The translations under genes were made by a program, and so were the position numbers. A DNA stretch of 64,000 nt from Limnomonas spitsbergensis (taxonomy: Eukaryota; Chlorophyta; Chlorophyceae; Chlamydomonadales). The DNA lies in the NCBI GenBank assembly GCA_037349105.1, contig JAYJMM010000103.1, forward strand, positions 868,001 through 932,000, read 5' to 3'. The notes below the pieces were generated by a model. It saw nothing but the letters and a program-made list of their open reading frames with translations. It searched no databases and had not been told where the DNA came from. Numbering within the stretch: position 1 is the stretch's first letter; each line of letters starts with the position of its first letter. Shown here piece by piece: positions 1-64,000 of the stretch.

Positions 1-560
1 TATGGGTGTCGTGGCGGGGTCGTAGGTGCTTTCATACTTCAATCTATCTTTTTACGCATGGTTTATGGAGGCCGTGTGAGGGTTTGTTGGTCGTGTGCCT
101 TTCCTGTTGCTTTTCGCCTTTTCTCAGCTGACGACGAGGGCCGCCGGTTCTGAAGGGTTGGACTGCCAGCCTCACACCTTGTTTAAGTCAAAGCAAAAGA
201 ATAAACACAAATTTGAATTTCAAATCACGTAGGCGATAGGCCAGAAAGCTTTAACCCCCATCATCAACAAACATTATAGGACCCCTGGCTACCCCCATCC
301 CCTCCCTTCCTCCGGAACCGAGGCGGAGTCAAACTTAAATTTCTGTCAAACAACAGAATATTTTCAGGGGGACAGAGGTCAGTTGCAGCCACCTTTCCGT
401 GCGCTTCTAATGGTGTTCCTCATTGTAGCTTGTTCTCAAATATGAAATACCAAATGGTATATCTCGCCACATCCTGACCAGAGTGGGCAAGATGACCTAA
501 AGGGTCGACACCTCGCATTTCGAAATGATACCAGGAGAAGGGGAGGTTGGCTCTGCAACA
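1..560. other. Left flank, no gene recognised
   Basis: Mixed-composition sequence without a supported reading frame or known repeat. Short poly-C runs only. Downstream of the PDE gene relative to its direction. Confidence 0.4.
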
Positions 561-1350
561 CTGTTTGCCGACGTGGCCGAGCTTTCTTTAAGCAGGGCCC
601 AGAGGTGTAACGTCATTAGCCTGGAGAAGGGGCGGCTGCTTCTGCGAGGGGGGTGACGCTACTGATCCATCATCCTCACTCCATCCGTAGTACTTCCAAG
701 TTCATACGCACCCCTACCAGTACATCTGCCTCGATCATGAGCTGTTCCGGCGTCAATTTGCCCACGTTGTACAGGCCCCCTTTAGCTTTATGTAACCTGG
801 AGCATGCCAGCTCTGTGCACTGGCAGGGCTCACACACTGTTGCATGTCCCTCTCGCCTTAAGTTTATTTTCTTCCAACGGGACTTTTGGGCGCAGACGCG
901 GCCGAGCCTATTTGAGGCTTTGAGCAGGGCCCAGAGGTGTTATGTCATTGACTGCTGCATGAGAGTAACACAATGAATGGATTGCGCAGCCCGAAGGTAG
1001 ACTGGTCGTTCCAATCAGTAGCTGCCACGGATGTGACGGAGTAACCGGACCAGGAGAAGAGTCCATCTCGTGAATTGAAAGTATTCACAACTAGCAAGGA
1101 GGGTTGGGAGGCCCTGATAGCCCTGGTTTTGTGCAACTTGTACTTGAGCTTTTTGAAGGCTAGTCTCTTCAGGGGCAGGGGTTGCGGTCTGCCTGGCCTT
1201 TTTGTTCGTGTTCCTTTTGTTTGGAAGGCGATCATGCTTTCCCTTCTTTCCTCTTGTGCCTCCCCCCTTGACTTTCCTAGCTGATTTTTTGATTGTCGAC
1301 GTGGCCGAGCTTCATTTAAGTAAGTCCCAGAGGTGTAACGTCATTAACAA
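560..1350 (+). repeat. Dispersed repeat family A, left cluster (three copies)
   Basis: Copies at about 566-619, 895-952 and 1295-1348 of a roughly 53-bp module with core GGCCGAGCTTTATTTAAGC and GGGCCCAGAGGTGTAACGTC. Between them (1125-1290) lies a second module rich in CTTTCCCTTCTTTCC that also occurs before copies at the right edge (62570-62690). The pairing of modules suggests remnants of a larger non-autonomous element of unknown class. Confidence 0.7.
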
Positions 1351-2207
1351 CTAGCAAGCAGTGACATGCATGGCTGGAAGTAAAGAAAAGACATCCCATA
1401 ATGAACAGACATCCCATAATGAACAGACATCCCATAAAGAAAGGACATTGCACAACACCCACGTCATCCGCTGATGCTGAAAAGAAAACATCTAATAACA
1501 ATCAGTGCGCGCGTTTTTCTAGAGAAGCAGGGGAGGGGTCATCCGACCATCAACTTTCAATGTTGTGGTGATAGCCCCCCCCCTCATCCCCCCCCCCACA
1601 CCGCTGCCGCTCCTCCTCCTGCTGACGCTCATAAGTGCGCTGCATCACAAGTGCCCAAGTGATCAATCCTATCAAGCCTTGAGCAACAGCCACGCTGGCC
1701 CGGGGCCGCAAGGAAGGCTGAGGCCAGCAGCCGCCTCGGCACGTCTCTCGTCGCTCCTCCCCCTAAAACGCGGCCTAGTTTAGGGTTTAGGGTTTAGGGT
1801 TAGAGCACATCTCCTAGCCACAATATCAATTATATAAAAAAATTGAGCAATAGCATACACGGTGAGTGCGAACCCGCACCCAGTGCCGTGCATTCTTTCA
1901 AAAACAGCTGCCAATTTGATGGTGTGAACACGAGTGAACCCTGAATCAGTGCTGTGCATTCATTCAAATTGCGGTGGTGCACACCGAGCTGCCCAGACCG
2001 TCTCCAGGCTACCTGCCCCCCATGGCAAGCAAGAAAATACTTTACTTAGAAGCAAGAAATTACGATAAAGCATCAGCTGCTTGTCGGTTGGATGATATTT
2101 GAGGATTGGTTGGACGTTGGTATGTGCATGGACATCGGTGCTCCCCGTGCCGCCTCATCTTGGCGCAGGGGCAAGGAAAGTGTGATCCTGGTGATCCCAC
2201 TGAACCA
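1350..2207. other. 3' flank of PDE gene
   Basis: Likely contains the 3' UTR of the PDE gene (minus strand). It has a triple CATCCCATAATGAACAGA-like direct repeat (about 1390-1445), a C-rich stretch (1570-1620) and a short TTTAGGG-type run (1778-1802). No second gene was recognised. Confidence 0.4.
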
Positions 2208-2316
2208 TCAGTCGCTTCCTGGTTGGAAGTTAGTCGGTTGACGGTTGAAGGATAGCTTCCCCTCCACACTTCTTTGCAGCGAGGAGGCCATGAAAGTGTC
2301 GTGGTGATCCCGCCAC
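2208..2316 (-). CDS. Exon 22: PDE C-terminus and stop codon
   Basis: Residues 939-974. It begins WRDHHDTFMASSLQRSVEGK, fitting the conserved N-x-x-x-W-x-x-H end of PDE catalytic domains across the join with exon 21, then a short polar tail ending GSD and TGA at 2208-2210. Acceptor GCAACAG|G. It sits just beyond the 28-bp array. No clear TGTAA polyadenylation signal was seen in the next kilobase downstream. Confidence 0.8.
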
Positions 2317-5300
2317 CTGTTGCATAAAGGAAGCACATGGGGGAACGTCAGCACATGTGCATGGGGGCAGGAACATCTGTACATGTGCATAGGGGCAGGA
2401 ACATCTCTACATGTGCATGGGGGCAGGAACATCTCTACATGTGCATGGGGGCAGGAACATCTCTACATGTGCATGGGGGCAGGGACATCTCTACATGTGC
2501 ATGGGGGCAGGAACATCTGTACATGTGCATGGGGGCAGGAACATCTGTACATGGGCATGGGGGCAGGAACATCTCTACATGTGCATGGGGGCAGGAACAT
2601 CTCTACATGTGCATGGGGGCAGGAACATCTCTACATGTGCATGGGGGCAGGAACATCTGTACATGTGCATGGGGGCAGGAACATCTGTACATGTGCATGG
2701 GGGCAGGAACATCTCTACATGTGCATGGGGGCAGGAACATCTCTACATGTGCATGGGGGCAGGAACATCTCTACATGTGCATGGGGGCAGGAACATCTGT
2801 ACATGTGCATGGGGGCAGGAACATCTGTACATGTGCATGGGGGCAGGAACATCTCTACATGGGCATGGGGGCAGGAACATCTCTACATGTGCATGGGGGC
2901 AGGAACATCTGTACATGTGCATGGGGGCAGGAACATCTCTACATGTGCATGGGGGCAGGAACATCTCTACATGTGCATGGGGGCAGGAACATCTGTACAT
3001 GTGCATGGGGGCAGGAACATCTGTACATGTGCATGGGGGCAGGAACATCTGTACATGGGCATGGGGGCAGGAACATCTCTACATGTGCATGGGGGCAGGA
3101 ACATCTCTACATGTGCATGGGGGCAGGAACATCTCTACATGTGCATGGGGGCAGGAACATCTGTACATGTGCATGGGGGCAGGAACATCTGTACATGTGC
3201 ATGGGGGCAGGAACATCTGTACATGTGCATAGGAACATCTCTACATGTGCATGGGGGCAGGAACATCTGTACATGTGCATGGGGGCAGGAACATCTGTAC
3301 ATGTGCATGGGGGCAGGAACATCTGTACATGTGCATGGGGGCAGGAACATCTCTACATGTGCATGGGGGCAGGAACATCTCTACATGTGCATGGGGGCAG
3401 GAACATCTGTACATGTGCATGGGGGCAGGAACATCTGTACATGTGCATGGGGGCAGGAACGTCTGTACATGTGCATGGGGGCAGGAACATCTCTACATGT
3501 GCATGGGGGCAGGAACATCTCTACATGTGCATGGGGGCAGGAACATCTGTACATGGGCATGGGGGCAGGAACATCTCTACATGTGCATGGGGGCAGGAAC
3601 GTCTGTACATGTGCATGGGGGCAGGAACATCTCTACATGTGCATGGGGGCAGGAACATCTGTACATGTGCATGGGGGCAGGAACATCTGTACATGTGCAT
3701 GGGGGCAGGAACATCTGTACATGGGCATGGGGGCAGGAACATCTGTACATGTGCATGGGGGCAGGAACATCTGTACATGTGCATGGGGGCAGGAACATCT
3801 GTACATGTGCATGGGGGCAGGAACATCTCTACATGTGCATGGGGGCAGGAACATCTCTACATGTGCATGGGGGCAGGAACATCTGTACATGTGCATGGGG
3901 GCAGGAACATCTGTACATGTGCATGGGGGCAGGAACGTCTGTACATGTGCATGGGGGCAGGAACATCTCTACATGTGCATGGGGGCAGGAACATCTCTAC
4001 ATGTGCATGGGGGCAGGAACATCTGTACATGTGCATGGGGGCAGGAACATCTCTACATGTGCATGGGGGCAGGAACGTCTGTACATGTGCATGGGGGCAG
4101 GAACATCTCTACATGTGCATGGGGGCAGGAACATCTGTACATGTGCATGGGGGCAGGAACATCTCTACATGTGCATGGGGGCAGGAACATCTCTACATGT
4201 GCATGGGGGCAGGAACATCTCTACATGTGCATGGGGGCAGGAACATCTCTACATGTGCATGGGGGCAGGAACATCTCTACATGTGCATGGAGGCAGGAAC
4301 ATCTGTACATGTGCATGGGGGCAGGAACATCTCTACATGTGCATGGGGGCAGGAACATCTCTACATGTGCATGGGGGCAGGAACATCTCTACATGTGCAT
4401 GGGGGCAGGAACATCTGTACATGTGCATGGGGGCAGGAACATCTGTACATGGGCATGGGGGCAGGAACATCTCTACATGTGCATGAGGGCAGGAACATCT
4501 CTACATGTGCATGGGGGCAGGAACATCTGTACATGTGCATGGGGGCAGGAACATCTGTACATGTGCATGGGGGCAGGAACATCTCTACATGTGCATGGGG
4601 GCAGGAACATCTCTACATGTGCATGGGGGCAGGAACATCTGTACATGTGCATGGGGGCAGGAACATCTCTACATGTGCATGGGGGCAGGAACATCTCTAC
4701 ATGTGCATGGGGGCAGGAACATCTGTACATGTGCATGGGGGCAGGAACATCTCTACATGTGCATGGGGGCAGGAACATCTGTACATGTGCATGGGGGCAG
4801 GAACATCTCTACATGTGCATGGGGGCAGGAACATCTCTACATGTGCATGAGGGCAGGAACGTCTGTATATGTGCATGGGGGCAGGAATGTCTGTACATGT
4901 GCATGGGGGCAGGAACATCTTTGCATATGCACACGTTTTACATACGCTGCCAGAGGCATGGTGGACACTGGGTGCATTGTCGCATGTGTGCATGGGGCCT
5001 TATGCAAACGCTCATGGTCGCTCACATTACCAAGTTCATCTGCACAGCAGTGAGCAGTGGCTGGCATGAGGGGAAGAGCGAGCAGAAAGACTGGAACTGC
5101 GGCAGCGCCACGACGGTGAAAAAGCCGGGCTGGGACTTGGTGACGCCCTCCTTGTGGCGATCCATCAGAGGGCTGACGGGCATGCCGGCCGCAGCCTCGC
5201 GGTCACCTTGCTGGAAAAACTGAGAGATGGGAAGGGAGACGCAAGGGGGGGGGAAGGTGTAAGGGGAGGGGGCTGAGAGATGGGTGGTGAGACGGAGGGA

Positions 5301-8300
5301 GAGGAATAAGGGGGGGGGGGGGGCTGAGAGATGGGAGGAGAGACGTGGGAAAGGAGTGGAAGCAGTCCTGTATTGGTGTGTGTGTGCAGAAAGTGTGAGG
5401 TATGAAGGGTATGTGAGGTGTGAAGGAGGTGTGATGGACGTGATGGATGGTGTGTGTGGGGGGGGGGGTCATGGGGTGCATGCAGGGGAGGAGCGTATGG
5501 GAAGGTGAGTGGGTGAGTGGTGGGAGGTGAGGAGTGAGGCGTGTGTGTGTGAATGTCCAACTTTGGCAGGTTGCCCAGCGGCCGCCCAAGGCCCAATTAG
5601 GACCAAACCTCTACCGGCCTACGACTGGTGGCAAGACAGCATGCCTGGCCAGAAATGAGGCTTACAGCCAGCGGTTAAAGTGTGGCTGGCAGGCAGCCGA
5701 GTGATTCAGAAAATAAACTGCCCGCATTTAGCCCATGTGCGCCATCCTCTCACCCCACCCGTCATCTGCATCCCCCCACCTACCCTACATGCCTCCTGTT
5801 TGGCCCCCATCCAGCCTCTACTTGCTGCCTATATCCCCCTCCCCCCCTTTTCGACACCATTCCTCAACTCTTCACCCCCTCCAGCCTACTTGCCGTTTGT
5901 CCCCCTCAAGCCTACTTTCTTCCTATATCCCCCCCCCCCCCTCTCCCCCACCGCCCTCTTGTCACCTGCATCCCCCCTCAGATCATAATCTTGTCCTGCA
6001 GCCTTTATCCCCACCTTTTCACACTATTCCGCATCTGTGTGCCCCCCTCATGCCTTTTTGCTGCCTACCCCCCCCCCCCCACACACACACAGACACACAA
6101 TGCCTTCTTGCTGCCTGTATTCCCCCTTCAGTCACCTCTTCTTCCAGTCTGTACCCCCCCCCCCCCCCCCCCCCCCCCGTCCCCTGCCACACACACACAC
6201 CGCCGTTCCAAACCATACCTCATCTATTTCCTCCCTCCCTCCCTCCCCCCACACCGCCTTTCCACATCTCACCCCACTCACAGCTCAACTCTTCTTGCAG
6301 CTTCTACCCCCCTTCCCCCCCACACCGCCTTTCCACACCATTCCTTGTCTGTTTCCTCCCCCCCACCTCTCATGCCAAATGTAACCCCCTCCCCCCGCAT
6401 CTCAGATTATCTCATATGTTTCCTCCCCCTCCCCCCTCCCCCTCTCACCTCATCTTGCAGCCTTCCCCCTCCCCCCTCTCACCTCATCTTGCAGCCTACC
6501 CCCCCCCCCCCTACACACACACCCTTCCCTCTCCCCTCTCCTCTCACCTCATCTTGCAGCCTGAACACCCACTTCTTGTGCACCTCATGGCTGCTGGTGA
6601 GGTGGCCCAGGTCAGCACACTTCAGCGACATCTGGTAAACCATGGCGCGAGAGTCGTCGTCCACCTGAGAGGACAGCGCCAGCTCGCCATGACCGCGGCC
6701 GCCGTCGGCAGACAGGCCGAACTTGGTGTTGAACTGCGACACCTGTCGCAAGTGTGAACAATGGTTATGATGTGAAAGGTGGTGAGCGTGTGGAAGTGGT
6801 GTAGAAGTGTGAACCTCCTGCTGAAAGTGGAGCTCGGAACCGACAATGCAAAATTTTGCGCATCCAGAAAAACATAATCTTATGCATGCTCGACATACAG
6901 TTGTCGCTTACCCTCAGTACACGATTTTGCATGACCATGCAGCATATTTTACTGACCATGCAGCATATTTTACTGACCATGCAGCATATTTTACTGACCA
7001 TGCAGCATATTTTACTGACCATGCAGCATATTTTACTGACCATGCAGCATATTTTGCATGACCATGCAGCATATTTTACTGACCATGCAGCATATTTTAC
7101 TGACCATGCAGCATATTTTACTGACCATGCAGCATATTTTACTGACCATGCAGCATATTTTACTGACCATGCAGCATATTTTACCGACCATGCAGCATAT
7201 TTTACTGACCATGCAGCATATTTTAATGACCATGCAGCATATTTTACTGACCATGCAGCATATTTTACCGACCATGCAGCATATTTTACTAACCATGCAG
7301 CATATTTTGCATGACCATGCAGCATATTTTACTGACCATGCAGCATATTTTACTGACTATGCAGCATATTTTACTGACCATGCAGCATATTTTACTGACC
7401 ATGCAGCATATTTTACTGACCATGCAGCATATTTTACTGACCATGCAGCATATTTTACTGACCATGCAGCATATTTTACCGACCATGCAGCATATTTTAC
7501 TGACCATGCAGCATATTTTACTGACCATGCAGCATATTTTACCGACCATGCAGCATATTTTACTGACCATGCAGCATATTTTACTGACCATGCAGCATAT
7601 TTTACCGACCATGCAGCATATTTTACCGACCATGCAGCATATTTTACCGACCATGCAGCATATTTTACCGACCATGCAGCATATTTTACTGACCATGCAG
7701 CATATTTTACCGACCATGCAGCATATTTTGCATGACCATGCAGCATATTTTACTGACCATGCAGCATATTTTACTGACCATGCAGCATATTTTGCATGAC
7801 CATGCAGCATATTTTACTGACCATGCAGCATATTTTACTGACCATGCAGCATATTTTACTGACCATGCAGCATATTTTACTGACCATGCAGCATATTTTA
7901 CCGACCATGCAGCATATTTTACTAACCATGCAGCATATTTTGCATGACCATGCAGCATATTTTACTGACCATGCAGCATATTTTACTGACCATGCAGCAT
8001 ATTTTACCGACCATGCAGCATATTTTACTGACCATGCAGCATATTTTACCGACCATGCAGCATATTTTACTGACCATGCAGCATATTTTACCGACCATGC
8101 AGCATATTTTACTGACCATGCAGCATATTTTGCATGACCATGCAGCATATTTTACTGACCATGCAGCATATTTTACTGACCATGCAGCATATTTTACCGA
8201 CCATGCAGCATATTTTACTGACCATGCAGCATATTTTACCGACCATGCAGCATATTTTACTGACCATGCAGCATATTTTACCGACCATGCAGCATATTTT

Positions 8301-11300
8301 ACTGACCATGCAGCATATTTTACCGACCATGCAGCATATTTTACTAACCATGCAGCATATTTTGCATGACCATGCAGCATATTTTACTGACCATGCAGCA
8401 TATTTTACTGACTATGCAGCATATTTTGCATGACCATGCAGCATATTTTACTAACCATGCAGCATATTTTACCGACCATGCAGCATATTTTACTAACCAT
8501 GCAGCATATTTTGCATGACCATGCAGCATATTTTACTGACCATGCAGCATATTTTACTGACTATGCAGCATATTTTACTGACCATGCAGCATATTTTACT
8601 GACCATGCAGCATATTTTACTGACCATGCAGCATATTTTACTGACCATGCAGCATATTTTACCGACCATGCAGCATATTTTACCGACCATGCAGCATATT
8701 TTACCGACCATGCAGCATATTTTACCGACCATGCAGCATATTTTACTGACCATGCAGCATATTTTACCGACCATGCAGCATATTTTGCATGACCATGCAG
8801 CATATTTTACTGACCATGCAGCATATTTTACTGACCATGCAGCATATTTTGCATGACCATGCAGCATATTTTACTGACCATGCAGCATATTTTACTGACC
8901 ATGCAGCATATTTTACTGACCATGCAGCATATTTTACTGACCATGCAGCATATTTTACTGACCATGCAGCATATTTTACCGACCATGCAGCATATTTTAC
9001 TAACCATGCAGCATATTTTGCATGACCATGCAGCATATTTTACTGACCATGCAGCATATTTTACTGACTATGCAGCATATTTTACTGACCATGCAGCATA
9101 TTTTACTGACCATGGCAGCATATTTTACTGACCATGCAGCATATTTTACTGACCATGCAGCATATTTTACTGACCATGCAGCATATTTTACCGACCATGC
9201 AGCATATTTTACTGACCATGCAGCATATTTTACTGACCATGCAGCATATTTTACCGACCATGCAGCATATTTTACTGACCATGCAGCATATTTTACTGAC
9301 CATGCAGCATATTTTACCGACCATGCAGCATATTTTACCGACCATGCAGCATATTTTACCGACCATGCAGCATATTTTACCGACCATGCAGCATATTTTA
9401 CTGACCATGCAGCATATTTTACGACCATGCAGCATATTTTGCATGACCATGCAGCATATTTTACTGACCATGCAGCATATTTTACTGACCATGCAGCATA
9501 TTTTGCATGACCATGCAGCATATTTTACTGACCATGCAGCATATTTTACTGACCATGCAGCATATTTTACCGACCATGCAGCATATTTTACTAACCATGC
9601 AGCATATTTTGCATGACCATGCAGCATATTTTACTGACCATGCAGCATATTTTACTGACCATGCAGCATATTTTAACCGACCATGCAGCATATTTTACTG
9701 ACCATGCAGCATATTTTACCGACCATGCAGCATATTTTACTGACCATGCAGCATATTTTACCGGACCATGCAGCATATTTTACTGACCATGCAGCATATT
9801 TTGCATGACCATGCAGCATATTTTACTGACCATGCAGCATATTTTACTGACCATGCAGCATATTTTACCTGACCATGCAGCATATTTTACTGACCATGCA
9901 GCATATTTTACCTGACCATGCAGCATATTTTACTGACCATGCAGCATATTTTACTGACCATGCAGCATATTTTACTGACCATGCAGCATATTTTACTGAC
10001 CATGCAGCATATTTTACTGACCATGCAGCATATTTTACTGACCATGCAGCATATTTTACCTGACCATGCAGCATATTTTACTGACCATGCAGCATATTTT
10101 ACATGACCATGCAGCATATTTTACTGACCATGCAGCATATTTTACCGACCATGCAGCATATTTTACTGACCATGCAGCATATTTTACTGACCATGCAGCA
10201 TATTTTTACTGACCATGCAGCATATTTTACCGACCATGCAGCATATTTTACTGACCATGCAGCATATTTTACTGACCATGCAGCATATTTTACTGACCAT
10301 GCAGCATATTTTACTGACCATGCAGCATATTTTTACCGACCATGCAGCATATTTTACTGACCATGCAGCATATTTTACTGACCATGCAGCATATTTTACT
10401 GACCATGCAGCATATTTTACTGACCATGCAGCATATTTTACTGACCATGCAGCATATTTTACTGACCATGCAGCATATTTTACTGACCATGCAGCATATT
10501 TTACTGACCATGCAGCATATTTTACTGACCATGCAGCATATTTTACCTGACCATGCAGCATATTTTACTGACCATGCAGCATATTTTACTGACCATGCAG
10601 CATATTTTACTGACCATGCAGCATATTTTACTGACCATGCAGCATATTTTGCATGACCATGCAGCATATTTTACTGACCATGCAGCATATTTTACTGACC
10701 ATGCAGCATATTTACTGACCATGCAGCATATTTTACTGACCATGCAGCATATTTTACATGACCATGCAGCATATTTTACTGACCATGCAGCATATTTTAC
10801 TGACCATGCAGCATATTTTACTGACCATGCAGCATATTTTACTGACCATGCAGCATATTTTACTGACCATGCAGCATATTTTACTGACCATGCAGCATAT
10901 TTTACCGACCATGCAGCATATTTTACCTGACCATGCAGCATATTTTACCGACCATGCAGCATATTTTACTGACCATGCAGCATATTTTTACTGACCATGC
11001 AGCATATTTTACTGACCATGCAGCATATTTTACTGACCATGCAGCATATTTTACTGACCATGCAGCATATTTTACTGACCATGCAGCATATTTTACTGAC
11101 CATGCAGCATATTTTACTGACCATGCAGCATATTTTACTGACCATGCAGCATATTTTACTGACCATGCAGCATATTTTACTGACCATGCAGCATATTTTA
11201 CTGACCATGCAGCATATTTTCATGACCATGCAGCATATTTACTGACCATGCAGCATATTTTACTGACCATGCAGCATATTTTACTGACCATGCAGCATAT

Positions 11301-14300
11301 TTTACCGACCATTGCAGCATATTTTTACTAACCATGCAGCATATTTTACATGACCATGCAGCATATTTTACTGACCATGCAGCATATTTTACTGACCATG
11401 CAGCATATTTTACCTGACCATGCAGCATATTTTACTGACCATGCAGCATATTTTACCGACCATGCAGCATATTTTACTGACCATGCAGCATATTTTACCG
11501 ACCATGCAGCATATTTTACTGACCATGCAGCATATTTTGCATGACCATGCAGCATATTTTACTGACCATGCAGCATATTTTACTGACCATGCAGCATATT
11601 TTACCGACCATGCAGCATATTTTACTGACCATGCAGCATATTTTACTGACCATGCAGCATATTTTACTGACCATGCAGCATATTTTACTGACCATGCAGC
11701 ATATTTTACTGACCATGCAGCATATTTTACTGACCATGCAGCATATTTTACTGACCATGCAGCATATTTTCATGACCATGCAGCATATTTTACTGACCAT
11801 GCAGCATATTTTACTGACCATGCAGCATATTTTACTGACCATGCAGCATATTTTACTGACCATGCAGCATATTTTACCGACCATGCAGCATATTTTACTG
11901 ACCATGCAGCATATTTTACTGACCATGCAGCATATTTTACTGACCATGCAGCATATTTTACTGACCATGCAGCATATTTTACTGACCATGCAGCATATTT
12001 TACTGACCATGCAGCATATTTTACTGACCATGCAGCATATTTTACTGACCATGCAGCATATTTTACTGACCATGCAGCATATTTTACTGACCATGCAGCA
12101 TATTTTACCGACCATGCAGCATATTTTACCTGACCATGCAGCATATTTTACTGACCATGCAGCATATTTTACTGACCATGCAGCATATTTTACTGACCAT
12201 GCAGCATATTTTACTGACCATGCAGCATATTTTACTGACCATGCAGCATATTTTACATGACCATGCAGCATATTTTACTGACCATGCAGCATATTTTACT
12301 GACCATGCAGCATATTTTACTGACCATGCAGCATATTTTACTGACCATGCAGCATATTTTACTGACCATGCAGCATATTTTACCGACCATGCAGCATATT
12401 TTACTAACCATGCAGCATATTTTGCATGACCATGCAGCATATTTTACTGACCATGCAGCATATTTTACTGACTATGCAGCATATTTTACTGACCATGCAG
12501 CATATTTTACTGACCATGCAGCATATTTTACTGACCATGCAGCATATTTTACTGACCATGCAGCATATTTTACTGACCATGCAGCATATTTTACCGACCA
12601 TGCAGCATATTTTACTGACCATGCAGCATATTTTACTGACCATGCAGCATATTTTACCGACCATGCAGCATATTTTACTGACCATGCAGCATATTTTACT
12701 GACCATGCAGCATATTTTACCGACCATGCAGCATATTTTACCGACCATGCAGCATATTTTACCGACCATGCAGCATATTTTACCGACCATGCAGCATATT
12801 TTACTGACCATGCAGCATATTTTACCGACCATGCAGCATATTTTGCATGACCATGCAGCATATTTTACTGACCATGCAGCATATTTTACTGACCATGCAG
12901 CATATTTTGCATGACCATGCAGCATATTTTACTGACCATGCAGCATATTTTACTGACCACGCAGCATATTTTACCGACCATGCAGCATATTTTACTAACC
13001 ATGCAGCATATTTTGCATGACCATGCAGCATATTTTACTGACCATGCAGCATATTTTACTGACCATGCAGCATATTTTACCGACCATGCAGCATATTTTA
13101 CTGACCATGCAGCATATTTTACCGACCATGCAGCATATTTTACTGACCATGCAGCATATTTTACCGACCATGCAGCATATTTTACTGACCATGCAGCATA
13201 TTTTGCATGACCATGCAGCATATTTTACTGACCATGCAGCATATTTTACTGACCATGCAGCATATTTTGCATGACCATGCAGCATATTTTACTGACCATG
13301 CAGCATATTTTACTGACCATGCAGCATATTTTGCATGACCATGCAGCATATTTTACTGACCATGCAGCATATTTTACTGACCATGCAGCATATTTTGCAT
13401 GACCATGCAGCATATTTTACTGACCATGCAGCATATTTTACCGACCATGCAGCATATTTTGCATGACCATGCAGCATATTTTACTGACCATGCAGCATAT
13501 TTTACTGACCATGCAGCATATTTTGCATGACCATGCAGCATATTTTACTGACCATGCAGCATATTTTACTGACCACGCAGCATATTTTACCGACCATGCA
13601 GCATATTTTACTAACCATGCAGCATATTTTGCATGACCATGCAGCATATTTTACTGACCATGCAGCATATTTTACCGACCATGCAGCATATTTTACTGAC
13701 CATGCAGCATATTTTACTGACCATGCAGCATATTTTACTGACCATGCAGCATATTTTACTGACCATGCAGCATATTTTACTGACCATGCAGCATATTTTA
13801 CTGACCATGCAGCATATTTTACTGACCATGCAGCATATTTTACTGACCATGCAGCATATTTTACCGACCATGCAGCATATTTTACTGACCATGCAGCATA
13901 TTTTACCGACCATGCAGCATATTTTACTGACCATGCAGCATATTTTACCGACCATGCAGCATATTTTACTGACCATGCAGCATATTTTACTGACCATGCA
14001 GCATATTTTACTGACCATGCAGCATATTTTGCATGACCATGCAGCATATTTTACTGACCATGCAGCATATTTTACTGACCATGCAGCATATTTTACTGAC
14101 CATGCAGCATATTTTACTGACCATGCAGCATATTTTACCGACCATGCAGCATATTTTACTGACCATGCAGCATATTTTACTGACCATGCAGCATATTTTA
14201 CTGACCATGCAGCATATTTTACTGACCATGCAGCATATTTTACTAACCATGCAGCATATTTTACCGACCATGCAGCATATTTTACTGACCATGCAGCATA

Positions 14301-17300
14301 TTTTACTGACCATGCAGCATATTTTACTGACCATGCAGCATATTTTACCGACCATGCAGCATATTTTACTGACCATGCAGCATATTTTACTAACCATGCA
14401 GCATATTTTACTGACCATGCAGCATATTTTACTGACCATGCAGCATATTTTGCATGACCATGCAGCATATTTTACTGACCATGCAGCATATTTTACTGAC
14501 CATGCAGCATATTTTACTGACCATGCAGCATATTTTACTGACCATGCAGCATATTTTGCATGACCATGCAGCATATTTTACTGACCATGCAGCATATTTT
14601 ACTGACCATGCAGCATATTTTACTGACCATGCAGCATATTTTACTGACCATGCAGCATATTTTACTGACCATGCAGCATATTTTACTAACCATGTAGCAT
14701 ATTTTACCGACCATGCAGCATATTTTACTAACCATGTAGCATATTTTACTGACCATGCAGCATATTTTACTGACCATGCAGCATATTTTACCGACCATGC
14801 AGCATATTTTACTGACCATTAGCAAGTTTATAATAGTGCACACCAGACTGTCTTTGGGGGGCCGCCGTACAGCCCATTGAGGACCCGCCCTAAACTGGCT
14901 AACAGCCGGAGACTGCCAGGCAGCCAATACTAGGCCTATGAGGAATCGCCCCAAACTGACTAACAGCCGGAGACTGCCAGGCAGCCAATGCTGGGCCAAA
15001 AGGGACCTGGCCCTAACTGGCTTTCCGCTCCAGGCCCCCTCGGCTGTAGGCCATGTAGCTGACATGTAGCTGACATGTAGCTGAAGCGCGCTATGACAAA
15101 TGCCCCAAGCAGAGGGTGGGTAGCAGAAGTCCGGAATCGGGGTAAAAATCTTACGCTGGCGCTTACAGGAGAAGCCCTTGAGAAGCGGTTCGAGATCCAT
15201 GCGGCACTTTTGACCCCCCCCCCCTACCCCCGGGCCTGCCCCAAGTGATTGATCACCTCCTCCCTGGGCCTGCCTCCCGCTGGGTTTAGGTCTAAGGGCC
15301 TGCCTCTATTGATTAAGATTGACCTGTGTGAGAATTTAGGGTTCACGGGTTAGGGTCAAGTTTCAGGTCTAAGGGTTTGCCTCTATTGTTTAAGACTGAC
15401 CTGCGTGAAGTGTTGCTTCATGTCTGTGGCCAGCACCATGTCGATGGCCAGCTTGCGGACTGTGGTCAGGACCTTGGGGGAGAGCCCCTTGAGGAAGTTG
15501 TGCTGATCTTGCTGGAGGAGCTTGAACGCGGCAGCCTGAGCATGGGCGGGCAGGGGATGGGTGAGTGGGTGGGCGGGGGGGGGGGGGGGGCACCAGTGTT
15601 CAACCAGTCTTGTCCAGGGTGCTTGCATGCTCTTAAAAGAAACATCCTCACCCGATAGGTCTTATATCTTTAAAAGCTCTACATCCTCTTTTTAAACAGA
15701 ACGCCAAAACTCAGCAAATCATGCAACAGGAAAATAAATATAGAAAAGGCTTGTTGATTTCTTTGTAAACCAATATTTGAACTAGCAGCGATGTACTAGT
15801 TACCTAAACATCGAATTTGAGCACGGTCCCATACCCTAAACTTTGCGCTCATAATTCAAACTGGTAGCACAGAAAGCGCAAGCCAGTTGAATCTATGACG
15901 GTTTAGGGTTAAGGGTTTTAGGGTTTAGGGTTATCATCCTAACCCTGAACCCTCACCAGATGCTGGATAAGGCTGTCATGAACCTGAACCCTAACCTCCC
16001 ACCATATGCTGGATGAGGGCTGTCATCACCCTGAACCCCACACCCTTCACCATATGCTGGATGAGGGCTGTCATCACCCTGAACCTCAAACCCTTCACCA
16101 TATGCTGGATGATGGCTGTCATCACCATAAACCCCAAACCCTCACCATATGCTGGATGAGGGCTGTCATCACCCTGAACCCCACACCCTCACCAGATACT
16201 GGATGAGGGCTGTCACAACCCTAAACCCCAAACCCTCACCAGATGGTGGACGAGGGCTGTCATCACCCTGAACCCTAAACCCTCGCCAGATGCTGGATGA
16301 GGGCTGTCATCACCCTGAACCCTAAACCCTCACCAGATGCTGGATGAGGTATGTCATCACCCTGAACCCCAAACCCTCACAAGATGCTGGATGAGGGCTG
16401 TCATCACCCTGAACCCTAAACCCTTCACCATATGCTGGATGAGGGCTGTCATCACCCCAAACCCTCACCAGAAGCTGGATGAGGGCTGTCATCACCCTGA
16501 AACCCAAACCCTCACCAGATGCTGGATGAGGGCTGTCATCACCCCAAACCCTCACCAGAAGCTGGAGGAGGGCTGTCATCACCCTGAAACCCAAACCCTC
16601 ACCAGATGCTGGATGAGGGCTGTCATCACCCCAAACCCTCACCAGAAGCTGGATGAGGGCTGTCATCATCCTGAAACCCAAACCCTCACCAGATGCTGGA
16701 TAAGGGCTGTCATCACCCCAAACCCTCACCAGAAGCTGGATGAGGGCTGTCATCACCCTGAAACCCAAACCCTCACCAGATACTGGATGAGGGCTGTCAC
16801 CACCCTAAACCCTAAACCCTCACCAGATGCTGGATGAGGGCTGTCATCACCCTAATCCCTCACAATATGCTGGATGAGGGCTGTCATTACCCTGAACCCT
16901 AAACCTGCACCATATGGTCGATGAGGGCTGTCATCACCCTGAACCCCAAACCCTCACCAAATGCTGGATGAGGGCTGTCATCACCCTGAACCCCAAACCC
17001 GCACCATATGCTGGATGAGGGATGTTGATACCCTGAACCCCAAACCCTCACCAGATGGTGGATGAGGGCTGTCATCACCCTAAACCCCAAACCCTCACCA
17101 TATGGTGGATAAGGGCTATCAATACCCTGAACCCTTAACCCTCACCAGATGGTGGTTCTCCATCGGCGAGCGGTCGTTGTACAACAGTGCCAGCTCATCA
17201 TTGGACTTGATCAGGAAGTCGTTGTTGAGGCCCTGAGGGAGCAGGGATGGGGGACAGGGGAGGGGGGGGAACGGAGCATGGATGCATGTACGACAAGAGG

Positions 17301-20300
17301 GGAGATGAGGGGGATGGGCGAATGGATGGATGCTCAGTATGGAATTTACAGCAAGAGGGGAGATGAGGGGGGGCTGGGAAATAGACGGCACATTACCACG
17401 TCTTATGCACCAAGTGTAATGGTGGTTATAAGCCCCGGTTTTAGTCACGAGTAGTGGAATAAGGGGGGATGGACACTTTATATTGGTAAGTCCGATCTGA
17501 TATGAACCATTTTTTTTTGCGTTGCAGAGTTGGCTTCATTAAGAATACCGGTAGTCTCCTTTTCCAAACATTTCACAAAGGAAACCCAGTCATTAAGGTT
17601 GTTGAGGCCACATTCAAAATTTGTCGGATACTGCCATGCACCGCGATTTCGCATTCTTGCATTCCTTTAATATTAAAACAGCACCATGTATGAAACAGGG
17701 AACTGCTAACCATCAGGGACTATGTTGGGGGGGGAGGGCACATCATGGGGGGACACAAAAACGCAATAAGTGTTTCAGACATTGACGTATGCATGCTAAG
17801 AAATAAAGCACCAACAGCCGGAGTGACACCTGAACAAGGCATGATTCCTGATAGCCTTGCTTTTATCTGCCTTCTGCTAATGCTGTGTTGCAGCTGTGTA
17901 ATCAGACCCAGTAATAACCCCCAATGAACTATGGGATGTGCTAGCGTTGTTGCTTGACCCACACTATGATAGGCAGCCTTGGCAGTGGAGGCACAAAGTA
18001 CAACTTTTCATTCTGTTGTGAGGGCACCGATTAACGTTTTGATGAAAAAGGATTTTCCAGTGCCTCCAGGACCATTTTTCTATAGAGCCTCGGTGAAGCG
18101 GTTTTTTTCGATGTGGCAGCGATCGCCTTCAAAGCTGCAGCCTTGTCAGGGGGACTTCAAAAGCGGAGTAATGTCGAGAGCAACTGTAACAAAAGTTTCT
18201 TTACGGTAGGCGAGTACATGCACTTAGTTGAGGACAGATTTAAATAAAACCATGTATTACTGCGTCGAGGGATTTAGTCAGAATGGTAGCATGCATGTCA
18301 TCCCCAACACAATAGTGTTGAGGTCGGCTATGATATCTTGAGACGCCTGAATGGGGCCCTGACTCTCAATATATGACTCAGTTTGCATTTTTGACTTGCC
18401 ACTCCTCCCGCTAAAATCTTCGACCATTTTGTAATGCAGGCTTGTAACTCCACATCAGTGTTCATTCCACACCTTTTGCACAACTGCAGACTCGTGTCAG
18501 CCCGTGATTTTGTTAAATTGTTAATTAATTGTTTAACTCCATCAACAATGGGGTTCAGTACATCACGATGGTGACGAGAATGTTTTAGAACGAACGAAGC
18601 AGTTTATTCCCACCTGGCTGGGGTAAGTATGTAAGAATAACGTACACAGTGGGTGTCAGAACAAAAACTACTGTCATGCCATTTTCATCCACATGACAAG
18701 TTCCTTATCCACAAAGTTGGCCGAAGTAGCAGTGTGGACTGACCTCGTAAAGACGGAAGTACTCCTTGACTTTCAATGCCACCAAACTATCATGCCTAGC
18801 GAAATACTTGGCTACCATGGGGTTGGTATCAGCTCTTTGCATGGTTCGTTTAAATAATAACTGAGTTGCGGGAATTTTATCGCAACATGCCAACATGCAC
18901 AAACTTGTGTGTGCCAGGGTTTATCACGAAGTCGAACTTCTGCAATTTCCATGCAGTCTCCGGGGTGATGATGGTACAAGTGAGGACACATGCAACAGAT
19001 GCAGTTACCAGACCAGCACTTGATTTCACTGTTTCACAACTCGACATCATCTCGATCTGTCCGTCATCCATGTGGCAATGTGTGCATGTGTTGATCCTTG
19101 AGACTGGAATTTTTTCGCCAAGGTGCCATTTTATAAACTACTGCAGCCTCATCGCTAATAACCTAGTTGCTTCACATGGTGCTTTATTTGGAAAACAAGT
19201 TTGTAAGCTCCTGTCAGCCTACCTCATCACCTTAAGGCTGCAGCTCACTCAGCTACCTTTTTGGTTAACTCACTCACCTCTTCCCAAGAAAACTCATTAG
19301 TGGTGAGAGTGAAAAAGAAATCAGGCAAGTACTCGACCAGTGCCTTGCACTTCTGATGCCAGTGAAAAAATACCCAGGGTACTCTTACCCTTACCAGGGT
19401 ACTCTTACCCTTACCAGGGTAAACGACTTTTACCAGGGTAAACGCGTTTACCTAGTATCGGACATTTTCACCCTAGTAAAAAGCCGTTTTACCCTCTTAC
19501 CCTTACCAGGGTACTCTTACCTTACTTCAAAAGCCGTTTTACCCTGTTAACGCCCCCCATGCCGTCTTGTGGTGAATTAGAAGGCTGATGCCCCCCACTG
19601 TACACCATTCCCCCCTGCCCCCCCCCTGCATCTGTCCCTGCCCCTCCTCCCACTATACCTTGTGCTCGTAGTCGTGAATCACAGCCGACAGCATGGCCAC
19701 AAGGAACTCCGTGTCAACAAGCGTGGGGACAGACCCCCCTTCCTCCGGCAGTGCCCGTACCGCTCTGTGGACACCACCATTGGTCAGGATGCAGTACAGG
19801 TTGCGCACCACGTCAGCGGCGTGGATCCTAGGGGGGACAGCAGGCAGTACACATAAAGTACATCAGTAAGAAATGCAGTACAGGTTGCGCATCATGTCAG
19901 CGGCGTGGATCCTAGGGGGGACAGCAGGCAGTACAAAGGAAGTACATGAGCGATACATTTGAGAAGAGCAGTACAGGTTGCGCACCACATCAGCGGCGTG
20001 AATCTTAAGGGGGAAAGCAGGCAGCACACGTGAAGTACATAAGCGGTACATTATAAGAAACGCAGGACAGGCTGCGTTCCACGTCAGCCGTGTGGAGCAG
20101 TACACATCAAGGGACTGCTCCACAGAGCAGCGGTACGTTTAAAGCGGAGCAGTACAAGTTACAAACCTCTTACAAACCGAGAAGCAGTGAGTCCTCAAAA
20201 CAAACTCGCCACTTTCCTCTTGATTTCCCTATTTGACGTCACCGTTACCTCGCTACTGAGCCTAGGCTCTGCCGAGTTATTTGTTTGCTTACCAATTTGG

Positions 20301-23300
20301 TTACCACTCGCAACCAGTAACCACTTAACTGATTTTGGGTCATCAGCTGTCACCACCCCACCTGTGTTCCTTTTTGTGACTCAGCTACATATCAGATACC
20401 ACCCAGCTCCCGCCCGAGGCCCCAAGTGTGGCCAGCCAAGCTGCTTGGGCCGCCGGCCGGTCCAGGTTTGGTCCCAATGGGGCCTCTGACGGCCGCAGGG
20501 CGGCCTACTGATGGTGGCCTTGTACCCGAAAAAAGAAACACTGCCCCCGAGTGCCCCCCCTACCCTTGCTCCCGCTGCCCAACACCTCGAGTGCCCCCCC
20601 CCTCCCCCCCCAGTGCTCCCGTTGCCCCTCACCTCGAGTGGTACGGATTGTTCATGTACCCATCCTCCACGTGACACAGGAAGCGGGCCAGGCGAGCCTG
20701 GTTGTTCCTGATAGGCGGAGGACAAGGCACAAACGGTGGGACGGCAAGGTGATCAGTTGTTCCTGACAAAGGGGGAGCATGACACAGGAAGCGGGCCAGG
20801 CGAGCCTGGTTGTTCCTATTAGGCGGAGGAGGGTGCACGAGCTTCATATGAGCAGCTAGTGATCTGGCTAATATAAAAGGATTGGTGTTGAGTGAAAAAG
20901 AAATTCGCCTGGCACAGGAAGCAGGCCAGGCGAGCCTGGTTGTTTGTGACAAAGGGAGAGAATGGGGCACAAGGGGCCGAGCAGCGAGGTGATTGGTTGG
21001 GGTCATAGGTTGAAGCTTTGCATTCGGGACGACAGTCAAAAACAGTTCCTTCGTAGGAGGATTTAGGTACGAGGGGCCAGGCGAGCCTGCTTGTTCCTGA
21101 TAGGAGGATGGGGCACAAGGGGCCAGGCGAGCCTGCTTATTCCTTACAAAGGGGGAGGAGGGGTCCATGACAGCATGAGGGGTCGGACACATCAGCATAA
21201 TCAGATAGTGGAGGGGGGCACACGGAGATGGCCGCAGGGTAAAGTTGCAGGGTTCGTCCAAGGGGGGGGGGGGGGTACATGCAAACTATGGAGTCTCATC
21301 TTCCATGCTATTGGCCTTGTCTTGGTCTGAATCAGATAATGTACTAGGCATCTTTGGCTTAATTATTGACAACGATTGCTGTAAGAAGGCCTGACGGGGA
21401 CCTCACACGATGTATGAAGAAGGTATGTATGAAGGGCTGTCCTTTTGACCCAGTCGTCCAGCCGCTCAAATTGCGGAATCCTCACGGGCTGAACCTTTCA
21501 AATATCTTAAGCGGGCGTCCACGCGCTGGCGTGTCGGCTCAGATCCTTTTTGACAAGACAGGAGTGAAGTTTACTGAATCTCAGTTTGCAGCCTAACTGG
21601 AATGTAGTAAGGCGGTACTGATTTGTATGGTAGCCCGTGTAAGGTCCACGAGCGTCTAGCTTACGAGATTACTGCCACAATCGACGACTGCAAGAACGTG
21701 TTCAGAGGAAAGAGCAAGAGGAGTGTGATGATCACAACGTCCGATTCAGATCAAGGTAAGTTCAAAGCAACATACCTCAATAACATAGGCATTAGGCATT
21801 GCTTACCTCGTATCTAGAAAGAGCTTGAACCTCCTGAAGATTGCGAAAGCAAGCGTGGACAGCGGCCGCCCGCCTGACACCTCGTTGAGCTCAAAGCTGT
21901 CAAATTGCCAGTCGTCAATCTTGGCCAGACAGCACAGGACCTGAGCGCGCACAAACACACACGGAATGTAAAAGATGAACAGATAAAACAACACCTGCAT
22001 CAAACAAACACAGGAGATGTGAAAGATATGCCCCTGAACGCAGAAAAGCAAAATCCCAAAGCAGCAAGGGGAGTCCAGTAATTTAGTTAAGACTAAATAC
22101 CTCATCAACAACAACAACAACAACAACAACAACATAGGCCCTGACTCCCATACTAGGAGATTCAGCACAAGACCTGCATCACACACACATTATTCAGACG
22201 GTGGTTTCAGGGTCGAGTGTTAAGGGTTTGGACCATAATCTCGAAGCCCTTTGGCCAAAGAGCACATGACCTGTACCACACACACAACGTTCATGCAGTG
22301 GGGACAAAAGGGTCAGTGTTCAGGGTTCCAAAAAGGACCCCCATCCCCGATCCCTTAAACCCTGAACCCCTAGGCCAGGCGGTGCAAGCCCTGCATCACA
22401 AACACAATGTTCAGGCCATGGTTTCATGTGTCAGGGTCTAATTAACCCTGAACCCTTGGCCAGGCAACACATAACCTGCACGCACACACAATGCTCAGGC
22501 CCAACCTCGGCCAGCACCTGACAAGGACAGCAAGCTTAGCTCAGGGCTGTCGAATCGCCGTTAAAGGTTTAGGTTTAAGATCATCGCCCACATGTATATG
22601 GATACCTTAAACACATATGTATACAATTACGGTCCCTGCTCGCCTTTTCTCAGCTGCCTACCATAAACGACCGTCCGACCGACGGATGGCCCCGTGTGTC
22701 GCAGTCTGTCCCCCCCCATGCAGCAGCGTTGGGCCTCCGCTTTCCAAATTCGAATTTCGGGCTTTTGCCCTTATTTGAAATATGTCCAGCTGTCTCAGCC
22801 CCTGCACCCTCACCTGATCAGTGGGTTCGCGGAGGATCCGGTGAGATCGATCGCTGGCTGACCACGTGCCTGACATATTGGAGGATAGCAGGTGCCTGCA
22901 GGGAATAAAAGAAATTAAAAGGGCATGAGTGGGAGTGAATGGTGTGTGTGTGTGGGGGGGGGGGGGGGGGGTAAATGAAGTGTGTGTGTGTGGGGGGGTG
23001 AGAGTGTGTGTGTGTGGGGGGGGGGGGGGGGAGAGTGTGTGTGTATATGGGGTAGGGTGAATGGTGAGGGGACGGATGGTGATGAGGGTGAATGGTGAGG
23101 AGCCGTGAATGTTGAGTGGGATTGATTGTTGAGTGGAGGGGGCTGAATGGCAAGGGGATAGATGGTGATGATAGTGAATGGTGGGTGGGCTGAGTGGTGA
23201 GGGCTGAGGTGTGGTCCCCACACATTACCCCCCCCCCCTGCCCCCAGCCTAAACTCAGGCCAAAATTTGCAGTTAGGTACCCACCCCTCCCCCTAGCCTG

Positions 23301-26300
23301 ACCTCAGGCCACACTTCCATATGCCGCCAGCTGAGTGCAACCCCCCTCCCAGCCTGACCTCAGGCCACACTTCCATATGCCGCCAGCTGAGTGCAACCCC
23401 CCTCCCAGCCTGACCTCAGGCCACACTTCCATATGCCGCCATCTGAGTGCAACCCCCCTCCCAGCCTGACCTCAGGCCACACTTCCATATGCCGCCATCT
23501 AAGTGCAACCCCCCTCCCAGCCTGACCTCAGGCCACACTTCCGCAGGCCGCCAGCTGAGTGCAACCCCTCTCCCAGCCTGACCTCAGGCCACACTTCCGC
23601 AGGCCGCCAGCTGAGTGCAACCCCTCTCCCAGCCTGACCTCAGGCCACACTTCCATATGCCGCCAGCTGAGTGCAACCCCTCTCCCAGCCTGACCTCAGG
23701 CCACACTTCCGCAGGCCGCCAGCTGAGTGCAACCCCCCTCCCAGCCTGACCTCAGGCCACACTTCCGCAGGCCGCCAGCTGAGTGCAACCCCCCTCCCAG
23801 CCTGACCTCAGGCCACACTACCGCAGGCCGCCAGCTGAGTGCAACCCCCCTCCCAGCCTGACCTCAGGCCACACTTCCATATGCCGCCAGCTGAGTGCAA
23901 CCCCCCTCCCAGCCTGACCTCAGGCCACACTTCCATATGCCGCCAGCTGAGTGCAACCCCCCTCCCAGCCTGACCTCAGGCCACACTTCCGCAGGCCGCC
24001 AGCTGAGTGCAACCCCCCTCCCAGCCTGACCTCAGGCCACACTTCCATATGCCGCCAGCTGAGTGCAACCCCCCTCCCAGCCTGACCTCAGGCCACACTT
24101 CCATATGCCGCCAGCTGAGTGCAACCCCCCTCCCAGCCTGACCTCAGGCCACACTTCCGCAGGCTGCCAGCTGAGTGCAACCCCTCTCCCAGCCTGACCT
24201 CAGGCCACACTTCCGCAGGCTGCCAGCTGAGTGCAACCCCCCTCCCAGCCTGACCTCAGGCCACACTTCCGCAGGCCGCCAGCTGAGTGCAACCCCCCTC
24301 CCAGCCTGACCTCAGGCCACACTTCCATATGCCGCCAGCTGAGTGCAACCCCCCTCCCAGCCTGACCTCAGGCCACACTTCCATATGCCGCCAGCTGAGT
24401 GCAACCCCCCTCCCAGCCTGACCTCAGGCCACACTTCCGCAGGCCGCCAGCTGAGTGCAACCCCCCTCCCAGCCTGACCTCAGGCCACACTTCCGCAGGC
24501 CGCCAGCTGAGTGCAACCCCCCTCCCAGCCTGACCTCAGGCCACACTTCCGCAGGCTGCCAGCTGAGTGCAACCCCCCTCCCAGCCTGACCTCAGGCCAC
24601 ACTTCCATATGCCGCCAGCTGAGTGCAACCCCCCTCCCAGCCTGACCTCAGGCCACACTTCCGCAGGCTGCCAGCTGAGTGCAACCCCTCTCCCAGCCTG
24701 ACCTCAGGCCACACTTCCGCAGGCCACCAGCTGAGTACAACCCCCCTCCCAGCCTGACCTCAGGCCACACTTCCGCAGGCTGCCAGCTGAGTGCAACCCC
24801 CCTCCCAGCCTGACCTCAGGCCACACTACCGCAGGCCGCCAGCTGAGTGCAACCCCCCTCCCAGCCTGACCTCAGGCCACACTTCCATATGCTGCCAGCT
24901 GAGTGCAACCCCCCTCCCAGCCTGACCTCAGGCCACACTTCCGCAGGCCGCCAGCTGAGTGCAACCCCCCTCCCAGCCTGACCTCAGGCCACACTTCCAT
25001 ATGCCGCCAGCTGAGTGCAACCCCCCTCCCAGCCTGACCTCAGGCCACACTTCCGCAGGCCACCAGCTGAGTACAACCCCCCTCCCAGCCTGACCTCAGG
25101 CCACACTTCCATATGCCGCCAGCTGAGTGCAACCCCCCTCCCAGCCTGACCTCAGGCCACACTTCCGCAGGCCGCCAGCTGAGTGCAACCCCCCTCCCAG
25201 CCTGACCTCAGGCCACACTTCCATATGCCGCCAGCTGAGTGCAACCCCCCTCCCAGCCTAACCTCAGGCCACACTTCCGCAGGCCGCCAGCTGAGTGCAA
25301 CCCCCCTCCCAGCCTGACCTCAGGCCACACTTCCATATACCGCCAGCTGAGTGCAACCCCCCTCCCAGCCTGACCTCAGGCCACACTTCCGCAGGCCGCC
25401 AGCTGAGTGCAACCCCCCTCCCAGCCTGACCTCAGGCCACACTTCCATATGCCGCCAGCTGAGTGCAACCCCCCTCCCAGCCTGACCTCAGGCCACACTT
25501 CCGCAGGCCGCCAGCTGAGTGCAACCCCCCTCCCAGCCTGACCTCAGGCCACACTTCCATATGCCGCCAGCTGAGTGCAACCCCCCTCCCAGCCTGACCT
25601 CAGGCCACACTTCCATATGCCGCCATCTGAGTGCAACCCCCCTCCCAGCCTGACCTCAGGCCACACTTCCATATGCCGCCATCTAAGTGCAACCCCCCTC
25701 CCAGCCTGACCTCAGGCCACACTTCCGCAGGCCGCCAGCTGAGTGCAACCCCTCTCCCAGCCTGACCTCAGGCCACACTTCCGCAGGCCGCCAGCTGAGT
25801 GCAACCCCTCTCCCAGCCTGACCTCAGGCCACACTTCCATATGCCGCCAGCTGAGTGCAACCCCCCTCCCAGCCTGACCTCAGGCCACACTTCCATATGC
25901 CGCCATCTGAGTGCAACCCCCCTCCCAGCCTGACCTCAGGCCACACTTCCATATGCCGCCATCTAAGTGCAACCCCCCTCCCAGCCTGACCTCAGGCCAC
26001 ACTTCCGCAGGCCGCCAGCTGAGTGCAACCCCTCTCCCAGCCTGACCTCAGGCCACACTTCCGCAGGCCGCCAGCTGAGTGCAACCCCTCTCCCAGCCTG
26101 ACCTCAGGCCACACTTCCATATGCCGCCAGCTGAGTGCAACCCCTCTCCCAGCCTGACCTCAGGCCACACTTCCGCAGGCCGCCAGCTGAGTGCAACCCC
26201 CCTCCCAGCCTGACCTCAGGTCACACTTCCGCAGGCCGCCAGCTGAGTGCAACCCCCCTCCCAGCCTGACCTCAGGCCACACTACCGCAGGCCGCCAGCT

Positions 26301-29300
26301 GAGTGCAACCCCCCTCCCAGCCTGACCTCAGGCCACACTTCCATATGCCGCCAGCTGAGTGCAACCCCCCTCCCAGCCTGACCTCAGGCCACACTTCCAT
26401 ATGCCGCCAGCTGAGTGCAACCCCCCTCCCAGCCTGACCTCAGGCCACACTTCCGCAGGCCGCCAGCTGAGTGCAACCCCCCTCCCAGCCTGACCTCAGG
26501 CCACACTTCCATATGCCGCCAGCTGAGTGCAACCCCCCTCCCAGCCTGACCTCAGGCCACACTTCCATATGCCGCCAGCTGAGTGCAACCCCCCTCCCAG
26601 CCTGACCTCAGGCCACACTTCCGCAGGCTGCCAGCTGAGTGCAACCCCTCTCCCAGCCTGACCTCAGGCCACACTTCCGCAGGCTGCCAGCTGAGTGCAA
26701 CCCCCCTCCCAGCCTGACCTCAGGCCACACTTCCGCAGGCCGCCAGCTGAGTGCAACCCCCCTCCCAGCCTGACCTCAGGCCACACTTCCATATGCCGCC
26801 AGCTGAGTGCAACCCCCCTCCCAGCCTGACCTCAGGCCACACTTCCATATGCCGCCAGCTGAGTGCAACCCCCCTCCCAGCCTGACCTCAGGCCACACTT
26901 CCGCAGGCCGCCAGCTGAGTGCAACCCCCCTCCCAGCCTGACCTCAGGCCACACTTCCGCAGGCCGCCAGCTGAGTGCAACCCCCCTCCCAGCCTGACCT
27001 CAGGCCACACTTCCGCAGGCCGCCAGCTGAGTGCAACCCCCCTCCCAGCCTGACCTCAGGCCACACTTCCATATGCCGCCAGCTGAGTGCAACCCCCCTC
27101 CCAGCCTGACCTCAGGCCACACTTCCGCAGGCTGCCAGCTGAGTGCAACCCCTCTCCCAGCCTGACCTCAGGCCACACTTCCGCAGGCCACCAGCTGAGT
27201 ACAACCCCCCTCCCAGCCTGACCTCAGGCCACACTTCCGCAGGCTGCCAGCTGAGTGCAACCCCCCTCCCAGCCTGACCTCAGGCCACACTACCGCAGGC
27301 CGCCAGCTGAGTGCAACCCCCCTCCCAGCCTGACCTCAGGCCACACTTCCATATGCTGCCAGCTGAGTGCAACCCCCCTCCCAGCCTGACCTCAGGCCAC
27401 ACTTCCGCAGGCCGCCAGCTGAGTGCAACCCCCCTCCCAGCCTGACCTCAGGCCACACTTCCATATGCCGCCAGCTGAGTGCAACCCCCCTCCCAGCCTG
27501 ACCTCAGGCCACACTTCCGCAGGCCACCAGCTGAGTACAACCCCCCTCCCAGCCTGACCTCAGGCCACACTTCCATATGCCGCCAGCTGAGTGCAACCCC
27601 CCTCCCAGCCTGACCTCAGGCCACACTTCCGCAGGCCGCCAGCTGAGTGCAACCCCCCTCCCAGCCTGACCTCAGGCCACACTTCCATATGCCGCCAGCT
27701 GAGTGCAACCCCCCTCCCAGCCTAACCTCAGGCCACACTTCCGCAGGCCGCCAGCTGAGTGCAACCCCCCTCCCAGCCTGACCTCAGGCCACACTTCCAT
27801 ATACCGCCAGCTGAGTGCAACCCCCCTCCCAGCCTGACCTCAGGCCACACTTCCGCAGGCCGCCAGCTGAGTGCAACCCCCCTCCCAGCCTGACCTCAGG
27901 CCACACTTCCATATGCCGCCAGCTGAGTGCAACCCCCCTCCCAGCCTGACCTCAGGCCACACTTCCGCAGGCCGCCAGCTGAGTGCAACCCCCCTCCCAG
28001 CCTGACCTCAGGCCACACTTCCATATGCCGCCAGCTGAGTGCAACCCCCCTCCCAGCCTGACCTCAGGCCACACTTCCATATGCCGCCATCTGAGTGCAA
28101 CCCCCCTCCCAGCCTGACCTCAGGCCACACTTCCATATGCCGCCATCTAAGTGCAACCCCCCTCCCAGCCTGACCTCAGGCCACACTTCCGCAGGCCGCC
28201 AGCTGAGTGCAACCCCTCTCCCAGCCTGACCTCAGGCCACACTTCCGCAGGCCGCCAGCTGAGTGCAACCCCTCTCCCAGCCTGACCTCAGGCCACACTT
28301 CCATATGCCGCCAGCTGAGTGCAACCCCTCTCCCAGCCTGACCTCAGGCCACACTTCCGCAGGCCGCCAGCTGAGTGCAACCCCCCTCCCAGCCTGACCT
28401 CAGGTCACACTTCCGCAGGCCGCCAGCTGAGTGCAACCCCCCTCCCAGCCTGACCTCAGGCCACACTTCCGCAGGCCGCCAGCTGAGTGCAACCCCCCTC
28501 CCAGCCTGACCTCAGGCCACACTTCCGCAGGCCACCAGCTGAGTACAACCCCCCTCCCAGCCTGACCTCAGGCCACACTTCCGCAGGCTGCCAGCTGAGT
28601 GCAACCCCCCTCCCAGCCTGACCTCAGGCCACACTACCGCAGGCCGCCAGCTGAGTGCAACCCCCCTCCCAGCCTGACCTCAGGCCACACTTCCATATGC
28701 CGCCAGCTGAGTGCAACCCCCCTCCCAGCCTGACCTCAGGCCACACTTCCATATGCCGCCAGCTGAGTGCAACCCCCCTCCCAGCCTGACCTCAGGCCAC
28801 ACTTCCGCAGGCCGCCAGCTGAGTGCAACCCCCCTCCCAGCCTGACCTCAGGCCACACTTCCGCAGGCCGCCAGCTGAGTGCAACCCCCCTCCCAGCCTG
28901 ACCTCAGGCCACACTTCCATATGCCGCCAGCTGAGTGCAACCCCCCTCCCAGCCTGACCTCAGGCCACACTTCCGCAGGCTGCCAGCTGAGTGCAACCCC
29001 TCTCCCAGCCTGACCTCAGGCCACACTTCCGCAGGCTGCCAGCTGAGTGCAACCCCCCTCCCAGCCTGACCTCAGGCCACACTTCCATATGCCGCCAGCT
29101 GAGTGCAACCCCCCTCCCAGCCTGACCTCAGGCCACACTTCCGCAGGCCGCCAGCTGAGTGCAACCCCCCTCCCAGCCTGACCTCAGGCCACACTTCCAT
29201 ATGCCGCCAGCTGAGTGCAACCCCCCTCCCAGCCTGACCTCAGGCCACACTTCCGCAGGCCGCCAGCTGAGTGCAACCCCCCTCCCAGCCTGACCTCAGG

Positions 29301-32300
29301 CCACACTTCCGCAGGCCACCAGCTGAGTACAACCCCCCTCCCAGCCTGACCTCAGGCCACACTTCCGCAGGCTGCCAGCTGAGTGCAACCCCCCTCCCAG
29401 CCTGACCTCAGGCCACACTTCCGCAGGCCGCCAGCTGAGTGCAACCCCCCTCCCAGCCTGACCTCAGGCCACACTTCCATATGCCGCCAGCTGAGTGCAA
29501 CCCCCCTCCCAGCCTGACCTCAGGCCACACTTCCATATGCCGCCAGCTGAGTGCAACCCCCCTCCCAGCCTGACCTCAGGCCACACTTCCGCAGGCCGCC
29601 AGCTGAGTGCAACCCCCCTCCCAGCCTGACCTCAGGCCACACTTCCGCAGGCCGCCAGCTGAGTGCAACCCCCCTCCCAGCCTGACCTCAGGCCACACTT
29701 CCGCAGGCCACCAGCTGAGTACAACCCCCCTCCCAGCCTGACCTCAGGCCACACTTCCGCAGGCTGCCAGCTGAGTGCAACCCCCCTCCCAGCCTGACCT
29801 CAGGCCACACTACCGCAGGCCGCCAGCTGAGTGCAACCCCCCTCCCAGCCTGACCTCAGGCCACACTTCCATATGCTGCCAGCTGAGTGCAACCCCCCTC
29901 CCAGCCTGACCTCAGGCCACACTTCCGCAGGCCGCCAGCTGAGTGCAACCCCCCTCCCAGCCTGACCTCAGGCCACACTTCCATATGCCGCCAGCTGAGT
30001 GCAACCCCCCTCCCAGCCTGACCTCAGGCCACACTTCCGCAGGCCACCAGCTGAGTACAACCCCCCTCCCAGCCTGACCTCAGGCCACACTTCCATATGC
30101 CGCCAGCTGAGTGCAACCCCCCTCCCAGCCTGACCTCAGGCCACACTTCCGCAGGCCGCCAGCTGAGTGCAACCCCCCTCCCAGCCTGACCTCAGGCCAC
30201 ACTTCCATATGCCGCCAGCTGAGTGCAACCCCCCTCCCAGCCTAACCTCAGGCCACACTTCCGCAGGCCGCCAGCTGAGTGCAACCCCCCTCCCAGCCTG
30301 ACCTCAGGCCACACTTCCATATACCGCCAGCTGAGTGCAACCCCCCTCCCAGCCTGACCTCAGGCCACACTTCCGCAGGCCGCCAGCTGAGTGCAACCCC
30401 CCTCCCAGCCTGACCTCAGGCCACACTTCCATATGCCGCCAGCTGAGTGCAACCCCCCTCCCAGCCTGACCTCAGGCCACACTTCCGCAGGCCGCCAGCT
30501 GAGTGCAACCCCCCTCCCAGCCTGACCTCAGGCCACACTTCCATATGCCGCCAGCTGAGTGCAACCCCCCTCCCAGCCTGACCTCAGGCCACACTTCCAT
30601 ATGCCGCCAGCTGAGTGCAACCCCCCTCCCAGCCTGACCTCAGACCACACTTCCGCAGGCCGCCAGCTGAGTGCAACCCCCCTCCCAGCCTGACCTCAGG
30701 TCACACTTCCGCAGGCCGCCAGCTGAGTGCAACCCCCCTCCCAGCCTGACCTCAGGCCACACTTCCGCAGGCCGCCAGCTGAGTGCAACCCCCCTCCCAG
30801 CCTGACCTCAGGCCACACTTCCGCAGGCCGCCAGATGAGTGCAACCCCCCTCCCCCTAGCCTGACCTCAGGCCACACTTCCGCAGGCTGCCAGCTGAGTG
30901 CAACCCCCCTCCCAGCCTGACCTCAGGCCACACTTCCGCAGGCCGCCAGCTGAGTGCAACCCCCCTCCCAGCCTGACCTCAGGCCACACTTCCATATGCC
31001 GCCAGCTGATTGCAACCCCCCTCCCAGCCTGACCTCAGGCCACACTTCCATATGCCGCCAGCTGAGTGCAACCCCCCTCCCAGCCTGACCTCAGGCCACA
31101 CTTCCGCAGGCCGCCAGCTGAGTGCAACCCCCCTCCCAGCCTGACCTCAGGCCACACTTCCGCAGGCCGCCAGCTGAGTGTAACCCCCCTCCCAGCCTGA
31201 CCTCAGGCCACACTTCCGCAGGCCGCCAGCTGAGTGCAACCCCCCTCCCAGCCTGACCTCAGGCCACACTTCCGCAGGCCACCAGCTGAGTACAACCCCC
31301 CTCCCAGCCTGACCTCAGGCCACACTTCCGCAGGCTGCCAGCTGAGTGCAACCCCCCTCCCAGCCTGACCTCAGGCCACACTTCCGCAGGCCGCCAGCTG
31401 AGTGCAACCCCCCTCCCAGCCTGACCTCAGGCCACACTTCCATATGCCGCCAGCTGAGTGCAACCCCCCTCCCAGCCTGACCTCAGGCCACACTTCCATA
31501 TGCCGCCAGCTGAGTGCAACCCCCCTCCCAGCCTGACCTCAGGCCACACTTCCGCAGGCCGCCAGCTGAGTGCAACCCCCCTCCCAGCCTGACCTCAGGC
31601 CACACTTCCGCAGGCCGCCAGCTGAGTGCAACCCCCCTCCCAGCCTGACCTCAGGCCACACTTCCGCAGGCCACCAGCTGAGTACAACCCCCCTCCCAGC
31701 CTGACCTCAGGCCACACTTCCGCAGGCTGCCAGCTGAGTGCAACCCCCCTCCCAGCCTGACCTCAGGCCACACTACCGCAGGCCGCCAGCTGAGTGCAAC
31801 CCCCCCTCCCAGCCTGACCTCAGGCCACACTTCCATATGCTGCCAGCTGAGTGCAACCCCCCTCCCAGCCTGACCTCAGGCCACACTTCCGCAGGCCGCC
31901 AGCTGAGTGCAACCCCCCTCCCAGCCTGACCTCAGGCCACACTTCCATATGCCGCCAGCTGAGTGCAACCCCCCTCCCAGCCTGACCTCAGGCCACACTT
32001 CCGCAGGCCACCAGCTGAGTACAACCCCCCTCCCAGCCTGACCTCAGGCCACACTTCCATATGCCGCCAGCTGAGTGCAACCCCCCTCCCAGCCTGACCT
32101 CAGGCCACACTTCCGCAGGCCGCCAGCTGAGTGCAACCCCCCTCCCAGCCTGACCTCAGGCCACACTTCCATATGCCGCCAGCTGAGTGCAACCCCCCTC
32201 CCAGCCTAACCTCAGGCCACACTTCCGCAGGCCGCCAGCTGAGTGCAACCCCCCTCCCAGCCTGACCTCAGGCCACACTTCCATATACCGCCAGCTGAGT

Positions 32301-35300
32301 GCAACCCCCCTCCCAGCCTGACCTCAGGCCACACTTCCGCAGGCCGCCAGCTGAGTGCAACCCCCCTCCCAGCCTGACCTCAGGCCACACTTCCATATGC
32401 CGCCAGCTGAGTGCAACCCCCCTCCCAGCCTGACCTCAGGCCACACTTCCGCAGGCCGCCAGCTGAGTGCAACCCCCCTCCCAGCCTGACCTCAGGCCAC
32501 ACTTCCATATGCCGCCAGCTGAGTGCAACCCCCCTCCCAGCCTGACCTCAGGCCACACTTCCGCAGGCTGCCAGCTGAGTGCAACCCCCCTCCCAGCCTG
32601 ACCTCAGGCCACACTTCCGCAGGCCGCCAGCTGAGTGCAACCCCCCTCCCAGCCTGACCTCAGGCCACACTTCCGCAGGCTGCCAGCTGAGTGCAACCCC
32701 TCTCCCAGCCTGACCTCAGGCCACACTTCCGCAGGCTGCCAGCTGAGTGCAACCCCCCTCCCAGCCTGACCTCAGGCCACACTTCCGCAGGCCGCCAGCT
32801 GAGTGCAACCCCCCTCCCAGCCTAACCTCAGGCCACACTTCCGCAGGCCGCCAGCTGAGTGCAACCCCCCTCCCAGCCTGACCTCAGGCCACACTTCCAT
32901 ATGCCGCCAGCTGAGTGCAACCCCCCTCCCAGCCTGACCTCAGGCCACACTTCCATATGCCGCCAGCTGAGTGCAACCCCCCCTCCCAGCCTGACCTCAG
33001 ACCACACTTCCGCAGGCCGCCAGCTGAGTGCAACCCCCCTCCCAGCCTGACCTCAGGCCACACTTCCGCAGGCTGCCAGCTGAGTGCAACCCCCCTCCCA
33101 GCCTGACCTCAGGCCACACTTCCGCAGGCCGCCAGCTGAGTGCAACCCCCCTCCCAGCCTGACCTCAGGCCACACTTCCATATGCCGCCAGCTGATTGCA
33201 ACCCCCCTCCCAGCCTGACCTCAGGCCACACTTCCATATGCCGCCAGCTGAGTGCAACCCCCCTCCCAGCCTGACCTCAGGCCACACTTCCGCAGGCCGC
33301 CAGCTGAGTGCAACCCCCCTCCCAGCCTGACCTCAGGCCACACTTCCGCAGGCCGCCAGCTGAGTGCAACCCCCCTCCCAGCCTGACCTCAGGCCACACT
33401 TCCGCAGGCCGCCAGCTGAGTGCAACCCCCCTCCCAGCCTGACCTCAGGCCACACTTCCGCAGGCCGCCAGCTGAGTGCAACCCCCCTCCCAGCCTGACC
33501 TCAGGCCACACTTCCATATGCCGCCAGCTGAGTGCAACCCCCCTCCCAGCCTGACCTCAGGCCACACTTCCGCAGGCCGCCAGCTGAGTGCAACCCCCCT
33601 CCCAGCCTGACCTCAGGCCACACTTCCGCAGGCCGCCAGCTGAGTGCAACCCCCCTCCCAGCCTGACCTCAGGCCACACTTCCATATGCCGCCAGCTGAG
33701 TGCAACCCCCCTCCCAGCCTGACCTCAGGCCACACTTCCGCAGGCCACCAGCTGAGTACAACCCCCCTCCCAGCCTGACCTCAGGCCACACTTCCGCAGG
33801 CTGCCAGCTGAGTGCAACCCCCCTCCCAGCCTGACCTCAGGCCACACTTCCGCAGGCCGCCAGCTGAGTGCAACCCCCCTCCCAGCCTGACCTCAGGCCA
33901 CACTTCCATATGCCGCCAGCTGATTGCAACCCCCCTCCCAGCCTGACCTCGGGCCACACTTCCATATGCCGCCAGCTGAGTGCAACCCCCCTCCCAGCCT
34001 GACCTCAGGCCACACTTCCATATGCCGCCAGCTGAGTGCAAACCCCCTCCCAGCCTGACCTCAGGCCACACTTCCATATGCCGCCAGCTGAGTGCAACCC
34101 CCCTCCCAGCCTGACCTCAGGCCACACTTCCATATGCCGCCAGCTGAGTGCAACCCCCCTCCCAGCCTGACCTCAGACCACACTTCCGCAGGCCGCCAGC
34201 TGAGTGCAACCCCCCTCCCAGCCTGACCTCAGGCCACACTTCCATATGCCGCCAGCTGAGTGCAACCCCCCTCCCAGCCTGACCTCAGGCCACACTTCCG
34301 CAGGCCGCCAGCTGAGTGCAACCCCCCTCCCAGCCTGACCTCAGGCCACACTTCCGCAGGCCGCCAGCTGAGTGCAACCCCCCTCCCAGCCTGACCTCAG
34401 GCCACACTTCCATATGCCGCCAGCTGAGTGCAACCCCCCTCCCAGCCTGACCTCAGGCCACACTTCCGCAGGCCACCAGCTGAGTACAACCCCCCTCCCA
34501 GCCTGACCTCAGGCCACACTTCCGCAGGCTGCCAGCTGAGTGCAACCCCCCTCCCAGCCTGACCTCAGGCCACACTTCCGCAGGCCGCCAGCTGAGTGCA
34601 ACCCCCCTCCCAGCCTGACCTCAGGCCACACTTCCATATGCCGCCAGCTGATTGCAACCCCCCTCCCAGCCTGACCTCGGGCCACACTTCCATATGCCGC
34701 CAGCTGAGTGCAACCCCCCTCCCAGCCTGACCTCAGGCCACACTTCCATATGCCGCCAGCTGAGTGCAAACCCCCTCCCAGCCTGACCTCAGGCCACACT
34801 TCCATATGCCGCCAGCTGAGTGCAACCCCCCTCCCAGCCTGACCTCAGGCCACACTTCCATATGCCGCCAGCTGAGTGCAACCCCCCTCCCAGCCTGACC
34901 TCAGACCACACTTCCGCAGGCCGCCAGCTGAGTGCAACCCCCCTCCCAGCCTGACCTCAGGTCACACTTCCGCAGGCCGCCAGCTGAGTGCAACCCCCCT
35001 CCCAGCCTGACCTCAGGCCACACTTCCGCAGGCCGCCAGCTGAGTGCAACCCCCCTCCCAGCCTGACCTCAGGCCACACTTCCGCAGGCCGCCAGATGAG
35101 TGCAACCCCCCTCCCCCTAGCCTGACCTCAGGCCACACTTCCGCAGGCTGCCAGCTGAGTGCAACCCCCCTCCCAGCCTGACCTCAGGCCACACTTCCGC
35201 AGGCCGCCAGCTGAGTGCAACCCCCCTCCCAGCCTGACCTCAGGCCACACTTCCGCAGGCTGCCAGCTGAGTGCAACCCCTCTCCCAGCCTGACCTCAGG

Positions 35301-38300
35301 CCACACTTCCGCAGGCTGCCAGCTGAGTGCAACCCCCCTCCCAGCCTGACCTCAGGCCACACTTCCGCAGGCCGCCAGCTGAGTGCAACCCCCCTCCCAG
35401 CCTAACCTCAGGCCACACTTCCGCAGGCCGCCAGCTGAGTGCAACCCCCCTCCCAGCCTGACCTCAGGCCACACTTCCATATGCCGCCAGCTGAGTGCAA
35501 CCCCCCTCCCAGCCTGACCTCAGGCCACACTTCCATATGCCGCCAGCTGAGTGCAACCCCCCTCCCAGCCTGACCTCAGACCACACTTCCGCAGGCCGCC
35601 AGCTGAGTGCAACCCCCCTCCCAGCCTGACCTCAGGCCACACTTCCGCAGGCTGCCAGCTGAGTGCAACCCCCCTCCCAGCCTGACCTCAGGCCACACTT
35701 CCGCAGGCCGCCAGCTGAGTGCAACCCCCCTCCCAGCCTGACCTCAGGCCACACTTCCATATGCCGCCAGCTGATTGCAACCCCCCTCCCAGCCTGACCT
35801 CAGGCCACACTTCCATATGCCGCCAGCTGAGTGCAACCCCCCTCCCAGCCTGACCTCAGGCCACACTTCCGCAGGCCGCCAGCTGAGTGCAACCCCCCTC
35901 CCAGCCTGACCTCAGGCCACACTTCCGCAGGCCGCCAGCTGAGTGCAACCCCCCTCCCAGCCTGACCTCAGGCCACACTTCCGCAGGCCGCCAGCTGAGT
36001 GCAACCCCCCTCCCAGCCTGACCTCAGGCCACACTTCCGCAGGCCGCCAGCTGAGTGCAACCCCCCTCCCAGCCTGACCTCAGGCCACACTTCCATATGC
36101 CGCCAGCTGAGTGCAACCCCCCTCCCAGCCTGACCTCAGGCCACACTTCCGCAGGCCGCCAGCTGAGTGCAACCCCCCTCCCAGCCTGACCTCAGGCCAC
36201 ACTTCCGCAGGCCGCCAGCTGAGTGCAACCCCCCTCCCAGCCTGACCTCAGGCCACACTTCCATATGCCGCCAGCTGAGTGCAACCCCCCTCCCAGCCTG
36301 ACCTCAGGCCACACTTCCGCAGGCCACCAGCTGAGTACAACCCCCCTCCCAGCCTGACCTCAGGCCACACTTCCGCAGGCTGCCAGCTGAGTGCAACCCC
36401 CCTCCCAGCCTGACCTCAGGCCACACTTCCGCAGGCCGCCAGCTGAGTGCAACCCCCCTCCCAGCCTGACCTCAGGCCACACTTCCATATGCCGCCAGCT
36501 GATTGCAACCCCCCTCCCAGCCTGACCTCGGGCCACACTTCCATATGCCGCCAGCTGAGTGCAACCCCCCTCCCAGCCTGACCTCAGGCCACACTTCCAT
36601 ATGCCGCCAGCTGAGTGCAACCCCCCTCCCAGCCTGACCTCAGACCACACTTCCGCAGGCCGCCAGCTGAGTGCAACCCCCCTCCCAGCCTGACCTCAGG
36701 CCACACTTCCATATGCCGCCAGCTGAGTGCAACCCCCCTCCCAGCCTGACCTCAGGCCACACTTCCATATGCCGCCAGCTGAGTGCAACCCCCCTCCCAG
36801 CCTGACCTCAGGCCACACTTCCGCAGGCCGCCAGCTGAGTGCAACCCCCCTCCCAGCCTGACCTCAGGCCACACTTCCATATGCCGCCAGCTGAGTGCAA
36901 CCCCCCTCCCAGCCTAACCTCAGGCCACACTTCCGCAGGCCGCCAGCTGAGTGCAACCCCCCTCCCAGCCTGACCTCAGGCCACACTTCCATATACCGCC
37001 AGCTGAGTGCAACCCCCCTCCCAGCCTGACCTCAGGCCACACTTCCGCAGGCCGCCAGCTGAGTGCAACCCCCCCTCCCAGCCTGACCTCAGGCCACACT
37101 TCCATATGCCGCCAGCTGAGTGCAACCCCCCTCCCAGCCTGACCTCAGGCCACACTTCCGCAGGCCGCCAGCTGAGTGCAACCCCCCTCCCAGCCTGACC
37201 TCAGGCCACACTTCCATATGCCGCCAGCTGAGTGCAACCCCCCTCCCAGCCTGACCTCAGGCCACACTTCCATATGCCGCCAGCTGAGTGCAACCCCCCT
37301 CCCAGCCTGACCTCAGACCACACTTCCGCAGGCCGCCAGCTGAGTGCAACCCCCCTCCCAGCCTGACCTCAGGTCACACTTCCGCAGGCCGCCAGCTGAG
37401 TGCAACCCCCCTCCCAGCCTGACCTCAGGCCACACTTCCGCAGGCCGCCAGCTGAGTGCAACCCCCCTCCCAGCCTGACCTCAGGCCACACTTCCGCAGG
37501 CCGCCAGATGAGTGCAACCCCCCTCCCCCTAGCCTGACCTCAGGCCACACTTCCGCAGGCTGCCAGCTGAGTGCAACCCCCCTCCCAGCCTGACCTCAGG
37601 CCACACTTCCGCAGGCCGCCAGCTGAGTGCAACCCCCCTCCCAGCCTGACCTCAGGCCACACTTCCGCAGGCTGCCAGCTGAGTGCAACCCCTCTCCCAG
37701 CCTGACCTCAGGCCACACTTCCGCAGGCTGCCAGCTGAGTGCAACCCCCCTCCCAGCCTGACCTCAGGCCACACTTCCGCAGGCCGCCAGCTGAGTGCAA
37801 CCCCCCTCCCAGCCTTACCTCAGGCCACACTTCCGCAGGCCGCCAGCTGAGTGCAACCCCCCTCCCAGCCTGACCTCAGGCCACACTTCCATATGCCGCC
37901 AGCTGAGTGCAACCCCCCTCCCAGCCTGACCTCAGGCCACACTTCCATATGCCGCCAGCTGAGTGCAACCCCCCTCCCAGCCTGACCTCAGACCACACTT
38001 CCGCAGGCCGCCAGCTGAGTGCAACCCCCCTCCCAGCCTGACCTCAGGCCACACTTCCGCAGGCTGCCAGCTGAGTGCAACCCCCCTCCCAGCCTGACCT
38101 CAGGCCACACTTCCGCAGGCCGCCAGCTGAGTGCAACCCCCCTCCCAGCCTGACCTCAGGCCACACTTCCATATGCCGCCAGCTGATTGCAACCCCCCTC
38201 CCAGCCTGACCTCAGGCCACACTTCCATATGCCGCCAGCTGAGTGCAACCCCCCTCCCAGCCTGACCTCAGGCCACACTTCCGCAGGCCGCCAGCTGAGT

Positions 38301-41300
38301 GCAACCCCCCTCCCAGCCTGACCTCAGGCCACACTTCCGCAGGCCGCCAGCTGAGTGCAACCCCCCTCCCAGCCTGACCTCAGGCCACACTTCCGCAGGC
38401 CGCCAGCTGAGTGCAACCCCCCTCCCAGCCTGACCTCAGGCCACACTTCCGCAGGCCGCCAGCTGAGTGCAACCCCCCTCCCAGCCTGACCTCAGGCCAC
38501 ACTTCCATATGCCGCCAGCTGAGTGCAACCCCCCTCCCAGCCTGACCTCAGGCCACACTTCCGCAGGCCGCCAGCTGAGTGCAACCCCCCTCCCAGCCTG
38601 ACCTCAGGCCACACTTCCGCAGGCCGCCAGCTGAGTGCAACCCCCCTCCCAGCCTGACCTCAGGCCACACTTCCATATGCCGCCAGCTGAGTGCAACCCC
38701 CCTCCCAGCCTGACCTCAGGCCACACTTCCGCAGGCCACCAGCTGAGTACAACCCCCCTCCCAGCCTGACCTCAGGCCACACTTCCGCAGGCTGCCAGCT
38801 GAGTGCAACCCCCCTCCCAGCCTGACCTCAGGCCACACTTCCGCAGGCCGCCAGCTGAGTGCAACCCCCCTCCCAGCCTGACCTCAGGCCACACTTCCAT
38901 ATGCCGCCAGCTGATTGCAACCCCCCTCCCAGCCTGACCTCGGGCCACACTTCCATATGCCGCCAGCTGAGTGCAACCCCCCTCCCAGCCTGACCTCAGG
39001 CCACACTTCCATATGCCGCCAGCTGAGTGCAACCCCCCTCCCAGCCTGACCTCAGACCACACTTCCGCAGGCCGCCAGCTGAGTGCAACCCCCCTCCCAG
39101 CCTGACCTCAGGCCACACTTCCATATGCCACCAGCTGAGTGCAACCCCCCTCCCAGCCTGACCTCAGGCCACACTTCCATATGCCGCCAGCTGAGTGCAA
39201 CCCCCCTCCCAGCCTGACCTCAGGCCACACTTCCATATGCCGCCAGCTGAGTGCAACCCCCGTCCCAGCCTGACCTCAGGCCACACTTCCATATGCCGCC
39301 AGCTGAGTGTAACCCCCCTCCCAGCCTGTCCTCAGGCCACACTTCCATATGCCGCCAGCTGAGTGCAACCCCCCTCCCAGCCTGACCTCAGGCCACACTT
39401 CCGCAGGCCGCCAGCTGAGTGCAACCCCCCTCCCAGCCTGACCTCAGGCCACACTTCCGCAGGCCGCCAGCTGAGTGCAACCCCCCTCCCAGCCTGACCT
39501 CAGGCCACACTTCCGCAGGCCGCCAGCTGAGTGCAACCCCCCTCCCAGCCTGACCTCAGGCCACACTTCCATATGCCGCCAGCTGAGTGCAACCCCCCTC
39601 CCAGCCTGACCTCAGGCCACACTTCCGCAGGCCGCCAGCTGAGTGCAACCCCCCTCCCAGCCTGACCTCAGGCCACACTTCCATATGCCGCCAGCTGAGT
39701 GCAACCCCCCTCCCAGCCTGACCTCAGACCACACTTCCGCAGGCCGCCAGCTGAGTGCAACCCCCCTCCCAGCCTGACCTCAGGCCACACTTCCATATGC
39801 CGCCAGCTGAGTGCAACCCCCCTCCCAGCCTGACCTCAGGCCACACTTCCATATGCCGCCAGCTGAGTGCAACCCCCCTCCCAGCCTGACCTCAGGCCAC
39901 ACTTCCATATGCCGCCAGCTGAGTGCAACCCCCCTCCCAGCCTGACCTCAGGCCACACTTCCATATGCCGCCAGCTGAGTGCAACCCCCCTCCCAGCCTG
40001 ACCTCAGGCCACACTTCCATATGCCGCCAGCTGAGTGCAACCCCCCTCCCAGCCTGACCTCAGGCCACACTTCCATATGCCGCCAGCTGAGTGCAACCCC
40101 CCTCCCAGCCTGACCTCAGGCCACACTTCCGCAGGCCGCCAGCTGAGTGCAACCCCCCTCCCAGCCTGACCTCAGGCCACACTTCCGCAGGCCGCCAGCT
40201 GAGTGCAACCCCCCTCCCAGCCTGACCTCAGGCCACACTTCCATATGCCGCCAGCTGAGTGCAACCCCCCTCCCAGCCTGACCTCAGACCACACTTCCGC
40301 AGGCCGCCAGCTGAGTGCAACCCCCCTCCCAGCCTGACCTCAGGCCACACTTCCATATGCCGCCAGCTGAGTGCAACCCCCCTCCCAGCCTGACCTCAGG
40401 CCACACTTCCGCAGGCTGCCAGCTGAGTGCAACCCCCCTCCCAGCCTGACCTCAGGCCACACTTCCATATGCCGCCAGCTGAGTGCAACCCCCTTCCCAG
40501 CCTGACCTCAGGCCAAACTTCCGCAGGCCGCCAGCTGAGTGCAACCCCCTTCCCAGCCTGACCTCAGACCCATTTTAGGCAGGTACCCCGCACTCCCTGT
40601 CTGAAGCCTGAAGTCAACCGCGTATTACAATTGAGAGCTGAATCAGCAGGGGGGGGGCTGTGTGTATGTGTGTGTGGTCATTATACATTGCCCCCCCCCC
40701 CCCCCCCACCTGTCCCCAGCCCAACCTCAGGCCAAACTTCCGCCGGCCGCCATTCTAGTGCTTCCCCCCTCTCCCCAGGGGGGCATGCGTATGTGTGTGT
40801 GTCGTCATTATACATTGCCCCCCCCCCCCCCCCCACCTGTCCCCAGCCCAACCTCAGGCCAAACTTCCGCCGGCCGCCATTCTAGTGCTTCCCCCCTCTC
40901 CCCAGGGGGGCATGCGTATGTGTGTGTGTGGTCATTATACATTGACCCCACCCTCCAACCTGCCCCCGACCGGACCTCAGCCCAAACTTCCGCCGGCTGC
41001 CGGTCGAGTGCACCCCCCCCCTATGGCCCCCGACCGGACCTAAGCCCAAACTTCCGCCGGCTGCCGGTCGAGTGCACCCCCCCCTATGGCCCCAGCCTGA
41101 CCTCAGCCCAAACCTCCGCCGGCTGCCGGTCGAGTGCACCCCCCCCCTATGGCCCCAGCCTGACCTCAGCCCAAACTTCCGCCGGCTGCCGGTCGAGTGC
41201 ACCCCCCCCTTATGGCCCCAGCCTGACCTCAGCCCAACCTTCCGCCGGCTGCCGGTCGAGTGCACCCCCCCCCTATGGCCCCAGCCTGACCTCAGCCCAA

Positions 41301-44300
41301 ACTTCCGCCGGCTTCCGGTCGAGTGCACCCCCCCCCTATGGCCCCAGCCTGACCTCAGCCCAACCTTCCGCCGGCTGCCGGTCGAGTGCACCCCCCCCCT
41401 ATGGCCCCAGCCTGACCTCAGCCCAAACTTCCGCCGGCTGCCGGTCGAGTGCACCCCCCCCTATGGCCCCAGCCTGACCTCAGCCCAAACTTCCGCCGGC
41501 TGCCGGTCGAGTGCACCCCCCCCCTATGGCCCCAGCCTGACCTCAGCCCAAACTTCCGCCGGCTGCCGGTCGAGTGCACCCCCCCCTATGGCCCCAGCCT
41601 GACCTCAGCCCAAACTTCCGCCGGCTGCCGGTCGAGTGCACCCCCCCCCTATGGCCCCAGCCTGACCTCAGCCCAAACTTCCGCCGGCTGCCGGTCGAGT
41701 GCATCCCAGGTGACGACGCCTTGCCGAGAGACGACGCCTGCCCGAGCGACGACGCACCGTGCGGCACATCAAATCCTTGCTCGTGGAGATGGAAATCCAG
41801 CGACAGATCCTCTTCAAGCTCGCGGGCGCCGCCGCCGCCGCCGCTGCCGTCGTCGTCGTCCTCTTCTGAATTCTCAGACTCAGGCTTGGAATCCGAACGT
41901 GCCTCGCATAGCTCCCCCTTGCCCTAGTTAAGGGTTTAGGGTTAAGGGTTATAGCTCGCCCTTGCCCTAGTTAAGGATTAAGGGTTAAGGGTTAAGGATT
42001 TAGGGTTAAGGGCTTTCCCTTGAACTAGTTTAGGGTTGAGGGTTTCGTACTTCGGGCTTATAGCTTCCCCGTGACCTAGTTTAGGGTTTAGGGCTTAGGG
42101 TTTTTAGCTCCCCCTAGCCCTAGTTTAGGGTTAAGGGTTTATAGCTCTCCCTTGTCCTGCGGGTTGCGAGAGGCAAGGCTGTCACAGCCTAGAATCGGGG
42201 TTTGAAGAGCAAGGAGGGGAGGGAGCTAGGAGTTCCCTCATCCCCACCCACACACCCACCTACCCAGCTCGCATTATCCACCCTGTCCCAACCATCCCCC
42301 AACCAACCAAATCCTTTTTCCTCATACATTCTCCTTCCCAGAACACATGACCGCCCCCCTATACACACCAATTCAGATCATCCCACCTTCCCACTTCCCA
42401 CACCCTAACCTGCGTCCTCCACCCCTCCACACCCCAAAGGACGTCAAATATCCCGTGCATTCTCAATCCCAACGCACATCATCCCCCCCCCCCCCACACA
42501 CACACACCAGCCCACGTCATCTCCCCACAATACATCCCTCCCCCCACACTCACATCCTCCCCTCGGACATTTTCCAGCAGCATCATGAGGGACTGGTTGA
42601 CCTCATTATCTTCATTGATGCTGCGCAGCTTCTTGAGCACGTCGGTCGGCCGGTGCATGTTGCCGCTAGCCACCATCGTGTCCCGCAGTTTGATAACCTC
42701 TTTCATATTCATCTGTGTGTGTGTGTGTGTGGGGGGAGGGGGGTACAAGGTGAAGTGTGGATGCTGCCGCTGGCCACCATCGTGTCCCGCAGTTTAAACA
42801 CCTCTTTCATATTCATCTGTGTGTGTGAGATAGAGTGTGTGGGGGGGGGGGGGGGGGTAAAAGGTGAAGTGTGGATGCTGCCGCTGGCCACCACCCTGTC
42901 ACGCAGTTTGATAACCGCGTTCAGACTTATCTGCACGCAGGTGTGAGGTTACGGGTTGGGTTCAGGATTGAGGGTTCAGGGTTCAGGGTTCAGGGACTAA
43001 GCAGATTGATCACTTCATACCTGTTTCGTTGCATGCTGCCGCATGGTTAGCTTTACAAACACTTCAAAAAAGCTTCCAGAAGGAAAGGCGCGCCCTAAGC
43101 TGTCAGAAACAGCTTTGCTGCTAGGATTCAGGGTTCAAATTAGCCGCTGGTGACATGAACAAACTTGTTCCACACCAAACTTGTTGCACATCTTGATCAC
43201 ATCATACAGGTTAACCTGCATATGCAGCTTTAAGGTTCAGGGTTCAGGATTTAGGGTCAAAGTGTCAGGTTACAACCTTCGGGTTTCAGGGAGGGTATAG
43301 CACCTAGCCACACCGCAATGTACCACATTTTGATCACCTTCGTCATTCACACTTCCACACCTTCACACCTCCTCCACTGCAGGATGATACCAAAGCGGAT
43401 CTCGGCAACCTTCATCCACTTATGCCTAATCATTATATATTGCACTTATTCCTTTTGCACTTGATCATAATCACTCTTAATTCCTAATGCGCCAACGCAT
43501 CCCCACCTTCTTCCCCTGAAGGATGCTGTCCAGCAGCATGAGCGTCTTCTCCGCCGGTGTGGTGCTGTTAAATCGCTGCTGCTGGGGAATGGCGCCCCGA
43601 ACGGACAACGCCTCGGCCAGGCTCTCCTTCAGCCTGGTTCAGGGTTCAGGGTCGCGGGTTTAGGGTTGCGAGTGTAGGGTTTATAAGGGTGAAGTGTTCA
43701 GGGTTCAGGTCCAGGGTTGCGGGTTGCGGGTTTTGAAGGGTGAAGTGTTCAGGGTTCACATCACCGCCCAACAACAATATCGTATCTCGGTTTTGCGACC
43801 CGCCGCTCTTGTGCGGTACATTGCGGAATGGTGACGCGAGCCAACAACTGGCTAGGATTGGTTTCCGTCCCTACCCACCCAACACCAAGCAGCCATAAGA
43901 TATCATTTTTAGATAGGATTCTCGCCCATGGGAATCTTGTTGAGATATTGCTTGGGTTCCAAGCAAATTTTAGACCAGCGACTCCCCTCCTCCTCAATTC
44001 ACACCCTTGATGACCCTGTTCCTCCTCCCTTCACACCCTTGATTACTCTCCTCCTCCTCAATTCACACCCTTGATGACCCTGCTCCTTTCCCTTCATACC
44101 TTTGATTACTCTCCTCCTCCTCAATTCACACCCTTCATGACCCTGCTCCTTTTCCCTTCATACCTTTGATTACTCTCCTCTGTTTCCAGCTTCTGCTGCT
44201 CAAGCCGGGCCGCAATCTTCTCAAGGTCGAGCTTCTCCTCCTGGGAAAGGGAAGTGTCAGGGGACATGGACGGTAGCGAGGGGAAAAGAAAAGAGTCAGA

Positions 44301-47300
44301 CGGGGACTTTAAGTTCTGAATGTGGAGACTAGGGCACTTTGAGCAGACCCCCCTGACGAGAGGCATCGGACTCAGAAATGGTCTGCGATACGCAGATCAG
44401 GTTCGAGGGTCTGCAGGGTGTTGACTGCTGAGGTTTTTAGGTTTCAGGTTTTCCAACTTTTAAGGCTTTCAGGGTTGACAGCTGCAAGGTTTTAAGGTTT
44501 GAGTTTTTAAGTGATACATATTTGCAGGGTGTAGGGTGTAGGGTCCAGGGTGAAGATGTACATCCAGGGTTCAGGGTGTCGGGTTAAGAGTTGAGTGTGT
44601 AGGATGAGTGTGTCAGGTTCAGGACTTCGGGGTGTAGGGTCCAGGGTTCCCTGAACTCTTCACCCTTAAGCCCCTCACCATAACCCTCTCCGCCCTATCC
44701 GCTTCCATTTTCTGCCATCCCCTGACCATGTCGACACTAACAAGGCTGCCCCTAAACCCTTAACCTCACCATGAGCCTCTCCGCCATCTCCGCTTCCATT
44801 TTCCGGCGCTCTGTTAGGACCACAAAGTCCGCCGTAGCATCATGTGGGGGGAGGTCCGATGTGATGAGCCCCAACGACTGCAAAGACAGAAGATTCAGGG
44901 TTAAGGGTTAAGGGATAAGGGATAAGGGATAAGGGTGTAGGGTGTAGGGTTAAGAGTGTAGGGTGTAGGGTGTAGGGTGTAGGGTGTAGGGTGTAGGGTG
45001 TAGGGTTAAGGGTGTAGGGTGTAAGGTATAGGGTGTAAGGTATAGGGTGTAGGGTGTAGGCCATCCATACAAAGGCAGGTGTGTGTTGCAGATAAAGGGG
45101 GAGGACCGACTTGATCCGTCCATACAAAGGCGGGTGTGTGTTGCAGATAAAGGGGGAAGACCGACTCGGTCCGTCCATACCAAGGCGGGTGTGTGTTGCA
45201 GATAAAGGGGGAGGACCGACTTGATCCGTCCATACAAAGGTTACATTAACTGGCATACCGAATGAGGATCTCACCCACCCACCCTGCATGACCTCTCACC
45301 GGAAATTGATCCAGGGTTCAGGGTTTCTTTAAATTCCCTGAACCCTGGATCAATTTCCGGTCGCAACCACAGCCACAGCCGCAACCACGGCCCCAACTCT
45401 GGTCCCAACCTCGTCACACAAGCTCTCACGAGCTCCTCGGTGCTTCAATTCTCGGCTACGTGTCCAACTTGGGGGCAGGTCGCCTCGCCCCGCGGCCGGC
45501 AAAGGCCCGATTGGGACCAAACCTGGACTGGTCTACGACCAGCACCCAAGGCAGTTTTGCAGGCCACAACTGGGGTCTCTGGCCAGAGGCCAGAGTGTAG
45601 CTGACACGTAGCTGAGTGGCGACAAAAGAAACGCTGAGCGTCTCACCAGCAGTTGGTCCAGGTCCCTTACTCGAGGCGTCCCCACAAACACCACCACTGG
45701 TCTCCCGTCTGAGCGTCTCACCAGCAGTTGGTCCAGGTCCCTTACTCGAGGCGTCCCCACAAACACCACCACTGGTCTCCCGTCTGAGCGTCTCACCAGC
45801 AGTTGGTCCAGGTCCCTTACTCGAGGCGTCCCCACAAACACCACCACTGGTCTCCCGTCTGTCAGCTTTGACGGGTAGAAGGCGCCTTTGAGATCTGCCC
45901 CTCGCATCGTCTCCAACACCACAGAGCCGTTACGCACAGCGGTAGTCATCTCAAAGTCCCAACCAGTGTGGGGGAGGAGCATCTACAAAGGGTGGGGAAG
46001 TGTGGGGGAGAAGTGCATGAAAGTGTGGGAGGGGGAGCATCTACAAGGGGTGGAAGTTTGGGAGAGAAGCAAGTAAGTGTGGGAGAGGAGCATCTACAGA
46101 GTGTGTGGAAGTGTGAAGGAGAGACATGAAAGTGTGGGGGGGAGCATCTACAAAAGGGTGGGGGGTTGAAGGAGAAGCATTAAAGTGTGGGGGGTAAGCG
46201 GCATACATAGTGTGGAAGTGTGGGGGCGGGGAGCAAATCAAGGCTGTGGAAGTGAGATGTTGAGGCATCTAGACAGGGTGGAAGAGTGTGGGCGGGGGTC
46301 GATCACCAGAGCAATGTGAGGGAGAAGTATATAAAATGTGTGGAAGTGTGTGTGGGGGGTGGGGGCAGGAAACATTGAATGTGGACAGGAAGGTTTGGAG
46401 GCATGGGTGCTCCCACTGAGGCTGGGAGGGTAGTGGGGCAGAACTCAGGCGAGCAACACGCGTGTGCAGCTCCAGACATACCTTCCTTCACATAGAGGGG
46501 TCTTCAATGGCACACGCACCCAGGAAGGGGGGTATCCACATTAACAGGATATATATATATTATATATTTTATACTAAATATTATAAAAAAATAGGCTAGC
46601 CCCCAGAATGAAATTTGGGTCCCTGACCGGTACACGTCTTTAAAGACGTCCCATAAGGTAGAAGCGCTTAACGTCTTTTAAGAGGCCCGCCAGCGGCCCG
46701 CCACCTATATATATATATATATATTCTCAACGGCAGTTTTCCTTCAAGAGGATACTCTTCTAAACAAGGTGTTATCCATGACCTGCAAGGCTTTTCCCGC
46801 CTCTACCTTTTGGTTTGGGGTTTAACCTGTAAGGGATTCCCCCCCCACACAGAGTTCCTGGGGTTTAAGGTTAGGGGTTTAACCTGTAAGGAATCCCCCC
46901 CCCCACACACAGAGTTCCTGGGGTTAGGGTTATGGGTTTAGGTGAAGGGTATAATCTGTCAAGAATTTTGCCCCCACACAGAGTTCCTGGGGGTTAGGGT
47001 TATGGGTTTAGGGTTTAACCTGTAAGGCATTTGCTCCCACACAGAGTTCCCTGTAGTGCATTCCCTCCGCACCTTGAAGTGGTCCGCCACCGGACAGCCG
47101 ATTTCCACATCGGGTGCCAGTGAGGACAGCAGGTGTCCCACCTACAAGTGACATCAACATATATGGATCAATGCTACATACTGTAGACGCCAGGGGTAGA
47201 CGCTCTTTGCCTCCGCAAGAAATTTATGTTTTTTCGCCGTCGCGCCTTGTGAAAACCCCAACTTCGGCGGATAATGCTTTTGGGACGTCAAAAAGTTCTC

Positions 47301-50300
47301 CGGTGAAGCGCAAGCGCTTTAGCTAAAAACTATAATTAATTTCTAGTTCTAGTTCTAGTTCGCGGAGGCAAACTTCTAGTTCTAATTTCTAGTTCTAATT
47401 TCTAGTTCTAGTTCTAATTTCTAGTTCTAGTTCTAATTTCTAGTTCTAGTTCTAATTTCTAGTTCTAATTTCTAGTTCTAATTTCTAGTTCTAATTTCTA
47501 GTTCTACTTTCTAGTTCTAATTTCTAGTTCTAGTTCTAATTTCTAGGAGGCAAATTTCTAGTTCTAGTTCTAATTTCTAGTTCGCGGAGGCAAATGAGTC
47601 TACGGAACTCAACTCAAAATATCTGGATCTACGAAAATATCTGGATCGACGTCACCATGAGCTCAAGAAGAAAGAAACAATGTCGTGCCCAGCTCAAAAT
47701 ATATGGACGTACATCATGTTGTACTCAAAACATCTGGATCTATGACATGTTAAGCTCAAATATCTAGATATATGTGACGATGAGATCCAATATCTGGATC
47801 CATGTGATGTTGGGCTCAAATATCAAGATGGACGTCATGTTGGGCTCAAAACATCTGGGGGGCCACCTCCCAGAAAAAAATATCTGGGGCTTTATCTGGG
47901 GTAGCGAAATATCTGGGGCAAAACATCTGGGACCACCTCCTGTGATCGTGCATGGGAAAAAATACCTGGACCAATGGCAAATGGTGATCTGGAGATTCAG
48001 GTATCAGACAAACAAAGGGAGTCAAAATAGAGCTCAGGATCCAATGCATGAAGATCTCAAGAGACCGGGATCCACTGCATGAAGATCTCATTATAAACAG
48101 GTTCCGCTGCATGCGGATCTCAACATTTCAAGATCCACTGCATGCAGATCACAACAAATCAGGATCCAGGGCATGTGGATCTCGATATATCAAGATCCAC
48201 TGCATGCAGATCACAACAAATCAGGATCCAGGGCATGTGGATCTCGACATATCAGGCTCCAGGGCATGTGAATCTTGATATATCAGGATCCAGGGCATGT
48301 GAATCTCGACATATCAGGATCCAGGGCATGTGGATCTCGACATATCAGGATCCAGGGCATGTGGATCTCGACAAATCAGGATCCAGGGCATGTGAATCTT
48401 GATATATCAGGATCCAGGGCATGTGGATCTCGACATATCAGGATCCAGGGCATGTGGATCTCGACATATCAGGATCCAGGGCATGTGAATCTTGATATAT
48501 CAGGATCCAGGGCATGTGAATCTCGACATATCAGGATCCAGGGCATGTGGATCTCGACATATCAGGATCCAGGGCATGTGGATCTCAACATATCAGGATC
48601 CAGGGCAAGTGGATCTCAACAAATCAGGATCCAGGCATATGGATCTCAACAAATCAGGATCCAGGGCATGTCCATTTCAACAGATCCAGGGGACGTAAAT
48701 CTCAACATATCAAGATCTAGGGCATATTGGGACATGGGGTTCAGGCCCTTATATTTGTAAAGCCGACGTCAGTGGATACACGCAAGTCGGTGGCGGCATC
48801 AAAGAAACCCAGGCCATAGCACTTGCGACCCGGTGAATGTGCAAACCAGTGCCAGCACCTTCCGCAGTTTCCCCCCCCCCGGCTACCAGCCCACCTTTGG
48901 CAGGCTGTCCCGCGGCCGCCGAAGGCCCATTCGGGACCAAACCTGGACCTGCCCGTGTCCAAAGCAGCATGGCCGGCCAGAGGCTGATGTGCAGCTGACA
49001 GGTAGCTGACATGGGTAGCTGACAGGTAGCTGAGACAACACAAAAAGGAACACTGCCCTCCCCTGTCAGCTCGTCCCTCCCTCCCCGCTGCTCCCCGCCC
49101 CACACTCCTCACACCTGCACCACATTCCTCACACCTGTCCCACACTCTTCACACCTGCACCACCCTCAGCTGGGCATCGATGACCATGTGGAAGGGGAAC
49201 AGCGCATGGAAAAGATCTGGTTCCGGAGCGTAGCCGACACCCGGACACCCAGATGTCTTCAAGCTCGGACGGACAGCCGACGAGTGTTCGGGGAGCGGAA
49301 AGGTCACTTGCCAAACCTGACAAGAATAAAATGAAAGTGTGGATGTGACAGAGCGTGACAGAGTGAAGGTGTAGGGGAGGTTATAGCTGTGGGCTGGTAC
49401 GTCGTTGTGGGGGAGGCATCCATGTGTGAACAAGGTATGGACATGTGAGTGTGGAAGTGTGGACAGGGGGGTCTGATTGCGGGCCCAATCTGGTGTGTAC
49501 ATCGTCGGTGAGGGAACAACATGGAGGTTTTAAAAATGTGGGAGAGAGGTGTGAGTGTGTGTGGAGGTGTGGATTGCGTGGAGATAGATGTCTGTATGGT
49601 ACATCAACAGGGGCGGCAACAGCATCAAAGGTGTGAACACGACTATTTGGGAGTGAGAGGTGGGAGGTGAGGGGTTCAAAACCGGCCAGAAACCATGACC
49701 CCGGCGCTCGCCCCGCTATCCAACCCCATTCCGCTGACACGTGGTCAAAGCTTCTGCATCCCTGAGTTACCTTGAGGTCCTAAACCTTCAACCTAAACAT
49801 TGAGGTATGAAACCCTGAACCCTAAACATTGAGGTCTGAAACCCTGAACCCTAAACATTGAGGTCTGAAACCCTGAATCCTGAACATTGAGGTCTGAAAC
49901 CCTGAACCCTAAACATTGAGGTCTGAAACCCTGAACCTGATCCTTGAGGTCCTAAAACCTCTACCTAAAGCCTCAACCTTGAGGTCCTAAACCCATCATC
50001 AGAATCCCTTGAACCCGTTAACCCCCCACCTCATCCCAGGCTGCGCTGTTACCTTAACTCTCACGCCCCTCACGAGGCGTAGCTTTCTTTCTTTCTAACC
50101 CCCCCCCCCTCCCCTCCCTAACCTTGCTATCACAGCACTGGACCACCGGCACAGGACAAAAGGTTTCAAATGAATCGGCCACCCTGAACCCTACCTCCCA
50201 CTCCATCCGCCCACCTCATGATGGCAGCTGCCATCATCGCGCCCCTATGATTGATTGGAAGGGGCGGCTGAGGGGTATCCCTCAGCCGCCCCTTCCAATC

Positions 50301-53300
50301 AATCAGCCCACCTCATGATCACAGCTGCCATCATCGCGCCCCCCCAAGGCAAGTCAAAATATCGTTGTATCTTTAACCTTAAACCCTCAACCGCCCCTTC
50401 CACCCCATTTCGCCCACCTCGTGATCTCAGCTGCCACAATGTTGCGGCCCCTCAGCAAGTAAATATCACTATCTTGACGTTAACCCTAAACCATAACCCC
50501 TCAGCCGCCTCTCCCTCTCCATTTCGCCCACCTCATGATCACAGCTGCCATCGTCGCGGCCCCTCAGCAATTCAAAATGCACCGTCGTGTTATAGACCTC
50601 AGTAGCTGCCGCCATACAGATCCCCACCGCCCACGAAGACAGCCCGGGGCGTTGGGACCAGTAGTGCATCTCCAGAGAGGCGGGCTGCACCTGAGGGTTT
50701 AGGGTTCAGAGTTTAGGGTTCAGGGTTTTGGGTTCGAGGCTTAGGGTTCGTGGTTTAGGTTGGGAGCAGTGCATCTCTAGAGAAGCTGGCTGTACTTCAG
50801 GGTTCAGGGTTGAGAGTTCAGGATTCAGGGTTTATGGTTCAGGGTTTATGGTTCAGGGTTTAAGGTTCATGGTTCAGGTTTCAGGGGTTTTCGTTCATGT
50901 TATTACTTGTGCATCTCCAGAGAGGCGGGCTGCGCCTGAGGGTTAAGGTTCAGGGCTTACGTTGGGTATAGTGCATCTCTAGAGCACCTGGCTGTACTAC
51001 CGGATTAAGGTTGTAAGGGTTGAGGGTTGAGGTTTAGGGTTCAGGGTTAAGGGTTCATATCAGGAATAGTGCATCGCCAGAGAGGCATGCAGCACTTGAA
51101 GGTCAAGGGTGAAGGGGGTTGAGGTTAGGAGAAGTGCATCTCTAGATAAGCTGGCCGTACGTCAGGTCTGATAGTTTCAGGGTTAAGGGTAAAAGGGTTG
51201 AGGGTTCATGCCAGGAGTAGTGCATCTCCATAGAGGCGGGCTGCACCTGAAGGTCAAGGGTCTAGGGTTTAGGGTTAAGGCTTAAGGTTAGGAGTAGCCC
51301 ATCTCTAGAGGAGCTGGCTACACTCCAGGGTGGAGGGTTTCAGGGTTCAGAGTTTAGGGTTTAGGGTTCATGTCAGGAGTTGTGCATCTCCATAGAGGCG
51401 GGCTGCACTTGAAGGTTTAGGTTTAAGGTTAGATGTAGTCCATCTCTACAGAAGCTGGCTGTACTCCAAGGTGAAGGGTTTCAAGATTTGGGGTCAAGGG
51501 TTTAGGTTGTGAGTAGTGCATGTCCACAGAGGCGGGCTGCACCTGAGGAGGCGCCAGATAGACCGTCGGAGAAGAAGAGGGGGATAACTACATGATGGAA
51601 GGAGGGGGAGCAGGTATGAACCCTGATCACACTCCCACACTTCTCCCAGGCTGGACACACCCTGGCCACGCCTATATCACACCACAATCCCACTCTTATT
51701 ACACCCTTACCATACCTGCTCCCACCATGATCACGTGCTCACACTTTGTTCAAACTGGTCACTTCATAATCTCATTGTTGTCACACTATGGCCACACTAT
51801 TATACCTCCCACACGGCCACATCCCACCCTGGCCGCACTGCGACATCATAGTCATGCTCGCGGCATTCCGCCATCATGCGTCCACCGTGGCCATATGTGC
51901 TTAATATATTTCACCTTAACATCCGCCCCCTCCCCGCCATTCCTCCCCCCACCCCCCAATCTCCCTCCCCCATCCTCCGCCTTCCTCCCAATGTCCTCCC
52001 CCCCCCTCCGGAGCCGAGCACTCTCATCAGCCGTTACCTTCCGCACTCGGATCTCTGGCGAGATGAACTGAGGGAAGTCCAGGGTCAGGTGCAGCTGCAT
52101 GACGAACATGTTGATGTTGCACAGGAACTCTCGTATGTTGCGACCCACTCCTGAGATCAGCTGCCGGTAGCCTTTGTTCACGGCCGCCTGAAGCAGGGCG
52201 CGGGGTGGTTGCCACATACCGTTTTCATGTACTAGAGGAGGGTTTAGGGTTGGGGGTTATAGTTTGGGCTTTATGGTACTAGAGGGGGTGGAACCGAGAC
52301 TGCCGCTCCCCGCTCTGGGATATGGAGCGCCGCAGCTGTGGACCGACATAGGGAGTGCGGGCTGAGGGTGAAATGCCATGCACCAGCCATGCAGCCATGC
52401 ACCAGCCATGCGGCCATGCACCAGCCATGCAGCCATGCACCAGCCATGCGGCCATGCACCAGCCATGCAGCCATGCACCAGCCATGCAGCCATGCACCAG
52501 CCATGCGGCCATGCACCAGCCATGCAGCCATGCACCAGCCATGCGGCCATGCACCAGCCATGCAGCCATGCACCAGCCATGCGGCCATGCACCAGCCATG
52601 CGGCCATACTACCATGCAACAGCCACGTGGCCATACTGCCGTGCACCAGTCATGTGGCCATGCAACAGCCGTGTGGCCATACTACCATGCAACAGCCATG
52701 TGGCCATACTGCCGTGCACCAGCCATGCGGCCATGTACCAGCCATGTGGCCATACTACTATGCAACAGCCACGTGGCCATACTGCCGTGCACCAGTCATG
52801 TGGCCATGCAACAGCCGTGCACCAGCCATGCGGCCATGTACCAGCCATGTGGCCATACTACCATGCAACAGCCACGTGGCCATACTGCCGTGCACCAGTC
52901 ATGTGGCCATGCAACAGCCGTGCACGAGTCATGTGGCCATGTACCAGCCATGTGGCCATACTACCATGCACCAGCCATATGGCCATGCAGCCATATGGTC
53001 AGGCAACAGCCATGCAGCCATGTGGTCAAGCACCAGCCATGTCACACCGCACCTTGACAAAGTATATCCCATATGCACACCCCATGTCGTACGCAGAGGT
53101 CTTCGTTATTTGGCACACGGACTTCATGAGGCTGCACAGGCGACATGCGGCGGGGGGGGGGCAACATTCAGTTAAGGAGATTGGGAGATTGATCAGGGCC
53201 CGTGATCTCCACGTCCAGTGTTTCTTTTTCCCCGAGATTCAGCTTCATGTCAGCTACATGTCAGCTACATGTCAGCTACATGTCAGCTACATGCCGGCCT

Positions 53301-56300
53301 CCGGCCGGCAGCCCCATTTGTGGCCAGCCTTGATGCGCTGGTCACCAGCCGTAGGCCGGTCCAGGTTTGAGCCCAACCGAGCCTGTGGCCGCCCCCGGGC
53401 GGCCGGCACAAAGGAGAGGACCCGTAGCCGAAAAAGGAGAAACGCCGACTACACCCAATACGCCTTAGCCTGCTCAAATCTTCAGCCCGGAAAAAATGGA
53501 TGAAAATATACCGAGTGCGGTATCTGAATGGATCCTGCACGACTCCTTTCTCCATCCTCCGAGCAATCCCACTCTCATTCGCCTTGATTGGGCAAATGAG
53601 AGTGGGGTAGCCGTCTTATTCGCCTCTCGGCTCAACACTCTCCCAACCTCCTTCACCCAATGCCAATACAATACAGGCGAGCATTATTGGCATTGGGCAA
53701 GGTGACAGCGTTAGACGTCTTAACGCGTGAGAGGGTTTCAGGGTTTAGGGTTTAGGGTCCATTAACCTCTTCAAACCAACTCCCCTCCCTGTTCAAACCA
53801 ACTCCCCTCCCTCTTCAAACCAACTCCCCCCCCTCTCTTCAAACCAACTCCCACCCCCTCTTCAAACCAACTCCCCTCCCTCTTCAAACCAACTCCCCCC
53901 CCTCTCTTCAAACCAACTCCCCCCCCCTCTTCAAACCAACTCCCCCCCCCTCTTCAAACCAACTCCCCCCCCTCTCTTCAAACCAACTCCCCCCCTCTCT
54001 TCAAACCAACTCCCCCCCTCTCTTCAAACCAACTCCCCCCCTCTTCAAACCAACTCCCCCCCCCTCTTCAAACCAACTCCCCCCCTCTTCAAACCAACCC
54101 CCCCCCTCTTCAAACCAACTCCCCCCCTCTTCAAACCAACCCCCCCCCTCTTCAAACCAAATCCCCCCCTCTTCAAACCAACTCCCCCCCCTCTTCAAAC
54201 CAACTCCCCCCCCCCTCTTCAAACCAACTCCTCCCCCCCCCCCCCCTCTTCAAACCAACTCACCCCCCCCCCTCTTCAAACCAACTCCCCCCCCCTCTTC
54301 AAACCAACTCCCCCCCCCCCTCTTCAAACCAACTCCCCCCCCCCCTCTTCAAACCAACTCCCCCCCCCTCTTCAAACCAACCCCCCCCCCCCCCTCTTCA
54401 AACCAACACTACCCCTCTCTTCAAACCAACTCCCCCCCCCCCTCTTCAAACCAACTCCCCCCCCCCCCTCTTCAAACCAACTCCCCCCCCCCCCTCTTCA
54501 AACCAACTCCCCCCACCCCTCTTCAAACCAACTCCCCCCCCACTCTTCAAACCAACTCCCACACACCCCCGTGCAAATGAACCGAGTTTGTTAAAGGCCG
54601 TCCCTCTCAATGCAAATGAAAAAAATGCCAAATTTTTACCAATTGCTTTTCTGCCTGCATAATAGACCTGATGCTGCACGCATGAAAGCCTAAACCCTCA
54701 ACCGTCTGCCCCCTTCCCCTGCACACAAAAGCTTAACCCTCACCATCATCCCCCCTCGCCCTCCCTATGAAAGCCACCACTTTGAAAGCAAGCCGTACAC
54801 CCGGACTTGCTGAGTCGCCGCGTCCAGCAGCTTGGAGGACTCGCTGTCTGTCGAAGAGACGGCCTGAGACTGCACCTCGGCCCAGACGGCAGGCCCGTAC
54901 GTGTTAAGGATGTATTCTCCTACAGGAGCGGATCCAGGCAGGTTGGGTTGAGGTGTATAATTTGGTTTAAGTGTGAGATTATGTTGACAAGTGGGAAAAG
55001 GTTGAGGTGTGGGAGGAGCTGAGGTGTGGGATTTGGTTAAGGTGTGGGATTAAGGCAAGGTGTGAGATTAAGGTTTCCCTCAACCCAATGCGCATATTTT
55101 ATTGGGTTCAGGGTTTAGGGTTTGAAGGGGGGGGTATTGGAATCAGGGATTCATAGCCACGCAACAGACGGCATTCAGCTCAGCGCAAAAGGCTGGGGTA
55201 GCGCTAATGAAGTGCATTCAAGTGCAACAGAGTGCAGCCTGGTGCAAATCAAATTGAGGTCCTGAACCCCTAAACCCTTCACCCTTCACCCTAAACCCTT
55301 AACTAATTGAAGTGTGATGGAGTGCAGCCTGGTGCAAATCAGTACCAGAGGGCAGTCTGGACTGCAGTGCAGCGCTTTCTTATGTCACCTGACATAAGAC
55401 ACTTCGTTTTTTTCTTGCTGAATGGGTACCATTGGCAGGCCCACCCGCGGCAGCAAAAGGCCTGTTTGAGAACCGACTTGGACTGGCCTACGGCCGACGG
55501 CCCTCTCAGCTTGGCTAGCCACACTTGGGGCCGCCAACCGGAGGCTCAGTTTCAGCTGACATGTAGCTGAGGCACGGAACACTAGCACTGCAGATTTTCG
55601 CATCAAATAGGGGAGACATGGACCAATCTCAGGAGAACAGCTACCGCGGCAAAAACAGCCAGAACCAAAAAGAGGAGGGGGCTCAGGAGCATGAGCATGG
55701 AGCATGGGGCATGGGCCATGGAGCATGGAGCATGGAGCATGGGGCATGGGCCATGGAGCATGGGGCATGGGGCATGGAGCATGGGTATGGAGTATGGGTA
55801 TGGAGCATGGGGCATGGGGCATAGGGCATGGAGCATGGGTATGGAGGATGGGTACGGAGCATGGAGCATGGGACATGGGGCATGGAGCATGCCATGGAGT
55901 AAGGAGCATGAAGCATGGAGCATGGAGCATGCCAGCATGAAGCATGGAGCATTGAGCATGCCAGCATGGAGCATGGAGCATGGAGCATGGAGCATGGAGC
56001 ATGCCAGCATGGAGCATGGAGCATACCAGCATACCAGCATGGAGCATGGAGCATGAAGCATGCCAGCATGGAGCATGAAGCTTGGAGCATGGAGCATGGA
56101 GAATGCCAGCATGGAGCATGGAGCATGCCAGCATGGAGCATGGAGCATGGAGCATGGAGCATGCCAGCATGGAGCATGGACCAGGATACTGGGGATTACT
56201 TGGAAGTACTATATCGCAGGGCGTGTGAGCATTGGCATGGAGCTTGACGTATGATGCCTTCGGCAAGGAGGATGGGCATGGATCTGAAAGTGTAAGTATG

Positions 56301-56833
56301 AGCATGGAGCATGGTGCATGGTCGACAGACCTCATGCCCAGCGTGCTTTATAAAGATATGCACGAGGGAGCTGAGGGTCTGCAGCGTTCTAGCAGTGACG
56401 TCAGTTGCAAGTCTCTCTGGAGAGTGCTAATGGGGAGGCTGCGTGGATGGGGTGTCTGAGGAGGGTGCTGGCGATGATGTGGCAGGGGAGCGTTTGGTGA
56501 CAATGCGCCTTAGAGCAGGGGAGGATCAGGAGGAATAAGATCTCGACGCTCAGGCGAAGGGGTTGGCTGTTGGCCGACATTGGCCTGGCGGGCCGGCGAG
56601 GCCCTGAACGGGGATCCGCAGGACCACAGGGCGAGTATGTATTTTTGTCACAGGGCTGTATGTGCAGGGCTCGACATGGGGAGGCGAGGTGGCGCCGTAG
56701 CGCAGCCATGCGCGATAGACCTTGGCTGGCTCGCTCGCTCACCGAAAATTGCTTGGAACACGTCAGCCCCCTCATTCTTAATAGTCTGCGGATCGCAGGT
56801 GATTGAGTCGCTGATGCTGCGCTCGCCCTTCAT
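2208..56833 (-). CDS. H-NOX–HNOBA–class I cyclic nucleotide phosphodiesterase, 22 exons (gene span)
   Basis: Predicted sensor-regulated phosphodiesterase hydrolysing cGMP and/or cAMP, probably cytosolic since no signal peptide or membrane segment is seen. Exons (high to low): 56743-56833, 54799-54919, 53053-53131, 52038-52187, 50532-50690, 49155-49316, 47073-47141, 45797-45982, 44770-44877, 44164-44240, 43507-43633, 42554-42712, 41667-41923, 22814-22895, 21807-21940, 20633-20707, 19659-19827, 17146-17232, 15401-15535, 6548-6742, 5026-5219, 2208-2316. They join to 974 codons plus stop with every phase matching. The order H-NOX, HNOBA, coiled coil is known from soluble guanylate cyclase; here a PDE replaces the cyclase. 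PDE residues seen: H677 (acid), H681, H730, D731, D853 (metal) and Q904 (purine clamp). The start is the first Met after an in-frame TGA. Substrate choice is not readable from sequence. The donor choice of exons 8 and 13 is ambiguous because copies exist. RNA data are needed to confirm the model. Confidence 0.85.
2340..4922 (+). repeat. 28-bp minisatellite, about 92 units (intron 21)
   Basis: Unit built on CATGTGCATGGGGGCAGGA followed by ACATCTCT or ACATCTGT. Variation is concentrated at a few positions (CTC/CTG, TGTGC/TGGGC, ACATC/ACGTC). Because 28 is not divisible by three and the unit lacks stops in any frame, it produces very long open frames on both strands; these are not genes. It begins about 100 bp downstream of exon 21, where intron sequence CCCCATGCACACATG already resembles the unit. 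Confidence 0.97.
5026..5219 (-). CDS. Exon 21: PDE, QGDRE and purine-clamp Gln
   Basis: Residues 875-939. FFQQGDREAAAGMPVSPLMD then RHKEGVTKSQPGFFTVVALP; Q904 is the invariant Gln that holds the purine ring. It ends with FPSCQPLLTAVQMNLV. Acceptor CTCTCAG|TTT. The donor AT|GTGAGC gives phase 2, matching exon 22; using the earlier GTAATG would break the frame. Confidence 0.93.
5221..5345 (-). repeat. Triplicated acceptor tract of exon 21
   Basis: The 3' splice site of exon 21 (CCCATCTCTCAG) and its pyrimidine tract occur again at about 5272-5291 and 5323-5345, period near 51 bp. The upstream copies are decoy acceptors preceded by C runs. Confidence 0.7.
5556..5700 (+). mobile_element. MITE-like element copy 1
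   Basis: Shares the family core GGCCGCCCAAGGCCC, GGACCAAACCT and CTGGCCAGA with six other copies in this window. The ends are decayed and the TAGCTGACATG tail is missing. Lies in intron 20. Confidence 0.6.
5720..6547. repeat. C-rich intron 20 with copies of exon 20 donor
   Basis: Long poly-C and CCCT tracts interleaved with decayed copies of the exon 20 end. Two clear copies of GGCTGCAAGATGAG|GTGAGA (minus) sit at 6442-6462 and 6476-6496; more degraded CTGCAGCC-type remnants continue to about 5760. The Pro-rich open frames in this stretch are a by-product of the C tracts. Confidence 0.75.
6548..6742 (-). CDS. Exon 20: PDE, second metal Asp
   Basis: Residues 810-874. VSQFNTKFGLSADGG, a variable loop, then SRAMVYQMSLKCADLGHLTS and HKKWVFRLQDE. 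D853 in KCADLGH is the conserved second metal-binding Asp (family: H-C-A-D-L/I-S/G). Acceptor CGACAG|GTG, donor GAG|GTGAGA. The exon end and donor occur twice more downstream (6442-6496). Confidence 0.95.
6925..14819 (+). repeat. 21-bp satellite, about 375 units (intron 19)
   Basis: Unit built on CATGCAGCATATTTTACTG, with a regular 22-bp variant containing TTTTGCATGAC. Single-base variants (ACTG/ACCG/ACTA) form recognisable patterns that recur, showing segmental duplication within the array; for example the 7289-7810 pattern recurs at 12404-12925. Being a multiple of three, it encodes endless seven-residue peptides in open frames, which I do not regard as coding. Fills nearly all of intron 19. 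Confidence 0.98.
14830..15090 (+). mobile_element. MITE-like element copy 2 (internally duplicated)
   Basis: Begins where the 21-bp array stops. It contains two near-identical 75-bp stretches around AACAGCCGGAGACTGCCAGG and ends in three TAGCTGACATG units, the tail typical of the family. Intron 19. Confidence 0.6.
15090..15400. other. Intron 19 proximal part
   Basis: Non-repetitive sequence with a poly-C run (15214-15225) and drifting GGGTTTAGG-like heptamers near the exon 19 donor. Nothing else recognised. Confidence 0.4.
15401..15535 (-). CDS. Exon 19: PDE, ATDM helix
   Basis: Residues 765-809. AAAFKLLQQDQHNFLKGLSP then KVLTTVRKLAIDMVLATDMK and QHFTQ. The LATDMxxH motif is diagnostic of class I PDEs (D802). 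Acceptor GCTCAG|GCT, donor CAG|GTCAGT, both phase 0. It is followed by the 8.7-kb intron 19. Confidence 0.95.
15536..15940. other. Distal part of intron 18
   Basis: A G-run near the exon 19 acceptor, then AT-richer unique sequence (about 15650-15900) ending in TTAGGGTTTAGGG-like repeats. No gene content seen. Confidence 0.4.
15940..17145 (-). repeat. Donor-derived array of exon 18 (about 25 units)
   Basis: Units of about 40-55 bp. On the minus strand each carries CA(C/G)CATCTG|GTGAGGGTT, the same as the last 10 nt of exon 18 plus its donor, followed by GATGACAGCCCTCATCCAG. Units nearest the exon (17102, 17049) keep the exact CCACCATMTGGTGAGG form; those farther away have drifted to CAGCATCTG. 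Every unit is a potential cryptic donor. Confidence 0.85.
17146..17232 (-). CDS. Exon 18: PDE, GxxN and NDRSPMENHH block
   Basis: Residues 736-764: GLNNDFLIKSNDELALLYND followed by RSPMENHHL, almost textbook class I PDE (family: H-P-G-V-x-N-x-F-L, E-L-A-x-x-Y-N-D, x-L-E-N-H-H). Acceptor CCTCAG|GGC, donor CTG|GTGAGG, phase 0. The donor with about 10 nt of exon is the seed of the intron 18 array. Confidence 0.96.
17480..19340 (-). pseudogene. Decayed PIF1/Helitron-like helicase region (intron 17)
   Basis: AT-richer than its surroundings. On the minus strand at about 18000-18080 it reads NGPGGTGKSFFIKTLIGALT, a Walker A motif with the context typical of PIF1-like helicases of Helitrons (family: G-P-G-G-T-G-K-T, then K-T-L-L). 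A KVVLC-like segment follows after a stop. Other short frames (18705-18902, 18470-18600) look once-coding but I cannot assign them. Multiple stops and frameshifts; no Rep domain or Helitron ends identified. Could also be a captured cellular PIF1 fragment. Confidence 0.5.
19365..19550 (+). repeat. TACCAGGGTA-type tandem repeat
   Basis: Irregular units CTTACCCTTACCAGGGTA with TTTTACC and AAACG variants, about 15-22 bp, intron 17. Partly palindromic (TACCC/GGGTA). Confidence 0.7.
19659..19827 (-). CDS. Exon 17: PDE, HAADV and HDxxH metal site
   Basis: Residues 679-735. IHAADVVRNLYCILTNGG carries metal ligand H681. LVDTEFLVAMLSAVIHDYEH carries H730 and D731 of the HD motif. A loop (RAVRALPEEGGSVP) is a few residues longer than in animal PDE4. 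Acceptor CCCTAG|G, donor AAG|GTATAG. The exon start and acceptor are repeated three more times upstream. Confidence 0.95.
19828..20115 (-). repeat. Acceptor-derived repeats of exon 17 (three copies)
   Basis: Copies at about 19873-19930, 19968-20025 and 20064-20100 of the exon 17 start plus acceptor. Each reads CAG/TAG|GATCCACGCCGCTGAC-like sequence and would still translate as IHAADVVRNLYC or variants. Divergence rises with distance from the true exon. Period about 80-96 bp. Confidence 0.88.
20362..20543 (-). mobile_element. MITE-like element copy 3, best-defined ends
   Basis: On the minus strand it starts CAGTGTTTCTTTTTTCGGG and ends CAAAAAGGAACACAGG, giving imperfect terminal inverted repeats of about 15 bp. 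The core has GGACCAAACCTGGACCGGCC, as in the other copies. Intron 16. Target duplications are not obvious. Confidence 0.65.
20633..20707 (-). CDS. Exon 16: PDE, YHNxxH motif (first half)
   Basis: Residues 654-679: NNQARLARFLCHVEDGYMNN then PYHSR. The NPYH-S-R joins exon 17 (IHAADV) to make the PDE motif Y-H-x-x-x-H-A-A-D-V; H677 is the catalytic acid. Only 75 nt. Acceptor TATCAG|G, donor GAG|GTGAGG. The first part of the exon with its acceptor is copied several times in intron 15. Confidence 0.9.
20708..21140 (-). repeat. Acceptor-derived repeats of exon 16
   Basis: At least four diverged copies (about 20775-20820, 20910-20945, 21070-21100, 21120-21145) of the exon 16 start, which would read NNQARLARFLCH, with acceptor-like CAG upstream. 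Spacing is irregular (45-150 bp). Confidence 0.85.
21300..21790. other. Unique sequence in intron 15, unidentified
   Basis: About 490 bp of non-repetitive, coding-like composition on the plus strand with short open frames (21366-21596, 21623-21817). I recognise no domain. It may be a fragment of a mobile element or a captured gene piece. Confidence 0.35.
21807..21940 (-). CDS. Exon 15: PDE catalytic domain, first helices
   Basis: Residues 610-653. IDDWQFDSFELNEVSGGRPL followed by STLAFAIFRRFKLF matches the start of class I PDE domains (family: W-x-F-D-I-F-x-L, G-x-P-L-x-x-L). Acceptor GCTCAG|GTC, donor GAG|GTAAGC, phase 2. The acceptor and first 20 nt are repeated upstream in intron 14. Confidence 0.92.
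22160..22545 (-). repeat. Acceptor-derived repeats of exon 15
   Basis: Four copies (around 22166, 22253, 22374, 22455) of the exon 15 start with its acceptor: plus-strand TTGGCCAGGCAACACATAAC followed by CTGCACGCACACA matches the real TTGGCCAGACAGCACAGGAC / CTGAGCGCGCAC. A further exon-internal piece (AGCTCAGGGCTGTCGAATCG) appears near 22538. Intervening sequence is GGGTTCAGGG-like. Confidence 0.8.
22814..22895 (-). CDS. Exon 14: lead into PDE catalytic domain
   Basis: Residues 583-609: a short segment with SGTWSASDRSHRILREPTDQ. Not diagnostic alone, but it joins in frame to exon 15 on one side and exon 13 on the other across an 18.8-kb intron. Acceptor CCTGCAG|G, donor CAG|GTGAGG. The other two frames of this stretch give no sensible join. 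Confidence 0.72.
22938..23230 (+). repeat. GT/GGGGG microsatellite and GAATGGTGAGGG repeat
   Basis: Alternating GTGTGT and long G runs (22940-23040), then irregular GGTGAATGGTGAG units to about 23215. Sits between the exon 14 acceptor and the 56-bp satellite. Confidence 0.8.
23300..40570 (-). repeat. 56-bp satellite, about 308 units (intron 13)
   Basis: Plus-strand unit runs CCTGACCTCAGGCCACACTT, CCGCAGG or CCATATG, CCGCCAGCTGAGTGCAACCC, CCTCCCAG. On the minus strand the segment GCGGAAGTGTGGCCTGAG|GTCAGG aligns with the end of exon 13 and its donor (GCGGAAGTTTGGGCTGAG|GTCAGG). Two main subtypes (GCAGG or ATATG at one site) alternate, and multi-unit blocks recur, such as the 33781-34077 pattern again 728 bp (13 units) later and near 36360 and 38772. 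Rare 60-bp units with CCCCTAGCC mark repeated blocks. Confidence 0.97.
40640..40965 (-). repeat. About 125-bp repeat, intermediate form
   Basis: Two and a half units of TGTGTGTGGTCATTATACAT, a C run, and a diverged donor-like stretch (minus GCGGAAGTTTGGCCTGAG|GTTGGG). It links the 56-bp and 62-bp arrays in sequence and position. Confidence 0.85.
40960..41666 (-). repeat. 62-bp donor-derived array of exon 13 (about 12 units)
   Basis: Each unit on the minus strand repeats the last roughly 40 nt of exon 13 (TGCACTCGACCGGCAGCCGG and GCGGAAGTTTGGGCTGAG), the donor GTCAGG, then GGGGCCATAGGGGG. Directly abuts exon 13. The exon 13 frame stays open into several units, so read-through or use of a later donor would give a longer Gly/Arg-rich tail. 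Confidence 0.92.
41667..41923 (-). CDS. Exon 13: acidic, Gly-rich linker
   Basis: Residues 497-582. Low-complexity: CEARSDSKPESENSEEDDDD then a Gly run, ARELEEDLSLDFHLHEQGF, and short ASSLG/KASSP repeats ending in HSTGSRRKFGLR. Likely a disordered tether. Acceptor AACTAG|GGC (phase 0). The donor CTGAG|GTCAGG gives phase 2, exactly what exon 14 needs. The donor is repeated hundreds of times downstream, so the true 3' end could lie in a later unit; the frame stays open through several of them. Confidence 0.72.
41924..42165 (-). repeat. Acceptor-derived repeats of exon 13 (about five copies)
   Basis: Copies near 41953, 42009, 42062, 42108 and 42145 of plus-strand AGCTCCCCCTTGCCCTAGTT, which is the exon 13 start plus its CTAG acceptor, separated by TTTAGGGTTAAGGG sequence. 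Each is a potential alternative 3' splice site. Confidence 0.8.
42166..42553. other. Rest of intron 12
   Basis: CCCA-rich, pyrimidine-heavy sequence with CACACA and poly-C runs (42481-42515). No gene content recognised. Confidence 0.4.
42554..42712 (-). CDS. Exon 12: PDE N-terminal regulatory linker
   Basis: Residues 444-496: MNMKEVIKLRDTMVASGN, a central PTDVLKKLRSINEDNEV and SLMMLLENVRGED. Predicted helical and linker-like. It has no recognised domain of its own. Acceptor CACACAG|ATG, donor GAT|GTGAGT, both phase 0. The first roughly 50 nt with the acceptor are copied twice clearly, and more faintly further out, in intron 11. Confidence 0.82.
42713..43350 (-). repeat. Acceptor-derived repeats of exon 12
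   Basis: Two clear copies (42765-42822 and 42868-42932) of the exon 12 start with CAG acceptor, reading MNMKEVFKLRDTMVASGS and SLNAVIKLRDRVVASGS. Fainter VIK-containing remnants occur near 43010, 43195 and 43330. GT and G runs replace the pyrimidine tract between copies. Confidence 0.82.
43507..43633 (-). CDS. Exon 11: linker between coiled coil and PDE
   Basis: Residues 401-443. LKESLAEALSVRG continues the helix; a Gln-rich turn follows, then TPAEKTLMLLDSILQGKK, which resembles the short helix found before catalytic domains of algal class I PDEs. Acceptor CCAG|GCTG, donor AAG|GTGGGG. No adenylate/guanylate cyclase motif is encoded here or in any neighbouring exon. Confidence 0.8.
43634..43980. 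other. Distal intron 10
   Basis: Drifting CAGGGTTCAGGGTTGCGGG-type heptamer repeats (43636-43755), then about 200 bp of unique AT-richer sequence without recognised content. Confidence 0.4.
43981..44163 (-). repeat. Donor-derived repeats of exon 10 (about three units)
   Basis: Period about 62 bp. Each unit carries, on the minus strand, GAGGAGAGTAATCAA(AG|GTATGA), i.e. the end of exon 10 and its donor, followed by AGGGAAAGGAGCAGGGTCAT. The copy at 44098 keeps the full donor; the one at 44036 has lost it. Confidence 0.85.
44164..44240 (-). CDS. Exon 10: coiled-coil signalling helix
   Basis: Residues 376-401 (last codon split): EEKLDLEKIAARLEQQKLET then EESNQ. Heptad-like, highly charged helix corresponding to the coiled coil that couples HNOBA to the output domain in guanylate cyclases. 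Acceptor TCCCAG|GAG, donor AAAG|GTATGA, phase 2. The exon end and donor are repeated downstream with a period near 62 bp. Confidence 0.85.
44241..44745 (-). repeat. Intron 9 with one diverged exon 9 donor copy
   Basis: Mostly GGGTTCAGGGTGTAGGG-like drift (44400-44660). At 44687-44745 a copy of the exon 9 end and donor is seen (minus AAAATGGAAGCGGATAGGGC then GAGAGGGTTATG|GTGAGG). Confidence 0.7.
44770..44877 (-). CDS. Exon 9: end of HNOBA and start of coiled coil
   Basis: Residues 340-375. SLGLITSDLPPHDATADFVV closely follows the family signature (G-L-x-L-S-D-I-P-x-H-D-A-T-R-D-x-V-x-L), then LTERRKMEAEMAERLM begins the signalling helix. Acceptor TTTGCAG|TCG, donor ATG|GTGAGG. A diverged copy of the exon end and donor sits in the intron at about 44687-44745. 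Confidence 0.92.
44890..45062 (+). repeat. GGGATAA / GGGTGTA heptamer array
   Basis: Runs of AAGGGAT and AGGGTGT heptamers, telomere-like in shape but not the plant telomere sequence. Intron 8. Confidence 0.85.
45063..45240 (+). repeat. 60-bp direct repeat, three units
   Basis: Three nearly identical units around GTGTGTTGCAGATAAAGGGG and CCGTCCATACAAAGG. Differences are only a few bases, so the duplications are recent. Intron 8. Confidence 0.92.
45299..45360. repeat. Perfect 25-bp inverted repeat (hairpin)
   Basis: Arms 45299-45323 and 45336-45360 are exact reverse complements (CCGGAAATTGATCCAGG and so on) around a 12-nt loop TTTCTTTAAATT. Intron 8. The inner part of the arm is the AGGGTTCAGGG motif that pervades these introns. 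Confidence 0.95.
45441..45637 (+). mobile_element. MITE-like element copy 4
   Basis: Core GGCCCGATTGGGACCAAACC and CTGGCCAGAGGCC, tail TAGCTGACACGTAGCTGAG, end ACAAAAGAAACGCTG. Its end lies about 10 bp from the last copy of the exon 8 triplication. Confidence 0.7.
45647..45796 (-). repeat. Two extra 75-bp copies of exon 8 end with donor
   Basis: Near-identical copies of the last roughly 60 nt of exon 8 plus its donor, in the same reading frame (each adds 25 codons encoding DGRPVVVFVGTPRVRDLDQ-type sequence). Confidence 0.95.
45797..45982 (-). CDS. Exon 8: HNOBA core (3' part present in three tandem copies)
   Basis: Residues 278-339. It contains the HNOBA elements LKGAF (family: LRGQM/LKGQF) and VFVGTPRVRDLDQLL (family: FxGSPRVxxLxEL). 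Acceptor TTTGTAG|ATG; donor CTG|GTGAGA, phase 0. The last roughly 60 nt plus donor are repeated twice more as 75-bp units, so alternative ends at 45722 and 45647 would insert 25 or 50 residues without changing frame. I chose the first donor because it gives the normal HNOBA length and a clean join to exon 9. Confidence 0.85.
45983..46260 (-). repeat. Acceptor-derived repeats of exon 8
   Basis: Copies near 46037, 46090 and 46145 of minus-strand TTGTAG|ATGCTCCTCCCCCA, the exon 8 acceptor and first codons, separated by GTGTGGGAGA-type sequence. Period about 50-60 bp. Confidence 0.85.
46541..46730. other. AT-rich insert bounded by TA runs
   Basis: Starts and ends in (TA)n runs and contains a CGTCTTTAAAGACG palindrome and GTCTTTTAAGAGG. 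Composition is unlike the surrounding intron 7. May be a small inserted element; no class assigned. Confidence 0.45.
46800..47060 (-). repeat. About 60-bp repeat downstream of exon 7 (four units)
   Basis: Units on the plus strand: CCCACACAGAGTTCCTGGGG, GGTTTAACCTGTAAGG. The same sequence begins about 20 nt inside intron 7 after the exon 7 donor, so the array looks seeded from the donor flank but excludes the splice site itself. Confidence 0.85.
47073..47141 (-). CDS. Exon 7: HNOBA, second segment
   Basis: Residues 255-277: VGHLLSSLAPDVEIG followed by CPVADHFK. It fits the family pattern of a Gly, an LxxLxP helix, then a polar loop ending in FxL/HF before the next strand. Only 69 nt. Acceptor CTTGTAG|GTG, donor AAG|GTGCGG, phase 0 at both ends. 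Without this exon the HNOBA domain would lose a helix. Confidence 0.85.
47340..47600 (+). repeat. TTCTAG/TTCTAA minisatellite
   Basis: Units TTCTAGTTC and TAATTTCTAG with two interruptions by CGCGGAGGCAAA. The interruption also occurs upstream near 47210 as CTCCGCAAGAAA on the other strand. Intron 6. Confidence 0.9.
47620..48730 (+). repeat. About 31-bp GGATCCAGGGCATGTG array (intron 6)
   Basis: About twenty units at 48040-48730 built on CAGGATCCAGGGCATGTG and ATCTCGACATAT. A looser ancestral form (ATATCTGGATC, GAGCTCAAA) covers 47620-47960. Homogeneity is greatest in the middle of the array. Confidence 0.9.
48864..49056 (+). mobile_element. MITE-like element copy 5
   Basis: Starts near GCAGTTTCCCC, core GGGACCAAACCTGGACC and CCGGCCAGAGG, tail of TAGCTGACAGG units, and ends AAAAAGGAACACTG, the reverse complement of the family start. 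Confidence 0.7.
49111..49154 (-). repeat. Donor copies of exon 6 (20-bp period)
   Basis: The sequence GTGGTGCAG|GTGTGA at the exon 6 end recurs as GTGGGACAG|GTGTGA and GTGGTGCAG|GTGTGA 20 and 40 bp downstream. Confidence 0.8.
49155..49316 (-). CDS. Exon 6: H-NOX to HNOBA junction
   Basis: Residues 201-254. The first residues (VWQVTFPLPE) finish the H-NOX. A Ser/Pro-rich linker leads into FPFHMVIDAQLRVVQ, the hallmark start of the HNOBA (haem NO binding associated, PAS-like) domain of soluble guanylate cyclases. Acceptor TTGTCAG|GTT, donor CAG|GTGTGA. The donor is repeated twice more at about 20-bp spacing just downstream. Confidence 0.9.
49317..49785. other. Intron 5 part, GTGTGGAAG-rich
   Basis: Irregular GAGTGTGGAAGTGTGGA-type sequence, then about 120 bp of unique sequence. 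No gene content recognised. Confidence 0.4.
49786..49995 (+). repeat. 29-bp GAGGTCTGAAACCCTGAACC array
   Basis: Six to seven units of GAGGTCTGAAACCCTGAACC followed by CTAAACATT, decaying at both ends. Intron 5. Confidence 0.9.
50205..50531 (-). repeat. Donor-derived repeats of exon 5 (three copies)
   Basis: Copies at 50208-50248, 50305-50340 and 50412-50456 of GGCAGCTGTGATCATGAG|GTGGGC (minus), the exon 5 end and donor. All keep the GT. Period about 100 bp. Confidence 0.9.
50248..50305. repeat. Perfect 27-bp inverted repeat (hairpin)
   Basis: Arms 50248-50274 and 50279-50305 are exact reverse complements (TGATTGATTGGAAGGGGCGG and so on) with a 4-nt loop. Sits between two exon 5 donor copies. 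The right arm is in register with the repeat unit and the left arm is an inverted extra copy. Confidence 0.95.
50532..50690 (-). CDS. Exon 5: H-NOX C-terminal part with YxSxR motif
   Basis: Residues 148-200. HYWSQRPGL carries an intact Y-x-S-x-R motif (Y157, S159, R161), which binds haem propionates in H-NOX proteins. It is followed by the GICMAAATEVYNTTV helix and strand and by CDHE near the domain end. Acceptor CCCTCAG|GTG, donor GAG|GTGGGC. Both edges of this exon are copied into the flanking introns (50205-50531 and 50691-51560). Confidence 0.9.
50691..51560 (-). repeat. Acceptor-derived array of exon 5 (about ten units)
   Basis: Units of about 75-90 bp each carry plus-strand GTGCATCTCCAGAGAGGCGG GCTGCACCTGA-type sequence, i.e. 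the exon 5 start with CAG acceptor. Two subtypes alternate: one close to the exon (GAGGCGGGCTGCACCTGA) and one diverged (GAAGCTGGCTGTACTCCA). Spacers are GGGTTCAGGGTTTAGGG-like. The last unit near 51520-51550 is close to the exon form. Confidence 0.88.
51561..52037. other. Rest of intron 4
   Basis: CCACAC/TGGCCACAC-rich sequence (51640-51850) and a C-rich stretch before the exon 4 donor side. No gene content recognised. Confidence 0.4.
52038..52187 (-). CDS. Exon 4: H-NOX, haem-pocket helix
   Basis: Residues 98-147. It shows the H-NOX block NKGYRQLISGVGRNIREFL followed by a helix where the haem-ligating His normally sits, then FPQFISPEIRV (family: FPxMxxPxFRC). The expected His position, 29 residues before the Tyr of YxSxR, is Gln128; a His lies two residues later (H130). 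Acceptor CTTCAG|GCG, donor AAG|GTAACG, both phase 0. Confidence 0.87.
52374..53045 (+). repeat. CATGCACCAGC minisatellite (intron 3)
   Basis: Units of about 11-13 bp, CATGCACCAGC / CATGCGGC / CATGCAGC, then longer composite units with TGGCCATACTACCATGCAAC nearer the exon. The donor flank of exon 3 (minus GTGACATGGCTGGTGC) already contains one unit. Confidence 0.92.
53053..53131 (-). CDS. Exon 3: H-NOX, middle helices
   Basis: Residues 71-97. LMKSVCQITKTSAYDMGCAY followed by GIYFVK matches the H-NOX pattern of an L-A-x-x-x-T-G helix followed by FGxxF. Acceptor GTGCAG|C, donor AAG|GTGCGG, phases 2 and 0. The catgcaccagc minisatellite of intron 3 starts a few bases downstream. Confidence 0.8.
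53216..53446 (-). mobile_element. MITE-like element copy 6
   Basis: On the plus strand it runs from CAGTGTTTCTTTTTCCCC, through four CAGCTACATGT units and GGCCGGTCCAGGTTTG, to CGAAAAAGGAGAAACGCC, showing inverted ends. Intron 2. Confidence 0.7.
53560..53700. repeat. Two short perfect hairpins
   Basis: CCCACTCTCATT (53568-53579) pairs with AATGAGAGTGGG (53595-53606), and CCCAATGCCAATA (53656-53668) pairs with TATTGGCATTGGG (53685-53697). They lie in about 250 bp of unique sequence in intron 2 and may belong to one small element. Confidence 0.7.
53755..54570 (+). repeat. TCTTCAAACCAACTC-polyC minisatellite (intron 2)
   Basis: About 40 units of CTCTTCAAACCAACTC plus a C run of 3-12. The invariant 15-nt block is separated by C tracts of variable length, so most size variation is in the homopolymer. 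Confidence 0.95.
54799..54919 (-). CDS. Exon 2: H-NOX, helices near the N-terminus
   Basis: Residues 31-70 with split codons at both ends. It contains NTYGPAVWAEVQ, the typical YGxxxW segment of H-NOX domains. Acceptor CTCCTGTAG|GAG. The donor GT|GTACGG was chosen because it alone gives the phase needed by exon 3; two other GTs a few bases earlier would break the frame. The Ser-rich stretch after it is shorter than the matching loop in cyclases, so a missed micro-exon in intron 2 is possible. Confidence 0.72.
54920..55395. other. Intron 1, part nearest exon 2
   Basis: GGTTAAGGTGTGGGATTAAG-like repeats (54940-55075), a TTTAGGG-type patch and a pair of GAGTGCAGCCTGGTGCAAAT copies (55231, 55320). 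No gene content. Confidence 0.5.
55400..55590 (+). mobile_element. MITE-like element copy 7
   Basis: Core GCCTGTTTGAGAACCGACTT, GGCCTACGGCC and CCGGAGGCTC, tail CAGCTGACATGTAGCTGAGG. Ends are decayed. Intron 1. Confidence 0.65.
55688..56330 (+). repeat. GGAGCAT / GGGGCAT minisatellite (intron 1)
   Basis: About 60-70 heptamer units GGAGCAT with GGGGCAT, GGGCCAT and GCCAGCAT variants; the last forms higher-order units from 55930 on. Confidence 0.93.
56743..56833 (-). CDS. Exon 1: start codon and H-NOX N-terminus
   Basis: Encodes residues 1-30 plus one base. ATG is at 56831-56833 with A at -3; an in-frame TGA lies a few codons upstream with no earlier Met. The donor is G|GTGAGC. The end of the exon (ADVFQAIF) runs into exon 2 (GEYILNTYGPAVW), matching the first helix of H-NOX domains, which normally begin at or near residue 1. 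About 20 extra polar residues precede it. A further 5' non-coding exon is possible. Confidence 0.7.
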
Positions 56834-57190
56834 GATTCCTCCTGGAGGTTCAAAACGCGCCAGGTGGGGTCAACTGGCTTGGGATTGCTCAGAACGTGGG
56901 GACTAGACCCTTGCTCCCCGGCATGCCTTGCAGCTCTCCTTAGCCGGTGCGCTGTCCGGTCACACGCCCCAGATCAGGGGGTATAAAGCTGCGTTGTAGT
57001 TTGCAGCACTGGCTTTTGCTGAATATTCAAAATAACTAGCGGTACCGGTTATGTACTGATGTCAAGTTGTTACCACCCTCGTAAGCCTTGAGGAGCGATG
57101 GAAATGTAAGATATTTATAGCTCCAGAGCACCTCAGATCGCCGAAAGTGCTTAATCGGGTGAAAGAAAAAAAACGCCTGAGCGTGGCTTG
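56834..57190. promoter_or_regulatory. Upstream region of the PDE gene
   Basis: About 350 bp between the start codon and the LINE. Presumed promoter and 5' UTR. It has a minus-strand TATAAATA (57112-57119). Nothing else recognisable. Confidence 0.4.
57112..57119 (-). promoter_or_regulatory. Candidate TATA box of the PDE gene
   Basis: On the minus strand this reads TATAAATA, about 280 bp upstream of the start codon, between the gene and the LINE 3' end near 57190. Position and sequence are plausible for a core promoter, but nothing else defines a transcription start. It might instead belong to LINE 3' sequence. Confidence 0.3.
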
Positions 57191-59990
57191 AAGAATACGG
57201 GATTTTAAACGCCGTACACCGGGAGACAAGAAACCTGGTGGTTAAGGAGGGTCGTCAATGGGTATCGGACAATAATGGGCGGGGGAGTTTTCCAGATGGA
57301 GACGCTGACGAAGGATGTTGATATGACAGCATATTGTATGCGTGGTGAGACGGCTGAGGACGGAGGAGATTTCGTGTTTTGAGACACCGAGCATGCTGAG
57401 GATTTTATCGGCAGGACGAAAGAGGAAGCCGGCGGTGCCCAGAAGGATGATATGTGTATGAGAAGGAGGCGGGGAAGGATGAGGGGGGGATGGGCACGTT
57501 CGGCGAAGGATCATGTGGAAGGGCAGGATGGAGAACGGGCGCCACGGAAACTGTCCAGCCATTATGTTTGAGGAGAAGGATCAGTTGTAAATGTTGTTCT
57601 GATTTACCGGCATGGCATTGTTCGAAAGAAAATTCGGAGGTGTAACCGACTTCAACTTCGTGTATAGTGCAGGTCCTCTGGAGGCGAGACATAGTTTGTG
57701 AACTAGAGAGTTGACCAGCGCGGTAAAGACGAAGGAATTTGGAATGTGGGAGACCTTGTACTATCAGCAAATCCGGTCGCAGTTTGTCACAGTGATCGAA
57801 GGTGTCAGGGAAAGTGGGGGGTCGTCGGGGCGGCACCAGCCAACGTGGAAGACGGGTGTGATAGACCCTGAAGGGAAGGTTAGCTCGGGAAGGGAAGGGA
57901 AGGGAAGTGGCATCCATGAAAGTAAAGGAAGAGCCTAGGGAGCCGTTAGCAATAGCAGTTTGGATGATGCAGACAGCTCGGTTGTGTCGAGCAATGTATG
58001 AAGCGGACATGGAGGAATGAGCACAACCGCCTAAAAGATGGCCAGGGGTATCATTGGGATGGGAGCATATGGGACTGTGGGAGGTGGTGCGAGTGCCTAT
58101 AGCTGGTTTGTAAGGGCGGTTCATATGCATGGCTGTAGATGCAGTCCACAGGGTATTGGTGCGCGATTTGAGGATGTTGCGAATACCACTAAAGGGCAGA
58201 CCCATGTGCCATACATAAGACAGGGAGGTAGGAGGCGAGGGCAGAGGCAACTAGGGCTTGCATGCATGCGGACATAGCGCAAAGGCAGTGGGGGAGAAGT
58301 AGGGCCATCTGTAAGAAGGGGGCAGTTACGGGACATGTGTTCCTTCAAAGAATGTGTTAGGTCTGATGCAAACCACGGTTTGTCCGTGTCATGGGGGGGA
58401 GGGAGGCATGGCCATGCAGGGAGGTGTGCGAAGTGTTGGACATCTGAGGAGCATGTGAAGTCGCACTGGTCGGGGGATTGGAGGGCGAGCGCAGCACCCT
58501 TATCCGCGAGTTCATTGCCAATGATGCCGATGTGAGATTTGACCTTGTACATGTGAAAATGGTGGCGGAGGCGCAGCCTGGTAAGGATAAGTGTACGAAT
58601 GTCGAGGAGAAGAGGGGCGTGTTACATTCAAGCTAAGTGTGCGGGTGGCGAAGGGCCTTTTGCGTATCATAGAGAGAAACCAAGGAATCTGAGAAAATGG
58701 TAAGATCACCGGTGTGGTGTATGGCGGCATGAGTGAGGGCAGCATGGATGCCAGCAAGCTCAGCCCGTGTAATAGTGTTGGTTTCAGCCCGGCCATCGGG
58801 GTGGACTGTGTAGGTCGTGGTGTCTTGAGTACAATAGAAGGCCGCACCCGTGGCTGTGCCTGTGCCAGGTGTAGATACTAGATAGGGCCGAGCCATCGGT
58901 GTAGTAAGCTGGTATATCGTGCCAACGGAGGGGGTAGGAGGGTGCGTACGGTAGAAGGGTTGCCGGGCTTGGCTGGGCTGAGGGTGGAGGTGCAAGGATT
59001 GTGGTGGGCAGAGGAAGGAGATTTGCCTGGCCAAAAGTAGCGAGTAAGTAGCGCGAAGGGTGGGCCAAGGTGGGGGCAACATATGGGAAAGTACGGGTTG
59101 TATCTCCAAGAGTGTTTGAGATGAGGAGGAGGAGAAGTTCAAATGTCGGCATGCCTGCGTTAGCAATATCGGCCGGTGTGAGATGGTCGGGGGGAAGAAA
59201 AGGTAAATGGGTGTAGAGGAGGTTGGTGTAAGAGATATGGCGATGGCCAGAGTTGAGGAGGGTCATGAATTTGGCATGTTTCCAATTGGGAACAACGATG
59301 AAGGTTGATGTAGGTACCAGTATGTGGGGTTGTTTTTGAAGTGATGCCAACGACCATCGGATAGCCTTGAGCAGTGCAAGACCAGAAAAACTGAAAAAGA
59401 AGGCTCGACCAAGGAGGTGCTTCTCCAAGGGGTGGAGTAAGGTTGATAAAATGCCCCAAATAAGCAGTCTTTCTCGCAAAGTGAGGAATATTGAAGGGCT
59501 GAAAACGGGACAGAAAGGGGTGAAGAAAAACGATGGACCGTGAGGGGCATGATAGCAGAGATATCAGTGTGGAGGCTTGCAGGAGTGACCCAATGGACAT
59601 TGATGGCAGGGGGGGGAGTATTGGTGAATGTTTGCCGGTGCGTGAGGTAATGTTGGGGCGCTTGGGAGAGGTAATGGAGAGGCGGTATCGGATGAGTGAG
59701 AAGGCAACATCGTGTGCGAAGGACCCGTCAGTTAGGCGTGCGTAGTCAATGGGGTGTGTGGTGCGGATGCGGTCATAGCACGCGCGTAGCCAGAGGAGGC
59801 GGCGGACAGGAATGTGACCAACATAAGTGCCATTGGGTCGGTAGACGAATGCCTTATCGAGATGAGTATGGGCCACAGAGGTGGAGAGGGTCGGCGTAGG
59901 GAAGGGTGTGTGTGTGGTAGGATAACGGAGAGGTAGCCTGAATCTGAGCATCATCTTGAACTCTCCACTCTGATTTGGTCTTGGGCTCCG
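57190..59990 (-). mobile_element. 5'-truncated LINE with RNase H and restriction-like endonuclease
   Basis: Frameshifted ORF2 remnant read on the minus strand. In order: a connection region; an RNase H domain with all four acidic positions (YYTDGSAL near 58900, RAELAGIHAAL near 58750, FSDSLVSLYD near 58690, GNELADKGAA near 58515); a C-x-H-type zinc knuckle (CSHPNDTPGHLLGGC near 58040); and a restriction-like endonuclease block (RPDLLIV, then EVEVGYTSEFSFEQ and NGWTVSVAPV at 57540-57760). The end is near FLFRPADKILSMLGV. At least four frameshifts. The reverse transcriptase core is missing, as expected for 5' truncation. RNase H plus RLE resembles Dualen/RandI elements described from Chlamydomonas; family assignment is tentative. 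Confidence 0.8.
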
Positions 59991-60950
59991 AAAGACATAC
60001 AGCCTAAAAAGCAGGGTTAAAACCTGGTTAAAACACATCCGGCCTGGAGAAACCTGCCCAGGCCTGAAACAGGCCCATCCTCTGGTTGCCTACTTGTTCA
60101 TACTTCTTTCCCTGCCCATGTTCAGTCTCCTGCTCATGTTCCTGAGTCCCAAGGACACAGGATACGGGCCACCTTGGCCAAAACTCCCAAATTGTTCTGC
60201 ATGGTATGATTGGCAAGTATGGTATCGCTACGGTCCACCACGGTGCACCGACTGGAAATCCACGGATATGTCACGTATTTGCCAAAAATCCCGTAGCGTA
60301 TGACCATATTCCGTAACATGTGTCCCTGTTCCTGACCATGCCCTACCGGCCTACCCTGCCCAGTCTACGTTCTTAACCACGCACATGCTCATAGTTCCGC
60401 CCCTGCCCATGCGTATGATCCTGCCCAATTTCATGCCCATGATCATGCCCTATGCTGCCTCGCTTAACATGTTCCTTTGATGCCTCTGAATCTGCCCTTA
60501 ACATGCATGCAGTTATAGCTTAGAACGGTGCTTACCCGCAATTATTGTTGGTGGTTGTGTGATTTTGTTGTCGTTCTCCTGGTTGGCTTCCTCCCAGACC
60601 CTCTGCCTGGCCCCTTTGAAAAAGGCTTTGGGTGGTTGCATTTAGTCTCGTAACAACAACAAACCTTGACAATCTCATGTCTATGTTCCATCATGCATCG
60701 ACCAGCCATACCCCAACCATAAACTAGCAAGCCGGGAGCGTCAGTCCTTGGCCAAACGATGGATCGAGTGGCATTAAGTTATGCAGCAGCATCTGCAAGC
60801 ATTCCGTAGGCTGCCTGAGTTCATACATACGCCAGCTTGCCTGCCTGCAGGGTTCTAAGCTTGCAGCGACAGCAATTCACATCAGGGGATTCACACAAGA
60901 ACTTCACGCAAGTACCCCAAACGGTGCCACAAACTTCTACCAGCTGTACC
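59991..60950. other. Upstream flank, no gene recognised
   Basis: Loosely repetitive CCTGCCCATG / CTCATGTTCC sequence (60060-60500), then unique sequence. No supported reading frame. Confidence 0.4.
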
Positions 60951-60959
60951 AGGCTGGGC

Positions 60960-63875
60960 AGGGATGGGATGCACTTGCTTTTGTAAAAGCTTTTGTAGAC
61001 TTTGTTGAGGGCTAGTTGCTAGAGGAGCTCAGATGCTGTCGGACATTTTTGCCTTCCCGGCCTCTCCTTTTGCTCCTTTATTTGGAGTCCTCTTCATTTT
61101 GAAGTTTGATTTATTTTCTCCCATCTGAACAGTCAGGCACCCACGCAGGAAAATTTGCACTTATTTTATCGCAATCTAACAGCCAGAAGAAAAGGAACGT
61201 AAAAAATATGTGTTTTAGAGATGCACCCTGGGCCTTCACGGACTTGTTGGGCGCATGCCAGGATCATGCAAAATGGCGTGTGGTTGCTTGTGCGCAAACT
61301 CAAGGCTGCGGCTGGGCACGGTCAGCATGGCCGACGCTAGAAGACAGCGCAGCAGTCACCGGTGGCAGGCGCAATGCTATAAATGATATTGGGAAAGGGG
61401 GATGACGAGCATGTGTAGGACGTGCTATACGCTAGCTTCTACTGCCCCAGCATTAGGGAGAATCTACTAGTGCGAGAATAGGCAGGCCATTTAGACATCA
61501 CCACACACTTTTTATATGTTTGCCTTTCCGGTCTTCCCTTTTCGTCGTTTTTAGTTGTTGTTGTTGTTTGCCCCCTTTTTAGTTTCTTCGCTTCTCCCTT
61601 CTGATCAGTGGGGCGCCCTCGCGGCCAAGCAAGGGTGGGATACGCTTGCTCTGGTGGACTTTTCTTTTTTAGAGGCTTTGTTAAGGGCTAGTCTCTAGTG
61701 GAACTCGGGTGTCAGACTTGGTCTTCTTTGCCTTCCCGGCCTCTCCTTTTGTTCCTTTCCCCCCTTTTCCTTTTAGTTTCTTCTTTCCCCCTTTTGAATA
61801 GTTGGGCGCCCACGCGGCCGAGCTTTGAGCAGGCCCAGGGGTGAAACGTTACCGACTTAGATGTTTGCCGACGTGGCCGAGCTTTATTTAAGCAAGGCAC
61901 GGAGGTGTACCGGCAACGTCATTAACATAAATGAGTTGCACCTTCACAGGCCTGTTTTGTCCCTTCTCTTTATTTCCCAATTTCCCCCCTTTCTTCTTTC
62001 CTGCCCGCTTCTGTGTTTCTTTCCATCTTTCCTCCCAATTATATAGTTCGGCGGCCATGCGGCCGAGCCTTATTTAAGCAGGGCCCAGAGGTGTAACGTC
62101 ATTGACCTGCACAGGCACATCAATGACGTGTCACCTATGGCCCCTGCTCAAAAAAGGCTTGCTTGCATGGGCGCGGGCATGTTGGCCGGATGCTCTAGCT
62201 AGTGGGGTGGCATCTTATGATCCCTCAACCACGGGTCTACAAAGACCCGGACATTTGCAGCTGCTTCCGCCCATGAGGCATCAAGGTGGCACCATCGCCC
62301 AATCTGTGCATGGTAGATGGAATTGAGCCAAGTCATCGTCATCAGCCCACGCGGCTGAGCGTTCAGCAGGGCCCAGCGGGTCAATGGCATTTCACGGCTG
62401 GGCCATGCTGAACATGCTCGGCTGCGTGGGCTCAGTCCCAAATGCCTGGAGGACAATAACTGAAGGCAATGCGGTTATGCACCGTTTTAACCATGATGCG
62501 TGAAGGTGGCACCAGGTTGGGCCAACACATGCACGCCACTCCAAATCAAAGGCGTTGTACATCTAGGCCCCACGTTTTGCCTGCTTGGCATGTTTGTTGG
62601 TGTTCTTGTTGTTTGGAAGGTGAACTTCCTTTCCTTCCTTTCTACTTGTGCCTTCTCCCTTGACTCTCCTACCTGGCTTAATGTTTTCCGACATGGCCGA
62701 GCTTTATTGAAGCAGGACCCAGAGGCGTAACATTATTAACATCAGAGTGGGCCTGACCCAAAAGACCGCACCGCAACCCAACGCAACAACGTCCAACTCT
62801 CTGCCTCTCTGGGATCAAAGTTTCTCAGTCCAGCGGGGTATCACATTAGATGCACAAGACTGTACATGTCTAACTATCTCCGGGCCAAGGCCAATCAACC
62901 CAGAATGAACCAGAGCAGGCCGACGTGGCTGAGCTTTATTTAAGCAGGGCCCAGAGGCACATCGTCAATAAAGGCATTAGCCAGAGCTGAACAGCGCATG
63001 CACCATGTCCCCAATCCTGACCAGACCAGCGCAAATTAAGATGTCAATCACTCATTCAAAGATAAGCAGTATAGTGCGCCGGGCCCTGAGCGGCATCCTC
63101 TGCTTTCTCCAACCCACTAGGTTCCCGACCGTCCCTTAACCCTTGTAGCTGCAATCTCCCATCTGGCGTCAATGAGGCGCTCACTTAATGTTTTGGTAGA
63201 TGGGGCTCGCAAGAAACTGCAATCACCACCTGAAACTAGCAGAGTCGTTGATTCATGGCGTGGACAACCGGCACAGGGATTTCAAATTTCGAGGAAGTAA
63301 GACCCGCCTACCGACACATCATTCAAATTTCAAAGCATCAGGTCCCGACCCAAGACTTCCCTGCTAGAGGTCTTCACCAGGTCGACCCAGAAATTGCGAT
63401 GAAAGCAGCTAAAGCGAGGTCACACATCATTACCAAATACTGCCAGTATTTGGTCGATTAAGGTGTGACGTTATTTTGGCCAAATACCGCCAAATACCCC
63501 ACCCATATCCACACAACTCCCACTCCCGCTGTCTAAGCAACCGAGCCAGGTCACTTGGCAGCGCAAGTTGCCGTCGAGCCATCCCCCCCCTCCACCAACC
63601 AACACATGCGCTCCCACTCATCCGTGTGCCTCCAACTGATGTCAGATCTTGCAGAATATCGAGACATCATGCATGCCGCCAAGATCATGTCCAGCCATCA
63701 TATGCTTCCAGCCTCTTCCTTCTGTCCATCGCACTCCACTAGGGTATGAGGCCTTTGTCTGCCCCTTCAAATTTTCATCCCTTTTCCTTTTTCTGCCCCT
63801 TTTACTTAGGCCCTTTTACTTAGGCGCCCAAGCCTTTTTTTGAGCAGGGCCCAGAGGTGTAACGTCATTGACTAG
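60960..63875 (+). repeat. Dispersed repeat family A, right cluster
   Basis: Seven copies of the 53-bp core (about 61810-61853, 61864-61926, 62054-62106, 62348-62390, 62687-62740, 62918-62968, 63822-63872). They associate with a second module (GGGCTAGT..., TTTGCCTTCCCGGCCTCTCC; at about 60960-61070 and 61640-61770) and with the CTTTCCTTCC module (62570-62680) seen on the left side. Copies are all in the same orientation and 10-25% diverged by eye. Confidence 0.7.
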
Positions 63876-64000
63876 GGTATGAAGAGGGTAGATTTCTTCC
63901 CCCACCGTGCCAATCCGTGTATTTCCCGTGCCTCCATCTGACTTCCGATTTCCGTTATCCAGGTTATTCATGCTGTCGTTCGGTTCATCCCGCCATCATG
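62970..64000. other. Right edge, no gene recognised
   Basis: Apart from the family A copy at 63822-63872, only unique sequence with short frames. A CAAATACTGCCAGTATTTG palindrome lies near 63436. Confidence 0.4.

Follow-up and report, generated by a model that had tools for sequence, protein, structure and literature searches.

Exon edges of the snow alga Limnomonas spitsbergensis, splice signals included, are copied into the neighbouring intron at about 30% of the edges that we examined. We observed these copies both in a gene of the window (the whole stretch of 64,000 nucleotides that was analysed) and in other genes, and we consider it very likely that they are minisatellites of local origin, which arise by pervasive tandem duplication while the exons themselves are protected.

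Copies of exon edges in the window gene

The window contains, on its minus strand, an HNOB-HNOBA-PDEase_I gene that was modelled with 18 internal exons (b to s; 5031..52187) and that is backed by the homologs P0001 and P0002 and by Pfam, whose HNOB, HNOBA and PDEase_I domains each score above cut-off. Exons b to s comprise 2520 nt in a single open frame, and all of the 17 introns, 529 to 18,771 b in length, run from GT to AG. It was these 17 introns that we tested, not the 21 of an earlier sequence-only reading, whose exons 5 to 21 correspond to our exons c to s; firm models cover neither the final exon nor those ahead of b. Each edge, taken as a 38-mer (30 nt of exon and 8 of intron), was compared with 830 b of its own intron, and the same-side regions of the other 16 introns served as decoys. 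With the cut-off set at a score of at least 17 (the top decoy scored 15), 14/34 edges in 14/17 introns have copies, which bears out the earlier claim that most introns carry them. Three of the 17 introns held a copy of neither edge at this cut-off, and a further six edges with scores of 12-14, narrowly above all of their own decoys, were left uncounted (adding them would give 20/34). In the window, nothing reached the gathering score of an Rfam family and no tRNA was found; a separate dispersed element is present in several introns.

The donor edges that passed are those of exons c, f, g, h, k, p and r, and all arrays described here lie on the minus strand. Downstream of exon k (41923-41667) the donor array occupies 23283..41707 (score 38) and consists of 63-b units followed by 56-b units (308 copies over 17.3 kb), which resemble about 37 nt of the exon end plus the 5′ splice site; the 56-b unit matches the exon edge with a score of 34 across 48 b, and this intron contains 309 exact occurrences of GAGGTCAGG and 301 of CTGAGGTCAGGCTGGG. 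The donor array of exon f (45982-45797) at 45634..45861 (score 38) is a 75-b unit repeated three times with 100% matches, each unit starting at AG, crossing the exon end and stopping at GTGAGA. About three copies of the end of exon c (50690-50532) and its 5′ splice site lie at 50200..50460 (limits set by eye; score 32), a copy of the exon g edge at 44673..44714 (score 28), and 32/64-b units of exon h at 43981..44180 (score 25). Exon p (17232-17146) is followed by 47-b units with CATCTG/GTGAGGG at 15933..17155 (score 18), and exon r (6742-6548) by units of about 34 b with GCTGCAAGATGAG/GTGAGAGG at 6430..6562 (score 24).

On the acceptor side, the edges of exons c, f, j, k, m, n and o passed. 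Units with CAG and the exon start precede exon c at 50663..51546 (score 34), 53/54-b units precede exon f at 45965..46194 (score 22), and units of about 114 b, containing the 3′ splice site and about 50 nt of exon start, precede exon j (42712-42554) at 42653..42923 (score 32). Exon k has 43-b acceptor units at 41908..41994 (score 19), and partial copies of the start of exon m (21940-21807) are scattered over 21950..22540 (limits by eye; score 17). Copies of TCAG plus the start of exon n (20707-20633) occupy 20708..21136 (limits likewise by eye; score 34), and 84-93-b units with CCCCCCTAG and the start of exon o (19827-19659) lie at 19789..20088 (score 34). The exon lists of the sequence-only reading thus stand apart from one entry on each side: the donor of its exon 6 (d), where weak 20-b units with GTGCAG/GTGTGA at 49100..49167 score 15 and tie with a decoy, and the acceptor of its exon 21 (s), which scores just 8. 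No window intron has both of its edges copied (0/17; P=0.006, calculated after the fact), a pattern that did not prove general, as 5/23 kinesin introns do (two short introns, and exon pairs that are not adjacent, being left out of the count).

Recurrence in other genes and the repeat background

The same count was made in three exon sets. In the window set, 7/18 donor and 7/18 acceptor edges have copies, compared with 0/623 and 0/592 decoys. Among 11 kinesin loci, picked for their compact hit clusters (42/139 hits), the figures are 16/40 and 13/40, with decoys at 6/1491 and 4/1456, of whose matches some may be paralogs. Ten of these loci are positive and sit on different contigs, and the locus on contig C91 showed no edge copies; contig C103 is positive too. 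Kinesin exon ends were taken from Pfam hits and a codon model, with one end set by hand, in some cases via paralogs, in 5/42 exons; three of the four hand-set donors and the lone hand-set acceptor are positive, and their removal leaves 13/36 and 12/39. A de novo set, resting on a codon model begun from the window gene and without homology confirmation, comprised 101 exons, of which 12 that were mostly tandem repeat were removed and 89 kept; 27/85 donor and 16/82 acceptor edges with sufficient flank have copies, compared with 4/3166 and 3/2982 decoys. This set takes in three PDE-like loci and the window flanks, the remainder all coming from C103. Our own gene finder ran two window exons, f and k, on into their copies. 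Donor and acceptor copy rates do not differ significantly (p=0.29).

The splice site itself is spanned by 160/176 donor and 138/154 acceptor copies, mean flank identity is 0.896 and 0.873, respectively, and the periods of intronic arrays range from about 15 to 126 b (10-90%). Copies are confined to the expected side, donor copies downstream and acceptor copies upstream as had been claimed, with 0/247 in the far-side intron over all exon sets, although this direction largely follows from the definition. The decay with distance that had been described was also seen, if modestly: where an edge of any set had two or more copies (65 edges), the nearest was the more similar in 41, the less similar in 17 and tied in 7 (p=0.002), and rank correlations of similarity with distance occur with both signs.

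Tandem repeats are by no means peculiar to exon edges. Repeats of period at least 10, as called by TRF, make up 31.8% of 217 kb sampled from C103 (20 evenly spaced stretches and the two window flanks), which indicates that duplication is general. They take up 31.7% of the sequence that separates kinesin exons, and in the introns of the window their share is 71.9%. The window as a whole is 58% tandem repeat, above the sampled average. Exon cores are largely spared, at 1.7% (kinesin), 6.1% (de novo) and 8.2% (window), and just 1/98 exon-centre 60-mers has copies. Over all sets, the fraction of donor 30-mers with copies rises from 0.01 at -75 and 0.09 at -45 to 0.30 at -15 (all exon) and 0.36 at 0, and is 0.22-0.38 inside the intron; the acceptor profile gives 0.22 at -15, 0.24 at 0 and 0.21-0.37 in the intron, with 0-3 decoy matches per point. 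In other words, repeats keep to a plateau level throughout the intron, and their rate dies away over about 60 nt of exon. A simple unit-length model fits this only roughly: at -60 it predicts 0.28-0.40 of the plateau and we observe 0.06 for donors and 0.17 for acceptors. Copies extending more than 45 nt into the exon are thus rarer than predicted, which suggests that selection or the choice of unit near exons matters.

Origin of the copies

These observations can be accommodated by a model in which short segments, typically of tens of bases, are tandemly duplicated across the sampled DNA, presumably by slippage or unequal exchange, with introns affected at about the same frequency as other DNA. 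A duplication across a splice junction would be tolerated, since one junction still preserves the original exon and the extra exon edge with its splice site is just intron, whereas duplications within exons would be eliminated by selection. Successive rounds would then build arrays whose copies drift while the exon is retained. The earlier proposal that exons are kept and copies drift holds as to the sparing and the divergence, with selection as the probable cause. Splicing would disregard the extra junctions by taking the innermost exon boundary on both sides, that is, the shortest exon, which is the choice that exon definition predicts; use of the outermost junctions of the intron probably follows this rule. 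Three points sit less well with this explanation, namely the scarcity of copies that extend far into the exon, the position of donor edges somewhat above random intron, and the above-average repeat content of the window gene.

The sequence-only reading, whose interpretation is partly supported, had instead proposed a process that copies exon-intron boundaries outward. Such a junction-directed process, in which for example breaks or R-loops that form at 5′ splice sites in transcription, and are repaired by re-copying, seed the repeats, would predict an excess at junctions. Donor-edge 60-mers of the window and kinesin genes do have copies more often than random intron 60-mers (24/45, 53%, vs 28/82, 34%; p=0.04), and between 0 and +120 the donor profile stands slightly above its level between +135 and +300. 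However, de novo donors show no excess (27/73, 37%, vs 59/178, 33%; p=0.56), the combined donor difference is 51/118 (43%) vs 87/260 (33%; p=0.08), acceptors are level with random intron (43/120, 36%, vs 93/252, 37%; p=0.9), and tandem repeats are equally common in sampled C103 DNA and between kinesin exons. Acceptor edges are therefore no higher than random 60-mers and donor edges nearly so, which is the outcome that the sequence-only reading had itself named as refuting its proposal, and with no clear junction peak in the profile either, junction-seeded copying appears unlikely to us. Nor is the pattern "too regular for chance slippage", as had been argued, because a duplication straddling a junction would put the extra copy in the intron under any mechanism.

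That the copies are functional, as alternative donors or acceptors or in splicing regulation, finds some support in the retention of GT or AG in most site-spanning copies (144/160 and 104/138) and in the three identical 75-b (25-codon) units of exon f, which are stop-free. Flank identity leads one to expect 129 and 106; the slight GT excess (p=0.002) is given no weight because copies in one array share their history, and the counts show no purging of copied splice sites. The offset of the nearest copy modulo 3 is flat (16/17/17 for donors, 15/14/13 for acceptors), giving no sign of frame selection, and frame-preserving copying was rejected on this ground. Some 300 copied donors inside a single intron also argue against function, as do the kinesin paralogs, which have many exon boundaries in common and most arrays different: of 13 paralogous edges copied in at least one paralog, 9 are copied in one only and 4 in both. 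We therefore regard function as quite improbable. Some arrays may be shared or have started twice, given these four edges and the 1/24 intron-flank pairs that is similar (score 37; others 18 or less). The paralogs bear equally on the possibility that introns were gained when exon segments with AGGT were duplicated in tandem, as proposed in amphioxus (PMC3087553). Duplicated exon pieces carrying splice sites do exist here, but in three paralog pairs (72-86% nucleotide identity) junctions are shared and 9/12 exon pairs are of equal length (6/9 of those without a hand-set end), with arrays mostly in one paralog, so those introns are older than their arrays and their gain by this route has next to no probability. 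An assembly or read artefact, conceivable insofar as long arrays are hard to size in a long-read assembly, is scarcely credible either, since the copies are diverged and occur on different contigs, and the published assembly is described as polished with both PacBio and Illumina reads.

Relation to known systems and to splicing

Introner-like elements are one sequence family common to many introns, and the edge copies do not fit this description, being absent from other introns save for rare decoy matches. A much closer likeness is the exon stuttering described for chicken and avian dot chromosomes (236 introns of 115 genes, 190 of the introns on dot chromosomes, with length variation among individuals; PMC12954441), in which the lateral part of an exon and its splice donor or acceptor are directly and tandemly copied into the adjacent intron. 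As reported there, the copies are imperfect and of local origin, the introns are highly repetitive, the exon is intact and intergenic DNA is involved. In the alga, copies likewise lie in the exon's own intron far above decoys, include the splice site next to an intact exon (the window coding sequence is open), and form units that are imperfect and measure tens to hundreds of bases. Unlike the mainly dot-chromosomal bird copies, those of the alga are spread over C103 and the contigs of the ten positive kinesin loci; confinement to dot chromosomes is a matter of distribution and not a structural feature. Similarly, the "mirages" of the amphioxus Adh3 and globin genes are minisatellite-like duplications of intron-exon boundaries, for which that paper's data suggest normal splicing (PMC3087553). 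Tandem units across acceptor or donor junctions, many with AG or GT kept, are what we find too, with the difference that mirages concern a few loci of a chordate and the present copies many genes of an alga. The AGGT model of intron gain has in common with our case the tandem duplication of splice-like sites, but existing, shared introns were here lengthened rather than newly made.

What is new here, then, is the host, an alga, and the occurrence of copies beyond special chromosomes in our sample. Exon-edge stuttering now extends outside animals, since the literature searched showed it in amphioxus and birds, with GC-rich gerbil genes mentioned, data not shown, in the bird paper (PMC12954441). 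Somewhat speculatively, the alga may live under a genome-wide duplication regime in which about 30% of edges are ringed by mostly intact decoys, some 300 of them in one intron, and the outermost pair is still spliced on both sides; the same instability might have arisen independently in amphioxus, birds and algae, and the donor excess would leave room for a weak transcription-linked source. Full-length transcripts of L. spitsbergensis are reported in its genome paper, which makes the rule of splice-site choice testable. Gene finders may take the wrong copy of an exon edge, and this should be heeded as a warning. If the sampled rate held genome-wide, there would be thousands of natural contests between near-identical splice sites and, if the above is true, a natural large-scale demonstration of splice-site choice across the exon, that is, of exon definition, in a unicellular alga.

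Edge copies in the window gene

The edge-copy pattern in the window (contig JAYJMM010000103.1, hereafter C103, 868001-932000) is carried by a single gene on the minus strand. The gene model has 18 internal exons, lettered b to s and running from 52187 to 5031; they join into 2520 nt that are open in one frame, with all introns GT..AG, while the first exons and the last exon of the gene are not firmly placed. The predicted protein bears HNOB, HNOBA and PDEase_I domains, all above the Pfam cut-offs, and has homologs in Chlamydomonas eustigma and Haematococcus lacustris. The region 5031-52187 thus encodes a fusion of an HNOB-HNOBA module, of the NO-sensing type, with a cyclic nucleotide phosphodiesterase domain, and by eye the beginning of the same fusion is seen in the Haematococcus homolog. 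Minus-strand ORFs at 57408-60089, with RNase H-like and reverse-transcriptase-like stretches, look by eye like a LINE-type element.

When each 38-nt exon edge was compared with its own intron, using same-side regions of 16 other introns as decoys, copies scoring above every decoy were found at 7/17 donors and 7/17 acceptors; 14 of the 17 introns contained an edge copy and three contained none. Among the edges named in the sequence-only reading, all were confirmed except two, the donor of its exon 6 (our d) being weak and the acceptor of its exon 21 (our s) giving no score. The most extreme case is the 18.8-kb intron k-l, with a 17.3-kb array of 56-b units; the unit resembles the 3' end of exon k (37 nt) plus the donor (score 34 over 48 bases), and CTGAGGTCAGGCTGGG occurs there in 301 exact copies. 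Exon f is followed by three identical 75-b units (45600-45861; 25 codons, no stop), which, each being bounded by an AG and a GTGAGA, could serve as extra exon pieces. Two further long arrays were noted, one of 21 b x 374 (6924-14819) adjoining the donor edge of exon q, which scores only 12, and one of 28 b x 92 (2353-4931) beyond exon s.

Recurrence and repeat density

The same structure recurs in other genes. From 139 matches to the Pfam kinesin domain, 11 loci on 11 contigs (42 exons) were picked for their compact hit clusters; 16 of their 40 donor edges and 13 of their 40 acceptor edges have copies, against 6/1491 and 4/1456 for the respective decoys. At least one edge copy was present in 10 of the 11 loci, none being found in the three-exon locus on C91, and 15 of the 23 kinesin introns that lie between adjacent exons and are long enough held copies of one edge or both. 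Among de novo predicted exons, mainly from C103 (89 of 101 kept), copies occurred at 27/85 donors and 16/82 acceptors (decoys 1/1928 and 3/1798; in a larger draw, 4/3166 and 3/2982), bringing the three sets together to 50/143 donors and 36/140 acceptors. One minus-oriented kinesin exon (locus L033, 2311-2511), whose end was set by hand from its paralog, has a GC donor (CAG/GCAAGT), and its edge recurs downstream in units of ~89 b.

Counted at period 10 or more, tandem repeats cover 31.8% of a 217-kb C103 sample (20 evenly spaced stretches plus the window flanks) and 58% of the window, 31.7% of inter-exon kinesin spans and 71.9% of window introns, and 1.7-8.2% of exon cores. Since the genome paper lists 0.10% satellites, with <0.01% simple repeats and 22.78% unclassified repeats (PMC11228838), these minisatellites may fall within its "unclassified" class. 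Telomere-like CCCTAAACCCT (x89) and CCCTGAACCCT (x59) were also seen in the 200 kb of evenly spaced C103 stretches (simulation means of 0 and 1, n=3) and, by eye, in several window introns. A dispersed element of ~150 b or more at 5560-5720 recurs at 45487-45632, 48895-49034, 53272-53413, 55432-55571 and 20419-20506, its copies being 62-79% identical; four of these six places lie within introns of the gene described above, and outside the window 13 further loci hold 21 matches to the element.

Junctions and the repeat plateau

The sequence-only reading had regarded the pattern as too regular for chance slippage and as suggesting a process that repeatedly copies exon-intron boundaries outward. 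Donor copies do lie downstream and acceptor copies upstream; this order, however, would be expected of any tandem duplication straddling a junction, because such an event would keep the original exon and add the extra copy to the intron. The claimed decay with distance is borne out on average (41 edges for, 17 against, 7 ties). Boundary-directed copying was not clearly supported by the comparison which that reading had itself proposed: 60-mers from edges were not clearly above random intron 60-mers, either for donors (51/118 vs 87/260; p=0.08 combined) or for acceptors (43/120 vs 93/252). Donors hint at a level slightly above that of random intron, an excess that comes mainly from the window gene together with the kinesin genes, where p=0.04; the de novo exons give p=0.56. 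Copies were found for 1/98 exon-centre 60-mers, and a search of far-side introns for edge copies gave 0/247. For 30-mers at the junction and throughout the intron, the probability of a partner deeper in the intron is ~0.2-0.4; on the exon side it fades, reaching ~0.01 at 75 nt from the junction. Edge copies are thus not clearly junction-seeded; with tandem repeats covering the sampled C103 DNA and the inter-exon kinesin spans alike, and with edge rates close to those of random intron, the junction marks the shoulder of a repeat plateau that is general, and it is from exons that repeats are missing.

Copies that take in a long piece of exon are less frequent than expected under a simple unit-length model, suggesting that such copies are to some extent selected against. 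Among the exons of three pairs of kinesin paralogs, 9/12 exon pairs are of equal length (three of the nine with a hand-set end) and, at 9 of the 13 paralogous edges with copies in either paralog, copies occur in one only; since exon lengths are shared and copies mostly are not, most of these arrays appear to have arisen later than the introns holding them.

Splicing and known systems

The splice dinucleotide is kept in 144/160 donor and 104/138 acceptor copies, about equal to or above the flank-based prediction, and copy offsets tested for frame bias showed none. If the conserved exon is the spliced exon, the outermost site would be chosen on both sides, yielding the shortest exon. Such a choice would fit exon definition, for large flanking introns under which closest-across-the-exon pairing of splice sites has been reported (PMC9225289).

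As described in the respective reports, the "mirages" of the amphioxus Adh3 and globin genes (PMC3087553) and "exon stuttering" in chicken (PMC12954441) have the same structure as the edge copies seen here. In chicken, 115 genes with a total of 236 such introns are reported, dot chromosomes carrying 190 of these introns, and gerbil genes are mentioned as well (PMC12954441). Our literature search, which covered few subscription journals, found no report of edge copies in algae or plants. The structure itself is therefore already known, and what is notable in this alga is the lineage in which it occurs and its scale.
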